DNA of 64,000 nucleotides, taken from Tychonema sp. LEGE 07203 (GTDB taxonomy: Bacteria > Cyanobacteriota > Cyanobacteriia > Cyanobacteriales > Microcoleaceae). The translations under genes were made by a program, and so were the position numbers. Where the stretch lies: NCBI RefSeq assembly GCF_015207285.1, contig NZ_JADEXD010000006.1:1-64000 (forward strand), in the 5' to 3' direction. The first letter of the stretch is position 1; each line of letters opens with the position of its first letter. Below the pieces are notes generated by a model, which worked only from the letters and a program-made list of their open reading frames with translations, made no database searches and was not told the DNA's origin. Shown here in pieces: positions 1-64,000 of the stretch.

Positions 1-1066
1 TTAGTTATTAGTTATTATTCATCAGTCATCAGTCATCAGTCATTAGTCATGTTTTGCTGTCCCCGCTCGCTTTGGGTCTAATGTCCAACGTCCAACGTCA
101 GCATTCAAGTATTATCAAAAACCATAATTATAAGTTTAGTTATAGGCATTTTGATCGCCCCGATCCTTAAATTTTGCAGCCCGACGCAATTTTTGCTCAA
201 AACGCCGTCGCAATTAAAATATCGGGTACTGCTGCGGGTGCGATCGCTACATTCCTGCTGTAGACGGTAATTTAAAATAAAAATTTCTAATAATTAAGAA
301 TTTCTAGCAATTATTAATATTTGCTATAATAACAGAGTCAGTTATTATCGCAATTATTTGTTTGATAGCAGTTCGAGCCAAAAATGAGGGATTGACCGAT
401 CGATCCTTCAATCCCTCAATCCCTCAATCCTTCAATCCCTCAATCCCTCAATCCCTAATCTATAGCAGTTAGAGCCAAAAATGAGGTATTGACCGATCGA
501 GTTCTCAATCCCCCAATCTAAAATCTCAAATCTCAAATCTAAAATCTCAACTCCTGACATTTTTGAGAAAGGCTATATATCCAAAGCTCCCCCTTTCGGG
601 TTCTCTCGCTCTCGGTTCTCCTGCCCGCTAATTGCACAGTTTATATACCTACTAATTGGCAATCTTGTAACAAGCCTCCTGCCGCTGGTAAATTGGTAGT
701 GTATGGTTATGTTGCCTCAAACAGAATCTGAGCGAGAGTTCCGTTGAGGGCGAGAAAGTAGGGTGCAGTCTAGACAGTCGCAGAAATTCTTGCTCGTCAA
801 CCCGCAGCAGTTAGGCCCGGCGAGGAATTGCCGGCCAGTTAAAAGTCCGCCCTGTGGCAGATAGCATTGGTTCTGGCTTGTCGTTAACCGTCAACGGTCA
901 GGATGTGGCACGAAATTAATTTTAAATGCCAAGATGCTGGAAGTAGGGGTGAGTTTAATTGTAAAGAAACTTTGAGCGTGCTTGGAAACCTCGCGGATAA
1001 AGCCTCTCAATCCAGCCGCTGCCCGCGATCGGGTTTTTCTAACAAATATCACTTTTATGCCCCCTG
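1..1066. repeat. Repeat-rich non-coding leader region
   Basis: No credible gene is visible. Bases 1-50 are short TTAGT/TCATCAG-type repeats. Two 39-bp direct repeats (365-403 and 462-500, two mismatches) begin ATAGCAGTT and end GACCGATCGA. Between and after them is a run of 7-8 bp units (CAATCCCT). The part from about 640 to 1066 is non-repetitive and presumably carries the promoter of the kinase at 1067, but I could not pick a convincing -35/-10 pair. Confidence 0.6.
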
Positions 1067-4000
1067 ATGTTTATTCCCTCCCTCAGTCAGGTCATCAACC
1101 GCAATCCCCTCACCGTCACTCCTCAGACGCCTGTAGAAAAGGCGATCGAGCTGATGAGCAGCACAGGGGCCAGTTACGTGCTCGTGGTGGAAGCGCGCGG
1201 GAATTCTCAAGTCGAAAATCCCGCTAACGGGACTTCCCCACAATCGCGGGAACATTTGGGTTTCAACAACGGCGTACCGCGCGTACCGCCATCGAACGGG
1301 CTGGGTTTCAACGGCTCAAAACCTCCCCATCTGGGCGGCCCGACGGTGTTGGGAATTTTTACAGCGCGAGATGTGGTACAGCTAGATTCCATCGGCTCGG
1401 CTTTGAGGGGATTTGCGATCGAGCAAATCATGATCAGAACCGTAACTGTAGTCCGAGAATCGGAAATTCCCGACTTTTTTGCCTTAGCAAATCTGCTGGA
1501 AAACAATCATATCAGTCATTTGCCCGTCGTCAGCGACGCTGAAGAACTTGTCGGTTTAATTAGCTCTCAAAGCTTGGTCGAACTGTTGCAGCAAATTGGG
1601 GAATCGCCACAAAAATCAAGCAGCGCTTTTCCTCCTGCGACCTTTGCCTTCCCTCCGCCGCTGCCGAGTTCACTGCCGAAATTAGAGCTGCCGGCGAGTT
1701 TAATTAAACTCAATCAAATTCCTCAAATCGCAGCTTCGCGAATTATTCACGCTCCTGCGTCTTCTTCGGTTCGCTATTTGGCGCAACTGATGTTTAGATA
1801 CAATGTTAGCTATGTATTAATTACTGAAACTCCCGAACAAAACTCGACTGCTACAAATGCCAAATTTACAAATCCCAACCTCCACAAATTGGTTGGGGTG
1901 GTAAGTTCGCGGGACATCGTGCAGTTGCAAGCGTTGGGAATAGACTCGAACAAAATTAAAGCCGGAGCGATTTGCAGCAGCTCGCCGCCGCTGGTACGAT
2001 CGCACTCTACCCTAGAAACAGCCGTCGCCCTGCTGCAAAAACACTACTGCCAGTTGCCATTATTAGTCATTAACGAAAGCAATCACCCGATCGGGATTGT
2101 CAATCCTAAAACTATCCTTTTACAAGCGCTGGATTCAAAATCTCTGCATTCGCTATCGATAGCTTTGCAGCGCCAGCTAGAATCGAGCAACGCGCAATAC
2201 AAAAAACTCGCCGCCCAAATACAGCTTCCGGCAGCCCATCGCCACCGAGATCGAGAAATTGCTCAAAACAGTTTCGCCGAGTCCCCAAATCTCCCCGCTG
2301 CTGTCAACAATCAGGGGATTTGGGATTGGAATCTCGAAACAGATGAGTTTTTTTATTCGGCGCGGTGGCAAGAAATGCTGGGCTACAAACCAGGAGAAAT
2401 CTCCAATCGCCGATCGGAATGGTGGAGTCGCATCCACCGAGATGACATTGACGGAGTAAAAGCAGCTTTAGAAGATCACTTCGCACAAAAGACACCGGAT
2501 TTTGCAGCAGAATACCGGATGTACTGCAAAGACGGCAGCACTCTGTGGGTGCTCAACCGGGGTCAAGTTTTGCGCGGCGCTGGAGGCAAACCGCTGCGCT
2601 TGGTAGGAACTCATACAGATATTACTCCAAACCAGCAGTTAGAACTCAAAAACGGCGATCGCGAGCAATTCCAAGTATTTGATGCTTTGAAAGCAACAGT
2701 AATTTTTCAGATGGATGCGGCGGGAGTTTGGACATTTCTCGGCCGCGCTTGGACTGAAATTACTGGTTTTTCAGTTGCCGAAAGTTTGCAAACTAATTTT
2801 TTAGATTGGGTGCATCCAGACGAGGGCCCGCAGTGTGCAAATTTATTGGAGTCTTTGCTGTCGGGGAAGTCGGAATTTTGTCGGCAAGAACTGCGATTTA
2901 AATACAATCCGGACTCGGAAAAAAACGAATTGGGAATTCACCCGAATTCCGGCTTTGTTTCTGTTGAAATGTTTGCTCAAGTCAGGCTGAATTCCCAAGG
3001 TGAAATTGCGGGAATTTTAGGGACTTTGCACGATGTCTGCAGCCGCGTCGAAGGCGTTGAGGAATTGCGGGAAAGCGAGCGGGCAATTCGATCGCTCTAC
3101 GAGGTAATGGTGGACTCGACAGGCTCTTTTGAGGAGCGCACTGCTCGGTTGCTGGCAATGGGTTGCAGTCAGTTTGGGATGGATATCGGGCTGTTGGGCA
3201 GGGTTTTGGGCGATCGCTACGAAGTGATCGCGGCTTATGTACCGTCGGATTTTCCCTTCGGATTTGCTAAAGGAGACGGTTTTGCTTTGAGCAGAACTTT
3301 TGAACGAGAGGTTTTGCGATCGATCGAACCTATTTCTATCGAATCCGCCGGCACTACTCAGTGGAAGCACCACCCCGCTTATGCCGTGCGCCGGTTCGAG
3401 GCTTTTGTCGGCACGCGGGTAACAGTGGAAGGGCGAGTGTTTGGCACTTTGAGCTTTACTTCGAGCACCGCCAAACCTGCTTTGAAACCGCTAAATTTTG
3501 AAATATTAAAGTTGATGGGCAATTACATCGGCGCGGAAATTGCCCGCGAAGAGCGGGATCGCACTTTGCAGAGTCAGTACCAGCGCGTTTTACTCCTCAA
3601 ACAAATCACTCAAAAAGTGCGATCGACCTTAGATACTCAAGAAATTTTTCAGACTACCGCCACCCAAATCGGGCGCGTATTCGGCGTAAATCGCTGTACA
3701 ATTCACACCTATCTTTCCCAACCCTATCCGCACCTTCCTTGCGTCGCAGAATATCTCGAACCAGGTAACGAATCGGCTTTAGATTTAGAACTTTCTGTCA
3801 CTTACAACCCCTACACAGAAAAACTGCTCGCTGAAGATATCGCCCTGGCATCTCCCGACGTGTTTGCCGATCCTTTGCTCGAATCTTCCGTGCCGATGTG
3901 CCGCCGCATCGGCTTAAAATCTATGTTGGCGGTTCGCACTTCCTATCAAGGCAAACCGAATGGCATTATTACCTTGCACCAGTGCGATGCTACTCGCCAG

Positions 4001-6544
4001 TGGACTCCCGACGAAATAGAATTGTTAGAAGATGTTGCCGCTCAAGTCGGAATTACCTTAGCTCAAGCACAACTTTTAGAAAAGGAAGTTCACCGGCAGC
4101 AACAGTTAGCAGAGCAAAACGAAGCTTTGGAACACGCGCGACAAGCGGCGGAAGTTGCTAACAGAGCTAAGAGCGAATTTTTAGCTACGATGAGTCACGA
4201 AATCCGCACTCCGATGAATGCGGTAATCGGGATGACGGGTTTGCTGCTGGATATGGAACTAACGGCAGAACAGCGGGATTTTGTGGAGACAATTCGCACC
4301 AGCGGCGATGCTTTGCTGACTATTATTAACGATATCCTCGACTTTTCTAAGATTGAATCGGGCAAAATGGATTTGGAACGCAGCCCTTTCGAGCTGCAAA
4401 ACTGTATAGAAGAATCTCTGGAATTGCTGGCTCCAAGAGCCTCGGAAAAAGGTTTAGAGTTGGCTTACTTTATTGACGATTCTGTTCCGAAAAATATTTT
4501 AGGAGATGTCACGAGGCTGCGCCAAATCTTAGTAAACCTGCTGGGAAATGCAGTTAAATTTACAGAATCGGGAGAAATAGTCGTCTGCTGTACGGCCAGG
4601 AAAATTGAGCCTGCACCTGCTAAAAAATCGCCGGAAAAAAGCAATATTCTAGAGCCGCAACTGCTAGCAATTAAGCAGGGACAGTTGCCTGATAGCAGGC
4701 AGTACGAGATTCAATTTGCTGTCCAAGATACGGGCATTGGCATTCCGCCAGACAGGATCGATCGCCTGTTTAAAGCTTTTTCGCAGGTGGACGCTTCGAC
4801 AACTCGACATTACGGCGGGACGGGGCTGGGACTGGCTATCAGCCAGCGCTTGAGCGATATGATGGGCGGTAAAATGTGGGTCGTCAGTCAGGTCGATCCG
4901 CGAAGTTCTAAGTCTCAACCGGGAGTTTCGGCGATCGGACAAAGTACCGCCGGAATGTCGCCTGCGGGATTTGCTCCGCCGTCAATATCGGGTTCTGGTT
5001 CGATTTTTTATTTCACGGTGATTGCTGAAGCCAATCAAAGCCGTGCTGAGGAAAAACTGCCGGAATTTGCCGATGGCAAGCATTTGTTAATTGTCGAGAA
5101 TCATGCCATTAACCGACAAGTTTTGATCCGGCAAGCTGAGGCTTGGGGAATGATACCCGTGGCTGCAACTTCGGGTGCTGAGGCTTTGGAAATTATCAAA
5201 TCAAACTCGGAGTTTGATTTGGCTATTTTGGCAATGAATTTACCAGATATGGACGGCGTGGCTTTGGCTGTAAAAATTCGTTCGTTCGAGCTGAGCAAAT
5301 TGTCTGGCCGCGAGGGGCTAAATCCGAATGTCATCCCAGTTAAAAGCCCCCGCAAAGTTACGCTGCCTTTGGTGCTGTTTACTTATTTGAGCAAGGCGGA
5401 AGTTTGGAAAAAACTTGAAACTACAGAAGTACATTTTTCGGCGTTTTTAACTAAGCCTCTCAAACAGTCGCAGTTTTATAATGTGTTGCTGCAAGTTTTT
5501 GGATATGTGGCCGGCAAAAGCGGTAGGGGAGAAGTTTCAAATGTGGCGACTTTGACTTCGGGATTGAAGTATTTTGAAAATTCTCAAGAACAGCACCGCG
5601 CGCAGCGGACACCAGCAGTTTTGAGGCAGGTTGCGAGCAATTCTGCCTCACAGGATGCAGCTAATTCTAGTCAGATTCGGATTTTGCTGGCAGAGGACAA
5701 TGTGGTGAATCAAAAAGTCGCTACGCATTTGCTCGACAGGATAGGATATCGGGCCGATATTGTGGCTAACGGGCTGGAGGTTTTGGAGGCGCTGAAGCGC
5801 CAATCTTACGATGTTGTGCTGATGGACGTGCAGATGCCCCAGATGGACGGATTGGAAGCGACGCGCCGCATTTGTCGGGAATGGCCGGCTAATAAGAAGC
5901 CGAGAATTATTGCGATGACGGCTAATGCGATGCAGGGCGATCGCGAAAAGTGTCTGGAAGCAGGTATGGACGATTATATTACTAAACCGGTGCGCCGGGA
6001 AGAGTTGGCGATCGCCCTCTCGCAGTGCCAACCCCTGCATCGGGATGAATTTGATGCAGTTGTTGAGCTGAACAATCCAGATATTGCTGACACCGTTGGC
6101 AGTGAGGATACTCGACACTCGATCGTTCAACCGGTAGCAAATTCGCCGATTAATTTTCAGGTTTTGCAAAGTCTCCGCGAGTTAGACGATGATGAAGACC
6201 CGGATTTTTTGGGGGAGTTGATTAAGATATATTTGTTAGATGCACCGCAGCATTTAGAAACAATTAAGGAGGCTATCTTTTTCGGAGATGCTGATAGTTT
6301 GAAGCTGGCTTCTCACACGCTGAAGTCGAGCAGCGCTAATTTAGGAGCGGTGTCTTTTTCGGAAGTTTGCAAGGAGTTGGAGTATATGGGCCGCGTGGCG
6401 GTTGAGTCTGGAGGGGAACAGGTTTTTGATGCCAGGAGGGCGCGCGATCGTTTGTTGGAAGCCGAATCAGAGTGGGAAAAGGTGCGGGCGGCTTTTGAGA
6501 AGGAATTGAAAACGGGGAAGTTGCGATCGCAAATAGGGAATTAG
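1067..6544 (+). CDS. Hybrid sensor histidine kinase, CBSx4-PAS-PAS-GAF-GAF-HisKA-HATPase-REC-REC-HPt
   Basis: A 1825-residue phosphorelay kinase without clear membrane segments, so probably cytoplasmic. Order by residue: two CBS pairs (about 1-175 and 208-361), PAS/PAC (415-525), a second PAS (535-660), GAF (665-838), GAF (841-1005), HisKA with phospho-acceptor H1044 in SHEIRTPMN, HATPase with N-box near 1157 and GTGLGLAIS near 1250, a receiver (1340-1480), a second receiver with D1587, and a C-terminal HPt with H1750 in [16 protein letters not shown] pairs usually bind adenine nucleotides, so energy or cAMP status may be an input (inference). In the first receiver the phospho-Asp position is Ala (A1389 in [11 protein letters not shown]) and the acidic pocket reads VEN, so it is probably a pseudo-receiver. 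The internal relay H1044 to D1587 to H1750 looks complete; the output regulator is not adjacent. GAF2 closely resembles the first GAF of the kinase at 43483. Confidence 0.95.
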
Positions 6545-6939
6545 TTATTGGTTATTAGTTATTGGTTATTGGTTATTAGTAGGGGCGGTGGATGGTGCGG
6601 GCCCGCCCTCTGCCGTCTTGACATCGGATGCTGCGGCTGCAATGCCCGGTGCACGTTGCTAATTACCAATTACCAATTACCCATTACTTCTAACTAATGA
6701 CCAATGACTAATGACTCTTTACCCCTTCCCCAAATAGCTATTTAACTTTTCCCTAAATACGCTTTGCAAACAGTTGTCAGGTGCGTCACCACCCTTGAAT
6801 TTCCCAGAAAAAACCACAATCTAATAGCGACGCACCTGACAAATAGGATTCGTGAAAACCCTCCGCTGCATCTCGCCCAATACTAATGATTGTTGCAAGT
6901 TTTTTTAGAAACGATATTAAGACTGTTGAATCAATAGAA
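6545..6939. repeat. Intergenic repeats, livF tail copy and 14-bp inverted repeat
   Basis: Bases 6545-6580 and 6655-6715 hold short TTATTGG/TTACCAA-type repeats. Bases 6739-6775 match the 3' end of livF (7722-7758) at 34 of 37 positions and read in reverse as the last residues of that protein followed by a stop. Perfect 14-bp arms TTGTCAGGTGCGTC (6774-6787) and GACGCACCTGACAA (6829-6842) enclose 41 bp. No gene is seen. Confidence 0.7.
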
Positions 6940-7563
6940 TTAGTTGGTAAGAATTGCCCCTCTTGGGGAGCCGTACTTTATAGCAATTGCTTCCACTACT
7001 TGCAATTGTTCTTGAATTTTTTCGCGGTATTTGTTAGTTCTATAATCTTCATTATGATAATCAAAGTCTGGGAGTATAGTTCCAACCGTTTCTAAAGACT
7101 CGGCGATCGCTAACATCATGTTGGTTAAACTAGGAAACCATAAAGAAGGGTCACATTCTTCTAGTTGTAGCACAGGTGAGTTTTCAACCTTTGTTTCCGA
7201 ACCAGCAATGAATAGCCAACCATTTTCATAGGAAACAAATGGAAGATACTTTGGATCGTGAAAAGATGGAGAATAATATCCTTTTGCCTCCTCAAGAGAC
7301 AGGAAATGAATTAAGTCATCTGCATTTCCTAAAAATCTCTCCAGCGCACAGTAATATGTCGAACTACTGTATGAACAATCGTCATCATCTGGCCACCTCA
7401 TACCTACAGGTGCGCCTGCCCACTGATAAAATTCATAGGCTTCATCAGATAGCTGAAATGGAAAAAAGCTGAGTTTTTTTTCAATTTCTTCTCTGGGTAT
7501 ATCTGGCTGGCTTAGCTCACAATAAATACTGATTCGCTCAAGAGCCTCGGTCATCACAGACAT
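6940..7563 (-). CDS. SMI1/KNR4 (SUKH)-like protein
   Basis: A 207-residue acidic soluble protein. The pattern FPFQLSDEAYEFYQWAGAP at about 33-52, followed by a central LPFVSYENGWLFIAGSE block, resembles the SMI1/KNR4 (SUKH) fold. In bacteria this fold is common among immunity proteins of polymorphic toxin systems, but it also occurs in housekeeping roles. No toxin partner lies next to it. The gene sits between a full and a partial copy of the livF 3' end, so it looks like an inserted gene downstream of the transporter operon rather than part of it. The ATG is the first codon of a clean reading frame. Family assignment is from pattern only. Confidence 0.7.
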   Translation of the reverse strand: MSVMTEALERISIYCELSQPDIPREEIEKKLSFFPFQLSDEAYEFYQWAGAPVGMRWPDDDDCSYSSSTYYCALERFLGNADDLIHFLSLEEAKGYYSPSFHDPKYLPFVSYENGWLFIAGSETKVENSPVLQLEECDPSLWFPSLTNMMLAIAESLETVGTILPDFDYHNEDYRTNKYREKIQEQLQVVEAIAIKYGSPRGAILTN

Positions 7564-7724
7564 AGTTTATTACTCCCAAATCAACTTCAAAATGCTGCTA
7601 TTGTATTGTCAAAATAACACAGAATTATCATTGCCTAAGCGGAGACGACCTAATAGCCGATTACCAATCCCTCCGCTTCGCGCTCGCCCAATCCCTCCGC
7701 AACGCTAGAGCCCAATTCCTATAT

Positions 7725-8432
7725 TTAACTTTCCCCTAAATACGCCTTGCGAACAGTTTCATTTGACTGCAAATCGCTAGCGGTACCGACGACTACAACC
7801 TCGCCAGTTTGGATGACATAGCCGCGGTGAGCTACACTTAAAGCCATGCGGGCGTTTTGTTCTACCAATAAAATAGTAGTTCCGCCCGCATTAATATCGC
7901 GGACGATCGCAAAAATTTGACTCACCAACATCGGAGCCAAGCCCATACTCGGCTCATCCAATAATAACAAACGGGGGCGCGACATCAAAGCACGGGCGAT
8001 CGACAGCATTTGCTGTTCCCCCCCGCTGAGAGTACCCCCTTTTTGACTAATTCTTTCTCGCAAACGCGGAAATAAATTTAAAACTTTTTCCATATCAGAC
8101 TTGATACCGAGAGTATCGTTGCGGAGATAAGCACCCATTTCCAGGTTTTCTTGTACCGTCATGCGCCCAAAAATCAGTCGCCCTTCCGGGCTTTGAGAAA
8201 TGCCCAAACGGACGATCGCCTCTGTAGAAAGCGACTCCAAAGGCTTTCCCTCAAACAATACAGTACCCTGGCGCGGGCGCAGCAGCCCTTGAATCGTGCG
8301 GAGAGTGGTAGTTTTCCCCGCCCCGTTGCTACCGATTAATGTTACAACTTCTCCCTCCTTGACGGTTAACGATACTCCTTTGAGGGCGTGGATATTTCCG
8401 TAGTAGGTGTGAATGTCTTTGATTTCTAGCAT
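7725..8432 (-). CDS. livF: Branched-chain/neutral amino-acid ABC transporter ATPase, LivF type
   Basis: A 235-residue cytoplasmic ATPase, the usual LivF size. Walker A is GSNGAGKTT (about 34-42), the Q-loop region reads GISQSPEGR, the signature is LSGGEQQML (about 135), and Walker B is RLLLLDEPSMGL, followed by the H-loop region. It pairs with the LivG-type ATPase encoded 61 bp upstream on the same strand to power import through the LivH/LivM permeases. The family corresponds to NatE of the cyanobacterial N-I (Nat) neutral amino-acid system; the substrate range cannot be read from sequence. Its last 37 bp are duplicated at 6739-6775. Confidence 0.93.
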   Translation of the reverse strand: MLEIKDIHTYYGNIHALKGVSLTVKEGEVVTLIGSNGAGKTTTLRTIQGLLRPRQGTVLFEGKPLESLSTEAIVRLGISQSPEGRLIFGRMTVQENLEMGAYLRNDTLGIKSDMEKVLNLFPRLRERISQKGGTLSGGEQQMLSIARALMSRPRLLLLDEPSMGLAPMLVSQIFAIVRDINAGGTTILLVEQNARMALSVAHRGYVIQTGEVVVVGTASDLQSNETVRKAYLGES

Positions 8433-8493
8433 TATTGCTCTTTGTGGGCTATCTTTACCTGAATTTTAATCAAAATATGGAGATATTTACCCA

Positions 8494-9273
8494 TCACCCA
8501 TGTCCATCTTCTTCTTTTCCCAAATATGCCTCAATTACGCGAGGATCGGCGCGAACTAGATCCGGAGTTCCCTCAGCAATTTTAATGCCGTACTCCATCA
8601 CGCTGACGCGATCGCTAATTCCCATCACCACCTTCATATCGTGTTCGATCAGCAAAATACTCAAATCCAATTCATCGCGAATCCGGTAAATAAAGCGAGT
8701 TAGATCGGCCGTTTCGTTCGGGTTCATTCCCGCAGTCGGTTCGTCCAAAAGCAACACTTTCGGATCGGAAGCCAAAGCCCTGGCAATTTCCAATCTGCGC
8801 TGGTCGCCGTAGGAAAGGTTTTTTGCCAACTCCAGCGCTTTAGAAGCACCTAAACCGACAAAATCCAGCATAGTCAGCGCTTTTATTTTAGCTTCCCGTT
8901 CCTCGGAAATCACAGCCGACGGGCGGAGGATTGCACCCAACAAACCAGCTTTTAATCGGCAGTGCCTGCCTACTAAAACATTATCTAGCACAGTCATGTT
9001 GTTAAACAAGCGGATGTTTTGGAAAGTTCTAGCAATGCCAAAAGTTGTCAGGCGATCGGGAGGCAAACCCGTTATATTCTTCTGTTCCAGAAGCAACTGA
9101 CCGGCACTCGGCTTGTAGATACCTGTCAGCATATTAAAGAATGTGGTTTTGCCCGCACCGTTGGGGCCGATCAAACTGGCGATCGAGCCTTTTTCTAAGG
9201 TTAAACTAACTTGGTTGACCGCAGTCAAACCGCCGAATCGCATTGTAAGTTGCCGTGCTTCTAATAATGACAT
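8494..9273 (-). CDS. livG: Branched-chain/neutral amino-acid ABC transporter ATPase, LivG type
   Basis: A 259-residue ATPase. Walker A is GPNGAGKTTF (about 37-46). The LivG-typical GIARTFQNIRLFNNMTVLDNV stretch follows. The signature region is NLSYGDQRRLEIARAL (LSYGDQ is the usual LivG variant of LSGGQ), Walker B is VLLLDEPTAGMNP, and the C-terminus carries the LivG hallmark VMEYGIKIAEGTPDLVRADPRVIEAYLG. It corresponds to NatA of cyanobacterial N-I systems. It is transcribed toward livF with a 61-bp gap and is probably co-transcribed with it. A 181-bp gap and a methyltransferase gene separate it from livM. Confidence 0.93.
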   Translation of the reverse strand: MSLLEARQLTMRFGGLTAVNQVSLTLEKGSIASLIGPNGAGKTTFFNMLTGIYKPSAGQLLLEQKNITGLPPDRLTTFGIARTFQNIRLFNNMTVLDNVLVGRHCRLKAGLLGAILRPSAVISEEREAKIKALTMLDFVGLGASKALELAKNLSYGDQRRLEIARALASDPKVLLLDEPTAGMNPNETADLTRFIYRIRDELDLSILLIEHDMKVVMGISDRVSVMEYGIKIAEGTPDLVRADPRVIEAYLGKEEDGHG

Positions 9274-9454
9274 TTTGGTTTTGTTTCCTAATCTATTATA
9301 TTACAGTGCGAGCTTTTACTTTCACCCTGGCAAATCAACTTGGGAGATTGTACAAGATGGCAAAAGTCCTTTTTATCAACTTTTCTGACGCTGCTCAAAG
9401 CCCATCCCACAATAAAAAAAGATTTTTGTGAGATGGGCTTCTAGCCCGTCCTTG

Positions 9455-10297
9455 CTATTTTGGCAATTCAAGTTTATTGTCGGACATATTTTCTAGCGTA
9501 CAAACAAAGTAGAACTTAAAAAGATTAGATTCCAGCGAACGCAGAGGGCGATATTGTGCGTGCAAATCAGCAGTCGAAAAGTTCTCAATAACTTTGAGGT
9601 TGAGTTCGTCAGCCAAAGTTGCAATATTTTCAAACCCAGTAATCCACGGTGCATACATACTTTCGTATTTATCTATATAATCATTGATATCTTGGTAGCC
9701 CGTGGTTCTCAAAATCACTTTTTCCGACATATAATCAAAGGACAATCGAAAACTCTTCAGATTGTCGCGAATTTGTTCTAACACAAATATTACATCTTTT
9801 TTGGCAAGCAAGGTTGTGTTGCCTTCCCACAAAAAATATGTCTGTATATTGAAATTAAATTCGTTCTGCTGCAGCAAGGAAATTAAACCATCTTTTACGT
9901 AATCTGCGCGGATGTAGCGAACATTTGCTGTAACTTTGTTAGCCTTGAGAGTTTCTTCTTTTAATTGCAGTGTCGCGCCGTCGTCTATTTCAAAATAAGT
10001 GACTTTTTCTCCATTGATTCTAGCAGCGCGAGTATCCAAACCCGAACCTAGAATAACTACTTGCTTGCAACCTCCTAAAATTTGATTTGACAAAACGTCA
10101 TCAAAATATTTAGTCCGCAGCTTAACCATTTCTTTCGCGGCGGGAGAGTTTTGAGATATTTGGTCTGCTATTTTTTTTGTTTCTTCATTCAGCCAGATTT
10201 TTACTACGTTATCAGTGTAAAGAGGAATTGTTTCTTGATTCTCTTCTGCTCTAAATTCTGCTACAAGAAAAGCAGTCCCAGTTACATTCTTACTCAT
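9455..10297 (-). CDS. Class I SAM-dependent methyltransferase (leucine carboxyl methyltransferase-like)
   Basis: A 280-residue protein. The SAM-binding motif VVILGSGLDTRAARI at about 82-96 is the hallmark of the LCM / TIGR00027-type methyltransferases, with the acidic strand-2 end TYFEIDDG following at about 103. Some members methylate small metabolites or polyketide products, but the acceptor cannot be inferred. The gene is on the same strand as livM and livG and splits them. It looks more A+T-rich than its neighbours by eye, which fits an insertion into the operon. A hairpin-like repeat about 40 bp downstream (9405-9450, CCCATCCCAC / GTGAGATGGG) could be a terminator. Confidence 0.8.
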   Translation of the reverse strand: MSKNVTGTAFLVAEFRAEENQETIPLYTDNVVKIWLNEETKKIADQISQNSPAAKEMVKLRTKYFDDVLSNQILGGCKQVVILGSGLDTRAARINGEKVTYFEIDDGATLQLKEETLKANKVTANVRYIRADYVKDGLISLLQQNEFNFNIQTYFLWEGNTTLLAKKDVIFVLEQIRDNLKSFRLSFDYMSEKVILRTTGYQDINDYIDKYESMYAPWITGFENIATLADELNLKVIENFSTADLHAQYRPLRSLESNLFKFYFVCTLENMSDNKLELPK

Positions 10298-10388
10298 CGA
10301 TCATTTTTACCTCTTAGTATTATAAATATCCCAAAAATCTTTTGAAGAACAGGCAAGATGCCTGTTCCACAACAATCATTGAATGGAT

Positions 10389-11954
10389 CTATTGACTTCT
10401 GGCATCTGCTAAAGACTCATTGCTGGCTTCACTATCTGAGTGCAATTCTGCTTGGCGGATTTTATCTGGAATTAGCCCCTCCGGCCGCACGATCATCATC
10501 ACGACGAGAGTTAAACCAAATAGAAATAAACGCATTTGAATTGGATCTAAACTGGTGGCGAGAAAGTCTCGCAACTGGGGAATTGCAATTCTGGGAAGTA
10601 CAAAAGTATTCAGGAAACCTTTGAGGACTTGGGCGAGTTGGGGCAGATAAAGCCGATCGGCAGACATGATAATGATAGCGCCTAAAATCACCCCGGTCAT
10701 GTTGCCCAAACCGCCTAAAATCACCATACACAGGATAATCACCGACACTGAGAAATCGAAGACGCTGGGAAAAACCGCGCTGATATAGGCAGCGTAAAAT
10801 GCGCCTGCAAACCCCGAAAATGTCGCTCCCATTGCAAAAGCCGAAAGTTTTGTTTTTACCAGGTTAATGCCCATCGCACTTGCGGCTAATTCGTCTTCGC
10901 GCAGGGCATTCCATGCCCGTCCCAAGCGGGAATCTCTGAGTCGGGAAATCATGAAGTAAGCGAAGACGACGAGCAGTAAAATTAGGTAGTACCAGGGAAA
11001 GTAGTTGCCGGTGGTGAAAGTGCCGATGATGGGGAGAGATGGACGCCCGATCGGGTTTATTCCCGCTTCGCCACCGGTGAGGTTAAAAGGTCGATCGCAC
11101 CCAACCAGACACAGCACCAGTTCCGGCTTGCCCAAAATTAAAGCTACAATCTTCGAGATTGGTTCGTCGATCCGAATGTCGGTTAAATTCCGAAACACCA
11201 CCGGGATAATTTCACCAAAACCGAGAGTAACAATCGCCAAATAATCGCCCTTGAGCCGCAGTGTCGGAATACCCAGGATAACGCCCGCCATTCCAGCTAC
11301 ACCGGCGGCGATCGGCAAAACCACCCAAAAATTCCAAGCAATATTTATTTGCCCGGAAGATAGCAAAGCTGTGGTGTAAGCGCCGATCGCAAAAAACGCC
11401 GCATATCCCAAATCCAACAACCCCGCAAAACCCACAGTAATATTCAAACCCAGCGCCAACATAATAAAGATTTGAATCTGTACTACCGTAGCAATCCAGC
11501 CGGTTTGAGCTTCGAGGTCGATAAACGGAAACAGAATTAGAATAAAAGCTAATGTTACCAGAGTAGCCAGCCGTTGACGTTGCGGCGGCAAACCTTGCAA
11601 AGCACCCATTAACGAAGCTGTCAAAATTGCGATCGCCAAACTGCAAATTCCGTACAGCAGAGTAGTCGGCAAAGCCACAGCAGATTGACCAGAAAAAGGT
11701 CTAACTATAACTCCTTCGAGGACGCTAGCAACTAACAGCCAAACGCCCAATCCCAACCCCGCCAAAAATCCAATTATTGCACCTATTTTCGGATTTTCAA
11801 CCTTCTGTTCCCGACTGGCAATGAAGCCCGCAGCCGTGCCCATCAGCCAGCCGATGACGGTGCCGCTCCAACCGCCGAATAATACAACAGTCAAAAAGGC
11901 GATCGCTCCTAAAATACCAGTCGATTTAATTGCTTTGATTATTTTATTTGACAT
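10389..11954 (-). CDS. livM: Branched-chain/neutral amino-acid ABC transporter permease, LivM type, N-terminally extended
   Basis: A 521-residue integral membrane protein, longer than typical LivM proteins (about 300-430). The LivM core begins near residue 150 and contains LGLNITVGFAGLLDLGYAAFFAIGAY, the motif LKGDYLAIVTLGFGEI, and the cytoplasmic EAA-like loop RLGRAWNALREDELAASAMGI that contacts the ATPases. Residues 1-145 add about four hydrophobic segments, including a Gly-rich stretch near GWLMGTAAGFIAS. A long polar insert (about 275-320) separates two membrane segments. It forms the channel with LivH and corresponds to NatC. Its upstream partner livH lies about 2.1 kb away because accessory genes intervene. 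Confidence 0.92.
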   Translation of the reverse strand: MSNKIIKAIKSTGILGAIAFLTVVLFGGWSGTVIGWLMGTAAGFIASREQKVENPKIGAIIGFLAGLGLGVWLLVASVLEGVIVRPFSGQSAVALPTTLLYGICSLAIAILTASLMGALQGLPPQRQRLATLVTLAFILILFPFIDLEAQTGWIATVVQIQIFIMLALGLNITVGFAGLLDLGYAAFFAIGAYTTALLSSGQINIAWNFWVVLPIAAGVAGMAGVILGIPTLRLKGDYLAIVTLGFGEIIPVVFRNLTDIRIDEPISKIVALILGKPELVLCLVGCDRPFNLTGGEAGINPIGRPSLPIIGTFTTGNYFPWYYLILLLVVFAYFMISRLRDSRLGRAWNALREDELAASAMGINLVKTKLSAFAMGATFSGFAGAFYAAYISAVFPSVFDFSVSVIILCMVILGGLGNMTGVILGAIIIMSADRLYLPQLAQVLKGFLNTFVLPRIAIPQLRDFLATSLDPIQMRLFLFGLTLVVMMIVRPEGLIPDKIRQAELHSDSEASNESLADARSQ

Positions 11955-12231
11955 AAGAAGAAGTCATTAGTCATTAGTCAGTGGTCATTAGTCATTAGTC
12001 AGCAGTCAGTAGTTAGATGAAAGAATGCTAGGAATCGCAGTTATAGATGCGACTGACGCGGGCAGTGCCAACTTCTGCCTCAATCAATGCGATCGAGTGC
12101 TTGCTTTGGAAACTGTCATCAGGCTAGCTACAGTTTAAAGTCTTTTGAGTTCGATTGTTGCACCAAAAGCGACGAAAATTCAAATATACTGGAACTGTTA
12201 CCGAAACACACTTCAAACGGGCGATCGCGAT
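11955..12231. repeat. Intergenic heptamer repeats upstream of livM and Uma2
   Basis: Bases 11965-12015 are tandem GTCATTA/GTCAGCAGT-type units. The rest is a divergent intergenic spacer serving the minus-strand livM and the plus-strand Uma2 gene. An in-frame but unlikely extension of the Uma2 reading frame runs back to 12145. Confidence 0.5.
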
Positions 12232-12834
12232 ATGGTACAAGCTCCTCAAAAAACTATCACCCTGGACGAGTTTTTGCAACTGCCAGAAACCAAACCCGCT
12301 AGCGAATACATCAACGGTGCCATTTTACAAAAACCCATGCCAAAAGGAAAACACAGCACAATTCAGGGAGAACTCATCACGACGATTAATGCAGCGGGCA
12401 AACCTCAGCGGATTGCTTGGGCATTTCCAGAACTTCGCTGCACCTTTGGCGGACGTTCTATTGTTCCCGATATCGCGATTTTTGTTTGGAATCGCATTCC
12501 CCTAGACGCTGACGGCGAAATTGCCAATACATTTAACGCTCACCCAGACTGGACAATAGAAATTTTGTCCCCCGGACAAAGCCAAACCAAAGTCACCCAC
12601 AATATTTTGCACTGTTTGAATGCCGGTTGTCAGATGGGTTGGTTGCTCGATCCCGATGAAAAAAACATTTTAGCTTATCCCGCAAGACAGCAGCCGATTT
12701 CATTGCAAGAACCGACAGATATACTTCCGGTTCCCGAATTTATGGGGGAAATGCAGTTGACTTTAGGCGAAGTTTTTAGCTGGCTCAAACCTGGCTTTAG
12801 TATCGAACCGAAAATAGTGGAATCGAGTAAATAA
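12232..12834 (+). CDS. Uma2 family (DUF820) putative restriction endonuclease-fold protein
   Basis: A 200-residue protein in the PD-(D/E)XK-fold Uma2 family, which is greatly expanded in cyanobacteria and of unproven function. Family landmarks are the opening TLDEFLQLPETKPASEYING, IVPDIAIF (the conserved PD) at about 91, WTIEILSPGQS carrying the catalytic-type Glu at about 118, and the closing GCQMGWLLDPDEKNILAY. I chose the ATG at 12232 over the upstream in-frame codon at 12145 because Uma2 proteins start with this MVQ-type N-terminus and the earlier residues look non-coding. It lies on the opposite strand to the transporter genes around it, so it is an insertion in the operon. Confidence 0.85.
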   Translation: MVQAPQKTITLDEFLQLPETKPASEYINGAILQKPMPKGKHSTIQGELITTINAAGKPQRIAWAFPELRCTFGGRSIVPDIAIFVWNRIPLDADGEIANTFNAHPDWTIEILSPGQSQTKVTHNILHCLNAGCQMGWLLDPDEKNILAYPARQQPISLQEPTDILPVPEFMGEMQLTLGEVFSWLKPGFSIEPKIVESSK

Positions 12835-12863
12835 TAGGCGATCGCGCATACTCATTTCTCAAT

Positions 12864-13193
12864 TTACGCACTACGCTGCTGAGTGCGATTTTCCTCAAGG
12901 GCGATCGGGATCAGTTGAACCTCCAATCGCTGATTGAGCGCACGCGCAATTTTTTGCAGCATTAAAAGCGAATGTTCCTCATACTCAGCATCTTCAAGCT
13001 CCGCAATCACCGACTGTTTTGTCCCAATGCGATCGGCAAGTTGCTGTTGGGTCAATCCTGCTTGCGTCCGAACACGATAAATCAGTTGTGCAAGTTCTGC
13101 ATTGAAAGAGGATTCCTTAATCATTTCCTCCATTTCAGGATCTTCAGATGTCATTTGTTGAAGGATCTTCAGTGCATCATTTGTCTTCGCCAT
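12864..13193 (-). CDS. XRE-family helix-turn-helix protein, antitoxin-like
   Basis: A 109-residue protein with a Cro/C1-type HTH at about 36-90 (IYRVRTQAGLTQQQLADRIG, then QSVIAELEDAEYEEHSLLMLQKIARAL). The N-terminal 35 residues are acidic, as in HigA-type antitoxins. No HigB/RelE toxin is adjacent: the next gene upstream on this strand is xisI, 35 bp away. It may be an orphan antitoxin, or a regulator of the xisHI unit (both inference). Confidence 0.8.
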   Translation of the reverse strand: MAKTNDALKILQQMTSEDPEMEEMIKESSFNAELAQLIYRVRTQAGLTQQQLADRIGTKQSVIAELEDAEYEEHSLLMLQKIARALNQRLEVQLIPIALEENRTQQRSA

Positions 13194-13228
13194 CTTCTGT
13201 TTCCTGCAGGTAGGATCGATCGCACTTT

Positions 13229-13564
13229 TTAGGCGATCGCAAATCCGGTATGTTTGCGTACTTCCGGCGAATGAAACGCCAAAACAATGCAGTTTTCAGG
13301 AACCCCACCCTCCAGTAATTCATCGGTAATGCCATCTTCAATATCGTCATAATGAATCCACAATTTGCCGTTCCGAATTTCAACGTGAACGAGGCAGTAG
13401 TGAAGTCGCTTTTGGCCCTCCCAGCCTTCACTCATCAATAAAAAATCATTTCTGTCTTCGCTGACAATGACTTGATTATTAATCTCGGCATATCTGTACG
13501 GTAGGCCGGCATAGTACGACAGAATCTTATAAATCAACTCGCGGTATTCATCTAGTTTATCCAT
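13229..13564 (-). CDS. xisI: XisI family protein (fdxN-element excision controlling factor-like)
   Basis: A 111-residue protein matching the XisI family from its start (MDKLDEYRELIYKILSYYAG) through the central VHVEIRNGKLWIHYDDIEDGIT and the typical C-terminal GVPENCIVLAFHSPEVRKHTGFA. XisH and XisI were named from factors controlling fdxN-element excision in Anabaena heterocysts, but they are widespread in cyanobacteria that lack that element, so the role here is open. The start overlaps the end of the xisH reading frame by 13 bp (xisH stop at 13552-13554), the usual coupled arrangement. xisH itself is wrecked, so this xisI is probably an orphan. Confidence 0.88.
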   Translation of the reverse strand: MDKLDEYRELIYKILSYYAGLPYRYAEINNQVIVSEDRNDFLLMSEGWEGQKRLHYCLVHVEIRNGKLWIHYDDIEDGITDELLEGGVPENCIVLAFHSPEVRKHTGFAIA

Positions 13565-14079
13565 CTGGTAATAACCTCCTGAATAGTATCGACAACGATA
13601 ATTTTCATTACTTTATCTGCAAGTACAACCTGCAGGATATCTTCATTAAAGAAACTTGTATAAATCTCTTCAGTAATTGCTAGATATAGGGTGCGATCTG
13701 GTTCTTTTTTCTACAGGATTTTTAAGTACAAAGTGTATTGCCCGATCGCATTTTCCCAATCTTTGACTGGAGACTTGCCGACAAAACTTTTGATTTCAAC
13801 TGCAATTTTTTGTCCTTCGCGTTCGGCTGCTAGCAGCTTTTTAGCTCCTAATACCAATGGAATAAAGTAGCGCTAGATATTACCCCCCCCAACCCCCCCG
13901 ATGCCTTGGGGGGGGCTAAGACTTCATCCATAGCACATAGGTCAGAAAAATGGTATAAGTCTACTAAAACACCGCGCAAGCCAAGTCGTAGAGGGAAAGG
14001 ATCGTCTGTAATTATCCACCCATCCTTTTCTAAAGCAGTCCTTACATTATAATAATGATAAATGTCTTTCTTTTGCCAT
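13552..14079 (-). pseudogene. xisH: xisH pseudogene, interrupted by a 104-bp element
   Basis: Reverse translation recovers both halves of XisH. The N-terminal part (14079 down to about 13957) gives KDIYHYYNVRTALEKDGW and PFPLRLGLRG, ending VDL. The C-terminal part (13851 down to 13552) gives LGAKKLLAAEREGQKIAVE, SFVGKSPVKDWENAIGQYT, and EVITRWIN followed by the stop. Three lesions are visible: the only nearby ATG (14077-14079) is out of frame with the N-terminal block, a 104-bp element splits VDL from LGAKKLL, and an in-frame TAG (13711-13713) lies between LYLKIL and KKEPDR. The gene ends 13 bp inside xisI and begins 18 bp from the end of livH. Confidence 0.85.
13852..13955. mobile_element. 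104-bp inverted-repeat element (MITE-like) inside xisH
   Basis: The element starts TACCA and ends TGGTA and is flanked on both sides by TAA (13849-13851 and 13956-13958). Removing it with one TAA restores the xisH frame (VDL joined to GAKKLL). Inside is a C-run/G-run palindrome around 13874-13916. The size, short inverted ends and target duplication fit a non-autonomous transposable element. The source transposase cannot be named. Confidence 0.75.
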
Positions 14080-14097
14080 TATTTCAACCCTGCACCT

Positions 14098-15174
14098 TCA
14101 AACCTTTTCCTGAACATTCTCGCCCAACAAACCCCCAGGCCGAAAAGCCAAAATCACAACCAAAACCCCAAACACCCAAGCATTAGTCCAGCGGCTCGAC
14201 AAATACTGATCGCTCAAAGACGACAGCAACCCAATCAAAACCCCTCCCAACATCGCACCCACAATATTGCCAATTCCACCCAAAACCGCCGCCGTAAAAG
14301 CCCTCAAACCTGCCGTAAAACCCATCGTAAAAACAATAGTATTATTGTACAAACCAACCAGAATCCCAGCCGAACCAGCCAAAGCTCCCCCGATCAAAAA
14401 AGTCAGAGCAATAATCTGATCCACATTAATTCCCATAATCTTAGCAGCATCGCGGCTTTGAGCAGTTGCCCGCATCGCCTTTCCCAGACGAGTGTACTGC
14501 ACAAACACATGAAGCAAAACCATCAATACAACCGCCACCACCAACACAATTAAATCTTTCGTAGTAAATACAATACTGGTTTCAATTCCCAAAGCTTTGA
14601 GAATATCGACTCTGGGCAACAAATCGGGAAAGCTTTTCGGAGCAGCGGAATTAGAACCCATCACTGGAATAAAAGCTTTCAAACCTCCCCAAAACAACCC
14701 CATATTTTGGAAAATGAAAGAAACCCCGATCGCCGAAATTAAAGGAGCCAAACGCGGAGCATTCCTCAAAGGCCGATAAGCATACTTTTCCACAACAATA
14801 TTCAGCCCCGCACAAAACGCCGAACATACAATTAAAGCAACTAACATCACCGGTATCGCCACAGCTAACGGTGCGCCGTCTTCAATGCCAAAAGCCCCGA
14901 ACACAGTTAGGGAAGCAAAAGCACCCAACATATACAAATCGCCGTGAGCAAAATTGATTAATTCAATAATGCCGTAAACCATCGTATAACCCAAAGCAAT
15001 AATCGCAATCAGCGCGCCATTAACCAGACCAACTAATAATTGTTGAATCAAAACTTCAGGACTGCTGGCTATTTCTCCAATAATTTTGGGCAAGTCAAAT
15101 CCGGCGATCGGCCCTAACAACAAAACTATATAAGCTACACCTAGATATAAGAGAATACTTTTCCAGTTTTTCAT
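14098..15174 (-). CDS. livH: Branched-chain/neutral amino-acid ABC transporter permease, LivH type
   Basis: A 358-residue inner-membrane permease. An extra N-terminal segment (about 1-40) precedes the LivH core, which starts LLVGLVNGALIAIIALGYTMVYGIIELINFAHGDLYMLGAF. The conserved cytoplasmic loop TRLGKAMRATAQSRDAAKIMGI (about 230) contacts the ATPases, and GLRAFTAAVLGGIGNIVGAMLGG marks the C-terminal half. It forms the channel with LivM and corresponds to NatD of cyanobacterial N-I systems. It lies 274 bp downstream of livJ, across a block of heptamer repeats, and its 3' end nearly touches the xisH remnant. Confidence 0.93.
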   Translation of the reverse strand: MKNWKSILLYLGVAYIVLLLGPIAGFDLPKIIGEIASSPEVLIQQLLVGLVNGALIAIIALGYTMVYGIIELINFAHGDLYMLGAFASLTVFGAFGIEDGAPLAVAIPVMLVALIVCSAFCAGLNIVVEKYAYRPLRNAPRLAPLISAIGVSFIFQNMGLFWGGLKAFIPVMGSNSAAPKSFPDLLPRVDILKALGIETSIVFTTKDLIVLVVAVVLMVLLHVFVQYTRLGKAMRATAQSRDAAKIMGINVDQIIALTFLIGGALAGSAGILVGLYNNTIVFTMGFTAGLRAFTAAVLGGIGNIVGAMLGGVLIGLLSSLSDQYLSSRWTNAWVFGVLVVILAFRPGGLLGENVQEKV

Positions 15175-15448
15175 AATTATTCGTAATTGGGCATTGAAAA
15201 TTGGGCGTTAGGAACATTCATTCTACTTGTTTCTAGGCAGATATTAGAAACGCGGATTCGGAGGCTCTACCTCCATTTTTTTTTGATTGGAAAGTCCAGC
15301 ATACCAAGAGTGACATTGGTTCCTAGGCTCTGCTTAGGAACCAGTTAAAATCACTACAGTCAACTGACAACAATCAACAGTCAACAGTCAACAGTCAACT
15401 GACAACAGTCAACTGACAACTGACAACTGACAACTGACAACTGACTAA
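15175..15448. repeat. Heptamer repeat block between livJ and livH
   Basis: Bases 15355-15445 are tandem units of CAACTGA and CAACAGT in one orientation. Bases 15175-15350 are unique and show no gene. The repeats lie within the presumed livJ-livH transcript, so they would form part of an mRNA spacer. Confidence 0.7.
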
Positions 15449-16828
15449 TTATTCAGTCTTGAGGGCGCTCACAAACTCCCACTTGCCGTCTTTAACAACA
15501 TTTCCTGACATTGTAGTCAAACTCGTGTCGCCGTTAGCGTCAAAACTCCAAGTGCCGAGTACCCCGTTAAAATCCTTAGTTGCCAAGACAGCATCGCGGA
15601 TTGCAGCCCGGTCATTTTTGCAGACTTTGTTAATTGCGCCGATCGCCACTTTAGCAGCTTCGTAGGCATAAGCTGCATAAGCTTCCGGTTCAGCATTATA
15701 TTTTGCCTTGTAACTTTCGTACCACTTAGCGCCCTCACCAGTCAATTCTTTAGGAGGCAAGCCACCAAAAGTAGCATAAACACCCTCGGCATCTTTGCCT
15801 CCGGCATCAACTAAAGCTTGGTCTTTAATGCCGTCGGGCCCCATAAACTTAACTGCATCAGCCGCCATCCCGACATTTCTCATGTCTTTAATTATTTGTC
15901 CGGCATTGCTCTGAGTAGTGCCCCCGAAGTAAATCATGTCTGGATTTAAAGCTTTGATTTTATTCATTAACGCCTTGTAGTCGCTAGCTTTAATATCAAT
16001 TCCCTCCCGGCCGAGGACTTGAATTTCCAACTTTTTAGCAGTTGCTTCAAAAACGTCAGCGATGCCTTTGCCGTAAAGTTCTTGATCGTCGAGAATGAAG
16101 ACTTTTTGCACTCCTAAAGATTTTGCCCAGTTTCCAGCGACAGCCCCTTGAAGGTCATCAGCGGGGACAACGCGGGTGAAATTGCGAGTGCCTGCAGGAT
16201 AATAAACGTTGGGTTCTTTGGGTTCGCCTGTTCCAGGTTTAGTCAGTCCCGGATAGGTGTTTGCCGGACTGATCATCACCACGTTAGCTTGGTTGAGCAC
16301 GGGAATGGAAAGTTTGGCTGCACCGGAGTTGTAGTGACCGATAGCGGCTACTACCGAACCGTCAGCGACGATTTTGTTAGAGTTGGACGTTACTTGGGAC
16401 GGGTCCCATTTGCCGGCGGCGGCGGTGGCATCATCGAGCACTTCGTATTCGATTTTGATTTTGCCGTCGCAAGCTTTGGAGTCAGTTTCGGCTAGTGCTT
16501 GTTTGATGCCGTTGACCATTGTTTGAGATTGACCCAAGGCGCTGCCTGTCATCGGCAGCATGGAGACAATTTTGACAGTATTTGGGTCTCCGGGGGCGCT
16601 GACGGCGACGGGAGAGGCTGCTGGAGTCGCTCCGGGAGCTGTGGCGGTTGGTGCTTGAGGATTTTGACAGCTAGCGCACAGAGAGGCTGTGGCGGCGGCT
16701 AAAAATATTGTCCGCAATCGGGCCGCGCCCGGATTCTGGGTTGTGTGGGTTTTTGAGGGTGTGGCGCTTTTGCCTGATTTCTGGGAAAAGTTCATAGGTT
16801 GGTTCTTTTGTTGCTTGCGTCTTAGCAT
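15449..16828 (-). CDS. livJ: Branched-chain/neutral amino-acid ABC transporter substrate-binding protein, LivJ type
   Basis: A 459-residue periplasmic binding protein (type I, Peripla_BP_6). Residues about 37-56 form a hydrophobic signal segment (TIFLAAATASLCASC) followed by a Pro/Thr/Ala linker. The Cys could be lipidated, but the -3 residue is Cys rather than Leu, so the lipobox is weak. The mature domain starts TVKIVSMLPMTGSALGQSQ and includes AIGHYNSGAAKLSIPVLNQ and KVFILDDQELYGKGIADVF, as in LivJ/NatB. It captures substrate for LivHM. A second Met at residue 12 is an equally possible start; neither has a strong Shine-Dalgarno. A TTGACA box on the minus strand (16883-16888) about 55 bp upstream may belong to the operon promoter. 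Confidence 0.92.
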   Translation of the reverse strand: MLRRKQQKNQPMNFSQKSGKSATPSKTHTTQNPGAARLRTIFLAAATASLCASCQNPQAPTATAPGATPAASPVAVSAPGDPNTVKIVSMLPMTGSALGQSQTMVNGIKQALAETDSKACDGKIKIEYEVLDDATAAAGKWDPSQVTSNSNKIVADGSVVAAIGHYNSGAAKLSIPVLNQANVVMISPANTYPGLTKPGTGEPKEPNVYYPAGTRNFTRVVPADDLQGAVAGNWAKSLGVQKVFILDDQELYGKGIADVFEATAKKLEIQVLGREGIDIKASDYKALMNKIKALNPDMIYFGGTTQSNAGQIIKDMRNVGMAADAVKFMGPDGIKDQALVDAGGKDAEGVYATFGGLPPKELTGEGAKWYESYKAKYNAEPEAYAAYAYEAAKVAIGAINKVCKNDRAAIRDAVLATKDFNGVLGTWSFDANGDTSLTTMSGNVVKDGKWEFVSALKTE

Positions 16829-17174
16829 ATTTTCACTGTGTAAGTCTGTAAGTCAAGAGTTAGCACAAGTTAAAAAAATTTGTGTCAACTCTTAAAGATA
16901 CACTGCTGCCACAAGAAGGTCGGGACTTGGGTCATATCTGATTCAATTACGTGCTAAGATTTTTGAGTATTTATTGACAATGCTTGAACTGCAACGATAG
17001 AAATAGCATCATCACTAATACTTGACATAATATTACGTGCGCCATCTGCATCCTGTCACTACTTCAATGTCGGCGATATCCAAAATTTAGATTTTAAAAA
17101 TGGCTTATTCGCCTGAGTCTGCTTGGCCCAGCAGGGGGAGCGCATCTTATTGAACACTCTTCATCAGTGGTGAG
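16829..17174. other. Intergenic region upstream of livJ
   Basis: It holds the presumed livJ promoter (minus strand, TTGACA at 16883-16888) and, from 16954 to about 17090, a decayed coding trace described separately. No intact gene is present. Confidence 0.5.
16954..17090 (-). pseudogene. Possible TnpB (IS200/IS605) C-terminal remnant
   Basis: Read on the minus strand, this stretch gives DADGARNIMSSISDDAIS and ends with TAG at 16954-16956. DxDxNGARNI is the usual C-terminal signature after the zinc finger of TnpB. The preceding residues (IADIEVVT) are in another frame and the Cys pair is not intact. This is a weak, short match and may be coincidence. Confidence 0.3.
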
Positions 17175-17365
17175 TATAGAACCCATTTGACATCTTTGAG
17201 TTTTGGGGTTGGGTGACGAGAAATATAGAGAGAAACTGGTTTCTGAGATTTACGCTCATGGCGAGAAACCGGGTTTCTACGAGTTTTTGGTTGAGTGAAG
17301 AGAAATATAAAGAGAAACCCGGTTTCTGAGATTTACGCAGATATAGATATCAAATGGGTTCTATA
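17175..17365. mobile_element. 191-bp inverted-repeat element (MITE A)
   Basis: The left end (17175-17195, TATAGAACCCATTTGACATC...) and right end (17345-17365) are inverted copies with one mismatch. The same ends flank MITE B and form the right end of the disrupted IS5-like element at 36668-36688. The interior holds two imperfect 43-bp direct repeats (about 17213-17255 and 17294-17338) carrying the AGAAACCCGGTTTCT-type palindrome. No coding potential. It abuts the broken end of a GMC oxidoreductase remnant. Confidence 0.8.
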
Positions 17366-17794
17366 TTTAGATGCGTTCGCTCTGACTATCTCCACAGTAG
17401 TGAATCCGATCGGCAAAAGTTGGTTGCAGGAATTAAATTACTCCGCACATTGTTTCAGACAAGTGCCTTTGATGAGTTTCGGGGTGAGGAAGTCGCTCCC
17501 GGTGTCGGTGTTAACAGCGATGAAGCCCTTGAAGCGTACATCCGGGAAACGTGCAGTACGGTGTTTCATCCTGTCGGCACCTGCAAAATGGGAACTGACT
17601 CAATGGCGGTTGTAGACTCCGAATTACGGGTACGTGGAGTTGAGGGATTGCGTGTGGTAGATGCGTCAATCATGCCAACAATCACCACAGGAAATACGAA
17701 TGGGCCGATAATTGCGATCGGCGAAAAAGCAGCCGATTTAATTAAAGCCACAGCTTGCGTTTCACAGCAAGTACGTTTAGCAATGGCAAATTAA
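17354..17794 (+). pseudogene. GMC oxidoreductase (choline dehydrogenase-like) C-terminal remnant
   Basis: The frame encodes about 140 residues of the GMC C-terminal domain: KLVAGIKLLRTLFQTSAFDE, then TVFHPVGTCKMGTDSMAVVD with the catalytic-type His of the HPVGTC motif, then VEGLRVVDASIMPTITTGNT and NGPIIAIGEKAADLI. The FAD-binding N-terminal 350 or more residues are absent. The only ATG in frame (17354) lies inside the inverted repeat of MITE A, so the open frame is a fusion of transposon end and gene remnant. It is unlikely to be functional. Confidence 0.85.
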
Positions 17795-17913
17795 TCGGGA
17801 GTGCGATCGATTAAATAGCCTTGACTATTTTTTTTCAACTATGAGCTAGCTCATAACAGTTGTTGATAAAAAATGTCAGAATAAAGGTAGTTCAAGGTTA
17901 GGAGGGGAGCGAT

Positions 17914-18396
17914 ATGACTCTCACCAAAGCAAACATAACCGCATTACAAGTAGAAACTCTCGCCAAACTCTATCTGGAAAGTAAGCCAGCCGAAATTTCA
18001 GATCGAACCATCGCCCAACTCTGTGATTGGCTAATGGGTGAGTTCCAGCAATTGCCTTTAAATCTACAATTTTCAGATTATATGCGTTACGAAAACGCAG
18101 AAGAAATGTTTGCAGATATCAAACAAGGGCAACTTTGGGTATCTGCTGAAAGTTACGATTCTTCGGTTTATCCCAATCCCATTTACGGGTTTATTTTTCA
18201 GGGAATGCACGATTACGACCATTACTTGACGGATAGTGAATTCAGTTTGGAAGGGGAAATCGTGGCTTACAAATTCACTGCAAAACGTGCACCGAGTTTA
18301 GACATCCAAAAAATTCTCTATTCCGAAATTGTGCTGCGCTCGGCTGCCTATCTTTATTTAGGACATATGGCTGCCCCTAAAATAGTTTTCCCCTAA
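17914..18396 (+). CDS. Hypothetical protein
   Basis: A 160-residue soluble protein of unrecognised family. The start ATG follows a strong Shine-Dalgarno (GGAGGGGAG at 17901-17909). It has no signal peptide or membrane segment. A His/Asp/Tyr-rich stretch near the centre (GFIFQGMHDYDHYLTD) and a C-terminal ILYSEIVLRSAAYLYLGHM suggest an all-helical enzyme-like fold, but I cannot name one. It is followed 22 bp later by the zinc-ribbon gene at 18419 and is probably co-transcribed with it. Confidence 0.75.
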   Translation: MTLTKANITALQVETLAKLYLESKPAEISDRTIAQLCDWLMGEFQQLPLNLQFSDYMRYENAEEMFADIKQGQLWVSAESYDSSVYPNPIYGFIFQGMHDYDHYLTDSEFSLEGEIVAYKFTAKRAPSLDIQKILYSEIVLRSAAYLYLGHMAAPKIVFP

Positions 18397-18418
18397 TTAA
18401 TTATATAGGTAAAAGAGA

Positions 18419-18616
18419 ATGCAGGAATGTCCTTGTTGTTCTGAGCCATTGTTGCGGCACATTCACAAACAAAAAGTTTGCTGGTTTTGTCCCAAATGTC
18501 GGGTAATGATGCCAGCTATTTCCGAAGTAAAAGTTACTTCAAATATTAGCATCAGAATGTCAATCAGACCTGGGATGTTACAATTAAAAGACGTTAGCTA
18601 CAAGATTGGAGGTTAG
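18419..18616 (+). CDS. Small zinc-ribbon protein
   Basis: A 65-residue protein. CPCC at 4-7 and CWFCPKC at about 21-27 give two Cys pairs, as in a zinc ribbon. The C-terminal half is not distinctive. It sits 22 bp after the hypothetical gene at 17914 and ends 7 bp before the nucleotidyltransferase start, so a four-gene operon is likely. It could bind nucleic acid or act as a small metal-binding partner; function unknown. Confidence 0.6.
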   Translation: MQECPCCSEPLLRHIHKQKVCWFCPKCRVMMPAISEVKVTSNISIRMSIRPGMLQLKDVSYKIGG

Positions 18617-18623
18617 CTCGCGG

Positions 18624-18971
18624 ATGGTTGAGTTGCAATCAGATTTAGAATATGTAGTTAGCGATCGCCTAAAAGTCTCTCTAGATGCGATCGCACGATT
18701 TTGCCAGCGCTGGAACATTGTCGAGTTTGCCCTGTTTGGCTCGGTACTGCGGGATGACTTTCGCCCCGATAGCGATGTGGATGTATTAGTCACCTATGAG
18801 CCATCCCACCGCCTCACGCTGTCTCATTTATTGAGTATGCAGGAGGAGATAGAGCATTTATTTCATCGTTGTGTGGATTTGGTGGAAAAAAAGCTGTTAA
18901 AAAATCCCTATCGGCGATCGAACATTTTGAAAACGCATCGAGTGATTTATGCAAGCGGGCGATCGCGATAG
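18624..18971 (+). CDS. MNT-type nucleotidyltransferase (antitoxin of MNT/HEPN pair)
   Basis: A 115-residue minimal nucleotidyltransferase. The active-site pattern GSVLRDDFRPDSDVDVLV at about 34-51 has the GS...D.D arrangement, and a second Asp lies in HRCVDLVEK. The ATG at 18624 is preceded by GGAGGT (18608-18613) at good spacing; the earlier in-frame TTG at 18606 lacks one. In MNT/HEPN systems this protein neutralises the HEPN toxin, in studied cases by adding AMP to it. The stop overlaps the start region of the HEPN gene by one base. Confidence 0.85.
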   Translation: MVELQSDLEYVVSDRLKVSLDAIARFCQRWNIVEFALFGSVLRDDFRPDSDVDVLVTYEPSHRLTLSHLLSMQEEIEHLFHRCVDLVEKKLLKNPYRRSNILKTHRVIYASGRSR

Positions 18972-19306
18972 TGCTTCACTTGTTCGACATGACGCAAGCA
19001 ATCCGTCGGATTCAAGAGTTTACGGCTGATGTTTCATGCGACACTTACCTGGAAAGTGTTTTGATGCAAAGTGCTGTAGAACGGCATTCGGGGATTTTGG
19101 GGGAAGTCTCTCGGAGAATTTCGATCGACTTTCAGCAGTTACATCCCGAAATTGATTGGCGAAATAGGATTAACTTACGCAATATTTTGGTGCACCGTTA
19201 TGACCAAGTGAGTTCGGAAGTTATTTGGAATATTGTTACAAGTGTTTTGCCGAGTTTGCTGGTACAAGTAGAGGCATTATTGCCGCCGTTACCTGATGAT
19301 AGTTGA
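18971..19306 (+). CDS. HEPN (DUF86) toxin-like protein, start uncertain
   Basis: About 111 residues of DUF86/HEPN: MTQAIRRIQEFTADVS, MQSAVERHSGILGEVSRRIS, PEIDWRNRINLRNILVHRYD with the RNase motif R-x4-H (RNILVH), then VIWNIVTSVLPSLL. HEPN proteins of this group are RNA-cleaving toxins paired with MNT proteins. The start is unclear. The GTG at 18971 gives a very short N-terminus, while an upstream ATG at 18949 in the +1 frame gives MQAGDRDSASLV, which resembles the usual DUF86 opening, so a one-base frameshift may separate the true N-terminus from the body. An open frame also extends back to 18869. Confidence 0.75.
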   Translation: MLHLFDMTQAIRRIQEFTADVSCDTYLESVLMQSAVERHSGILGEVSRRISIDFQQLHPEIDWRNRINLRNILVHRYDQVSSEVIWNIVTSVLPSLLVQVEALLPPLPDDS

Positions 19307-19374
19307 TATCATGCCCGGTCAAATCCCTCCGCTTAGCGCTTGAGGGCGATCGATATCATTCAATCGGACATCAA

Positions 19375-19863
19375 CTACGGTAGCTGACCTAATTTTTGAG
19401 TAAGAATCGTTACAGCCACTTCGTAATCTCTTCCCACAAGGTAAGCGAAATGATAATAATTGGCAAGATAGAAATCGCAACCAAACTTCTGATAGCGATC
19501 GCAGATCGCCAGAAATCCATAACGGGCATCGCTGGGCTTTGTGAACCAATCGCGATGGTAAGAGTCCTGAAGCAACAAGGTGAGTGTCTGTCGATCGCCA
19601 CTCGGAATCAATCGAACGGGATGAATACTGGCATGGTGCGATCGCGGCACTGGCAGCAGCAGGTTATACTCTTGGACTGTGAGAAAATCTGCCAGACTAT
19701 CTTCGGATCTCTCAAAGTAGGATTGCTCCGGTAACTTGAGAAAATGGTGCCACGCCATCCAAAATTCGTGTTTGCTGTCAAATCCTGGATCGATATCTAA
19801 ACGCCACTTTTGGTCTTGACATAAATCATCAAGAACATTTTGGGGCAAATCCGCGAGTTTCAT
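19375..19863 (-). CDS. Hypothetical protein
   Basis: A 162-residue soluble protein, not recognised. It is rich in aromatic residues and His (EFWMAWHHFLKLPE, DSYHRDWFTKPSDARYG, FYLANYYHFAYLVGRDYE). There is no signal peptide or membrane span. It faces the MNT/HEPN operon convergently, separated by about 70 bp, and is followed on its strand by nothing close. The clean frame and codon pattern suggest a real gene; the function is unknown. Confidence 0.65.
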   Translation of the reverse strand: MKLADLPQNVLDDLCQDQKWRLDIDPGFDSKHEFWMAWHHFLKLPEQSYFERSEDSLADFLTVQEYNLLLPVPRSHHASIHPVRLIPSGDRQTLTLLLQDSYHRDWFTKPSDARYGFLAICDRYQKFGCDFYLANYYHFAYLVGRDYEVAVTILTQKLGQLP

Positions 19864-19990
19864 AATAGTTTCCCTCTCATCCTTTTAACCACCTAGAGCG
19901 ACTATTATAAATGATTAGATTCTTAGGGTTAGAGAGTGTTAAGCGATCGCCCACAAAAGCAAAATGCGCGATCGCCATATTTCCCAAAAA

Positions 19991-21442
19991 TCAACTAGAC
20001 TGCGAAATCAAAGACGCATCTTTTTTGTCCTTGGAGCGATCGACACTAAAATCTTCGTAGTACGATCGCTCAGTATTCACATCCCACAAATCGTGCTTTT
20101 CGCCGAGAATATTTCTCGCCGCCAGCAACCCCGTCAGCATAGAATGGTCTTGGTTGTTGTATCGGTGCATACCATTTCGCCCGATCGTCTGCAAATTCTC
20201 AATACCCTTCAAAAAACCTTCAAGTACCTGCAAATGTCCGCGATATTCCCCATCATAAACTGGATAAGCTTTAAGTTGCCGTATGACAACTCCATCTTCA
20301 ATCTCAGCAGTTGTTGCTAACCCCAAACCAACCAACTCGCGAGTTGCTAATTCCACAAGTTCAGCGTCCGACATTTCCCAAACCTCGTCCCCTACGCTAC
20401 AGAAATATTCCATTCCCAAACAACTTTTGCTGACATCAGGAACTAAAGCGGCGCTCCAATTCTTAAAGTTTTGAATTCGTCCCACTTTGACTTCGGGAGA
20501 GTGAATGTAAATCCAGTTGTCAGGAAACAAATCCCTGCGATCGACAATCAGCGCTACAATCAAAAAATCTCGATATTTGAGCGATCGCGCCGCGTGCAAC
20601 ACCTCTTCAGGCGGCTGCGGTTTCAGTCTCGCTATCAGCGCCGATATCGGCATACTCGTAATGAAATTATCCGCCGAATATTCAACTAATTCTCCGTTTT
20701 GCTCCGCAGTAATACTTTTAATCTTATTACCTTCGCGCTCAAAGCTAATTGCCTTAGTATCGAGATAAACTTTGCCGTCTTTATTTTCCACATCTTCCGC
20801 GAACTTTTCCCACATCATCCCCGGCCCCAAAGCCGGATAATCAAACTCTTTGATTAACGTTTTAGTATCGTTGCTGCCAAACAAAGCATTAATAATTGCA
20901 GTCGTCAGCGACAATCCTTTAATCCGCTGCGCCGCCCAATCTGCTTGAATTTCTGAACAAGGAATGCCCCAAACTTTTTCAGTGTAAGTCTTAAAAAATG
21001 TTTTATACAAGCGTTCGCCAAAACGATTGATCACCCACTGTTCAAAAGTTGTTTCTTCCGGCAGCGGCCAAATTCTAACTTTCACATAGCTCAAAATAAT
21101 TAGCGTACTCTCAATTATGCCCAAATTAAACAGAGTATTGAAGGCACTGATCGGATAGTTAAAAAATTTACCTCGATAAAAAATTCTGGACAATCGCGGC
21201 ACTTTAATAAACTTATTTCCCAGTACCTCTTGCCACAACTGTTGCACGGCTTCAACTTTAGTATAAAAGCGGTGGCCGCCAATGTCGAAACGGTAGCCTT
21301 TGTAGGTTTCGGTGCGAGCTATTCCCCCAACTTTATCGCCTTTTTCTAGTACAACAGGGATAATGCCTTGTTTGACGAGCTCGTAGGCAGCAGTCAAGCC
21401 CGCAGGGCCCGCACCGACGATCGCAACCGGATAATGTTTCAC
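19991..21442 (-). CDS. FAD-dependent oxidoreductase (amine oxidase / HemY-like)
   Basis: A 483-residue flavoprotein. The Rossmann motif VAIVGAGPAGLTAAYELV is at 6-23, followed by EKGDKVGGIARTETYKGYRF, typical of the COG1232 NAD(P)/FAD oxidoreductase group that often sits in polysaccharide loci near glycosyltransferases. The C-terminal TIGRNGMHRYNNQDHSMLTG is the family's FAD-contacting end. The start is GTG with a strong Shine-Dalgarno (GGAGGT) 7 bp upstream. A GT2 glycosyltransferase lies 87 bp upstream on the same strand, so it may act on a sugar or lipid-linked sugar (inference). True protoporphyrinogen oxidase activity is unlikely. Confidence 0.82.
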   Translation of the reverse strand: MKHYPVAIVGAGPAGLTAAYELVKQGIIPVVLEKGDKVGGIARTETYKGYRFDIGGHRFYTKVEAVQQLWQEVLGNKFIKVPRLSRIFYRGKFFNYPISAFNTLFNLGIIESTLIILSYVKVRIWPLPEETTFEQWVINRFGERLYKTFFKTYTEKVWGIPCSEIQADWAAQRIKGLSLTTAIINALFGSNDTKTLIKEFDYPALGPGMMWEKFAEDVENKDGKVYLDTKAISFEREGNKIKSITAEQNGELVEYSADNFITSMPISALIARLKPQPPEEVLHAARSLKYRDFLIVALIVDRRDLFPDNWIYIHSPEVKVGRIQNFKNWSAALVPDVSKSCLGMEYFCSVGDEVWEMSDAELVELATRELVGLGLATTAEIEDGVVIRQLKAYPVYDGEYRGHLQVLEGFLKGIENLQTIGRNGMHRYNNQDHSMLTGLLAARNILGEKHDLWDVNTERSYYEDFSVDRSKDKKDASLISQSS

Positions 21443-21529
21443 TCAGCCTACCTCCAGCTTTTTTATCGAACTATACCATTATTTATAACTTCTAAAATAG
21501 ATAGATGCACCCGTGAATACCCTGAGAAA

Positions 21530-22600
21530 CTATCGATCGATCTGATGTTGAAGGACAATTTGCCTTGATTTATTCAGCGATACCGGCAAGCTAACTTTAC
21601 CACTTGAGGGCTTTTTTTGGGACAAGTGCCGAGCGGTGCCGATCGCAAATGCCAGTCCGCTGTAAAAATAGAAAAGCCAGTGCCAAGGAATCGTTTTCAG
21701 AGCAAATATGAGACCGTGTTTTTGCTGAAAAAATCGATAAAGCGGTGCATTAATCGCTACTAGCGGTACAGCCAGCACGCCAGCAGCTACCAAGCAGCTC
21801 GGCGACCAGCACGTCCCCAAAACCAGAAGCAGCACTGCATAAGTTAAAATCACGCTGATGCGGTTCGACACTTGCAAGTTGAGGTCGTTATTCAATTGCC
21901 GATCGCGCCAAATCAGTTCCGTCCAAGGCAGCGCTCGGTAAAAAAAGTCAGCTTTCACCATCCCCATCGCTTCCCAACGCTTTAAGTGCTTCACCTGCAA
22001 TGTTTTGCACAGCCGAATTTGATAACCTGCTTGTTTCAAACGGTAGCCGAATTCAATATCCTCGATCGAAGCTCGGCGGTAACTTTCATTAAAGCCACCC
22101 ATCTGCAAAAAAATTTCCCGGCGAATCACTCCGCAAGCGCCCCAAAAAGTCGAAGCTTCTTCGTTACCGGTTTGGTGCACGTAGTGGTGCAGCAAGTTCC
22201 TGTACTGCGAGAGAAAATTGGGATCTCCAGGAGCATCATCGTAGGAGCCGATGAAAGCAGTCAAGTGGGGATTATTTTTGAACACCGATATCGCATAGCC
22301 CACTGCTTCAGGACAAACAGCCACATCAGCATCCACAAAAAACAGAATATCTCCCTTCGCAGCTTGCGCTCCCAAATTTCTGGCTCGGGCTGGGCCCCGG
22401 CATTCAGGAATTCTAATTAATTTTGCCCCGAATTCCTTTGCCAGTCGCCAAGAACCGTCGCTTTCGCCATCTGCTACTACAATAATCTCGATAGGTCTGG
22501 GCACAGCTTGAGCCAGTTTTGACAAACAAGTGCGGAAGTAAGAACCCCCGTTGTGAACTGGGACAATCACGGATACAGTCGGGTCGGCGGTAGAAATCAT
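21530..22600 (-). CDS. Family 2 glycosyltransferase with C-terminal membrane segments
   Basis: A 356-residue membrane-associated GT-A enzyme. VSVIVPVHNGGSYFRTCLSK opens the domain, ADGESDGSWRLA follows, and FFVDADVAV carries the nucleotide-sugar/metal-binding DAD. Two C-terminal hydrophobic segments (about 240-320) anchor it. I start at the ATG at 22600; a GTG immediately before it is also open. It resembles glycosyltransferases of exopolysaccharide or hopanoid/glycolipid pathways. It is transcribed toward the FAD oxidoreductase with 87 bp between them. Confidence 0.88.
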   Translation of the reverse strand: MISTADPTVSVIVPVHNGGSYFRTCLSKLAQAVPRPIEIIVVADGESDGSWRLAKEFGAKLIRIPECRGPARARNLGAQAAKGDILFFVDADVAVCPEAVGYAISVFKNNPHLTAFIGSYDDAPGDPNFLSQYRNLLHHYVHQTGNEEASTFWGACGVIRREIFLQMGGFNESYRRASIEDIEFGYRLKQAGYQIRLCKTLQVKHLKRWEAMGMVKADFFYRALPWTELIWRDRQLNNDLNLQVSNRISVILTYAVLLLVLGTCWSPSCLVAAGVLAVPLVAINAPLYRFFQQKHGLIFALKTIPWHWLFYFYSGLAFAIGTARHLSQKKPSSGKVSLPVSLNKSRQIVLQHQIDR

Positions 22601-22603
22601 CAC

Positions 22604-23437
22604 CTAAATAACTTAAATTGCATGGGAAAAAATTGCTTGAATTTTAATGCTGTTATTTTACAAACAGTAAAATCAGCTCTACTATTTTGTTTATAACTCG
22701 ATCTCTATTTATATTCAACTATATTTTTTGCTGGCATTCTCGATCGCATTTTTCCCCGTTGATGCCTGTATTCTAAGTCATTTTTTCCTGAGACTCAGGT
22801 GATGCAGACAGCAGCTTTATGAAATCTTTAAATATGTCATTGTTTTTGTAAACTTTAGAAAAAGCCCCACCACCGATTGTCTCTGACAGTGTTCCGCCAC
22901 ACAATAATTTGATTCGATCGACTGTATATAGTATAAAATACAACATTAAGTATGCTGGGGGCAGTCTGCTGTCAGTCGATCGGGGCATTGAATATTGACT
23001 TGCAGCATTCGATCGAGATTCCCCAACAAAAGTCTCAAATTTGCGGTTATCCACGACAAAAGTACGCGGCGCAGCACCAGTTTTTGCGCGGGGTAAGGAC
23101 TTGACTAATACAGTTTCTTTAACAGAGCTCATCCGCAAGGGACTCCCCCACCAAGTCCGTGTCCCCACCGCTGTAGCAACGCACATTTGATGAATTTTGG
23201 CAATATATTTAAAACATACATCGTAATTTTTTTAACGGTGTACGATCGAGCTTGAGTAATTTGCTAACATACCCTTAGCTTGCTCCCTGCGAGCCAAAAT
23301 TTTTACACAAACCAGTTTTTATATAGCACTTATCAGAAAGATGAGGTATGCCTTATGCCCGGCGCGGGCCGATGCCCGATTCCCGATGCCCGATTCCCGA
23401 CAGTACCTCATACCAGAGCACAGAAAGGCTATATTAC
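22604..23437. other. Divergent intergenic region with an open frame of doubtful status
   Basis: It separates two divergent glycosyltransferase genes. A 137-codon minus-strand frame (22773-23186) reads through it, but its composition (Arg/Ser/Thr-rich, no fold signature) is unlike the neighbouring proteins and I do not call it a gene. Bases 23355-23400 are tandem GCCCGATTCCCGAT units just ahead of the gene at 23438. Confidence 0.5.
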
Positions 23438-24532
23438 ATGAACACATCCCACCACAACTTAAACCCGCCATTAGTTTCGGTCATCATACCTGCATACAAC
23501 GCTCAAAAATTTCTTGCTAAAACATTAGAATCTGTTTTATCTCAAACCTATCAAAACATAGAAATTTTAATAGTAGACGACGGCTCTACAGATACAACAC
23601 CCGAAATCGTCAAATCTTTTGCCCAAAAAGACAGCCGAATCATCTTATTGCAGCAGTCAAACGCCGGTGTCGCCGCCGCACGCAACCTAGCAATAGAAAA
23701 ATCCAAAGGCGAATACATTGCACCCATCGATGCCGACGATATTTGGTATCCGCAAAACCTAGAAAAACAAGTCGAATGCTTAATTAAATCAGAACAATCC
23801 GTAGGAGTTGCCTATTCCTGGGCACTTGATATCAACGAAAAAGACTTACTCACAGGTGGATTTTACAACTCCACCATCGAAGGAGAAGCATACAAAGCTT
23901 TAGTTTATAAATATTTTATGGGCAATGCTAGCTCATCTCTGATCCGCCGCATTTGTTTCGAGAAAGTCGGCGGTTACAATTGCCAATTGAAAGCCGAAAA
24001 CGCCCAAGGCTGCGAAGACTTAGAACTTTTTCTCCGCATCGCTGAACATTATCAATTTAAAGTAGTGCCAGAATTTTTAGTTGGCTACCGACAGATTCCC
24101 AGCAGTATGTCTTGCAACTATGCAGCAATGGCAAAATCTCACTCTCTAATTATGGCACAGGTACGGGAGAGGCATCCTGAAATTCCTGACAACATTTATC
24201 GCTGGTCTAACAGCAGTTTTTATATATACAATTTAGCCGTTAAAAGCAACCGTAGCGGCAACCATCGGAGTACATTATTTTGGCTGTATAGAGCTTTTAA
24301 AGAAGATTCATTGATGACTCTTTTGCGCCATAATTTCTACATTTTGTCAATAGAAAGTATATTAAAAATAATACTTTCACCAGTTACTCAATCTCGGTCA
24401 GACTTAAAATCAACATTAACAGAGACTGAAGGCACAACAATTTCCAACATCAACAGGCGAACCAGCATTCATAAAATGCTCCCGTCCCAGGTATATGAAA
24501 GAATGCGATTCAATAATTTTGCCAACCGATAA
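23438..24532 (+). CDS. Family 2 glycosyltransferase
   Basis: A 364-residue soluble GT-A enzyme. VSVIIPAYNAQKFLAKTLES, VDDGSTDTTPEIVKSF and APIDADDIWYP (DAD) are canonical. GGYNCQLKAENAQGCEDLEL holds the catalytic-type ED. The start at 23438 is chosen over the in-frame ATG at 23348 because AGAAAGG (23421-23427) sits just upstream and the extra 30 residues translate a GCCCGATTCC repeat. It is divergent from the GT2/FAD-oxidase pair, in the same sugar-transfer neighbourhood. No C-terminal membrane anchor is obvious. Confidence 0.9.
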   Translation: MNTSHHNLNPPLVSVIIPAYNAQKFLAKTLESVLSQTYQNIEILIVDDGSTDTTPEIVKSFAQKDSRIILLQQSNAGVAAARNLAIEKSKGEYIAPIDADDIWYPQNLEKQVECLIKSEQSVGVAYSWALDINEKDLLTGGFYNSTIEGEAYKALVYKYFMGNASSSLIRRICFEKVGGYNCQLKAENAQGCEDLELFLRIAEHYQFKVVPEFLVGYRQIPSSMSCNYAAMAKSHSLIMAQVRERHPEIPDNIYRWSNSSFYIYNLAVKSNRSGNHRSTLFWLYRAFKEDSLMTLLRHNFYILSIESILKIILSPVTQSRSDLKSTLTETEGTTISNINRRTSIHKMLPSQVYERMRFNNFANR

Positions 24533-24656
24533 CGCAAATAAACCCAAGATAAAACAACCAGATTTCTTAAAGAAACCTGGTTTTTGAGGCAAGCTATGAA
24601 AGATAGTTAAATCAACGGAAATAAATTTTTGCTGCTTCTTGCTTCTACTTATATAT

Positions 24657-24802
24657 CAATACGGTTTACTTAAGACGATCCCCCCTAACCCCCCTTCCCA
24701 AGGGGAGTAGGGGGTGGGACAAGAATGCCCTCTTGCGTCCCCCTTAAGAAGGGGATGCGAGGGGGATCTCCGGGGCATAAATATATTAAGTGAACCCTAT
24801 TG
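24657..24802. mobile_element. 146-bp palindromic element (MITE-like)
   Basis: The ends are 17-bp inverted repeats with two mismatches: CAATACGGTTTACTTAA (24657-24673) and TTAAGTGAACCCTATTG (24786-24802). Inside, GATCCCCC and GGGGGATC form a second inverted pair around further C/G-rich hairpins. No coding potential. It lies 12 bp past the end of dps. Confidence 0.65.
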
Positions 24803-24814
24803 ACTTATATATCT

Positions 24815-25354
24815 CTAAGCGCGAGAAGCTGTAGCAGTTTGAGCTTTCGGCTGCTTACCGTCTGGCGAAAGCGATTCTCCTTCAATAAACGATCGCAACA
24901 TCCAAGCCATTTGCTCGTGCTGTTCCATCAAACTCGTCAAAAAGTCTGCGGTTCCGTCATCCTTAAACTCTTCACCGCACTGTTCGACGTGTTTGCGGAG
25001 ATTGCGAATCACCAGTTCGTGATCGTCAACCAAACGCGACACCATCTCGCTTGCTAAAGGCAAATCGCCGACGTGTTCCTTAATCGAAGCATACTTGAGA
25101 AAACCCTCAGCAGTACCAATTGGGTAGCCGCCTAAAGCTCTAACCCGTTCGGCCATAGCATCGATATTTAGCGTTAACGCCTGGTAGTGTTCTTCCCACA
25201 ACTGGTGGAGCGATCGAAACTGCGGGCCAACTACATCCCAGTGATACTTTTTGGTTTTGATTAACAGCAGATAAGCATCTGACAGGTCGCGATTTAATAG
25301 TTCGATAACACCTGCACGTTGCTCCTCAGATAGACCTATATTTAACTTACGCAT
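24815..25354 (-). CDS. dps: Dps family DNA-protecting ferritin-like protein
   Basis: A 179-residue Dps/ferritin-like protein that would store iron using peroxide and protect DNA. The inter-subunit ferroxidase motif is visible: KYHWDVVGPQFRSLHQLWEEHY (about 36-57), with His, Asp and Glu ligands, followed by LNIDAMAERVRALGGYPIGT. The ATG at 25354 is used because it is preceded by GAGG at about 11 bp and gives the usual Dps N-terminus; an open frame runs 19 codons further upstream. The polar, Ala/Thr/Lys-containing tail could bind DNA. It stands alone in its transcription unit. Confidence 0.92.
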   Translation of the reverse strand: MRKLNIGLSEEQRAGVIELLNRDLSDAYLLLIKTKKYHWDVVGPQFRSLHQLWEEHYQALTLNIDAMAERVRALGGYPIGTAEGFLKYASIKEHVGDLPLASEMVSRLVDDHELVIRNLRKHVEQCGEEFKDDGTADFLTSLMEQHEQMAWMLRSFIEGESLSPDGKQPKAQTATASRA

Positions 25355-25971
25355 TGAAACTGTGACCTCAATTCTAACTTTCCATTTATTAGAACAAATT
25401 TCCCCAGCCACTTACATCAACCCAGAGGACGATCGCACTTTGGTAAAATTGCTGCATTTCAGGTTAAAGTAATCGCAATATAGATACCTTTAGATAGATG
25501 TCATGCAACTTTTTGTTCCGGGCCCCCTTTGTCTGTTTGGCGAACACAGCGATCGGGCAGCAGGCGATCGCCCCTTCAATCCCGCTGTAGAACCCATTTG
25601 ACATCTTTTCTTGAACAATAAGGCAGCGGTGCAGCCGTCTGGCACAACTCAACAGCCACAAGACTAGAAATCAGGTGGTTCGGGTAACAAAAAAGCTGAA
25701 ATCTCTCTGGCATAAGGCTTGTGGCAACAGCAATAGATGTCAAATGGGTTCTATATATTTATGGTCGATCGCCCTTGACGCTAGCCATAACCGCCGCTGC
25801 ACCGCTGCCTCATCAGCTACATCCCTTTATTTTGCGTTGTTGACCGCCCCAAAATTCAGTCAATTGTAACGAAATATTACAAGATAGCGTTAAAACAGCA
25901 TAGAGTCTTGACAGCAAGAAAGCAAGCCGCTATTCTGATATACATACCCGGGTAAGTCAATTCACTGTCAT
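25355..25971. other. Intergenic region containing MITE B
   Basis: It holds the dps promoter region, MITE B (25588-25755) and the upstream region of the gene at 25972. Apart from the MITE I see no gene or repeat. Confidence 0.5.
25588..25755. mobile_element. 168-bp inverted-repeat element (MITE B)
   Basis: The left end AGAACCCATTTGACATCT (25589-25606) and right end AGATGTCAAATGGGTTCT (25735-25752) are perfect inverted copies, extended by TA outside. The last 40 bp, including AAGGCTTG..GC, also resemble the right end of the IS5-like element at 36650-36688, so it looks like an internal-deletion derivative of that IS. Confidence 0.85.
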
Positions 25972-26322
25972 ATGCAAGAAAAGCAAAAAGTTACACTGTA
26001 TCTTCCACCTGAACTGCATCGCCAGCTCAAAATCAAAGCCGCAGTAGAATCTGAACCGATGTCATCAATTGCAGAAAGGGCAATTGTCTTTTACCTAGGA
26101 AACTCCGAACTGGTTGACGAAGTAGAAGCCTCCTACGGACAAACCCACCGGGTTTACACTTGTCCAGAATGCACGGGTTCAGTAGTAATGCGAGAGGGAG
26201 AACTGGCATCGGTCAAAAGTCAGCCGAGCGTATTGGCTGAACAGGATCTTCCAGTAAAGCAGGTGTCGGGTGTCAGCGCCAGCACTGCCCAACCGGGAGA
26301 GGAAGAATTGGTTCCCTGCTAA
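25972..26322 (+). CDS. Ribbon-helix-helix-like protein upstream of ycf46
   Basis: A 116-residue protein. The N-terminal 45 residues (KVTLYLPPELHRQLKIKAAVESEPMSSIAERAIVFYL) have the strand-helix-helix pattern of CopG/RHH DNA-binding proteins. A single CPEC follows at about 63, and the C-terminal 40 residues are low-complexity. It ends 116 bp before the ycf46 start, on the same strand, so it may regulate or partner that gene (inference). A TATGCA start context without a clear Shine-Dalgarno is seen. Confidence 0.75.
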   Translation: MQEKQKVTLYLPPELHRQLKIKAAVESEPMSSIAERAIVFYLGNSELVDEVEASYGQTHRVYTCPECTGSVVMREGELASVKSQPSVLAEQDLPVKQVSGVSASTAQPGEEELVPC

Positions 26323-26438
26323 GAATGCCTTGCTTCCCCAAACAGCTAGAACTTAAATTTACTAAAATTTTTCGTATTCGGCTAAAGGCAGCATTGAGAT
26401 TCAGCAAAGATAGCACCGTCTCTAGTGGGTCGAGGAAT

Positions 26439-27959
26439 ATGCAAGAAGAGATCAGTATTCTAATCCAAGCTCAATATCCTCTGATCTACCTCGTGACATC
26501 CGAGGAAGAGCGGTGTGAGCAAGCAATTTCGACAATAGCTCAAGCCAAACCGCAGCGCCGAGTCTTTGTCTGGACTGTAACCCAGGGCATGGTAGAGTAT
26601 GGCCAACCTCGCACAAATACCCAGCAAAACACCCTCTCGCCACAGGCAGCTCTTGATTGGGCGATCAGGCAGCGGGAACCGAACAGCAACGCTAGTATCT
26701 ACATATTCAAAGACCTGCATCCTTTTAAAGATGATGCCACGGTAACAAGGTTGTTGCGGGATGCGATCGCCAACTTCAAAGGAACGCAAAAGACAATTAT
26801 ACTGATGTCTCCTTTGCAGCAAATCCCGATCGAGCTAGAAAAGGAAGTAGTGGTATTAGACTTCGCGCTTCCAGACATGAAGGAACTCAACCAAGTATTG
26901 TCTGGCCAGTTGGAGCAAACGAAATCGCGGCGCATTACCACAGAAGGGCGAGAAAAACTTTTAAAAGCTGCCTTGGGATTGACCAAGGACGAAGCTGAAA
27001 AAGTTTATCGCAAAGCCCAAGTTTCCACCGGGCGCTTAACTGAAGAAGAAGTAGACATCGTTCTGTCGGAGAAAAAGCAATTAATTCGGCGCAACGGCAT
27101 TCTAGAGTTCGTTGAAGAAGACGAAACCCTGGATGCAGTAGGCGGTTTAGAAGAGCTGAAACGGTGGCTCAAGCAGCGCTCCAACGCCTTTACAGAAAGG
27201 GCGAGAGAATACGGCCTGCCCCAACCAAAAGGGATGTTGATTCTCGGCGTACCGGGCTGCGGAAAATCGCTAATTGCCAAGACTACATCGCGCCTTTGGG
27301 GACTGCCCCTGCTGCGGCTAGATATGGGCCGAGTCTATGACGGTTCGATGGTGGGCCGCAGCGAAGCCAACCTCCGCAACGCGCTCAAAACCGCAGAATC
27401 CATCTCTCCAGCCATCCTCTTCATCGACGAACTAGACAAAGCCTTTTCTGGAGGCACTGGTTCTGCTGACTCAGACGGAGGCACATCCAGCCGAATTTTC
27501 GGTTCCTTCCTCACTTGGATGCAAGAAAAAACTTCCCCAGTTTTCGTAATGGCAACAGCCAACCGCATCGAGCGGTTGCCGGGGGAATTCTTGAGGAAAG
27601 GCCGGTTCGACGAACTCTTCTTTGTTGACCTGCCTACCAAAGAAGAACGCCAAGAAATTTTCAACATTCACCTGTCAAAGCGGCGTCGGGACATCTCTCG
27701 CTTCGATTTAGAGCAGCTTTCCAACGTTTCCGAGGGCTTTTCAGGCGCTGAAATTGAACAAGGGCTAGTAGCAGCAATGTACGAAGCCTTTGCTCAAGAT
27801 AGAGAGTTTACGCAGTTAGATATCATCGCGGCCATTAAATCTACATTGCCACTGTCTAAAACCATGACCGAACAGGTCAGCGCCCTGAGAGAATGGGCGA
27901 GACAGCGCGCGCGGCCCGCTGCGTCTTCCGTCGCTGAATACCAGCGAATGGAATTTTAA
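26439..27959 (+). CDS. ycf46: AAA ATPase, Ycf46 family
   Basis: A 506-residue AAA ATPase of the plastid/cyanobacterial Ycf46 family. A family-specific N-terminal half (EEISILIQAQYPLIYLVTSE) precedes one AAA module: Walker A GVPGCGKSLIAK (about 270), Walker B PAILFIDELDKAF, sensor ATANRIERLPGEFLRKGRFDE with the Arg finger, and the C-terminal helical lid GFSGAEIEQGLVAAMYEAF. The start at 26439 has AGGA just upstream and matches the family's N-terminus; an open frame continues back to 26325. Roles in CO2/photosynthesis regulation have been suggested for Ycf46, but the exact reaction is unknown. ycf35 follows 130 bp later. Confidence 0.92.
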   Translation: MQEEISILIQAQYPLIYLVTSEEERCEQAISTIAQAKPQRRVFVWTVTQGMVEYGQPRTNTQQNTLSPQAALDWAIRQREPNSNASIYIFKDLHPFKDDATVTRLLRDAIANFKGTQKTIILMSPLQQIPIELEKEVVVLDFALPDMKELNQVLSGQLEQTKSRRITTEGREKLLKAALGLTKDEAEKVYRKAQVSTGRLTEEEVDIVLSEKKQLIRRNGILEFVEEDETLDAVGGLEELKRWLKQRSNAFTERAREYGLPQPKGMLILGVPGCGKSLIAKTTSRLWGLPLLRLDMGRVYDGSMVGRSEANLRNALKTAESISPAILFIDELDKAFSGGTGSADSDGGTSSRIFGSFLTWMQEKTSPVFVMATANRIERLPGEFLRKGRFDELFFVDLPTKEERQEIFNIHLSKRRRDISRFDLEQLSNVSEGFSGAEIEQGLVAAMYEAFAQDREFTQLDIIAAIKSTLPLSKTMTEQVSALREWARQRARPAASSVAEYQRMEF

Positions 27960-28089
27960 AAGCTTTCTCCTGGTCCAAACAGGAGCAAAGGCTAGCAACA
28001 GCTAGCAGTTCGATTGAAGAGCCGCTCAGCGGCCAAGTTAAATCCAGACCGTTGTTGTTTCTCTCTCAGTTTTATTAGGAGGAAATCCA

Positions 28090-28443
28090 ATGTCTCACTT
28101 TAGCACTCTGCGTACCAAAATCACCGATGCCGAAATCCTGAAAGCTTCCCTGCGCGACTTAGGCATTTCAGTCAAGTCAGAAGCTGACGTTCGCGGTTAT
28201 AACGGCCAGCGCGTTCGCTCCGACATCGTGGCAACTCTGGAAGGCGAATACGACTTGGGTTGGTCTCGCAATAGCGATGGTTCCTTTGACCTGATTGCAG
28301 ATTTGTGGGGCGTCGCCAAAAAGCACAATCAAACCGAGTTGATCAACTCCATCAACCAGAAATACGCAGTCAACAAGACCTTGGCATCAGTCAAGCAGCG
28401 CGGTTTGCAAAACGCCAACGTCAAGCTGGTAGTGCAAAATTAA
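28090..28443 (+). CDS. ycf35: Ycf35 / DUF1257 protein
   Basis: A 117-residue conserved cyanobacterial and red-algal plastid protein (DUF1257). MSHFSTLRTKITDAEILKAS, VRGYNGQRVRSDIVATLEGE and YDLGWSRNSDGSFDLIADLW match the family along its full length. A strong Shine-Dalgarno (TTAGGAGGAAATCC) precedes the ATG. It directly follows ycf46, and a rho-independent terminator lies 25 bp after its stop, so ycf46 and ycf35 may form one transcript. The molecular function is not established. Confidence 0.93.
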   Translation: MSHFSTLRTKITDAEILKASLRDLGISVKSEADVRGYNGQRVRSDIVATLEGEYDLGWSRNSDGSFDLIADLWGVAKKHNQTELINSINQKYAVNKTLASVKQRGLQNANVKLVVQN

Positions 28444-28467
28444 TCGCCGTGCGCGTTTCTAAGCTTG

Positions 28468-28500
28468 CGGGTTAACCAAATACGGGTTAACCCGTTTTTT
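28468..28500 (+). terminator. Rho-independent terminator after ycf35
   Basis: CGGGTTAACC (28468-28477) pairs with GGTTAACCCG (28485-28494), followed directly by six T (28495-28500). The 10-bp perfect stem plus U-tract is a textbook terminator. Confidence 0.9.
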
Positions 28501-28560
28501 GTTGTGCTTGAGATTTTTGGCACTGCCCCTACAGCTCGACAGACAGAGGAAAGCTGCTGC

Positions 28561-29808
28561 TTAGCGGACGCTATCTTTTACGGTTTGTTGATAAATTTCA
28601 AGCATTCGATCGACTTTGCGCTCCCAGTCGAAATGCTCCCGAACGCGCGAGTATCCAGCGCTACCCATACTTTGCCGCAACTCCGGCGACTGGGCGAGTT
28701 TCAGCATAGCTTCAGTGAGTCCTTTGACAAAGCCTTCTCTGGAATCTGGTTCTACTAAAATACCGCAAGTGGAATTCAGATAATCTGCCGGGCCGCCCCA
28801 GTTAACGGCGATGACGGGCAGCCCCACTGCCATTGCTTCCAAAACCACTGCCCCACCTGGTTCTCGCAAACTCGGCATCACCAGTACATCAGCTTGTTGC
28901 AGTTTGAGGGCGCATTGTTCCTGAGACTGCCAGCCGCTAAATACCACCTTGCTGTCGAGTCCCAAACGAGCTGTTTGAGCTTCTAGTTCGCCTCGCATAT
29001 CCCCATCGCCGATGATTTCTAAGACTGCATCGAATTTCGCGGTAACGGGGACGAAGGCTGTTAGCAGCAAGTCTACGCCCTTCCAGTCTACCAGCCGCCC
29101 CAAGAAGACAAAATTAACCTGTTGATTGGTTTGCTTTGATTCGGTAGAGTCCGATCGCCACACCGAAAAATCCACGCCGTTTTCCACAAGTTCAATAATT
29201 TTACCTCGCACTCCAGAAGGCAGAGCTTGTTTCGTGCGATCGTTTGCCACTAACAGCGTCTCGGCTTGGATTTTACCGGGAAAAAGACGATTGAAGACAT
29301 CGACGAACTTGTAACCGATCGCGATTAAAATATCAATAGTCGGATTTTGGCGCGATCGAAAAGCCAGAGGAAATTTAACCGACGTGTTCATCGGCCCGAT
29401 AACTACCGGCACTCCCAATCCGAACATCAACGAAGGAACTGTTGCCGAGACTGGTGTCGGTTCGTGTACAGTATCAATCTCGTGTTCGCTCACCAGCCGC
29501 CGGACAACACGGCGCTGTAGCACTTGGGTGTACAGGTGAGAGAGTAGCCCAAAAGTAAAGTCATTCACTCTTGCTGGGATAGATTCCCCGCAATTGCTGA
29601 GCAGCCGGTGCAGCCAAGTGTCGGGTACAAAGTGCATTCGATCGCGGTCTTCTGGAAACAGCCCTTCGAGTTCTGCCTGGGTGCGGGCGTGCGTCACTAA
29701 CCATGTTTCTATTTGGCGCGATCGAAGTATCCGGAAGTAGTTGACCGGCAGCAATGACTCGCCGCCGAATTTAGTTGAGGCATTCTGAGCAACAATTAAA
29801 ATTCGCAT
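28561..29808 (-). CDS. Family 4 glycosyltransferase
   Basis: A 415-residue GT-B enzyme. The N-domain begins MRILIVAQNASTKFGGESLL, the linker region reads FVFLGRLVDWKGVDLLLTAF (sugar-nucleotide domain), and the acceptor E-x7-E pattern is in REPGGAVVLEAMAVGLPVIA. It retains configuration as do other GT4 enzymes; donor and acceptor are unknown. It is the last gene of a minus-strand run of four glycosyltransferases, 59 bp after its upstream neighbour. Confidence 0.92.
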   Translation of the reverse strand: MRILIVAQNASTKFGGESLLPVNYFRILRSRQIETWLVTHARTQAELEGLFPEDRDRMHFVPDTWLHRLLSNCGESIPARVNDFTFGLLSHLYTQVLQRRVVRRLVSEHEIDTVHEPTPVSATVPSLMFGLGVPVVIGPMNTSVKFPLAFRSRQNPTIDILIAIGYKFVDVFNRLFPGKIQAETLLVANDRTKQALPSGVRGKIIELVENGVDFSVWRSDSTESKQTNQQVNFVFLGRLVDWKGVDLLLTAFVPVTAKFDAVLEIIGDGDMRGELEAQTARLGLDSKVVFSGWQSQEQCALKLQQADVLVMPSLREPGGAVVLEAMAVGLPVIAVNWGGPADYLNSTCGILVEPDSREGFVKGLTEAMLKLAQSPELRQSMGSAGYSRVREHFDWERKVDRMLEIYQQTVKDSVR

Positions 29809-29867
29809 CTTGTTTGGGACTCAAATGGATTTATGTAGTCTGAGATTAAATTTGTTCTTTGGCATAA

Positions 29868-31109
29868 CTAACACGGGTTAGTTATTCCTAGTTTTTCCAA
29901 GCACTGAGCTAAAGTTTCTGCACTGCGGCCGTGGCTAAATTTGGCCATAATTTTTTTCCGGGATTGCTGACTGAGGCTCAAAGCAAGTTCGGGATTTTGG
30001 AGGAGATTGGCGATCGCGTCTGCTAATTGCTCGGGGGCTTCAGGTTCTACAAGTAACCCGTCCATCCCGTCATCTATAAGCTCCTTTACTCCTCCTGACC
30101 CTGTGACTACTACAGGCATCTCCATTGCCATCGCTTCCATGATGGCGACACCTAGAGGTTCGTGCCAACTGGCAAGGACAAATACCTGTGCTTTTTCTAG
30201 GGACTCATTGACGGTATCTTCAGACACCGCACCGAGAAGGCTAACACAACTTTTCAAGCCAAGCTGTTCGATCAGCTTTTCTAACTCCAGGCGGTAGCCA
30301 CTGCCACCCTGTTCGTCTTCTCCAGCAATTTGCAGCTCAACATTAAATCCTCGTTTTCTGAGTATATCTATCGCAGCAATCAAATCCGCATGACCTTTAC
30401 ATCTGTTGAGGCGTCCGCAACTAAAAATGTGGCAAGCATCACTTCCATTCCATGCGGAGTATGGTGTTTTTCTGTGGAAACGCGAGAGGTCAACCCCCAT
30501 AGGAGCTATTTCAACCTTTTGAGGAAGATGACCCGCAAGGCATTTGTTCACTTCGTCATAAAGCTTTTTAGTAATGACTATTGCAAAAGCTGAAAAGTGC
30601 CATTTCTGTTCTTGGTTAGGGCCGTAGTCAGTTAGGGGGCCGTGCAGCGTCAGGCTATACGATACTTTTGAGAGTAATGAGGCGAACATCGCTATACTGG
30701 CGGCATTGGCACAGGAATGAACGTGGATGTGCGACCAACCTTTTGTTCTTGCTAACCCTGCTAGTTTGCCAGCAACAAAAACCAATGCTAAGAGTTTAAC
30801 TTTTTCAAATAACGATGTGTCACTCGCTTTGGCAATAACTGCGAGGCACTGCCACCATGCAGCAGGACCAGCTTTCAGAACCTCTAGGAATGAGTTGATA
30901 AAATCTTTCGCAGCAAAGGGAAATAGATAAACAGTATTTTTTTGAGCTTCTTCTGCCCATAGGTGAGAAGCGAGCGCTCTGGGGGGCGGTTGAGTTGATA
31001 CTAAATCTGTTTCAATTCCAAGTTCTGCAAGAAATTGTCGCTCCCGCCAGAAAAAAATGTGTGTTTGTCCAGGAAATTGTGGAATAAAGTATCCAATTTT
31101 TGCGCTCAT
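29868..31109 (-). CDS. Family 4 glycosyltransferase
   Basis: A 413-residue GT-B enzyme with IGYFIPQFPGQTHIFFWRE at the N-terminus, IFSCGRLNRCKGHADLIAAI in the donor domain, and SWHEPLGVAIMEAMAMEMPV as the E-x7-E block. The opening is typical of colanic-acid/exopolysaccharide GT4 enzymes. It is 39 bp downstream of the next GT4 gene and 59 bp upstream of the last, consistent with one operon. Confidence 0.92.
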   Translation of the reverse strand: MSAKIGYFIPQFPGQTHIFFWRERQFLAELGIETDLVSTQPPPRALASHLWAEEAQKNTVYLFPFAAKDFINSFLEVLKAGPAAWWQCLAVIAKASDTSLFEKVKLLALVFVAGKLAGLARTKGWSHIHVHSCANAASIAMFASLLSKVSYSLTLHGPLTDYGPNQEQKWHFSAFAIVITKKLYDEVNKCLAGHLPQKVEIAPMGVDLSRFHRKTPYSAWNGSDACHIFSCGRLNRCKGHADLIAAIDILRKRGFNVELQIAGEDEQGGSGYRLELEKLIEQLGLKSCVSLLGAVSEDTVNESLEKAQVFVLASWHEPLGVAIMEAMAMEMPVVVTGSGGVKELIDDGMDGLLVEPEAPEQLADAIANLLQNPELALSLSQQSRKKIMAKFSHGRSAETLAQCLEKLGITNPC

Positions 31110-31148
31110 TTCTTACCTACTTTCTAATTTTTGATTCAAGGATATCTA

Positions 31149-32444
31149 CTATGCCGATGCACGAACACCTTTCTCACCGAGCATTTTTTCGTAAATATTG
31201 ACAATTTTTATCGCTTTGTTTTGCCACGCAAATTCTCTGGCTTTTTCGATCGCCTTAGCTGACATACTTTCCCGCAGGCGATCGTCTTCGACTAACAGCT
31301 TGATTTTACTTGTCAACTCCTGTGTGAGATACTCTCTAGAAATCGGCTCGATCTTAAAACCAGTTTCTTCATTCACGTATTCACCAATACCGCCGTTATT
31401 AGCAACTATGCAGGGGAGCCCGCAAGCCATAGCTTCCATTACCACTGCGCCCCCGAACTCTCGGATCGAAGGAAAGCAAAAAATATCTGCTTTTCTGTAA
31501 TATTCCAGAGTTTCTTGTTGATTTACCCATCCGGCAAAGCTAACTATTTCCCCTAAATTAAGCTCATTTACTCGGTTTTCCAAGTTATTTCTTTCTGGGC
31601 CGTCTCCTACTATAGTTAAGCGGATTTTACTTTTAATTGCCGGGTCTAATTTCCCAATAGACTCAATGACAACATCGGCACATTTGTAAGGCACTAATCT
31701 ACCCACAAAAAGCAGATGGACCTTGCTAACATCTTTATTGATGATATTTGTCTGATTTAAAAATTCCTCGGAAATCCCATTTTCGTAAAATAAATCAATT
31801 TTTTTATCGGGAATTCCAAACAAATCTTTTAGCATATTTAAAGTATATGTTGAACCTGCTAAAATTTTATCTGCTTTTTTGTAAGTTTCTACATAACCTG
31901 GAATTAATGCTCGACCAATTGCTCTCAAAAAGTTGAATTGAGCAAATTCTTGTTTTGCAATTTCTTGAAAACCTGGGGGAAAGGGAATGCCCCCATTCAC
32001 AGGTCCTAGAATAAAAGGAGTCTGCTGGCAAACACTGACTACCTTAAACGGATAGCGCGGCATCATCGGGGTAATTGCATGAACTATGTCATAATCTCCT
32101 TTGAGGATTTTTCCTTTGAATTTTTGATATACTTGTTGATTGAATTGCTCATAAATTGGGTAATTCAAGGCATGATAAATTGGCCATTTCATTCGCCCGG
32201 TTGCGGCAAGCTTTTCGACTATTTTATAATATTGCTGGGTTGATTTTCCTTCTTCGATGTAGATGGTTTTTTCATATTCTGGGTATTTTTCAATAGCTGG
32301 TTTATTTCTAATATGGGTGACGAGTGTTGCATCAACTAAATTGTTTATTTGTTTAAAAAAATTGTACCCCACCAAAGGTACTGATGCCCAGTCAGGATTG
32401 CACTGCTCTACAATTAGTAAAACTTTTAATTTTCGATCGCTCAT
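31149..32444 (-). CDS. Family 4 glycosyltransferase
   Basis: A 431-residue GT-B enzyme: LKVLLIVEQCNPDWASVPLV at the N-terminus, VHLLFVGRLVPYKCADVVIE in the donor domain, and REFGGAVVMEAMACGLPCIV as the E-x7-E block. I start at the ATG at 32444. An open frame continues to a TTG at 32531 that would overlap the upstream gene by 41 bp and add 29 residues without family features. The WASVPLVGYNFF opening is shared with WcaI-like exopolysaccharide transferases. Part of the same operon as its neighbours. Confidence 0.9.
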   Translation of the reverse strand: MSDRKLKVLLIVEQCNPDWASVPLVGYNFFKQINNLVDATLVTHIRNKPAIEKYPEYEKTIYIEEGKSTQQYYKIVEKLAATGRMKWPIYHALNYPIYEQFNQQVYQKFKGKILKGDYDIVHAITPMMPRYPFKVVSVCQQTPFILGPVNGGIPFPPGFQEIAKQEFAQFNFLRAIGRALIPGYVETYKKADKILAGSTYTLNMLKDLFGIPDKKIDLFYENGISEEFLNQTNIINKDVSKVHLLFVGRLVPYKCADVVIESIGKLDPAIKSKIRLTIVGDGPERNNLENRVNELNLGEIVSFAGWVNQQETLEYYRKADIFCFPSIREFGGAVVMEAMACGLPCIVANNGGIGEYVNEETGFKIEPISREYLTQELTSKIKLLVEDDRLRESMSAKAIEKAREFAWQNKAIKIVNIYEKMLGEKGVRASA

Positions 32445-32490
32445 TTGTTTACTACTTAGGGGTGAACTTTCTGGGAAGTTAGCTGTAATT

Positions 32491-33504
32491 CTAGTTGGCT
32501 GAATTAATAGAGTTGGTTGTTTTGTATTCAATCAACTTGCTCTGCTGCCCCAGCAATCGGCGCTGGTGAAACTGGATTTGACCTTGTAGCTGGGGAAATT
32601 TGGCCAATACGCAAGACAAAGCGTAGATGGCTGCGTCTTTAGTTGCAATATCTCCATGCTTTACATAATAGTTATAGGTGCGATAGGTTGCTAAGGGGTA
32701 ACCACTCAATAGTAACAGGCTCCAGCCTTCTGTCGGCAATGCCATTGCCAAGGCTAGCGCTGGCAAGACTAATCCCCAAAACCAGGTGCTTCGGGTTTCT
32801 TTGATCCAATGGCGTTCTGGTTCGCTTCCGTGCATCCACGAACCCTCGGCGTAGGCGTAACCGGCTCTTTGAGCGCGCTTCCACCACTGAGCAAAAGTGG
32901 TCATTTGCGCGTCGTGCAGGGTCATTTCTGCGTCTGAGCGGAGGATTTTCCAACCTTTTTGGCGCAACCGCAGACACATTTCTGGTTCTTCGCCGGCGAT
33001 TAGTGCGGGATTGAAACCTTCGACTTGCTCAAATGCTGTGGCGCGCATCATGGAGTCGCCACCGCAGGCTTTGGTTTCGCCGATGGGGGTATCCCACTCG
33101 ATGTCGCACAACTGGTTGTAGATGCTTGCTTTGGGGTATCGTTCGCGCCTGCGCCCGCATACTGCTGCTACGTCGGGTTTGGCTGCGAGTTCGCTCTTTG
33201 CCCGATCGATCCATCCGTCAACCAATTCGCAGTCGCCATCGACAAATTGGACAAATTCGATGTTTGGTGTAAGTTCCCGCAGGCGGGCAAAGCCTTCGTT
33301 TCTGGCGCGGGCTGCGGTAAAGGGTGTAGATAGGTCGAGTTCAACGATGTCAGCTCCGATCGATCGGGCTAACTCAACGCTGCCGTCTGTTGAGCCGGAA
33401 TCGACGTAGACGATGCGGGCCACTTTACCCAGGGCGGAGACTAGGCATTGGCGGAGGCGCTGCCCTTCATTTCGTCCGATCGCTACTAATCCAACTTGTT
33501 TCAA
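32491..33504 (-). CDS. Family 2 glycosyltransferase, TTG start
   Basis: A 337-residue GT-A enzyme. GLVAIGRNEGQRLRQCLVSA, VYVDSGSTDGSVELARSIGA and EFVQFVDGDCELVDGWI (DGD) are canonical, and CGGDSMMRATAFEQVEGFNP holds the acceptor loop. A C-terminal hydrophobic stretch (LVLPALALAMALP and LLLLSGYPLATY) suggests a membrane anchor. The start codon is TTG, 6 bp after GAGG; the same TTG and GAGG are kept in the truncated copy at 38270-38419, supporting this start. It is the first gene of the four-gene glycosyltransferase run. Confidence 0.9.
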   Translation of the reverse strand: MKQVGLVAIGRNEGQRLRQCLVSALGKVARIVYVDSGSTDGSVELARSIGADIVELDLSTPFTAARARNEGFARLRELTPNIEFVQFVDGDCELVDGWIDRAKSELAAKPDVAAVCGRRRERYPKASIYNQLCDIEWDTPIGETKACGGDSMMRATAFEQVEGFNPALIAGEEPEMCLRLRQKGWKILRSDAEMTLHDAQMTTFAQWWKRAQRAGYAYAEGSWMHGSEPERHWIKETRSTWFWGLVLPALALAMALPTEGWSLLLLSGYPLATYRTYNYYVKHGDIATKDAAIYALSCVLAKFPQLQGQIQFHQRRLLGQQSKLIEYKTTNSINSAN

Positions 33505-33585
33505 GTCTTACCTCTTCAATTCGACGACTGAACTGTTATTTTAATATTTTAGTAACAGTCAAGCTAACTTCACAATATCTTTATA
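33357..33585. repeat. Direct repeat copy 1: 5' end and leader of the GT2 gene
   Basis: This 229-bp stretch covers the first 50 codons and about 80 bp of upstream DNA of the GT2 gene. It is repeated at 38271-38500 in the same orientation with scattered mismatches. A TTGACT box on the minus strand (about 33558-33563) lies in the leader. Confidence 0.85.
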
Positions 33586-33904
33586 AAATAAATCCCAACG
33601 AGTTCCTGTCTTCGGTGTTCAACTACTGGTAACTTATTAGACCACTTGCCAAAAAAATCTATGTTATAATTAAACCTTTTGAATTTTTGACCCCAGAGCT
33701 AACTCATAATTGTCAAGTGCCGATCTAACCTGCAATCTACTCCACTTAAGCCAAACCTTTGACTATAATGAAATATTCTCAGGAAGCTTTTTCTTTCTCC
33801 AGGTCTTCTGGTGGCAGTTGTAATTTATTCATTTGTTTATTGTCACAATCAAGTATTGCATATAATTGTATCACAGTCTTGATAATGATTTTGGATTGCT
33901 CTAG
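33586..33904. other. Spacer between GT2 leader and disrupted IS
   Basis: An A+T-rich stretch. A 39-codon open trace on the minus strand (33786-33903, QSKIIIKTVIQLYAILDCDN...) ends with a stop but has no visible start. I cannot assign it. No clear left end of the IS5-like element is found here. Confidence 0.4.
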
Positions 33905-34130
33905 CTATTGATGCGATCGGGCATTCCTTCTTTGCTCGCTGCAAAAAAGCCGATTTATCAAAGGATGCTGGTCTGATTGAAATGTTAAGTAAAAACATCG
34001 ATTATTTCAAATCTAAACCCGGAAGTATTCCCAAAAATGCCCTCTTGCTAGACAACGGATATCATCCCGAACATCTGACTATTGAGTTAGAGAAGATTTA
34101 TCCACAAATTATGACTAAAATCAAGTTTTA
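33905..34130 (+). pseudogene. IS5-like transposase, 5' fragment of the interrupted gene
   Basis: The frame gives AIGHSFFARCKKADLSKDAG, then IPKNALLLDNGYHPEHLTIE carrying a DDE-type Asp (LLLDNG), then QIMTKIKF. It continues in frame after the IS1634-type insertion at about 36452 (ELSKKTLKPEKKALGKSGF). The N-terminal part of the transposase is missing: a stop lies at about 33890, so the copy was already truncated. Confidence 0.8.
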
Positions 34131-36456
34131 ACCCACATTCCGCACCCCAAACTGGCACATAGTCGGATTGAGGGGGTAAAAGTGAATCACCCGAGACAAT
34201 GGTGAGTAAAAATACTCAATAATTTTGGTCACACTCCAATCATGAGGGCTGAAAATTCCTGACAAGAGAAGTGAAGGCATGAGTTAAATCTGATACGAGT
34301 TAAAAGGGCGAGCGGTAGAAAACGAAGTTTATGGCGTATTCGTAACCTGATTGATGACAAAAATGCGTTAATTGCGCTCGCAACCATAGCCAATAATCAC
34401 CAAAAACAGTGTAAACTAGCAATCGCGATAAACGCTTAAATCAGGATTCAGCAGCCCATGCAGAAAGCATCCCAGATAAAAGTAGAAAACCTAGATCATC
34501 TGGGCTTGATAGCCGGTCTAGTTGATGAAATAGGAATTGTTGAAAAAATCAATGAATTAGTAGGCGAACAACCGGGTGAGATAGTCAGTCCCGGCCTGGT
34601 AGTTAAAGCCACGATCATCAATGGATTAGGGATGGTTTCCGCCCCATTATACTCATTTTCTAAATTTTTTGAAGGGAAAGTAACAGAACATTTACTTGGA
34701 GCAGGGATTCAAGCATCACATTTAAATGATGACCGCTTAGGAAGAGTATTAGATAAATTATATTTAGCAGGAATTACAGAAATATTTACAACCATTGCCC
34801 TGTCAGCAGCTCAAAAATTTGAGATAAATACCGACACATCTCACCTCGACTCAAGTTCATTTCATCTACATGGCAAATCTGAACAAGAATTGCCATCAGT
34901 ATCTTTTGCTAAGACAGAAATGGATAGCAATCAGTTAGATAATTCATCAATCAACCATCAAACATCCCCAATACCAATTCAAATTACCTACGGCTACTCT
35001 CGTGACCATCGTCCCGACTTAAAACAATTTATTTTAGACCTAATTTGTAGTGGAGATGGAGATGTGCCACTATTTTTACGAGTAGCTTCAGGAAACGAAT
35101 CAGATAATTCCATATTCGCCTCAATCTGTCAAGACTTTAAAAAAAAATTAAATCTCGACAGTTTAATGGTAGCTGACAGTGCATTATATACCGCTCCCAA
35201 TGCGAGAAATGTTAACCCATTTAAGATGGTTAACTCGTGTACCACTAAGCCTGAAACAAGCGCAGCAACTGGTGTCTCAGCTAAATGAATCAGAATTCAC
35301 TGAAAGTTCAATAACGGGATATCGTTGGTCAGAACACAAAAGTAATTATGGTGGAATTGCACAAAGATGGTTAGTAGTAGAGAGCAGTTTGCGTCGTGAT
35401 GCTGACCAACGGAAATTATCAAAAAACCTCAAAAAAGCTGAAGTTGAATCCCAGAAAAAATTGCGAGAGCTATCAAATATTGAATTTGCTTGTTCAGCAG
35501 ATGCCGTTTCAGCAGCAAGTCGTTTATCTAAACAACTAAAATATCATAATTTAACCCAAATTAGCAGCAGAGAAGCAGCAGCAAAATCTGATACTAATTC
35601 GACTATTTCTGATAACAAACTTACCTCGATCTTGATATTTAAAGTTGAAGCAAAACTGGAATTAGATGCTAATGTGATTGCCCGCACAACCAAAGCTAGT
35701 GGCAGATTTATCTTAGCTACTAATGTGCTGGATGCGTCACAATTAAATCCTGATGAAATGATTATCAAATATAAGGAACAGCAGGCGGCAGAGAGAGGAT
35801 TTGGGTTCCTGAAAGACCCGCTATTTTTTACGGATAGCGTGTTTCTAAAGTCGCCGGAAAGAATCGAGGCTTTAACTTTGGTAATGGGTTTATGTTTGTT
35901 GGTTTATACTTTAGGTCAGAGGTTACTCCGGCAAAACTTGCAACTCACTAATAAAAACGTAAAAAATCAGTTGGGTAAGGTCACTAATCGACCTACTTTG
36001 CGCTGGATATTCCAAAGTTTTCAATCAATTCATGCCGTTTGTGTTCAAGGAATTCAACAAGTTTCTAATTTGACATCCGAACGGTTAGCCATCTTAAATT
36101 TGTTTCCAGTCACCTGTCGTGCTTATTATTTATTGTTGTGAAATGAAGTCAATTATTGATTGGTAAAACAGACTTACACTTAAGTAATTCTAGATACAGC
36201 AGTGATGTATAGTTGTCAGATTACTGAAAATATATGCTGGCAATTAATAGTTAGTAACAGTGTGATTATTGACGTTTTATGGGTTAAGAAGATTTAATTC
36301 ATGCCCTTATGTCAATTTTTAGGAATTCCTAACTGGGTGATACGATTGTTGCACAGATATTTTAAGTATTTTTACTCACGCTCGATCTCGGATAGTTCAC
36401 TTTTACTACCTCAATCCGCCGGTAGTGCCAGTTGGGGTGCGGAATGTGGGTTTGAA
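34131..36456 (+). mobile_element. IS1634-type insertion sequence nested in an IS5-like element
   Basis: Long imperfect inverted ends: left AACCCACATTCCGCACCCCA (about 34132-34217) and right TGGGGTGCGGAATGTGGGTT (about 36365-36456) match over about 85 bp, out to GTGAGTAAAAATACT on the inner side. The element carries one transposase split by a frameshift (34458-36141). Flanks rejoin the IS5-like transposase frame. No clear target duplication longer than a few bases is visible. Confidence 0.85.
34458..36141 (+). pseudogene. IS1634-family transposase, frameshifted
   Basis: The first frame (34458-35288) opens with the DUF4277-type N-terminus (IKVENLDHLGLIAGLVDEIG, then GLGMVSAPLYSFSKFFEGKV) and reaches the DDE core (TDTSHLDSSSFHLHG, then LDSLMVADSALYTAPNAR). 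The second frame (35179-36141) continues the same protein from EMLTHLRWLTRVPLSLKQAQ through AAERGFGFLKDPLFFTDSVF (catalytic Glu region) to the C-terminus. The shift lies near 35205-35215. Family members are single-frame proteins of about 550 residues, so this is probably inactivating. Programmed frameshifting is less likely because no slippery run sits at the junction. Confidence 0.85.
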
Positions 36457-36666
36457 CTCTCAAAAAAAACCTTGAAACCCGAAAAAAAAGCCCTTGGCAA
36501 GTCTGGATTTGTTCCGGTTAGGGCAAAGTGGATAATTGAACGGTCAAATGCTTGGATGGAAAGATGCAAAATCCTCCTTAAGAACTTCGAGAGAACTTTA
36601 GTTAATGCAAGTGCCAAGATAAATGTTTGTTTTATTAGGCTGATGGTTAAAAGGCTTGCAGCTTAA
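36452..36666 (+). pseudogene. IS5-like transposase, 3' fragment
   Basis: The frame gives ELSKKTLKPEKKALGKSGFV, then AKWIIERSNAWMERCKILLK with the catalytic-type Glu, then ASAKINVCFIRLMVKRLAA and a stop. It is the C-terminal continuation of the fragment at 33905-34130. The right inverted repeat of the element follows at once (36668-36688). An open frame runs back to 36301 inside the IS1634-type end but that part is not transposase. Confidence 0.8.
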
Positions 36667-36667
36667 A

Positions 36668-36688
36668 AGATGTCAAATGGGTTCTATA
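36668..36688. mobile_element. Right inverted repeat of the IS5-like element
   Basis: AGATGTCAAATGGGTTCTAT lies 1-2 bp past the transposase stop. It is identical to the right ends of MITE A and MITE B except for one base in MITE A, so it identifies this IS as the likely parent family. Confidence 0.8.
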
Positions 36689-36914
36689 GTTGGTCTCGAG
36701 CGAGACGCTCGCACCGATCTCATTCAAATATATTATTCTGATGCAACCGTCGATGATATGAAAGTGAAAATGGGATGCTCCCCATTTTTGTCTCTCTGCC
36801 AACAGTGGAATTGCCCACAATCAAATTCTGTCGCTTTCTTTGGGGGCGGTTTGATGTAGATTGCTAGTCTGAATGGTAAATTTTTGATCGAACCCGCCCC
36901 TAGGAGTATTGTAG

Positions 36915-38063
36915 TTACTTTACCGGAACTGCTGAGCGGAATCCGCAATCAGTGATGCCCAGAATATCCAGATATTTTTGAGCAGTACCTTCCAGGTTGA
37001 ATTGGGCAAGCCAAGCTGGATCGGCTGGCTTTGTTTGACCGGACAATACTTTTAAAATTGCTTGCGCGAGCGCTTCGCTGTCGCCTACTGGTACTAGCTC
37101 GCCGTACTTGCCTCGGTCTAAGATTTCATAGGGGCCGCTCGGGCAATTTGTAGAAACAATTGGGGTTCCCAAAGTCATTGCTTCTCCCAGTACAACCGAC
37201 CGACCTTCCCAAGCTGAAGACAAGACAAATACTGCCGACCGTGCCATGTATGCAAAAGGATTTTTTACAAAACCCGGCATTTTCACGTCATTTTCCAAAC
37301 CCAATTCGCTAATTAGAGATTCCAGTCGAGACCGTTCCGATCCTTCGCCTAAAATCAGCAACCGGGTCGATCGCGCTTGTCTTACTTTAGCAAAAGCATT
37401 AATTAAGCTAGGAAAATCTTTTTGTTTTTCTAATCTCCCCACTCCCAGAATTACTGGCAATTCTGGGGGATTGAACCAGGGGTGGTCTACAGGCTCTTTA
37501 CTTTTTTCTATGACTCGTTCTGTCTCTATTGGGTTGCTAATTACTTGAATTCGATCTGCTGGTAAGCCAGTTCGAGCAGCTATGTCTTCAGCTACTCCTT
37601 GAGATACTGCTAGTATGCCGTCGGCCCTAGGGTATAAAAGTCGCGCTATCGCGGGCGACCAATATTTAAAGCTTAAGGGAGAGTTACTTCCCGCTTCCTG
37701 AGAAAGATGCGTGTGGTCTGATACCACAATCCGTGTTGGTGTACCCGAAAAATGCTTGGCCAATATTGCTATTTCGTTTGCATAATGATTGGCTGACATT
37801 AAAGCTGTGGGTTGTTCCTGTCGCAGGTAACGCGCTAATTTAGGAACTCTTGTTAATATCTTTTCAGCTTCTAGGTTGATAATCCGAACGGATGGGGGAA
37901 AGTCCCACAGGAAAAGAGCTCCGGGAAAGTTAAGTACCAAATCTACCTTGACACCGCGAGCTACAAAATTGCGGGTTAAGTTCAACATTACCTGCTCTAT
38001 ACCCCCATTGAACAGGCAATGCAGATAAATAGCAATGTGCGCTGGCTTTTTGAGTGTACCCAT
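36915..38063 (-). CDS. Family 4 glycosyltransferase
   Basis: A 382-residue GT-B enzyme. HIAIYLHCLFNGGIEQVMLN at the N-terminus (glycine loop), PVILGVGRLEKQKDFPSLIN in the donor domain, and SAWEGRSVVLGEAMTLGTPI as the E-x7-E block, ending with STNCPSGPYEIL, which is typical of GT4 enzymes related to N-acetylgalactosamine transferases. It sits between the transposon block and a truncated GT2 copy, and so is separated from the other glycosyltransferases by rearrangement. Confidence 0.92.
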   Translation of the reverse strand: MGTLKKPAHIAIYLHCLFNGGIEQVMLNLTRNFVARGVKVDLVLNFPGALFLWDFPPSVRIINLEAEKILTRVPKLARYLRQEQPTALMSANHYANEIAILAKHFSGTPTRIVVSDHTHLSQEAGSNSPLSFKYWSPAIARLLYPRADGILAVSQGVAEDIAARTGLPADRIQVISNPIETERVIEKSKEPVDHPWFNPPELPVILGVGRLEKQKDFPSLINAFAKVRQARSTRLLILGEGSERSRLESLISELGLENDVKMPGFVKNPFAYMARSAVFVLSSAWEGRSVVLGEAMTLGTPIVSTNCPSGPYEILDRGKYGELVPVGDSEALAQAILKVLSGQTKPADPAWLAQFNLEGTAQKYLDILGITDCGFRSAVPVK

Positions 38064-38631
38064 TGAATTATTTTTTGAGTTTGAGTAGTGTTTTTCGATC
38101 GAAATTGCTCCTGCAAGCTGTGGCTGCGGGGAATTTCTCGTGCGGCAGCAGACTGCTGCTAATTCTGGTTGGGCTGCGAATTATGGCTCTCCTGGCTATC
38201 GGGATTTGGGCGATTCGATTGCCAAAATTCTGTGCTGTAAAATACAGTTTGCACGACAGAGCCAAGAGAGCCGATCGATCGGGCTAACTCTAGGCTACCG
38301 TCTGTTGAGCCGGAATCGACGTAGACAACGCGGGAAACTTGGTCTGTGGCCGAGACTAGGCACTGGCGGAGGCGCTGCCCTTCATTTCCTCCGATCGCTA
38401 CCAATCCAACTTGTTTCAAGTCTTACCTCTTCTATTCAACGACTGAACAGTTATTTTAATATTGTAGTGACACTCAAGGTAAGTTCACAATATCTTTATA
38501 TGGTAAATTCGGCGTTGCTGATTTACGGTATTAATCAACTTTTATTGTAAGTTATAAAACTCATCATACTTGGCTTATAGTAATTTGGAAATCTTTAATT
38601 CATACCTGTATTCAGCAACAGAAATTATTGT
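38064..38631. other. Rearranged intergenic region with truncated GT2 copy
   Basis: Contains the duplicated 5' end of the GT2 gene (38271-38500) followed by unrelated sequence. Bases 38501-38631 show no gene or repeat. Confidence 0.6.
38270..38419 (-). pseudogene. Truncated GT2 copy (first 50 codons)
   Basis: The frame starts at the equivalent TTG with the same GAGG leader and gives KQVGLVAIGGNEGQRLRQCL, then VYVDSGSTDGSLELARSIG, about 85% identical to the protein at 32491-33504. Homology stops after residue 50; the open frame runs on to 38159 in unrelated residues. The leader (to about 38500) is also copied. Confidence 0.88.
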
Positions 38632-39147
38632 TCAGACTTCCTGGTTTGTTTTTTCGATTATTTTTGCCGGTATTCCCACAGCAGTTGCACCGGGTGGCAC
38701 GTCACAAATCACCACAGCATTGGCACCAATCAAAGCATGATCGCCGATCGTTACGGAGCGAATAATTTTAGCTCCTGCACCGATATCGACGTGACCGCCG
38801 ATTTTGACATCAGCAACAATTGTCACCTGCTGAAAAATCAGACAGTTAGGGCCAATGGAAGCACTGGGATGAATGACAACGCCATTAGGATGAGTCAGCA
38901 GCAGTCCTCCTTGTATTTGGCAGTTCAAAGGGATGTCTGTGGCAGTGACAACGCTCCAAAATCGATACTGGATCACGTTCCAACGGCATAAAATATATCC
39001 TGCAATTCCACCGTGCTGCTGCCACTTTTGATAGTTTCGGATAGATTTGAGCAGTTGGCGACTGGGTTCCCACCACTTGCTAAGTTTTTCGCGGCTCCAG
39101 TCTGGTTCTGTAGCAGAAATGATTGGCTTAGTGATTGACTCAACCAT
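38632..39147 (-). CDS. Serine O-acetyltransferase-like hexapeptide acetyltransferase
   Basis: A 171-residue left-handed beta-helix protein. Hexapeptide repeats run from LLTHPNGVVIHPSASIGPNC to the C-terminal GVNA-type end (IGANAVVICDVPPGATAVGIPAKII). The His-containing GVVIHPSA resembles the CysE active-site region, but in sugar clusters such CysE-like proteins usually acetylate sugars. The ATG at 39147 is preferred; the in-frame codon at 39249 adds 34 residues with no family features. A second member of the family is encoded 195 bp upstream. Confidence 0.82.
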   Translation of the reverse strand: MVESITKPIISATEPDWSREKLSKWWEPSRQLLKSIRNYQKWQQHGGIAGYILCRWNVIQYRFWSVVTATDIPLNCQIQGGLLLTHPNGVVIHPSASIGPNCLIFQQVTIVADVKIGGHVDIGAGAKIIRSVTIGDHALIGANAVVICDVPPGATAVGIPAKIIEKTNQEV

Positions 39148-39341
39148 TGTTTGTGCAGTGTTTTGATGATGTAGACAATTGTGCGTATTTGTGCAGTTTA
39201 CCTTAGGATTACTCTCTAACCTGAGTATGGAGATTGCTTGAATCTTCACACAGTTAACTTGCTTGAGAGAACAGAGAAAGTTAAACCGGATCTCTCTGTT
39301 TGTTTTAACACAAAAGCGGGGACACTTTCCGATAAAATGAT

Positions 39342-39923
39342 TTAAGGATTGTTTTCGGCAGGGCGGGATTTTATAATTTTGGCGGGAATGCCAACGGCAG
39401 TTTGACCGGACGGAATATCTGATAAAACTACAGCATTAGCACCGATATTTACGTCGTCTCCCAAGTTGACTTTTCCGAGGATTTTTGCACCAGCGCCGAC
39501 GTTAACCCGATCGCCCAATTGAGGGGATTCTAGCGGTTTGTCCAAATAGCGGTTTCCCAAGGTTACACCTTGGCGGATAATGCAGTCGTCACCGATCGTA
39601 CAATATCCGTGAATAATAATAGCGTTTTGATGTTCAATCACCACGCGACGACCGAGCTTGACAGTGTAAGGCAAGTCTATCCCGTAACTGTTGCGGACTT
39701 TTCGGTAGAGCGATCGATAAATAATGCTCAAAGGAGCTCGAAGTAATTTCGGTTCTACCTGCATTCTCCAGACACCAAAACGCTGCACTGCTACGGCGCG
39801 AAATCCCGGTTTTGTCCAATCTCGACCGTGAGCAATCCAGTCTTCTTTAATTTGCTGCCATAGTCCCATGCCGCGGGTTTCTACTTGATTTTCAGTGCCG
39901 CTCAACTTTTGCTCAGTTACCAT
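39342..39923 (-). CDS. Serine O-acetyltransferase-like hexapeptide acetyltransferase
   Basis: A 193-residue hexapeptide acetyltransferase. NSYGIDLPYTVKLGRRVVIE leads into HQNAIIIHGYCTIGDDCIIR, QGVTLGNRYLDKP and the C-terminal VNIGANAVVLSDIPSGQTAV. The longer N-terminal helical part (residues 1-75) and the QGVTLGNR motif are typical of colanic-acid/EPS-type CysE-like acetyltransferases. Donor would be acetyl-CoA; the acceptor is probably a sugar given the setting. It is co-directional with the GT2 gene 195 bp upstream. Confidence 0.87.
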   Translation of the reverse strand: MVTEQKLSGTENQVETRGMGLWQQIKEDWIAHGRDWTKPGFRAVAVQRFGVWRMQVEPKLLRAPLSIIYRSLYRKVRNSYGIDLPYTVKLGRRVVIEHQNAIIIHGYCTIGDDCIIRQGVTLGNRYLDKPLESPQLGDRVNVGAGAKILGKVNLGDDVNIGANAVVLSDIPSGQTAVGIPAKIIKSRPAENNP

Positions 39924-40118
39924 AAGCTCTAATTCACGCTAGTTTTTGTTTGCTCTATTGCTAGATGCCCACGATATTAATGGGTCTATCAGGTTTTTGA
40001 GGAAGGATCGATCCGGTTCGATCGATCGAGAATACTAATTTATCGGCTGCATCATAAAATATTTTGCTTGCCTAGGTTAACCTGGTTTAGTTGGCTTTGA
40101 CGGATTTACCCACTCGCT

Positions 40119-41129
40119 TTAAAAGTTTTTGGATTTTTCAATCTTACCCCCCTTAAAAAACACACTATTTAATACAAAATCCCTGAGTAATTGTGGTGGA
40201 TCGCCATCGGGTTTGCCTTGAAGTACGCGGCGCACCCTCCAGGCTGCAAAACCCGAAGCCCAGGATACATCAGTTAATGCTGTGTAAACCAAGCCGTAGT
40301 TTTTGATAAAGTACCTGCGCCGGGAATCAAACCAATACTGTGGCAGTCGCTTAGGGGGCTTTTTGGTGTCAGTGACACCTGAGCTTTGACCTACTAAGTG
40401 AACAACGCGACTTTCGGGTACGTACCAGCAACTCCAGCCAGCTTTGTTCGCTTGCAGGCAAAAGTCCATTTCTTCGCAGTACATGAAATAAACTTCATCC
40501 ATCAAGCCAATTTTTTCAAATACTTCGCGACGGACGATCATGCTGGCTCCAGCTACCCAATCAGTTTGACAGGTTTCTTGGGAAATGGGAGGCGCTGCGA
40601 CCCAGTGGGCTAATAACTTGGACAGCAAGCCCGTCCGCCAACCAAAATCTAGTTCGGTTAAGATGTTGTGAAACCGAAATGCTGACTGCTGGGGAGTACC
40701 GTCGGGGTCTTCCAAGCGGCTGCCGGCGATGCCTGCTTCGGGGTGGGAGTCCATGAAGTCAACCAGTGCTTTGAGAGCTCCGGGGCGAACTACGGTGTCT
40801 GGGTTGAGCAGCAGGATGTAAGGGGGGGGATTGGTGGATTCAAGGGCGGGACGGATCAGGGCGTTGTTCCCGCAGGCAAATCCGCCGTTGCGCTTTAGGG
40901 GAACGAAGGAGGCCCATTCGCTCCAGCCGAATGCGGCTATGGCGGCTGGTATTTCTTCGGTAGAGTTGTCGCCTGAAGCATTGTCGCCAACTACAACCCG
41001 CGTACCGGGGAGGGATTGCACTTCGCTAACTAGAGAGTGCAAGCAGTCTATTGTCAAACTAGAGGTTCGGTAGTTAACAATGACAACCAGCAGTGGATAG
41101 GGGTGATTTGGCTCGCTGGCATTGGACAT
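40119..41129 (-). CDS. Family 2 glycosyltransferase, rhamnosyltransferase-like
   Basis: A 336-residue GT-A enzyme. PLLVVIVNYRTSSLTIDCLH, VVVGDNASGDNSTEEIPAAI and YILLLNPDTVVRPGALKALV (NPD motif) match WbbL/rhamnosyltransferase-like GT2 proteins, as does DWVAGASMIVRREVFEKIGL followed by DEVYFMYCEEMDFCLQANKA. No membrane anchor. It is the most upstream gene of the minus-strand polysaccharide run, with its start 143 bp from the convergent end of the deacetylase gene region. Confidence 0.9.
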   Translation of the reverse strand: MSNASEPNHPYPLLVVIVNYRTSSLTIDCLHSLVSEVQSLPGTRVVVGDNASGDNSTEEIPAAIAAFGWSEWASFVPLKRNGGFACGNNALIRPALESTNPPPYILLLNPDTVVRPGALKALVDFMDSHPEAGIAGSRLEDPDGTPQQSAFRFHNILTELDFGWRTGLLSKLLAHWVAAPPISQETCQTDWVAGASMIVRREVFEKIGLMDEVYFMYCEEMDFCLQANKAGWSCWYVPESRVVHLVGQSSGVTDTKKPPKRLPQYWFDSRRRYFIKNYGLVYTALTDVSWASGFAAWRVRRVLQGKPDGDPPQLLRDFVLNSVFFKGGKIEKSKNF

Positions 41130-41271
41130 AGGTGCAGTTTTTGGTTTAACAACTTTTTAGCTCAAGTTGTACCCATCTGGCAAGCTGGAGCTATAACTAA
41201 TAGTATTTTTATTTGTTTCGGTGAGGGAGACTGTTTTTTGTGCCATATTTCCGAAGTCTCGCCGCTCTGCA

Positions 41272-42189
41272 TCACAGTCGATATTGCCTGTAAACCTGAC
41301 TTGCCGATCGGTGCAGCAGCGAATGTCGGTAAACTAACCCTTTCATGTCATCGGAATAGCCACCGCCAATGACGCAGGCAACGGGATAGCCACCAGCTAA
41401 ACAAGTAGATAAAACTTGCATTTCGCGGCGAAATAACCCGGTATCAGTTAAAGCCAATTTTCCCAGTTTGTCAGCCTGGTGAGGGTCTACTCCGGCATCG
41501 TACAATACTAAATCTGGCTTGACATCGGAGAGCAAATCTGGTAAGTGTTTAGCCAAAGTTTGTAAATATTCGTCGTCCTCCATGCCGACGGGCAAAGCTA
41601 TATCTAAATCGCCCTTTTGTTTGACACTGGGAAAATTAACTTCGCAGTGCATCGAAAAAGTAAAAACACTGCTGTCATTTTGGAAAATTGTAGCGGTTCC
41701 GTCTCCTTGGTGCACGTCTAAATCGACAATTAAAACTTGGCGAACTAAACCCATTTTTTGGAGGACGCGGGAGGCGATCGCCAAATCATTAAAAATACAA
41801 AAACCCGATCCGTAATTGGGGAAAGCGTGATGAGTTCCACCTGCAGTATTGCAAGCCAAACCGCATTCTAAAGCAAGCTTAGCAGTTAGGATTGTCCCGG
41901 AGGATGCGATACAAGTGCGGTTGACAAGGGCCGGACTCCAAGGCAAACCAATTCGCCGCTGAGCTTTGGCATCCAGTGTTCCGTTGCAGTAAGCTTGAAT
42001 GTAATCGCGATCGTGGACTAGCTGAATCCATTCTGACCCTAAAAGTTCCGGAGCGTGAAATTGCGATCGATCTGCTACCCCGTCCGCGAGCAGCATTTCG
42101 TAAAGCAGCCCAAACTTTGCCATCGGGAAGCGGTGACCGGGCGGCAGGGGTGCAACATAATCTTCGTGGTAGATAATTGGTAAATCCAT
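41272..42189 (-). CDS. Histone deacetylase family amidohydrolase
   Basis: A 305-residue zinc-dependent deacetylase-fold protein (class II HDAC/AcuC/acetylpolyamine amidohydrolase group). GGTHHAFPNYGSGFCIFNDL holds the catalytic His pair, VLIVDLDVHQGDGTATIF holds the zinc-binding Asp and His, LVLYDAGVDPHQADKLG the second zinc Asp, and VIGGGYSDD the GGGY loop. The ATG at 42189 is used; an upstream in-frame codon at 42234 lacks support. Substrate may be an acetylated polyamine, protein or sugar. It is transcribed in the same direction as the acetyltransferase/glycosyltransferase cluster, so a sugar-related role is possible but unproven. Confidence 0.92.
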   Translation of the reverse strand: MDLPIIYHEDYVAPLPPGHRFPMAKFGLLYEMLLADGVADRSQFHAPELLGSEWIQLVHDRDYIQAYCNGTLDAKAQRRIGLPWSPALVNRTCIASSGTILTAKLALECGLACNTAGGTHHAFPNYGSGFCIFNDLAIASRVLQKMGLVRQVLIVDLDVHQGDGTATIFQNDSSVFTFSMHCEVNFPSVKQKGDLDIALPVGMEDDEYLQTLAKHLPDLLSDVKPDLVLYDAGVDPHQADKLGKLALTDTGLFRREMQVLSTCLAGGYPVACVIGGGYSDDMKGLVYRHSLLHRSASQVYRQYRL

Positions 42190-42409
42190 GAAGATAATTG
42201 TAGAACGAATGAATCGCCAACAGACATCTCCCATAATTCTTGTAAAGCAGGATCGCGATCGGGCTGTTTACAGAATTTTGAGGATTCGTCTAATAAACTT
42301 CTGCAATTCTCGCTTCGCAGGCTAGCTTGAGGACTCTTTACAGGCTTGGCTGGAGATGTCTAATTAAAAGCCTGCAATCTCAAATTTAAATTCGCTGGAG
42401 AACCTGTAT

Positions 42410-42916
42410 ATGCAACTAAAAACTGTCTGGGAGTCTGGCAGCAACAATCCCGAAAATGCTGAGAACTTCGATAATATCGCTCAGTGGTGGAAAAACCTCA
42501 ACGGCAAAGAAATTAGCTGGGTTGAGCGACTGATTCCGCAAATCGGCGGTATGAGCGAAATTCACTGGCAACCCCAGCGTTTTGACGTAACATTTGTGAT
42601 AGTCAATCCCGAAATTCGCGAGGATACTCTTTATTGGTACAAGCCCGATTCTCCTGTCAAACGCAACACCACAGTTCAGAAACTAGAACTAGACAACCTG
42701 CAACAGCAATTGTACCTCTATCCTCAGTTGGAATCAGAAGTGGTAATTCGCATCGGATTTCCCGAAGCTAAATATCAAACACTTGAATTAAACAATCCAG
42801 AATTTGCGTTGAGCGAAGATAATATATTGCTGCTGTGGGAGGCTGAGCAAGAACTTGAAATTAAAATCTCCCTCAGCAATGAAAATCTTGCTAAACTTAA
42901 GGAATTGCTGGCATAG
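42410..42916 (+). CDS. Hypothetical protein
   Basis: A 168-residue acidic soluble protein of unrecognised family. It has several Trp residues (WWKNLNGKEISWVERL, TLYWYKPDSP) and regular beta-strand patterning, with a helical C-terminus (ISLSNENLAKLKELLA). There is no signal peptide or membrane span. It is divergent from the deacetylase gene and has no close downstream partner. Function unknown. Confidence 0.7.
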   Translation: MQLKTVWESGSNNPENAENFDNIAQWWKNLNGKEISWVERLIPQIGGMSEIHWQPQRFDVTFVIVNPEIREDTLYWYKPDSPVKRNTTVQKLELDNLQQQLYLYPQLESEVVIRIGFPEAKYQTLELNNPEFALSEDNILLLWEAEQELEIKISLSNENLAKLKELLA

Positions 42917-43482
42917 AAAAGACCGAGAAAAGAGTTGATAGGCTAAGCCTTGGGTGCGGGGGAGTGTGAAACTCTGAAGTTAGCTATAAATATCTTGAGG
43001 CTGGCGCGGGGGTGTGTCGAAACGGGTTTTTTCACCGGAAGACTTCGTTGCAGCCTGGGGCAAGAGCAAAAAAATCGGGTTTTTTTCGGATCGGGGTGCG
43101 TCCAGGTGTGTATTTCTGCTAAAACTTTTTGAAGGTGGCTGCAGAATGTCTAGAAGCTTGGGCGATCCTCCCCGGTTTCTCGGTTCAGGAGTGCCTAAGT
43201 CACGATATTTTTTTCAGACAATTTAGTTTTTTTGCGAATAGTGGGACTTGTTTTTGCAATAAAATATGGCAAAAATGCGGTTGATTTGAGTTGCAAATTT
43301 AAGACAATCGACCAAAAGAACGATCGACTAAAAGCTGGATTATTAGATGGGCGAATATAAAAAAGTAAAAAGTAATCCTCTATTTGCTGAGATTTGATTT
43401 TGCGGTCGAGGATTTTTGTATGACAAAGGTGCTTAATTTATTAAATCATCAATCTCATTGCTGCTAAGAAGCTAACCTCAAA
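42917..43482. other. Intergenic region before hybrid kinase
   Basis: No gene. Contains loose repeats of GCGGGGG.GTGT (42957-42970, 43003-43018) and two G.GTTTTTT stretches (43022-43034, 43076-43090). The kinase promoter is presumably in the last 150 bp. Confidence 0.5.
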
Positions 43483-46400
43483 ATGACTAGAGAAAAAATG
43501 GCGATCGACAAAAAAGATATTCACATTTTAATTATTGACGATCGACCCGACAACCTCCGGTTTCTATCAAAGATATTGACGAAAGAAGGGTATAAAGTTC
43601 AGCGAGCAATTTCGGGAGAAATGGCGGTAAATGCAAACTTTACTGCGCTCCCAGACTTGATTTTACTAGATATAGCCATGCCCAAAATGAACGGCTACGA
43701 AGTCTGCGAACGACTGAAGGCTAACGAAAAAACTCGCGAAATTCCGGTGATTTTTTTGAGCGTTTTTAATGAAACTTTTCAGAAAATCAAAGCTTTTGAA
43801 GTCGGCGGAGTTGACTACATTTCTAAGCCTTTTCAAGTAGAAGAATTTTTACTGCGGATTGAAAGCCAACTGACTATACAACAGCTATCGAAACAGTTAA
43901 AACAGCAGAATGCCGAACTGCAACGAGAGGTAGAATTTCGCAAAATAACAGAACAAGCACTCAGGGAAAGCAAAGCGCAGTTGCAGAAATTGGCGGTTAG
44001 TATACCGGGAGTGATTTATCAATTCATGAAGCAGCTTGATGGAAATTTCAAGTTTGAATATATCAGTTATGCTTGTCGGGATATTTACGAATTAGAGAGC
44101 GAGGATATCTTGAAAAATCCTAATTTGTGCTTCGATCAAAATCATCCTGATGATCGAGAATATTTGGGTGAAAAGATTTGTGAGAGCGCTCGAACTTTAG
44201 AACCTTTTGCTTTTGAATGGCGGATTGTTACGCCGTCGGGGAAACTTAAATGGCTGCAATCTAATTCTCGACCGGAAAAGCGCAATAATGGCGATATTGT
44301 GTGGTATGGCGTAATTTTTGATGTCAGCGATCGCAAGCAAGCAGAAATAGAAACGGCATCAGCTAAATCTGCTTTGGAACGGCAAGTTCAGCGAGAGTTG
44401 CTGATTGCAAAAATAACTCAAGAAATTCGATCGAGCTTGCAGCCGGAAAAAATCTTTCAAACAGCCGCAACTCAAATCGGTCAGGCATTCGGTGTCAATC
44501 GCTGTTTGATTCATACTTACCTTACTACCCCCCAAGTCGATCTTCCTCTGGCGGCCGAGTATCTCGAACCCGAGTGCGAATCAATTCGGAACGTCATCGT
44601 TCCAATTTGGGGCAATCCTCACGTGGTACAAATGATGATCCAAGATCGGGCGATCGCCTCCGACGACGTTTACTCAGAGCCTCTTTTGCAAGCTGTTGAA
44701 TCGATTTGCCGCCTGGTTGGGTTGAAATCGATGCTGGCAATTCGCACTTCTTACCAGGGCAGGGCAAACGGCGCTATTTGTTTGCACCAGTGCGATCGCT
44801 ACCGGGAATGGACAACAGATGAAATCGACTTGTTAGAAGCTGTGGCGGGTCAAGTAGGAATTGCGATCGCTCAAGCTAAACTGATCGATCGAGAAAAAAA
44901 CCGACTCGCGCAGCTCGACCGGCAAAATAAACAGTTGCAAGCAGAAATTCGCACCCGCATCCGCGCCGAGCAAGCTCTGCAAGAATCCGAAGCAGAATTG
45001 CGGGCGATTTTTGCTGCCATGACTGACATAGTTTTGGTGAGAAATGCAGAAGGGCGCTGCATCAAAATCGCCCCGACAGCAGCGGTCAATTTGGTGAAAT
45101 CTCCCGGAGAAATGATTGGCAAAACTGCCCACGAAATCTTGCCGGAACCTGTGGCAGATTTGGTATTAAATACCATCCAACAAGTTCTCAAAACGAAGCA
45201 AAGCATCAATATTGAATATAGCTATACCCTCGGAGATCGCGAAGTTTGGCTCGATGCCAAAATTTCTGTGCTTTCTGCTGAATCAGTGATTATGGTAGCG
45301 CGAGATATTAGCGATCGCAAACTTGCAGAATCTGCACTCCGAGAAAGCCAGCACTTCATTCAGGCGATCGCCGATTCCAATCCCAACCTATTGTACGTTT
45401 ACGATTTAATTGAACAGCGAAATGTTTACTGTAACCGACAAATGGCTGCGATGCTCGGTTACAGCGCCCGAGAAGTACAAGATATGGGTACAGAAATGAT
45501 GTCAACGTTGTTGAACCCCGACGATTGGTCAGACTTTCTTGAAAGCCTCCAAAAAGTGGAGCGAGCCAAAGACGGCGATGTCATTGAATGTCAATACCGC
45601 ATGAAACACAAAAACGGTGAATGGCGGTGGATGCACAGTTGGGATACAGTATTTGTCAGAACAAATGACGGTAAACCCAAACAAATTCTCGGTACGGCTA
45701 ATGACATCACAGACCGCAAATTAGCGGCAGAAAAACTGCTAGCATCGCAGCAAAGAATCTCATTTTTATTGCAGCAAACGCCGATCGCAGTGATCGAGTT
45801 AAACCTGAATTTAGAAATTATCACTTGGAATCCGGCGGCGGAAACTATTTTTGGCTACAGCGAGTTGGAAGCGAAAGGGAGAGTCGCGGCCGATTTGATC
45901 GTACCTGAAAGCTACCGCGAGCAAGGAGCTGAGATTTTCAATCAGGGCTTGAGGGACAAATCCAGCGGCATTTGCGAAAATCTGACCAAAGACGGCAGAA
46001 TTATCCTCTGCGAGTGGTACAATACTCAGCTAATTGACGAAAACGGCAAGGCGATCGGCATCGCTTCAATGGCTGTAGATGTTACCGAACGCCAGCAAGC
46101 ACAAATTGAACTGCAAGAAAGTGCTTTGCGGCAAAGAGCGATCGCCCGGATCATTGAAAGAATGCGCCAGACATTAGATCTCCGAGAAATTTTTGAAGCC
46201 ACAACCCGAGAATTGCGCCAAACCATGAAGTGCGATCGAGTCGCCCTTTACCGTTTCAATCCTGACTGGAGCGGCGAATTTGTAGCCGAATCAGTTGACA
46301 GCAAGTGGGTTTCTTTCATCCAAGCACAGCAGGTCGATTCTAACTTCACTGAAGACGCTTTAGAAAGCGAAAAGTGCCTCGTCCAAAAATTCGATAGCAG

Positions 46401-48198
46401 CTCACAAGAAGTGCGGGATACCTATTTGCAAGACACCAAAGGCGGAGCCTACAACCGAAGTAAAACTTACCTTTGCGTCCCAGATATTTACAAGCAAGGC
46501 TTCAGTAATTGTTACATCCAACTCTTAGAAAAATTTCAAGCAAAATCCTACATTACCGTGCCAATTTTCTGCGGAGAAAAACTCTGGGGACTGCTAGCAT
46601 CCTATCAAAATTCAGCTCCCCGCCAGTGGAGCGAAGCTGAAATCAACGTTGCAGTTCATGTCGGCACTCAGCTAGGAGTTGCATTGCAGCAAGCCGAATT
46701 GCTCGCCCGCACTCAAAGGCAGTCAATGGAACTACTTAAATCCAAAGAAAACGCCGAAGTTGCCAACCGCGCCAAAAGCCAATTTCTCGCTTCCATGAGC
46801 CACGAACTCCGCACGCCTCTCAACGCCATTCTCGGTTTTTCCCAAGTCATGGCCCGCAACAGTTCAATCACGCAAGAACAAAAAGAATACATAGAAATTA
46901 TCAACCGCAGCGGCGAACATTTGCTGGAACTGATCAACGATGTGCTGTCAATGTCCAAAATAGAAGCAGGTCAAATCACCCTCAATCAAAGCCGCTTCAA
47001 CCTCTACAATCTTCTCAGCAGCCTCAGAGAAATGCTGCAACTAAAAGCCAACTCAAAAGGCTTGCGCCTGATCTTTGAAGATACCGGCGATTTGCCGCAG
47101 TACATTGAAACAGACGAAGCTAAGTTGCGACAAGTTTTAATTAACCTGCTCGGCAATGCGATTAAATTTACTCAACACGGAACGGTGACTTTGCGCGCCA
47201 GCAGCCAAGCAGAAAACAACGCAGCAAAACAAAAAGAAGCCCAATTATTTTTTGAAATTGCCGACACGGGCCCCGGCATTTCTCCCTCGGAAATTTCTAC
47301 TTTATTCCAGCCTTTCGTACAAACTGAAACAGGTCGCAAATCCATGCAGGGAACTGGTCTAGGATTACCCATCAGTCAACAGTTTGTCAAGATTATGGGA
47401 GGCGCTCTGGCTGTTGAAAGTCAACTGGATCGAGGCACAACTTTTACTTTTAATATCCGCGTTAACGTAGTAACAGAAAGTGACGAACAAGAAAAATCTG
47501 CCGTCAAACAAGTTATTGCTTTAGAACCCGGACAGCAAACCTACAGGATATTAATAGTTGAAGATGTAGCGGAAAATCGCCAACTGCTGCTCGAGCTCCT
47601 CGTACCGCTAGGATTTGAAGTTTCGGAAGCAATTAACGGTGAAGAAGGAGTTGCTTTGCACTCAATTTGGAAGCCGCACCTGATTTTAATGGATATGCTG
47701 ATGCCAGTTATGGACGGGTACGAAGCGACAAGACAGATCAAGCAAACTCCAGAAGGTAGAGAAACAATAATTATTGCCCTGACTGCCAGTGCTTTTGACG
47801 AACAGCGGCAAATAATTTTGTCTGCTGGTTGTGACGATTTGATCTGTAAACCGTTTCGTGAAGAGGTACTATTTGAAAAGATCGCGCATTACCTGAACCT
47901 GCGTTATATTTATGAGGAAGAAAACTCATCTACTTCTAGTTCAGCACCGAGACTGCTTCAAGATTTGACCGCCGAGGATTTGAGTGTAATGCCCGCAGAC
48001 TGGGTGGTCGATTTGTACCAAGCAGCACTTTGCGTTGATGACAACCGCATCCTGGGACTCATCGAGCAAATTCCCGAAACTGAGGCAAATCTGGCTAACG
48101 CTTTAACGGATTTAGTCGATAATTTTCGGATAGATATCATTATCGATTTAACTCAATTATATTATGATGAACGACCAGCCATTACCAGCGACTCCTAG
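43483..48198 (+). CDS. Hybrid sensor histidine kinase, REC-PAS-GAF-PASx3-GAF-HisKA-HATPase-REC
   Basis: A 1571-residue cytoplasmic kinase. Order by residue: receiver (13-135, D63 in LILLDIAMPKMNG), coiled coil, PAS (165-290), GAF (304-465), PAS (500-615), PAS (620-745), PAS (755-875), GAF (887-1072, with the phytochrome-like pattern FNPDWSGEFVAESVD but no obvious chromophore Cys motif checked), HisKA with H1107 in SHELRTPLN, HATPase (1209-1329, GTGLGLPIS), and a second receiver (1354-1470, D1404). A 100-residue acidic helical tail follows without an HPt His motif. The gene ends 35 bp inside the REC-adenylate cyclase gene, so translation is probably coupled and the kinase is the likely partner of that cyclase (inference). 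Its first GAF is similar to GAF2 of the kinase at 1067. Confidence 0.95.
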   Translation: MTREKMAIDKKDIHILIIDDRPDNLRFLSKILTKEGYKVQRAISGEMAVNANFTALPDLILLDIAMPKMNGYEVCERLKANEKTREIPVIFLSVFNETFQKIKAFEVGGVDYISKPFQVEEFLLRIESQLTIQQLSKQLKQQNAELQREVEFRKITEQALRESKAQLQKLAVSIPGVIYQFMKQLDGNFKFEYISYACRDIYELESEDILKNPNLCFDQNHPDDREYLGEKICESARTLEPFAFEWRIVTPSGKLKWLQSNSRPEKRNNGDIVWYGVIFDVSDRKQAEIETASAKSALERQVQRELLIAKITQEIRSSLQPEKIFQTAATQIGQAFGVNRCLIHTYLTTPQVDLPLAAEYLEPECESIRNVIVPIWGNPHVVQMMIQDRAIASDDVYSEPLLQAVESICRLVGLKSMLAIRTSYQGRANGAICLHQCDRYREWTTDEIDLLEAVAGQVGIAIAQAKLIDREKNRLAQLDRQNKQLQAEIRTRIRAEQALQESEAELRAIFAAMTDIVLVRNAEGRCIKIAPTAAVNLVKSPGEMIGKTAHEILPEPVADLVLNTIQQVLKTKQSINIEYSYTLGDREVWLDAKISVLSAESVIMVARDISDRKLAESALRESQHFIQAIADSNPNLLYVYDLIEQRNVYCNRQMAAMLGYSAREVQDMGTEMMSTLLNPDDWSDFLESLQKVERAKDGDVIECQYRMKHKNGEWRWMHSWDTVFVRTNDGKPKQILGTANDITDRKLAAEKLLASQQRISFLLQQTPIAVIELNLNLEIITWNPAAETIFGYSELEAKGRVAADLIVPESYREQGAEIFNQGLRDKSSGICENLTKDGRIILCEWYNTQLIDENGKAIGIASMAVDVTERQQAQIELQESALRQRAIARIIERMRQTLDLREIFEATTRELRQTMKCDRVALYRFNPDWSGEFVAESVDSKWVSFIQAQQVDSNFTEDALESEKCLVQKFDSSSQEVRDTYLQDTKGGAYNRSKTYLCVPDIYKQGFSNCYIQLLEKFQAKSYITVPIFCGEKLWGLLASYQNSAPRQWSEAEINVAVHVGTQLGVALQQAELLARTQRQSMELLKSKENAEVANRAKSQFLASMSHELRTPLNAILGFSQVMARNSSITQEQKEYIEIINRSGEHLLELINDVLSMSKIEAGQITLNQSRFNLYNLLSSLREMLQLKANSKGLRLIFEDTGDLPQYIETDEAKLRQVLINLLGNAIKFTQHGTVTLRASSQAENNAAKQKEAQLFFEIADTGPGISPSEISTLFQPFVQTETGRKSMQGTGLGLPISQQFVKIMGGALAVESQLDRGTTFTFNIRVNVVTESDEQEKSAVKQVIALEPGQQTYRILIVEDVAENRQLLLELLVPLGFEVSEAINGEEGVALHSIWKPHLILMDMLMPVMDGYEATRQIKQTPEGRETIIIALTASAFDEQRQIILSAGCDDLICKPFREEVLFEKIAHYLNLRYIYEEENSSTSSSAPRLLQDLTAEDLSVMPADWVVDLYQAALCVDDNRILGLIEQIPETEANLANALTDLVDNFRIDIIIDLTQLYYDERPAITSDS

Positions 48199-50191
48199 AG
48201 ACATTCTGATCGTTGACGATATGCCGGACAACTTGCGACTTTTATCGACTATGCTAGAATCCAACGGGTATCAAGTCAGGAAGGCGATTAACGGACAACT
48301 GGCTCTGCAAGGGGCACAAATTTCTCCTCCGGATCTCATTTTACTAGATATTAATATGCCGAAAATGAACGGCTACGAAGTTTGTGAGAATTTAAAAAAA
48401 AATGAAAAGACTAAAGATATTCCGGTAATTTTTATTAGTGCGCTAGATGACGTGATGGAAAAAGTTAAGGCTTTTCAAGTAGGGGGAGTGGATTATATTA
48501 CTAAGCCGTTTCAGGTAGAAGAAGTATTGGCCCGCGTGGAAAGCCAACTTTCTTTGCGTTCTTTGCAATCTAAACTGCAACAGCAAGCTAGGGAATTGCA
48601 CGATCGCAATTCGAGATTGCAGGCAGAAATTGCCGAACGGCAGCAGGCAGAAGAATCAATCCGGTTTTTGCTGGAAACGACGCGGGCGATCGGCGAAGCT
48701 GTAGACTTTCACTCAGCTTTAGAAGTAATTCTGCGTCAAGTGGGCGAAACAATCGGATGGGATGTGGGAGAAGCTTGGATTCCCAATGCAGAAAAAACTG
48801 TGCTGAAATCTGCCCGCGGCTGGTATGCTAGCAACCCCTGCATGGAACCCTTCCGCAGCCAAAGCGAACAACTGACATTTGCCATGAATATCGGGCTGCC
48901 GGGACGAGTTTGGGCATCCAAGGAACCGGAATGGGTAGAAGATATTTCTCGGGGCTACCCGGATTTTCTCCGAAGTGAAATAGCACGAGAACTCGGATTC
49001 AAAGCTGGTTTTGGCGTGCCGATTTTGGTAGGCGATGAAGTATTGGCGGTGCTAGTTTTCTTTCAAATTTTGCCTTGTCCGAAAGACGCGCGATTTATAG
49101 ACATTTTTAATGCAGTTGGCACTCAATTAGGTGCTTTGATTCAGCGAAAACAAGCTGAAGAATTGCTGCGGATTGCTGAAGAAAGATATCACAGCATTGT
49201 AGAAAATGCGATGGAAGGTATTTTTCAAAGCACTCCTTCTGGAGGCTATCTCAGCGCTAATCCAGCTTTGGCAAAGTTGTACGGTTACGACTCGCCAGCA
49301 GAACTGATGTCTAGCATTAAAAATATTGCCGAACAACTGTACGTTGACCCGGAACGCCGCCTGGAATTCGTGGCAGCTATGGATGCAGAAAATGCGGTTT
49401 CGGGGTTTGAATCTATGGTGTGCCGCAAGGACGGTAGCCGGATTTGGGTATCAGAAAATGTCCGTGCTGTTCGGGATTCACAAGGCGTTTTGATGTACTA
49501 TGAGGGCACTGTTTCTGACATTACAGAACGGAAATTGGCGCAAGAAGAGCTAAAAGTTCAACAGGAACAAACCGAGAAATTGCTATTGAATATTTTGCCC
49601 CAACCAATAGCAGAACGCTTGAAGGCAGAGCAAAGCACAATTGCTGACAGTTTTGCGGAAGTAAGTGTTTTATTTGCTGATATTGTTGGGTTTACTGGGC
49701 TGTCGGCGAGAATGTCTCCTACGGAGTTGGTAAAGCGATTGAACGTGATTTTTTCTCACTTCGACCAGTTAGCTGAGATGTACGGTGTGGAGAAAATTAA
49801 GACTATTGGCGATGCTTATATGGTTGTTGGGGGATTGCCTACGCCGAAAGAGGATCACGCTGGAGCGATCGCCCAAATGGCCTTGGGAATGCAGGCAAAA
49901 ATAGCCAAATTGTCGGCCGAGACAGGAGAAAAACTGGCAATTCGCATCGGCATCAATTCCGGGCCGGTGGTGGCGGGAGTGATTGGTGTTAGCAAGTTTA
50001 CCTATGATTTGTGGGGAGATACGGTGAATGTGGCATCGAGGATGGAGGGTACGGGTTTTGCCGGCAGAATTCAAGTTACTGATGTTACTTACGAGCTTTT
50101 GAAAGATAAGTATTTGTTTGAGATGCGAGGGGTGATTCCGGTGAAAGGTAAGGGAGATATGAGGACTTATTGGTTGTTGGAAAAAAAATAG
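48164..50191 (+). CDS. Response-regulator adenylate cyclase, REC-GAF-PAS-CHD
   Basis: A 675-residue class III cyclase that makes cAMP from ATP. Receiver at 12-130 (D62 in LILLDINMPKMNG), coiled coil (135-170), GAF (about 170-330), PAS (340-455), then a helical linker and the cyclase domain (495-670). Metal ligands are D506 (FADIVGF) and D550 (TIGDAY). Base-selecting residues are K546 and D615 (YDLWG), which indicates adenylate rather than guanylate cyclase. Transition-state residues N622 and R626 (NVASRM) are present. The start overlaps the kinase gene by 35 bp. Phosphorylation at D62 by the upstream kinase probably controls cAMP output (inference). Confidence 0.95.
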   Translation: MMNDQPLPATPRDILIVDDMPDNLRLLSTMLESNGYQVRKAINGQLALQGAQISPPDLILLDINMPKMNGYEVCENLKKNEKTKDIPVIFISALDDVMEKVKAFQVGGVDYITKPFQVEEVLARVESQLSLRSLQSKLQQQARELHDRNSRLQAEIAERQQAEESIRFLLETTRAIGEAVDFHSALEVILRQVGETIGWDVGEAWIPNAEKTVLKSARGWYASNPCMEPFRSQSEQLTFAMNIGLPGRVWASKEPEWVEDISRGYPDFLRSEIARELGFKAGFGVPILVGDEVLAVLVFFQILPCPKDARFIDIFNAVGTQLGALIQRKQAEELLRIAEERYHSIVENAMEGIFQSTPSGGYLSANPALAKLYGYDSPAELMSSIKNIAEQLYVDPERRLEFVAAMDAENAVSGFESMVCRKDGSRIWVSENVRAVRDSQGVLMYYEGTVSDITERKLAQEELKVQQEQTEKLLLNILPQPIAERLKAEQSTIADSFAEVSVLFADIVGFTGLSARMSPTELVKRLNVIFSHFDQLAEMYGVEKIKTIGDAYMVVGGLPTPKEDHAGAIAQMALGMQAKIAKLSAETGEKLAIRIGINSGPVVAGVIGVSKFTYDLWGDTVNVASRMEGTGFAGRIQVTDVTYELLKDKYLFEMRGVIPVKGKGDMRTYWLLEKK

Positions 50192-50491
50192 TCAGTAGTC
50201 AGTTGTCAGTTGTCAGTTGTCAGTTGTCAGTTGTTAGTTGTTAGTTGTCATTGGGAATTGGGAATTGGGAATTGTTAGCTGTTGACTGTTGACTGTTGAC
50301 TGTTGACTAATGACTACTGACTACTGACAACTGACAACTGACAACTGACTACTAACTACTGACTACTGACTACTGACTACTGACTACTGACTACTGACTA
50401 CTAACTACTGACTACTGACTACTGACTACTGACTACTGACTACTGACTTCTGCTATGATGAAAGTAGTTAACGAAACTTTACATAATAGCC
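50192..50491. repeat. Heptamer repeats forming a long inverted repeat
   Basis: Bases 50191-50235 are tandem GTCAGTT units and bases 50310-50450 are tandem GACTACT/GACAACT units in the opposite sense. A perfect 30-bp inverted repeat results: arms 50194-50223 and 50324-50353. In RNA this would fold into a long hairpin after the cyclase gene. Bases 50250-50310 are TTGGGAA and TTGACTG units. Confidence 0.8.
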
Positions 50492-51382
50492 GTGACTGCA
50501 CAAGAATTAGTATCTGCAACCAGCTTTGAAAAATTAATTTGGACTTGGAAAGGTCACAAAATCCAATATACCGTCCAAGGAACCGGCCGCCCTTTGGTGT
50601 TGATTCACGGGTTTGGGGCTTCTATAGGACATTGGCGGCAAAATATCCCCGCACTCGCGGCGGGCGGCTACCGGGTATTTGCGCTGGACTTGTTGGGATT
50701 CGGGGCTTCTGGCAAACCTGCGCTTGATTATACGCTGGAATTGTGGGAAGAATTGCTGACAGATTTCTGGACAGAATTTGTGCGGGAACCGGCGGTATTT
50801 GTCGGAAATTCGATCGGCGCTTTGCTGAGTTTGATGGTAGTCGCCAACCATCCAGAAATATCTGCAGGCGGTGTGTTGATCAACTGTGCCGGCGGGCTCA
50901 ACCACCGGCCGGAGGAACTGAATTTCCCGCTGCGATTAGTGATGGGGACTTTTAGTAAGTTAGTTCGATCGCCCCTCGTCGGCCCGTTTGTCTTCAACAA
51001 CATCCGCCAAAAACACCGCATCCGCAACACCCTGCGCCAAGTCTACGGGAACCGCGAAGCCATCACCGACGAACTCGTAGAACTCCTCCACGCCCCCTCC
51101 TGCGAACCCGGAGCTCAACAGGTGTTTGCCTCGATTCTCACAGCCCCAGCAGGCCCTCAACCGTCAGAATTGCTGCCAAAGGTCGATCGTCCGTTACTGG
51201 TACTTTGGGGTGCAGATGACCCCTGGACTCCCATCGCCGGCAGCAAAATTTACCAAGAATTGGCCGCCAACGATAAACCAGTGAAATTTGTTTCAATTCC
51301 CAACACGGGCCACTGTCCCCACGACGAGCGGCCCAGTGAAGTCAACGCTCTGATTTTGGACTGGATGCAGGAATTGAAGTGA
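50492..51382 (+). CDS. Alpha/beta hydrolase
   Basis: A 296-residue alpha/beta hydrolase. PLVLIHGFGASIGHWRQNIP is the oxyanion-hole region, FVGNSIGALLSLMV carries nucleophile S107 (G-N-S-I-G), LLVLWGADDPWTP the acidic residue and FVSIPNTGHCPHDERP the catalytic His. GTG start. Close to chlorophyllide/haloalkane-type and plant-like plastid hydrolases by pattern; the substrate is unknown. It follows the cyclase gene across the heptamer repeats. Confidence 0.9.
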   Translation: MTAQELVSATSFEKLIWTWKGHKIQYTVQGTGRPLVLIHGFGASIGHWRQNIPALAAGGYRVFALDLLGFGASGKPALDYTLELWEELLTDFWTEFVREPAVFVGNSIGALLSLMVVANHPEISAGGVLINCAGGLNHRPEELNFPLRLVMGTFSKLVRSPLVGPFVFNNIRQKHRIRNTLRQVYGNREAITDELVELLHAPSCEPGAQQVFASILTAPAGPQPSELLPKVDRPLLVLWGADDPWTPIAGSKIYQELAANDKPVKFVSIPNTGHCPHDERPSEVNALILDWMQELK

Positions 51383-51510
51383 AATATTTCTGGTGAATGC
51401 AAGGGAGAAGGCGATCGAGCAAAACCCTTGCATTCCAAAGGTTCTACCTCGCTCCACCGCACCTGCACCCAGGCTGGGAAAGACTCAAAAAAAAACTTTT
51501 GCAAAAACTA

Positions 51511-51539
51511 TTGACAGCTTCCACCGAGTCGGCTATATT
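51511..51539 (+). promoter_or_regulatory. Consensus sigma70-type promoter
   Basis: TTGACA (51511-51516), a 17-bp spacer, and TATATT (51534-51539). Six of six and five of six consensus positions match, the best promoter in the window. Transcription would start near 51545-51548. Confidence 0.75.
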
Positions 51540-51545
51540 GATGGA

Positions 51546-51612
51546 CGTGTGAGGAGCGAACCAGAAAAAGCACCGAGACGAAACACGGCCAGTCGTCGGT
51601 GCTTTTTCTGTG
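51546..51612 (+). ncRNA. Candidate small RNA, about 67 nt
   Basis: The region between the consensus promoter and a perfect 14-bp stem has no start-codon frame of any length. It begins near GTGTGAGGAGC (51547-51557), then GAACC, then the terminator hairpin. GTGTGAGGAG is exactly complementary to CTCCTCACAC, the conserved unpaired core reported for the cyanobacterial sRNA Yfr1 (ACUCCUCACAC). On the opposite strand the same bases would read as the Yfr1-like core after the hairpin, but no U-tract follows there, so the plus strand is preferred. Identity is not established. Confidence 0.55.
51563..51609 (+). terminator. Rho-independent-type terminator of the candidate sRNA
   Basis: AGAAAAAGCACCGA (51563-51576) pairs perfectly with TCGGTGCTTTTTCT (51596-51609) around a 19-nt loop. 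The T-run lies within the 3' arm. It is nearly symmetric, so it could also act on the minus strand. Confidence 0.75.
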
Positions 51613-51643
51613 AAAAGGCACTTTTAAGAATTGTAGGTTAGTT

Positions 51644-51797
51644 GAAATCCTCGGCGGTTAGAAACAGCGTCTATACAAACCGTTTCCGCCTCTGGAGATT
51701 AAGAAATATAGAATTAGAGAGAAATCCTCGGCGGTTAGAAACCGCCTCTTGTCAAACCATGTCCGCCTCCGCGGACTAAGAAATATAGAATTTGAAA
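51644..51797. repeat. 77-bp tandem repeat, two copies
   Basis: Copy 1 is 51644-51720 and copy 2 is 51721-51797. Both begin GAAATCCTCGGCGGTTAGAA and end AAGAAATATAGAATT plus a few purines. Each carries a small GGCGGTT..AACCGCC-type hairpin. The middle is more diverged. Confidence 0.8.
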
Positions 51798-52113
51798 GAA
51801 ATGTGCGATGGCTTACGCCCCGCTACGCTACGACTCTTCAACCCGCTGGGAGTCGGTGAAAGTTTTTGTAAACAGATATCTTGCACCAATCGTGTGGAAG
51901 CTTTTTATGGGCGGGCTCTCCTGCCCAACCCTACTCCCCACAAGAAAATGGTGCAAGATGTGAATTTTGACCGTCATTCCTGCGTTATATCAAATCCTCT
52001 CTTCATCGGAATAGTAAATTCAGGCGTTGACTGTTAACAGTTAACAGTTAACAGTTAACAGTTAACTTCATGTCTGAGTGCAACCGGAATTGATATTATT
52101 CGTGCTACAAATA

Positions 52114-52995
52114 TCAACGATCGCCCAAAACAAACTCTTCGATCGCCGCCGCCACCCCATCTTCCTCCACATCCGGCGCTACCCAATCAGCACCAGCCTT
52201 CACGCCGTCAGGAGCATTCCCCATCGCCACGCCCACACCCGCGTAGGAAATCATTTCCAGATCGTTAAAATTGTCGCCGATCGCCATCACCTGAGCCGGC
52301 TGCAAACCCAACAATTCCTCGGCTAAATACTGCACCCCATCTCCCTTACTCGCCAAAGGATGCGTCGCTTCAAAAAAAGTAGCCACCGATCGAGTCAAAT
52401 AAAGCTCCGCAGGCGTGTAGCGCTTCCGCATACTGCTGAGCAAGCCGTCAAGTGCCTCCGGATTCTCGCACAAAGCCAAAACCTTCGTCGGTTCCCCCGG
52501 AATATCTCGCCGCAAATCTTTAATTACAATTGGTTCAATGCCCGATCGTTGAGCATAAATTCGGGTAGCTGCGGTAATTTGGGGCACGTAAAGTTTGTCG
52601 TCAATGTAGAAATGGATCGAAAGGATCGATCGCGAATGCACTTCTTCAAAATAATCTAACAGTTGCAAAGCAGTTTGTTTCGACAGCGACAAGTGTCGCA
52701 GCCGCTTTTGAGTCGCCGGATCTTGAATCCACGCGCCCTGGTAGCAAATCAGCGGCAAAGTTGAGCCGATTTCTGAGTGAAAACGCAAAGCCGACTGGTA
52801 CATCCTGCCCGTCGCAACGGCCACTTTCACTCCCCGCGACTCAGCAGCCAAAATTGCCTGCTTGACGGGTTTTCGGATTTCATTTGACAAACCTGCGATC
52901 GTGCCGTCGATATCCAGTACCAGCAGTTTAATCTCTGCGGTGCCAAAAGCGCGATCGGCCGCAGTAGCTGGATTTGAGGCAATTATATTCTGCAT
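52114..52995 (-). CDS. Cof-type HAD-superfamily phosphatase
   Basis: A 293-residue HAD hydrolase of the Cof (IIB cap) group. Motif I is LLVLDIDGTIAGL (nucleophile Asp at about 28), motif II VAVATGRM, then the cap (about 100-215), the Lys region LASKGDGVQYLAEELLGL and motif III/IV AIGDNFNDLEMISYAGVGVA. It dephosphorylates small phosphorylated metabolites such as sugar phosphates or FMN/PLP; the actual substrate is unknown. It is the only gene on the minus strand in this stretch and is convergent with the candidate sRNA region. Confidence 0.93.
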   Translation of the reverse strand: MQNIIASNPATAADRAFGTAEIKLLVLDIDGTIAGLSNEIRKPVKQAILAAESRGVKVAVATGRMYQSALRFHSEIGSTLPLICYQGAWIQDPATQKRLRHLSLSKQTALQLLDYFEEVHSRSILSIHFYIDDKLYVPQITAATRIYAQRSGIEPIVIKDLRRDIPGEPTKVLALCENPEALDGLLSSMRKRYTPAELYLTRSVATFFEATHPLASKGDGVQYLAEELLGLQPAQVMAIGDNFNDLEMISYAGVGVAMGNAPDGVKAGADWVAPDVEEDGVAAAIEEFVLGDR

Positions 52996-53481
52996 GATTT
53001 TTTGGAGATTTTAGCTGTTGATTTGCACGCACCAGTTTATTTTGGCACTGGCGATCGGCTTTGTTTGCATCTAGATTGTCTGTTATGTTTGAGGAGGACA
53101 TTGGAAGAGCCAGAAAAGCCAGAGCACAAAAGGATGGAGAGGATTTGACTGCCAACGGGAACAAATCATTGAAATATACAATAATTTAAATGCCAGTAGT
53201 ACCTCCGCCGATCGCCCAGAACTCTCTCAAGAGCGCCTCAAAACACTTTTTGTCTGAGTCCCGATCGCAGCCGGTTTACCGATTCGCTTACCCCTCCTCT
53301 TGATGCGATCTTGATTTACACTTACCTCACAGTATCGCAGGCAATATCTCAACCATTATCTCACCATTCATTCCCGCTTATTCAATTGAAAATTCTCATT
53401 CAAAAACAATCATTTATTTCCCGTTGATTCAGCTAGCATTCTCAACTTAAACTTTTACTTTTTCCAACACCCTCAAACAGC
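52996..53481. other. Intergenic region before the Ser/Thr-histidine kinase
   Basis: I see no gene with a credible start. A short plus-strand trace (about 53140-53262, CQREQIIEIYNNLNASSTSA and a stop) could be the tail of a lost gene. The last 150 bp are A+T-rich and presumably promoter. Confidence 0.45.
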
Positions 53482-56400
53482 ATGATTGCCATCCCCGGAT
53501 ACCGCATTGACGGAGAAATTTATACAAACCATCGCACAGTTATTTATCGAGGAATGCAGCTTGACGAACAAAAACCCGTTATCCTCAAAACCCTCGCCCA
53601 GCCCTACCCCACCCCAGCACAAATAGCCCAACTCCTGCACGAATCCGAAATTATTAAAAATTTGAATTTGCCAGGAATAGTACAATTTTATCGACTCGAA
53701 AAATACAATCACTTTCCTGTTTTAATTTTAGAAGATTTTGGCGGCATTTCTCTAAAAGAATTTCTCAGCAACAACCAGCTAGACTTACAACAATTTTTGC
53801 AAATCGCCATCAAGCTAGCAGAAACTCTCGGCCAACTCCACGAGCACCACATCATCCACAAAGATATTAAACCGAGCAATATTATTGTCAATATCGAGAC
53901 AGGGGATGTCAAAATTGCTGATTTTGCGATCGCCTCCCTGCTACCGGGCGAAAACCCCGCCCCTGGCCATCCCAATTTACTCGAAGGCACCCTCGCCTAT
54001 ATGTCTCCAGAACAAACTGGACGGATGAATCGGGCGATCGACTACCGCACCGATTTTTATTCTCTCGGCATCACCTTTTATGAAATGCTCTGCGGCGAAT
54101 TGCCTTTTAGTGCGATCGATCCGATGGAATTAGTACACTGCCATCTTGCCAAAAATCCAGTTACTCCTTGCGAGAAAATAAACCACAAAATAAACAGCAC
54201 AATCAATCAACCAAAAATCCCTCAAGTCGTTTCCGATCTCGTCATGAAACTCTTAGCAAAAACCGCCGAAGACAGGTATCAAAGTGCTTTGGGAATTTGG
54301 TACGACTTAGAAAAATGTCTCGCCGGGCTGCAAACCACAGGCGAAATTCCTCACATCGCCCTCGGCGAGCAAGATCGATCGACTCACCTGCAAATTTCCC
54401 AAAAACTTTACGGGCGAGAAACCGAAGTTAATCAGCTTCTGAGTACCTTCGATCGCATAAAACGCGGCAACACAGAAATAATCTTAATTTCCGGTTGTGC
54501 AGGTTTGGGAAAATCCTGTTTAGTCTATGAAATTCACAAATCAATACTGCGGGAAAACGGGTATTTTATCGACAGCAAATTTGAAAAATTTAAGCGCGAT
54601 ATTCCCTACGCTTTTTTACTCCAAGCTTTTCAAGACTTGTTGCGGCAAATCCTCACAGAAACAGCCGCCAAACTTCAAGTTTGGAGGCAGAAAATTTTAA
54701 ATGCCCTGGGCGGCAACTGCCAAGTAATTATTGAAGTAATTCCAGAAGTAGAAATGATTGTCGGGCAGCAGCCCCCAGTACCAGATTTAGGAGCAAATGA
54801 ATCTCAAAATCGCTTTAACTTAGTATTTCAAAAATTCATCCGCGTCTTTACTCAAAAAGCACACCCGCTGGTAATTTTTCTCGAAGACTTGCAGTGGGTA
54901 GATTCAGCATCGCTCAAGTTAATCCAACTGCTAGCAACAAACCTCGAAAGTCAATATTTATTAATAATTGGAGCCTATCGAGAACAAGAAGTAGATGCAA
55001 ATCATCCCGTAATGCTCACCGCCGAAGCAATTAGAAAAGCAGGCGGAACACTCAGCGCGATTGCCCTTTCGCCTTTAGATATTAACAGCGTCAATCAATT
55101 CGTTGCAGATACTCTCAACTGCCCGCCAGAAAAATCGCTAGATTTAGCAGAATTGCTTTTGCAAAAAACAGGAGGAAATCCATTTTTCTTAACTCAACTG
55201 CTGAAATATCTTTACTCACAAAAATTGCTACAATTTAAATCGGCACCTGCCAATAATTCTGTTATTAATAAAGCCGAACCTAACATTGATGAGTCGCGCC
55301 CCAAAACAGCAGCTCCAGTTTGGAAAAAATGCGAAATCACAGGTGAGTGGCAGTGGGATATCGAACAAATCCAAGAAATAGCAATAACTGACAATGTTGT
55401 AGAATTGACGATCTACAACATTCAGAAACTTTCAGAAACTACGCAGGAATTGCTCAAATTAGCCGCTTGTATTGGCAACAAATTTGATTTAGGAATTCTT
55501 TCAAAAATCTGCAAAAAATCTCTAATTGCCACAGCAACCGACCTCTGGGAAGCACTTCAGTCCGGTCTGATTTTGCCCGTAAATAACGCCTACAAAATTC
55601 CGCTTGCACTAGCAGCCAGCACAGAAGTAACAGACAAAATATCTAGAGATTTTACAGATGAATTTTCCCTGCCAGTAACTGATGCTGCGGGCGCAACTTA
55701 TAAATTTTTGCACGAGCGAGTTCAGCAAGCCGCTTACGCTTTAATATCCGAATCTCAGAAACAAGAAACCCATCTCGAAATCGGCAGATTTCTGCTGCAA
55801 AACGCACCTCCAGAGCAATTGGAAGACTATGTTTTCGATACAGTCAACCAACTAAATGCCGCCCGAAAAATCATCAGCAGTGAATCAGAAAAATTTCAAT
55901 TATGCCAATTAAATTTAATTGCAGGGCGCAAAGCAAAAGCCAGTGCAGCTTACGAACTCGCCCTCAAATATTTAACCGCCGGTATTGAATTGCTTCCGGC
56001 AGAAACTTGGCAAACAAACTACGATTTGACTCTGGCACTTTACGAGTCAGCGGCAGAAGCAGCTTACCTCAATGCCGAATTTGCACAAATGCAAACATGG
56101 GCAGAAATTGTCCTGCAGCACGCAAAAAATGAACTAGACAAAATCAAAGTTTTTGAAATCAGAATCACAGCTTGTGCGATGCAAACCCAACTGCAAGAAT
56201 CAGTCAAAATTGGTCTAGAAGCACTAAAAATGTTGGGAATAAACTTTCCTGAATCGCCAACTCCCCTCCACATTCAGCAAGCACTTACCAAAACCGCAGC
56301 TTATTTAACCGGAAAAAAAATAGAAGATTTAATTGACTTGCCGGCGATGACAAATCCGCGCAAATTAGCAACTATGCGCGTGCTTTCCAGTATGTTTTCA

Positions 56401-58989
56401 GCTACGTTTATAGTTGAACCCGTGCTGCTGCCGCTAATAGTGTGCGAGCAAGTTCATTTGTCGATTAACTACGGAAATTCTGCTTTTTCTGCTTTCGGTT
56501 ATGCTAATTACGGAGCAATTTTGAAAAGAATAGTTAGAGATATTGAATCGGGCGATCGCTTCGGTCAATTAGCTTTAAATTTGATCGATCGACTAAATGC
56601 TTTAGAATTCAAAAGCAAGACCCTTAATTTAGTAGCATTCGTTTTGATGCACGGCAAGCATCACGTTAAAGACACTTTACCGCTGTTAGAGGAAGCCTAT
56701 CAAAACGCCCTCGAAAATGGTGATTTAGAATCTGTCGGATATGCTGCCGTAAATATTTGTCAGTCTTTATATTTCATCGGTCAAGAATTGCCGCAACTCG
56801 AACAAAAAATGGCAAATTACAACCATTTATTATTGCAACTCAAGCAAGAAACGGTATTGACTTGGAATCAAATATATCGGCAAACAGTTTTGCAATTGAT
56901 GGGAAACTTGGAAAATTCCGAGATTTTATTAAGTGTAGCTTGCAGCGAAAAAAAAATGTTGCCGCTGCTTGTGAAAGCTAACGATCGCGTCGGTCTCCAG
57001 CACTTTTATTTGCAAAAATTAATATTGTCATATTTGTTGGGAAATGTCGAGCAAGCATTACAAAATGCAGCGCAAGCCGAAGTTTATTTAGACGGAGTAG
57101 CGGGCTCGATCAATGTTTCTGAATACCATTTTTACGATGCTCTTGCCCGACTATCAGCCTATCCGATCGCAACAAGTGAGGAACAAGAAGAGCATCTTTT
57201 TTACATTAGGAGCAACCTCAAAAAACTGGAAAAAAAAGCGCTATCTGCGCCGATGAACCTCCGACACAAATGCGACTTGATTGCTGCCGAAACAGCGCGA
57301 ATTTTGGGGAACATTGTTACAGCAATGGAATATTACGACTGTGCAATTTCCGGAGCGCAAGAAAACGGATACATACAGGTACAAGCACTCGCAGCAGAAT
57401 TGGCAGGAGCATTTTATCTATCCATAGGACGAGAAAAAATCGCTAAAACTTACTTGACAGAAGCGCGTTATTGCTACGAGCGCTGGGGAGCGGCAGCCAA
57501 AGTAAGACATTTAGAATCAAAATACTGGCAGTTGCTAACTTCAGCCTCGATTTCAACTAATATCGAAACTCACAAATCTACGAGCAGCGCTTGCACTACG
57601 AGCGGCGGTGCAGGGATGCTAGACATCACAACCGCAGTCAAAGCATCACAGACATTAGCCAGCGAAATAGTTCTAGACAAATTGCTGGCAAAAATGATGA
57701 AAATTGTGATTGAAAATGCCGGGGGAGAAAAAGGTTTTTTAATAATAGAAAAAAATCAAAGATGGGTGATTGAAGCATCAGGATTTGTAGATGCCGATCG
57801 CGTTGCTGTCATGCAATCAATTCCCATAGATTTTGTAGATGAGGAGCAAAAAGTAACTTTGCTAGCAGTTGCAGTCGTTAATTACGTCGCCCGCACCCAG
57901 GAAAGTATAGTTTTAAACGATGCCAGCCGCGAAGGACAATTTACTCGCGCACCTTATATACTTGCCGTTCAACCTAAATCAATTCTTTGTACTCCGTTAA
58001 TCCATCAAGGCAAACTGAGCGGCATTTTATATTTAGAAAACAATCTGACTACAGGTGCTTTTACGCCAGACAGATTAGAAATATTAAAACTGCTGTCTTC
58101 TCAAATTTCTATCTCGATCGAAAACGCCCAACTTTACACAAACTTGCAGCAATTCAATCTGAATCTCGAAAAGTTAGTACAGCAACGTACTTCGGAGCTA
58201 TCGCAAACTTTAGAAGACTTAAAGTCTGCCCAAAAGAAACTGGTTGAATCGGAAAAAATGGCCGCCCTTGGTGGGTTGGTTGCAGGTGTTGCCCACGAAA
58301 TCAATACTCCCATCGGCATCGGCATCACTGCCGCTTCTTTGCTGGCGGAAAAAGTCACGAAATTTTTTGAGCTTTACAGCAAGGGGCAAATTAAACGTTC
58401 CGAGTTAGAAAAGTTTCTGGATACGGCCATGCAAAGCAGTAATATGATCTTATCAAACCTGACGCGGGCGGCTGACTTGATTCACAGTTTCAAAGAAGTG
58501 GCTGTAGATCAGTCGAGCGAATTAAAACGCACGTTTAATGTGAAAAACTATCTAGAAGAGATTTTGACATCTTTAACCGCCAAACTAAGACAAACCAAAC
58601 ACAAAATAGAGATTAGGTGCGATGAAAATATTGTACTGGACAGTTACCCGGGCGTGCTGTGTCAAATTGTGACAAATCTGGTGTTGAATTCCTTAATTCA
58701 CGCTTACGATGCAGAAGACGAAGGGATTCTGGCTTTTGATTTTAAACTAGAGGGCGATCGGCTAATATTTGAATATGCCGATAACGGCAAAGGAATTACC
58801 CCTGAAAATCTCAGTAAAATCTTTGAACCGTTTTTTACTACCAAAAGAGGCAAGGGCGGCACAGGATTGGGACTGCACATTATTTACAACCTCGTCACGC
58901 AAAAACTAAAAGGCACAGTTACCTGCGAAAGTCAAAGGAACAAAGGCACAAGATTTATGATTGAATTTCCGGCTCAAATTAGCAATTAG
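53482..58989 (+). CDS. Ser/Thr kinase-AAA ATPase-GAF-histidine kinase (HstK-like)
   Basis: An 1835-residue two-kinase fusion of a class common in filamentous cyanobacteria. Protein kinase domain (1-270): K36 (VILKTL), HKDIKPSN with D128, D147 in ADFAIAS (DFA instead of DFG), and MSPEQTGRMNR. AAA/ORC-type ATPase: Walker A GCAGLGKS at 338-345 (K344), FLEDLQWVDSASLKLIQLL as Walker B. A long helical TPR-like region (about 780-1370), GAF (1392-1555), coiled coil, HisKA with H1605 (GVAHEINTPIG) and HATPase (GTGLGLHI). No receiver of its own: the REC-adenylate cyclase encoded 47 bp downstream is the obvious target (inference). The HKD and DFA variants occur in this family and may lower kinase activity. 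It lacks membrane segments. Confidence 0.93.
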   Translation: MIAIPGYRIDGEIYTNHRTVIYRGMQLDEQKPVILKTLAQPYPTPAQIAQLLHESEIIKNLNLPGIVQFYRLEKYNHFPVLILEDFGGISLKEFLSNNQLDLQQFLQIAIKLAETLGQLHEHHIIHKDIKPSNIIVNIETGDVKIADFAIASLLPGENPAPGHPNLLEGTLAYMSPEQTGRMNRAIDYRTDFYSLGITFYEMLCGELPFSAIDPMELVHCHLAKNPVTPCEKINHKINSTINQPKIPQVVSDLVMKLLAKTAEDRYQSALGIWYDLEKCLAGLQTTGEIPHIALGEQDRSTHLQISQKLYGRETEVNQLLSTFDRIKRGNTEIILISGCAGLGKSCLVYEIHKSILRENGYFIDSKFEKFKRDIPYAFLLQAFQDLLRQILTETAAKLQVWRQKILNALGGNCQVIIEVIPEVEMIVGQQPPVPDLGANESQNRFNLVFQKFIRVFTQKAHPLVIFLEDLQWVDSASLKLIQLLATNLESQYLLIIGAYREQEVDANHPVMLTAEAIRKAGGTLSAIALSPLDINSVNQFVADTLNCPPEKSLDLAELLLQKTGGNPFFLTQLLKYLYSQKLLQFKSAPANNSVINKAEPNIDESRPKTAAPVWKKCEITGEWQWDIEQIQEIAITDNVVELTIYNIQKLSETTQELLKLAACIGNKFDLGILSKICKKSLIATATDLWEALQSGLILPVNNAYKIPLALAASTEVTDKISRDFTDEFSLPVTDAAGATYKFLHERVQQAAYALISESQKQETHLEIGRFLLQNAPPEQLEDYVFDTVNQLNAARKIISSESEKFQLCQLNLIAGRKAKASAAYELALKYLTAGIELLPAETWQTNYDLTLALYESAAEAAYLNAEFAQMQTWAEIVLQHAKNELDKIKVFEIRITACAMQTQLQESVKIGLEALKMLGINFPESPTPLHIQQALTKTAAYLTGKKIEDLIDLPAMTNPRKLATMRVLSSMFSATFIVEPVLLPLIVCEQVHLSINYGNSAFSAFGYANYGAILKRIVRDIESGDRFGQLALNLIDRLNALEFKSKTLNLVAFVLMHGKHHVKDTLPLLEEAYQNALENGDLESVGYAAVNICQSLYFIGQELPQLEQKMANYNHLLLQLKQETVLTWNQIYRQTVLQLMGNLENSEILLSVACSEKKMLPLLVKANDRVGLQHFYLQKLILSYLLGNVEQALQNAAQAEVYLDGVAGSINVSEYHFYDALARLSAYPIATSEEQEEHLFYIRSNLKKLEKKALSAPMNLRHKCDLIAAETARILGNIVTAMEYYDCAISGAQENGYIQVQALAAELAGAFYLSIGREKIAKTYLTEARYCYERWGAAAKVRHLESKYWQLLTSASISTNIETHKSTSSACTTSGGAGMLDITTAVKASQTLASEIVLDKLLAKMMKIVIENAGGEKGFLIIEKNQRWVIEASGFVDADRVAVMQSIPIDFVDEEQKVTLLAVAVVNYVARTQESIVLNDASREGQFTRAPYILAVQPKSILCTPLIHQGKLSGILYLENNLTTGAFTPDRLEILKLLSSQISISIENAQLYTNLQQFNLNLEKLVQQRTSELSQTLEDLKSAQKKLVESEKMAALGGLVAGVAHEINTPIGIGITAASLLAEKVTKFFELYSKGQIKRSELEKFLDTAMQSSNMILSNLTRAADLIHSFKEVAVDQSSELKRTFNVKNYLEEILTSLTAKLRQTKHKIEIRCDENIVLDSYPGVLCQIVTNLVLNSLIHAYDAEDEGILAFDFKLEGDRLIFEYADNGKGITPENLSKIFEPFFTTKRGKGGTGLGLHIIYNLVTQKLKGTVTCESQRNKGTRFMIEFPAQISN

Positions 58990-59036
58990 TTATTATAGCG
59001 CCAGTTTTAATATAGTTTGATTTAGGAGATAAATAA

Positions 59037-60449
59037 ATGTCAGAAGCTAGTAAATATCTGTTCGCTGCGGGCGATGACGAATTAATAGTGGCGGGCGATG
59101 ATGAATTAATATTTGCTGAAGAAGACGAAGCGGAAGACAAGCCAATTGAAGCCTTTTGGAAAATCTTAATTGTAGACGATGAAATAGAAATTCACAATAT
59201 TACAAAACTAGCTTTAAATGAATTTATATTTGAAAATAAATCCCTGAAATTTATTAGCGCTTTTTCTGGAAAAGAAGCTAAAGAAATTGTCCAAACCCAT
59301 TCAGATATAGCATTGATTTTACTGGATGTAGTGATGGAAACAGAAGAGGCAGGCTTGGAAGTAGTAAAATACATCCGCGATATTTTAGACAATAAAATAG
59401 TGCGGATTATTTTGCGTACCGGACAGCCGGGACAAGTGCCAGAAGATGTCGTAATTGTCAGCTACGATATTAATGATTATAAGACTAAAACGGAGCTAAC
59501 AAACAAAAAGTTATTTACCACGGTAGTAACAGCGCTGAGAGCATTTCGCGCCCTGACTCAAATCGAAGCCAGCAAAAGCGAACTCGAAAAAATTGCAACT
59601 GCTTCCGCCCGCTTTGTTCCCCGCGAATTTTTAAAATTTCTCAAGATTGAAAGCATTGTTGATGCCAGATTGGGAGACTCTGTACAGGCAGAAATGACGA
59701 TTATGTTTGCGGATATTCGTTCATTTACAAGTCTATCAGAAAGTATGTCTCCTAGAGAAAACTTTGAGTTTCTCAACTCTTATTTGAGCCGAGTTGGTCC
59801 AGTTATCCGCCAGTACAACGGTTTTATAGATAAATACATTGGTGACGGAATTATGGCGCTGTTTCCTAACTGTGCTGAAGATGCGGTGCAGGCAGCAATT
59901 GAGATGCAGCAGCAAGTTAAAATTTATAACAGACACAGGCAAAATAGCGGCTATCAACCTATTTCGATAGGGATTGGTTTGCATACGGGAACTTTAATGT
60001 TGGGTACTATTGGCGAAGCGGAACGGATGGAAAGTACGGTAATTTCTGATGCTGTGAATTTAGCAGCGCGGGTGGAAGGATTGACAAAGCTTTACGGAGT
60101 CAGTATTGTAGCTAGCGTCCAAACTCTTTGCCGGATAGACGATCCACAAAATTATAAGTGTCGGTTTCTCGATCGCGTTCAAGTAAAAGGAAAACAAACA
60201 CCTGTTGCTGTATTTGAAATTTACGACGGCGACTCGGATATGATGATCGAACTAAAAGGACAAACCCAAACTGATTTTGAACAGGGCATTTTTTTTCACT
60301 ACCAGCAGCAATTCGCGCAAGCAAGACAAATGTTTTTGCGCGTGTTGCAAGTCAACAAGTATGATAAGGCTGCACAGTTTTATGCAGAACGTTGCGATAT
60401 GTTGATGAAGAATGCAGTCATTCTGACTCTGGAAGGAATTGAAATTTAG
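59037..60449 (+). CDS. Response-regulator adenylate cyclase, REC-CHD
   Basis: A 470-residue class III cyclase. An acidic N-terminus carries two copies of GDDELI (about 12-26). The receiver (42-180) has D97 (LILLDVVMETEEAG) and the conserved Lys in NDYKTKTEL. The cyclase domain (215-400) has metal ligands D226 (FADIRSF) and D270 (YIGDGIM), base-selecting K266 and T334, and N341/R345 (NLAARVEG): the Lys/Thr pair points to adenylate cyclase. A C-terminal helical repeat (FHYQQQFAQARQMFLRVLQV) looks TPR-like. Strong Shine-Dalgarno (TAGGAGA) before the ATG. It is encoded 47 bp after the HstK-like kinase, probably in one transcript, so the pair is a likely phosphorelay to cAMP. Confidence 0.93.
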   Translation: MSEASKYLFAAGDDELIVAGDDELIFAEEDEAEDKPIEAFWKILIVDDEIEIHNITKLALNEFIFENKSLKFISAFSGKEAKEIVQTHSDIALILLDVVMETEEAGLEVVKYIRDILDNKIVRIILRTGQPGQVPEDVVIVSYDINDYKTKTELTNKKLFTTVVTALRAFRALTQIEASKSELEKIATASARFVPREFLKFLKIESIVDARLGDSVQAEMTIMFADIRSFTSLSESMSPRENFEFLNSYLSRVGPVIRQYNGFIDKYIGDGIMALFPNCAEDAVQAAIEMQQQVKIYNRHRQNSGYQPISIGIGLHTGTLMLGTIGEAERMESTVISDAVNLAARVEGLTKLYGVSIVASVQTLCRIDDPQNYKCRFLDRVQVKGKQTPVAVFEIYDGDSDMMIELKGQTQTDFEQGIFFHYQQQFAQARQMFLRVLQVNKYDKAAQFYAERCDMLMKNAVILTLEGIEI

Positions 60450-60762
60450 GGAATTGGGAATTGGGAATTGGGAATTGGGCATAGGGCATGGGGCATTGGG
60501 CAAACAGGGAATTGGCAAAACAGGGCAATTGGGCAAACAGGGAATTGGGAATTGGGCATAGGGCAAACCGGGCATAGGGCAAACCGGGCATAGGGCATCA
60601 GCTAAGATAGTGAACAGTCAACTGTCAACAGTTAACAGTCAACAGTTAACAGTCAACAGCGAACAGTCAACAGTTAACAGTCAACAGTTAACAGTCAACA
60701 GCGAACAGTCAACAGTTAACAGCGAACAGCGAACAGCGAACCGCGAACAAATAACTTAATTT
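60450..60762. repeat. Heptamer and 7-bp repeat block
   Basis: Bases 60450-60475 are GGGAATT units, 60476-60600 GGGCATA/GGCAAACC units, and 60610-60745 AGTCAACAGTTAAC-type units with AGCGAAC units toward the end. They fill almost the whole gap before the gene at 60763. No gene. Confidence 0.85.
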
Positions 60763-61896
60763 ATGCGCTTAAAATCCCTTGATGTTTTTCGCGGAATTGC
60801 GATCGCCTCAATGATTCTAGTCAACAATCCGGGCAGTTGGAAACACATTTACTGGCCGCTAGAACACGCAGAGTGGCACGGCTGCACTCCCACAGACTTA
60901 GTATTTCCGTTTTTCCTGTTCATCCTTGGCTGCGCGATGTCTTTCTCGCTGTCAAAATATACCGAAACTACTACAAAAATAAACACAAATATTTACTGGC
61001 GAATTGCGCGGCGCGCGGCGATTTTATTTATATTAGGATTGCTGCTAAATACATCTTCGATCGCCCTTGACGTACTTCTCAACAGCGCCCCAGTGGAAAA
61101 CTTCGGTAAAATCCGCATCATGGGAGTATTGCAGCGCATCGGCTTAGCGTATTTCATCAGTGCGATCGCCATTCTCAACCTTTCCCCCCGCCATCAAAAA
61201 CTGCTCGCGATTGCCGTACTTTTGGGCTATTGGGCTGCACTAACCGCAGGCGCTGTAGGGGGGTACACTGCCGGCGAACTCACGCCAGAAGGAAATTTAG
61301 GAGGATATGTCGATCGGCTAATTCTCGGCAGCCAACACCTGTACAAAGGAGGCCCCTTCGATCCCGAAGGATTGTTGAGTACCTTACCCGCAGTTGTAAC
61401 AGTTCTCATCGGCTACTTTACAGGGGAATGGTTGCGCGTGCAGCCAATTAAAACCCGCACCAGTTTAAATTTAGCAAGATGCGGCCTCATTTGCTTGGTA
61501 ATCGGCCGTTTGTGGGGATTTTTATTTCCAATCAACAAACAACTGTGGACGAGTTCCTATGTAGTTTTTACCGCAGGTTGGGCGCTGCTATTGCTAGCAG
61601 CTTGCTACGAAACAATAGAAGTGCGGAATTGGAAATGGGGGCGGCCGTTTGAAATCATGGGAGTGAATGCTATTTTCCTGTTTGTTGCTTCCGGGATTGT
61701 CGCCAGACTTCTGTTAAAAACTCATATCGGTAGCGGCGAAAATGCTCCAACTACCTACACTTGGATTTACGAAAACTGGTTTGTGCCGTGGGCCGGGCCG
61801 TTGAACGGTTCTCTGGCTTTTGCAGTGACAGCGGTATTGTGTTGGTGGTTGGTTTTGTATGGAATGTACCGCCGAGGTTGGGCGATAAAAATTTGA
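60763..61896 (+). CDS. HGSNAT-like (DUF5009) membrane acyltransferase-family protein
   Basis: A 377-residue integral membrane protein with about nine hydrophobic segments. RLKSLDVFRGIAIASMILVN, WKHIYWPLEHAEWHGCTPTD, LVFPFFLFILGCAMSFSLSK and the central RIMGVLQRIGLAYFISAI match the heparan-alpha-glucosaminide N-acetyltransferase-like family (COG4299). Animal members transfer acetyl from acetyl-CoA across a membrane to glucosamine; the bacterial role is unproven but sugar or peptidoglycan acylation is plausible. It is alone in its transcription unit, preceded by the heptamer repeats. Confidence 0.88.
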   Translation: MRLKSLDVFRGIAIASMILVNNPGSWKHIYWPLEHAEWHGCTPTDLVFPFFLFILGCAMSFSLSKYTETTTKINTNIYWRIARRAAILFILGLLLNTSSIALDVLLNSAPVENFGKIRIMGVLQRIGLAYFISAIAILNLSPRHQKLLAIAVLLGYWAALTAGAVGGYTAGELTPEGNLGGYVDRLILGSQHLYKGGPFDPEGLLSTLPAVVTVLIGYFTGEWLRVQPIKTRTSLNLARCGLICLVIGRLWGFLFPINKQLWTSSYVVFTAGWALLLLAACYETIEVRNWKWGRPFEIMGVNAIFLFVASGIVARLLLKTHIGSGENAPTTYTWIYENWFVPWAGPLNGSLAFAVTAVLCWWLVLYGMYRRGWAIKI

Positions 61897-62029
61897 GTAA
61901 AATAACAGAATATCGAGATACTCAACTTCTTTAAAATGAAGCAGGTTTGTAGTGAGGACTTTAGTCCGAACGATCGAACCATTTTTATGATGGTTGTATC
62001 GAAAAACTCGATCGCATTCTGAAAAGTTC

Positions 62030-62719
62030 TTAAATTTGAGTTGGATCGATACCCAATTCTTGCAGTTTTGCAGCCATCCGATCGCGCTGTTGCTGAATTT
62101 CATCGCGCTGTTGCTGAATTTCATCCCGCTGTTCGATTAACTCTACATAAGACAAAAACCGCTGTCCGTCGGGACGAATCACCTCTAATTCCGGTTCTGC
62201 AAACACGAACCGGACTCCCAGACGCGGACTCACCCACCCATCCAAGGATTCAATTACCGCTAGTCCTGTTTCCGTTCTTTGCCATCCAGTTAGATCGTTG
62301 CGTTCTGGATCGTAGAGATAATATTCTTCTACACCAAAGCGGTTGTAAAACTGCAACTTCAGCGCCATTTCCGATAACTTATTTCCCGGTGACAAAATCT
62401 CAAAAACGACTTGCGGAGCGATATTATCTTCCAGCCATTGTTGGTAAGATCCGCGATATCCTTTGGGTCTCCCAAATACCACCATGACATCGGGGGCGCG
62501 CTTCGTCTTATTGTCACCTTCAATGGGATACCACAATAAATCCCCGGCTACGAATACAGTCGGATTGTCTTTAAATAAAGCTTCGCACCCTTCTTTGAGC
62601 TTGACAATCCAACCAAATTGGAGCGTGTTATCTGACATGGGCTGTCCGTCGCTGTCTGGATACAGAACTTTTTCTGGTTGTTGAGTTGGTAGCGGCTCAG
62701 TTTGTACTTGAAGAGTCAT
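62030..62719 (-). CDS. Uma2 family (DUF820) protein with C-terminal coiled coil
   Basis: A 229-residue protein. KRAPDVMVVFGRPKGYRGSY (the PD) and APQVVFEILSPGNKLSEM (catalytic-type Glu) then GVEEYYLYDPERNDLTGW match Uma2 of the PD-(D/E)XK fold. The C-terminal 30 residues repeat EIQQQRD and form a coiled coil; at DNA level this is a 21-bp tandem repeat (about 62075-62128). The ATG at 62719 is preferred to the TTG at 62743. It is transcribed away from the kinase at 62836. The molecular function of Uma2 proteins is not established. Confidence 0.85.
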   Translation of the reverse strand: MTLQVQTEPLPTQQPEKVLYPDSDGQPMSDNTLQFGWIVKLKEGCEALFKDNPTVFVAGDLLWYPIEGDNKTKRAPDVMVVFGRPKGYRGSYQQWLEDNIAPQVVFEILSPGNKLSEMALKLQFYNRFGVEEYYLYDPERNDLTGWQRTETGLAVIESLDGWVSPRLGVRFVFAEPELEVIRPDGQRFLSYVELIEQRDEIQQQRDEIQQQRDRMAAKLQELGIDPTQI

Positions 62720-62835
62720 TTCGGTTGCCCCAGAAACTTCCAAACCTAATTATAGCCTGCCAGAGCGATCGCAAGAGTTGGCGATCGCCCATGAAATTGT
62801 GGAAGATAAACACAAAGGCTCGATGAAAACAATAA

Positions 62836-64000
62836 ATGCTCAAACTCCCATTTAAATTCGCTTTTAAAATCGATCGCACCTTCCTCATCGCCCTGGTGGT
62901 GATTCCAACCATCGATATAGCGCTGAATAAATTATCTGGTGCGATCGCCCTCGAACAAGGGATGACTCCCATTTGGCCCTCCACCGGGGTTTATGTCGCA
63001 GCCATTTTACTCTTTGGCTACCGTTTGCTTCCAATTCTTTGCATAAGTAGCTTACTCGCTAGCTTCATCCTCTGGCAATCCACCTATCCGCAAAACACTC
63101 TGGCAGTTGCACTGATTTTTGTATTTTCTTCAACCATCGACGCGCTCATCGTTCCCTTCTTATACAACCGCTGGATTCCCAAAGGCAACCTATTCTCCAA
63201 AGTTGGGAATATTTTTAAGTATGCAGTCATTATCTTGCCTAGCCCTGCCATCAATGCAGCGATTGGCGTGTTTGCCACCTGCGTGGGAGGAGCCGCACCC
63301 TGGAACTTTTACTGGAGCTACTGGCAGCAGTGGTATGTCATGGGCGTTTCCACCTTACTCACCCTCACGCCGATTATCCTAGTTTGGAGTCCCCAAGCCA
63401 AACCTTTACAGCCGTTTCAGCAGCGACAACTGCCGGAAATGGGCATCGTAATCTTTATCCTGGCGGTAATCTGTCAGATTAACTTTGCCACCAAAGCGCC
63501 ACTGGAATATTTACTGTTGCTTCCTTTGCTGTGGTGTGCATTTCGTCTGGGGGAACGGGTGTCAACGGCGCTGCTGCTGCTGGTGGAAATTGCGGTGCTG
63601 ACGGCTGCTAAATTCCACATGGGATCGTTTGCAGATAAACCACTGATGGCAGCCATGTTGCTATTGCAATCATTTATGGCTGTAGCAGCACTGATTACTT
63701 TTGCAACTTTGGCAATTGTCAACGAAAATAAATCTGCTGAATTGAACCTTCTTCATGCCAAAAATGAACTGGAACAGCGGGTGGAAGAACGCACCGCAGA
63801 ACTAAAAGAGGCAACATTGCTGGCAGAAAGCGCCAACCAAGCCAAGAGCGAATTTTTGGCAAATATGAGCCATGAATTCCGCACGCCTCTCAATGGAATT
63901 TTAGGCTATGCTCAGATTTTGCAGCGATCGCGAACTCTGTGCGAAACCGATCGCAAAAGTAGCAATATTATCTATCAGTGCGGCGAACATTTGCTAACGC
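62836..64000 (+). CDS. MASE1-domain sensor histidine kinase (truncated by window end)
   Basis: 388 residues are visible before the window edge. Residues about 15-300 form MASE1, with at least eight membrane segments ([20 protein letters not shown], then [40 protein letters not shown]). A coiled coil follows ([20 protein letters not shown]), then HisKA with H346 in [13 protein letters not shown]. HATPase and probably receiver domains lie beyond the window. The start ATG at 62836 is the first in the frame. It is an inner-membrane sensor; the MASE1 ligand is unknown. The gene is divergent from the Uma2 gene. Confidence 0.9.

Follow-up and report, generated by a model that had tools for sequence, protein, structure and literature searches.

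The two kinase–cyclase gene pairs described here probably encode two distinct two-component systems, each with a response regulator that produces cAMP. A sequence-only reading had proposed that each kinase feeds its cyclase, and for the second pair this is well supported by comparison, since its histidine kinase core (HK3) and the receiver of its cyclase (REC4) show a linked distribution. The window (the whole stretch of 64,000 nucleotides that was analyzed) comes from a mat-forming cyanobacterium with Microcoleus as its close named relatives, and the following features of it are referred to below.

43483..48198, + strand: pair 1 kinase P0001, 1571 aa ORF (REC, PAS, GAF, HisKA, HATPase_c, REC, tail; H1107, D63, D1404)
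46177..46686, + strand: second GAF domain of P0001 (aa 899-1068), cyanobacteriochrome-like, Cys1010 then Tyr1011
47962..48195, + strand: helical tail at the C-terminus of P0001 (aa 1494-1571), without a Pfam family and, in the window copy, without histidine
48164..48198, + strand: overlap of the P0001 and P0002 genes, 35 bp
48164..50191, + strand: pair 1 cyclase P0002, 675 aa ORF (REC with D62, GAF, PAS, class III cyclase)
50191..50452, no strand: heptanucleotide repeat arrays, beginning at the end of P0002
53482..58989, + strand: pair 2 kinase P0003, HstK-like, 1835 aa (Ser/Thr kinase, AAA_16, repeat region, GAF, His kinase core)
58162..58986, + strand: HK3, the His kinase core of P0003 (aa 1561-1835; H1605)
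59037..60449, + strand: pair 2 cyclase P0004, 470 aa (receiver REC4 at about aa 31-200, with D97, and class III cyclase)
60449..60749, no strand: heptanucleotide-type repeat arrays, beginning at the end of P0004

Gene pairs and their genomic setting

The four-ORF layout and the residues named earlier were confirmed, with all four ORFs on the + strand, the 35 bp overlap in pair 1 and a gap of 47 bp between P0003 and P0004. Class III cyclases work with two metal-binding aspartates, a pair of base-selecting residues and an Asn/Arg pair. Both P0002 and P0004 scored over the cut-off for PF00211 and have the two metal Asp residues, a Lys with an Asp or Thr as base selectors and the Asn/Arg pair, so that the claim of complete, ATP-type sites held for residues and Pfam alike. 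The Pfam architecture of P0002 is REC-GAF-PAS-Guanylate_cyc, and its sites (D62, D506, K546, D550, D615, N622 and R626) were kept in 21/21 aligned relatives. That of P0004 is REC-Guanylate_cyc, with D97, D226, K266, D270, T334, N341 and R345; these sites, D97 included, were kept in 18/18 aligned relatives, and K266 lies opposite a Glu of chain 2w01. We regard both proteins as probable cAMP-making enzymes, a prediction from their sequences.

The order of genes within each pair is conserved. A kinase lies immediately upstream of the P0002 relative in all 22 congeners with upstream sequence and of the P0004 relative in all 19 (window excluded in both counts). Across the source genome, a same-strand upstream kinase gene accompanies 8 of the 10 REC-cyclases that are not fused to a kinase, versus 2 of the 18 cyclases without a receiver or fused kinase (Fisher p 0.0005). 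This count used 147 of 154 HATPase_c matches, 16 hand-picked of 149 REC matches and an arbitrary distance cut-off, with cyclase C77 falling just outside. Kinase–cyclase adjacency exceeds chance.

The nearness of the two pairs to each other, on the other hand, looks incidental. The source genome has 33 class III cyclase ORFs (36 matches, with two C225 fragments and the second C344 domain discounted), among which 1.6 cyclase pairs within 10.1 kb are expected and 6 were observed, that of the window included. Two cyclases within 10 kb being expected among 33, we dropped their closeness as a meaningful feature. It had been suggested that this locus may integrate inputs by two routes, which the comparisons do not support; as a functional locus summing two signals into a single cAMP pool, it appears distinctly improbable. 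The spacing between the pairs is indeed 2.7-3.5 kb in 11 congener stretches, close to the 3.3 kb of the window. However, the pairs stand apart in five congeners: on different contigs in G007, G011, G018 and G022 (if the window's order held, the contig ends would put them no less than about 22 kb from each other), and with about 12 kb between P0002 and P0003 in G015. The individual pairs are in place in all five. The two genes between the pairs, an alpha/beta hydrolase and a HAD hydrolase on the other strand, are unrelated, and all 33 cyclase ORFs share the cell.

The kinase core and receiver of pair 2

P0003 matched Pkinase, AAA_16, GAF and HATPase_c over the Pfam cut-offs and HisKA below its cut-off. 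Ser/Thr and His kinase domains thus occur in one chain, with the H1605 motif present, as in the HstK family. H1605 was kept in 20 of 22 aligned relatives, a set defined by a score threshold that also admits a G033 fusion lacking the core, a different HstK-like protein and part of a split gene; in L068 and L075, both congeners, P0003 is itself split by a frame change. In some Microcoleus and Tychonema, a short kinase of 376-413 aa precedes the REC-cyclase, and it corresponds to P0003 1258-1366 joined to about 1543-1835. Because relatives without the Ser/Thr kinase, AAA and GAF modules kept the core and the REC-cyclase, the kinase core of P0003 is probably the partner of P0004. Control of P0004 through the P0003 Ser/Thr kinase, in place of His-Asp transfer, seems to us very improbable. 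In G033 (L099), P0003 1-1566 with its Ser/Thr kinase-AAA-GAF module is indeed joined directly to a P0004-like cyclase, but the core and REC-cyclase occur without a Ser/Thr kinase in four congeners and at five named loci (sets that share some strains), and D97 is invariant among the aligned relatives. The short-kinase strains provide natural deletion variants for the role of the Ser/Thr kinase in an HstK protein.

The association of HK3 with REC4 extends across cyanobacteria. Of the 30 closest HK3-type kinases (the top-scoring of 93 matches, each from a different genome), 27 had a REC4-type gene downstream, as did 34 of the remaining 63, giving 61 of the 93 overall; one of these 61 (L350) is a fragment in an odd position. 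Among 15 other kinases of the source genome, which were its next-best HK3 matches rather than a random draw and included one (L211) with only 357 bases of sequence after it, none had such a gene. All these counts cover the downstream side only. No REC4 gene followed 29 of the 93 kinases, 15 of which form a single group of 808-824 aa kinases (family f44), and a further three were cut by a contig end. Viewed from the receiver, 80 named REC4 loci had an HK3-type kinase upstream in 37 cases, downstream in three and on neither side in 38, with two cut; the distance rule of this count overlooks L170, where the kinase gene has a 4 bp overlap. The conserved adjacency is what a cognate pair would display, and it gives good support to the view that HK3 and REC4 are subfamilies that travel together, in a link that is not universal. 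We gave no weight to a mirror-tree correlation of 0.88, which is uncontrolled for common descent.

What follows REC4 varies. The outputs of 67 adjacent HK3-REC4 pairs were cyclase (22), kinase (18), MarR (12), HD-GYP (9), GGDEF (5) and unassigned (1), as labeled by regular expression or BLAST, with 13 proteins checked with Pfam; the MarR label was added only after the 80-locus survey, and L174, labeled HD-GYP in the pair tree, carries a "?" in that survey. A tree of 66 pairs requires nine output changes, of which one leads to cyclase (support 39/88; 38% of bootstrap trees), and the cyclase output may therefore fit a single, weakly supported origin. Pair 2 is a recurrent kinase-receiver unit in which the output has been exchanged, probably for cAMP.

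In the mechanism that we favor for pair 2, the P0003 core would autophosphorylate at H1605 and hand the phosphoryl group on to D97 in P0004, whose receiver would reorient the class III dimer to convert ATP to cAMP. We infer this transfer, the sign of the control and the signals, whereas the comparisons show gene order, conservation, residues, the joint distribution of HK3 and REC4 and the loss of the input modules. The rest of P0003, roughly 1550 aa made up of the Ser/Thr kinase, AAA, repeats and GAF, would serve as an exchangeable input. The HK3-REC4 core would be an ancient cassette that, possibly a single time, exchanged its output for a class III cyclase in the Microcoleus-Oscillatoria-Coleofasciculus-Spirulina lineages. 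From genome comparison, the link names a partner that can be tested for one of 33 class III cyclases, most of which are without assigned inputs. It also presents a natural series in which a constant core is combined with changing inputs (Ser/Thr kinase, GAF) and changing outputs (cAMP, c-di-GMP, DNA binding).

The overlapping operon of pair 1

Pair 1 is a conserved operon with overlapping ends: the P0001 and P0002 genes overlap in all congeners with an unsplit P0001, the gene being split in one (L094). P0001 contains REC, PAS, GAF, HisKA and HATPase_c domains by Pfam, and among aligned relatives H1107 was kept in 21/21, D63 in 19/21 (two gaps) and D1404 in 20/21 (one unread). The best PDB chains for its second GAF were 6bhn, 5zoh and 3w2z. 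C965, C998 and C1010 were kept in 21/21 relatives, and C1010 aligns with the Cys of the cyanobacteriochrome chains, which we take to be the chromophore Cys; the His after this position is absent from the domain, Tyr1011 standing there in 21/21 relatives. A GAF type common to P0001 and the CBS kinase at position 1067 proved real (56% identity over 168 aa). Light, redox and nutrient inputs had been suggested for the locus. Light is plausible for P0001 only, by way of the second GAF and predicted bilin binding, and redox and nutrient signals are without evidence here.

The C-terminal tail of P0001 is a less obvious element. Pfam detected no Hpt domain after the last receiver, and the window's copy of the tail has no His. 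A sequence profile search of the PDB with the tail found no HPt, the best match (E 0.023) being an unrelated centrin; profile comparison (hhalign) with the 10 Hpt domains of the source genome gave 0.2%. Foldseek returned no significant match (E 2.2 or worse), with HPt chains among the weak rows (1sr2, E 8.4), and by VIA 1sr2 reached Z 5.2, below FliS rows (best Z 6.3). A REC gene lies within 200 nt downstream of P0001-type tails in 24 of 38 cases, which is no more than suggestive.

Since an intact receiver follows the kinase and there is no HPt His, the phosphate may end at D1404 of P0001. It is accordingly worth weighing, although we think it unlikely, that other kinases feed the pair 1 cyclase while P0001 serves its own C-terminal or other receivers, the overlap meaning co-expression only. 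Outside the genus, two of the four P0002 homologues examined have an adjacent kinase, the others having a lone REC gene or no kinase; the source genome has 154 HATPase_c and 10 Hpt matches; and AphC is reported to act on CyaC (PMC4284465). Against this stand the upstream kinase in every congener examined, the overlap wherever P0001 is unsplit and the rule of an upstream kinase for REC-cyclases of the source genome. For pair 1, then, the claim that the kinase feeds the cyclase is supported by the order of overlapping genes kept within the genus and tempered by the missing HPt histidine and by the homologues outside it. We favor a hybrid kinase with a cyanobacteriochrome-like GAF that would be translationally coupled to the REC-GAF-PAS-cyclase, phosphate most likely reaching D62 from H1107, either directly or by way of a separate HPt protein.

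Taking both pairs together, we tentatively offer a broader proposal, which we think somewhat doubtful as a whole. A cassette whose usual output in the sampled cyanobacteria is c-di-GMP synthesis, DNA binding of the MarR type or a second kinase would have been rewired once to cAMP in one filamentous group, so that homologous sensors report to different messengers by species, and the His-less P0001-type tail would be a new docking module for the next gene's receiver.

Relation to known systems

CyaC, the adenylate cyclase of Anabaena and Spirulina, presumably carries out phosphotransfer within one chain. Both pairs resemble it in having a His kinase, a receiver and a class III cyclase in series but differ in that kinase and REC-cyclase are separate ORFs. 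The source genome also encodes a one-chain REC-GAF-GAF-HK-REC-cyclase of CyaC-like layout, to which P0004 is weakly similar (28%). C204 and C317 of the source genome, both one-chain Cache-HAMP-HK-REC-cyclases, share 66% identity with P0004 in the catalytic domain but only 31-34% in the receiver; P0004 looks like a C204/C317-like catalytic domain placed after a receiver of a different type.

The CdgK/CdgS genes of Anabaena PCC 7120 are a proven hybrid kinase/REC-GGDEF operon, in which the kinase CdgK has a C-terminal Hpt domain whose His is essential (PMC9927289). Pair 1 likewise places a hybrid PAS/GAF kinase in an operon with a second-messenger-making response regulator, but the P0001 tail is helical and His-less and the output is a class III cyclase instead of GGDEF. 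HstK (Alr2258) and Pkn40/Pkn41 of Anabaena, like P0003, combine Ser/Thr and His kinases in one GAF-containing protein (PMC2176072, the domain content of HstK being taken from a title in its reference list); P0003 adjoins a receiver with cyclase output. In the parts consulted of the literature on DUF3369/MarR response regulators, Microcoleus adenylate cyclases and cyanobacteriochrome-cyclases, we found no description of the HK3-REC4 cassette, which does not prove its absence. REC-DUF3369 regulators with HD-GYP or EAL outputs have receivers of the same subfamily as P0004 (50-63% identity), but P0004 keeps only the start of DUF3369 (the first 31 of 168 positions, below the cut-off) before the cyclase begins.

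Conservation and separation of the two gene pairs

ORF reading of the window confirmed the four genes of the sequence-only reading, with the 35 bp overlap in pair 1 and the 47 bp gap in pair 2, and every residue it had named was correct when checked in the translated proteins. The genes (Pfam domains in brackets) and associated repeats are as follows:

43483-48198, + strand: P0001, hybrid histidine kinase (REC, PAS, GAF, HisKA, HATPase_c, REC)
48164-50191, + strand: P0002, cyclase of pair 1 (REC-GAF-PAS-cyclase)
50191-50452: heptanucleotide repeat array, starting at the end of the P0002 gene
53482-58989, + strand: P0003, HstK-like kinase (Ser/Thr kinase-AAA_16-GAF-HisKA-HATPase_c)
59037-60449, + strand: P0004, cyclase of pair 2 (REC-cyclase)
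60449-60749: heptanucleotide repeat array, starting at the end of the P0004 gene

The P0003 HisKA domain falls below the Pfam cut-off; its H1605 motif is nonetheless plain. Both cyclases carry the residues for metal binding, base selection and transition-state stabilisation that mark ATP-type enzymes. Lys266 of P0004 aligns with a Glu of chain 2w01, the guanylyl cyclase Cya2. A histone-deacetylase-family protein (41275-42234), an alpha/beta hydrolase (50492-51379) and a HAD hydrolase (52117-52995) adjoin the pairs. The nearest named genomes are Microcoleus.

Relatives of P0002 (≥82% identity) were present in 23 of the 24 genomes of the genus, own genome counted, and relatives of P0004 (≥85%) in 21. 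A P0001-type kinase lay upstream of P0002 in all 22 congeners with upstream sequence, and a P0003-type kinase upstream of P0004 in 19/19 (13 full length, two split, four short). The pair 1 overlap was 35 bp in 17 of 21 relatives and 29, 53 and 68 bp in three whose starts are uncertain; one with a split P0001 was left out of the measurement. The spacing between pairs was 2.7-3.5 kb in 11 fetched congener stretches and about 12 kb in G015, and the pairs sat on different contigs in G007, G011, G018 and G022, where contig ends imply at least about 22 kb if the window order held; in the remaining congeners contig ends intervene. Each pair is a conserved unit, and the two jointly are not. Six cyclase pairs within 10.1 kb were seen in this genome (1.6 expected), and two cyclases this close are to be expected in it. 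The proposal of one combined locus feeding cAMP by two routes is therefore unsupported, the pairs being separate in several congeners and their nearness expected by chance.

Cyclase ORFs number 33 in this genome. A same-strand upstream kinase gene preceded 8 of the 10 with a receiver and no fused kinase vs. 2 of the 18 with neither (Fisher p 0.0005), and five further ORFs are one-chain kinase-cyclases; the kinase-to-REC-cyclase arrangement is thus a recurring theme, with pairs 1 and 2 being two of the eight. On contig C328, another HstK-like gene has a REC-PAS-cyclase nearby.

The P0003 kinase core and the P0004 receiver

We followed the histidine kinase core of P0003 (HK3, aa 1561-1835) and the P0004 receiver (REC4, aa about 31-200). 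Among 15 other matches to HK3 in this genome at E 1e-25, none exceeded 35% identity; of 15 other kinases of this genome checked for the linkage, none had a REC4-type gene downstream. Relatives outside the genus reached 46-73%, and at E 1e-70 there were 93 matches in 68 of 388 genomes of the class. When the top-scoring loci were taken from 30 different genomes, a REC4-type gene came directly after HK3 in 27 (exceptions L227, L230 and L234); it lay downstream in 34 of the other 63 (absent in 26, cut by a contig end in three), or 61/93 overall with 29 lacking it. Fifteen of these 29 kinases form one group of 808-824 aa proteins belonging to family f44 (L307-L316, L318, L320, L322, L325, L333). 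L227 and L230 are followed by ORFs whose first residues are similar, and at L295, also without an adjacent receiver gene, the following ORF matches the Ser/Thr kinase domain. Conversely, 80 named REC4 loci had HK3 upstream in 37, downstream in three and not at all in 38, with two cut; pattern labels gave those 38 as 17 EAL, 11 HD-GYP, four kinase, two cyclase and four unlabelled.

The domain behind REC4 varies among cyclase, GGDEF, GGDEF-EAL, HD, kinase and MarR (Pfam, 13 proteins). By pattern, GGDEF was commonest (22) in the 34 pairs from the other 63 loci, followed by kinase (six), MarR (four) and no label (two). A P0004-type receiver with a MarR winged helix behind it (about 400 aa), an unusual response-regulator output, was labelled by pattern in 12/67 pairs, those of HK3 loci L239, L246 and L252 among them; Pfam confirmed it in three. 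A tree of 66 pairs, leaving out those 34, required nine output changes; by output, changes numbered six for kinase, four for GGDEF, two for MarR, one for HD-GYP and one to cyclase, the last weakly supported (39/88; bootstrap range 1-2). A full-length HstK-like kinase also precedes a REC-cyclase, at 226-762 bp, in Oscillatoria PCC 10802, O. princeps, Coleofasciculus LEGE 07092 and Spirulina CS-785/01. That each kinase feeds its own cyclase, as the sequence-only reading held, gained most for pair 2: given the HK3-REC4 linkage, P0003 probably feeds P0004.

Short P0003-type kinases (376-413 aa) occur at five named loci (L126-L128, L130 and L131, the last from Tychonema BBK16) and in four fetched congener stretches, partly from the same strains. 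In them P0003 residues 1258-1366 run straight into about 1543-1835, and the Ser/Thr kinase, AAA and GAF modules have disappeared. Since the five named loci form one clade (support 100/99), these modules were probably lost once. In G033, the one-chain protein L099 has a counterpart of P0003 aa 1-1566 (47% identity) running straight into a cyclase that is 63% identical to P0004, and it lacks both the kinase core and the receiver; apparently the same Ser/Thr kinase-AAA-GAF input is here wired to a cyclase.

Pair 1 and known systems

P0002 homologues outside the genus are 59-64% identical; in G033 and G026 their genes overlap by 4 bp with that of a preceding hybrid kinase, and in G025 one copy follows a lone REC gene and the other has no kinase. 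On the gene order conserved within the genus, it is moderately likely that P0001 feeds P0002. After its second receiver P0001 ends in a helical tail of 78 aa (47962-48195; AlphaFold mean pLDDT 91) that matched no Pfam family. Of 60 genomes from the order, 48 encode such a tail; this genome has it at nine places (E 0.01), P0001 among them, and a REC gene starts within 200 nt of 24 of 38 tails; the tail is a widespread domain of cyanobacterial hybrid kinases, often directly before a REC gene.

The second GAF domain of P0001 (46177-46686) is cyanobacteriochrome-like. Cys1010 is kept in 21/21, with Tyr instead of His directly after it; Cys998 is also conserved, as is Cys965, within a stretch missing from the PDB matches. 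Light input through this domain is plausible.

The P0004 catalytic domain is 66-67% identical to those of one-chain kinase-REC-cyclases (C204 and C317 of this genome and two other genomes), whereas the receivers share 30-34%, so P0004 looks like a Cache-type catalytic domain set behind a REC4 receiver. C204 is a Cache-HAMP-HK-REC-cyclase in one chain; C254, a one-chain gene of CyaC-like type, stands further from P0004 (28%).

For pair 1 the nearest proven case is Anabaena CdgK/CdgS, in which the step from the hybrid kinase to the output protein depends on an Hpt His (PMC9927289). P0001, unlike CdgK/CdgS, has no Hpt His: its tail in the window contains no His, and one or two occur in the tails of 7 of 21 relatives. 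Transfer to P0002 would therefore have to be direct or via a separate Hpt; there are 10 Hpt matches in the genome, one of them within the window, in P0005. Both pairs are best read as two-component control over a class III cyclase, a known kind of system, here split between separate genes.
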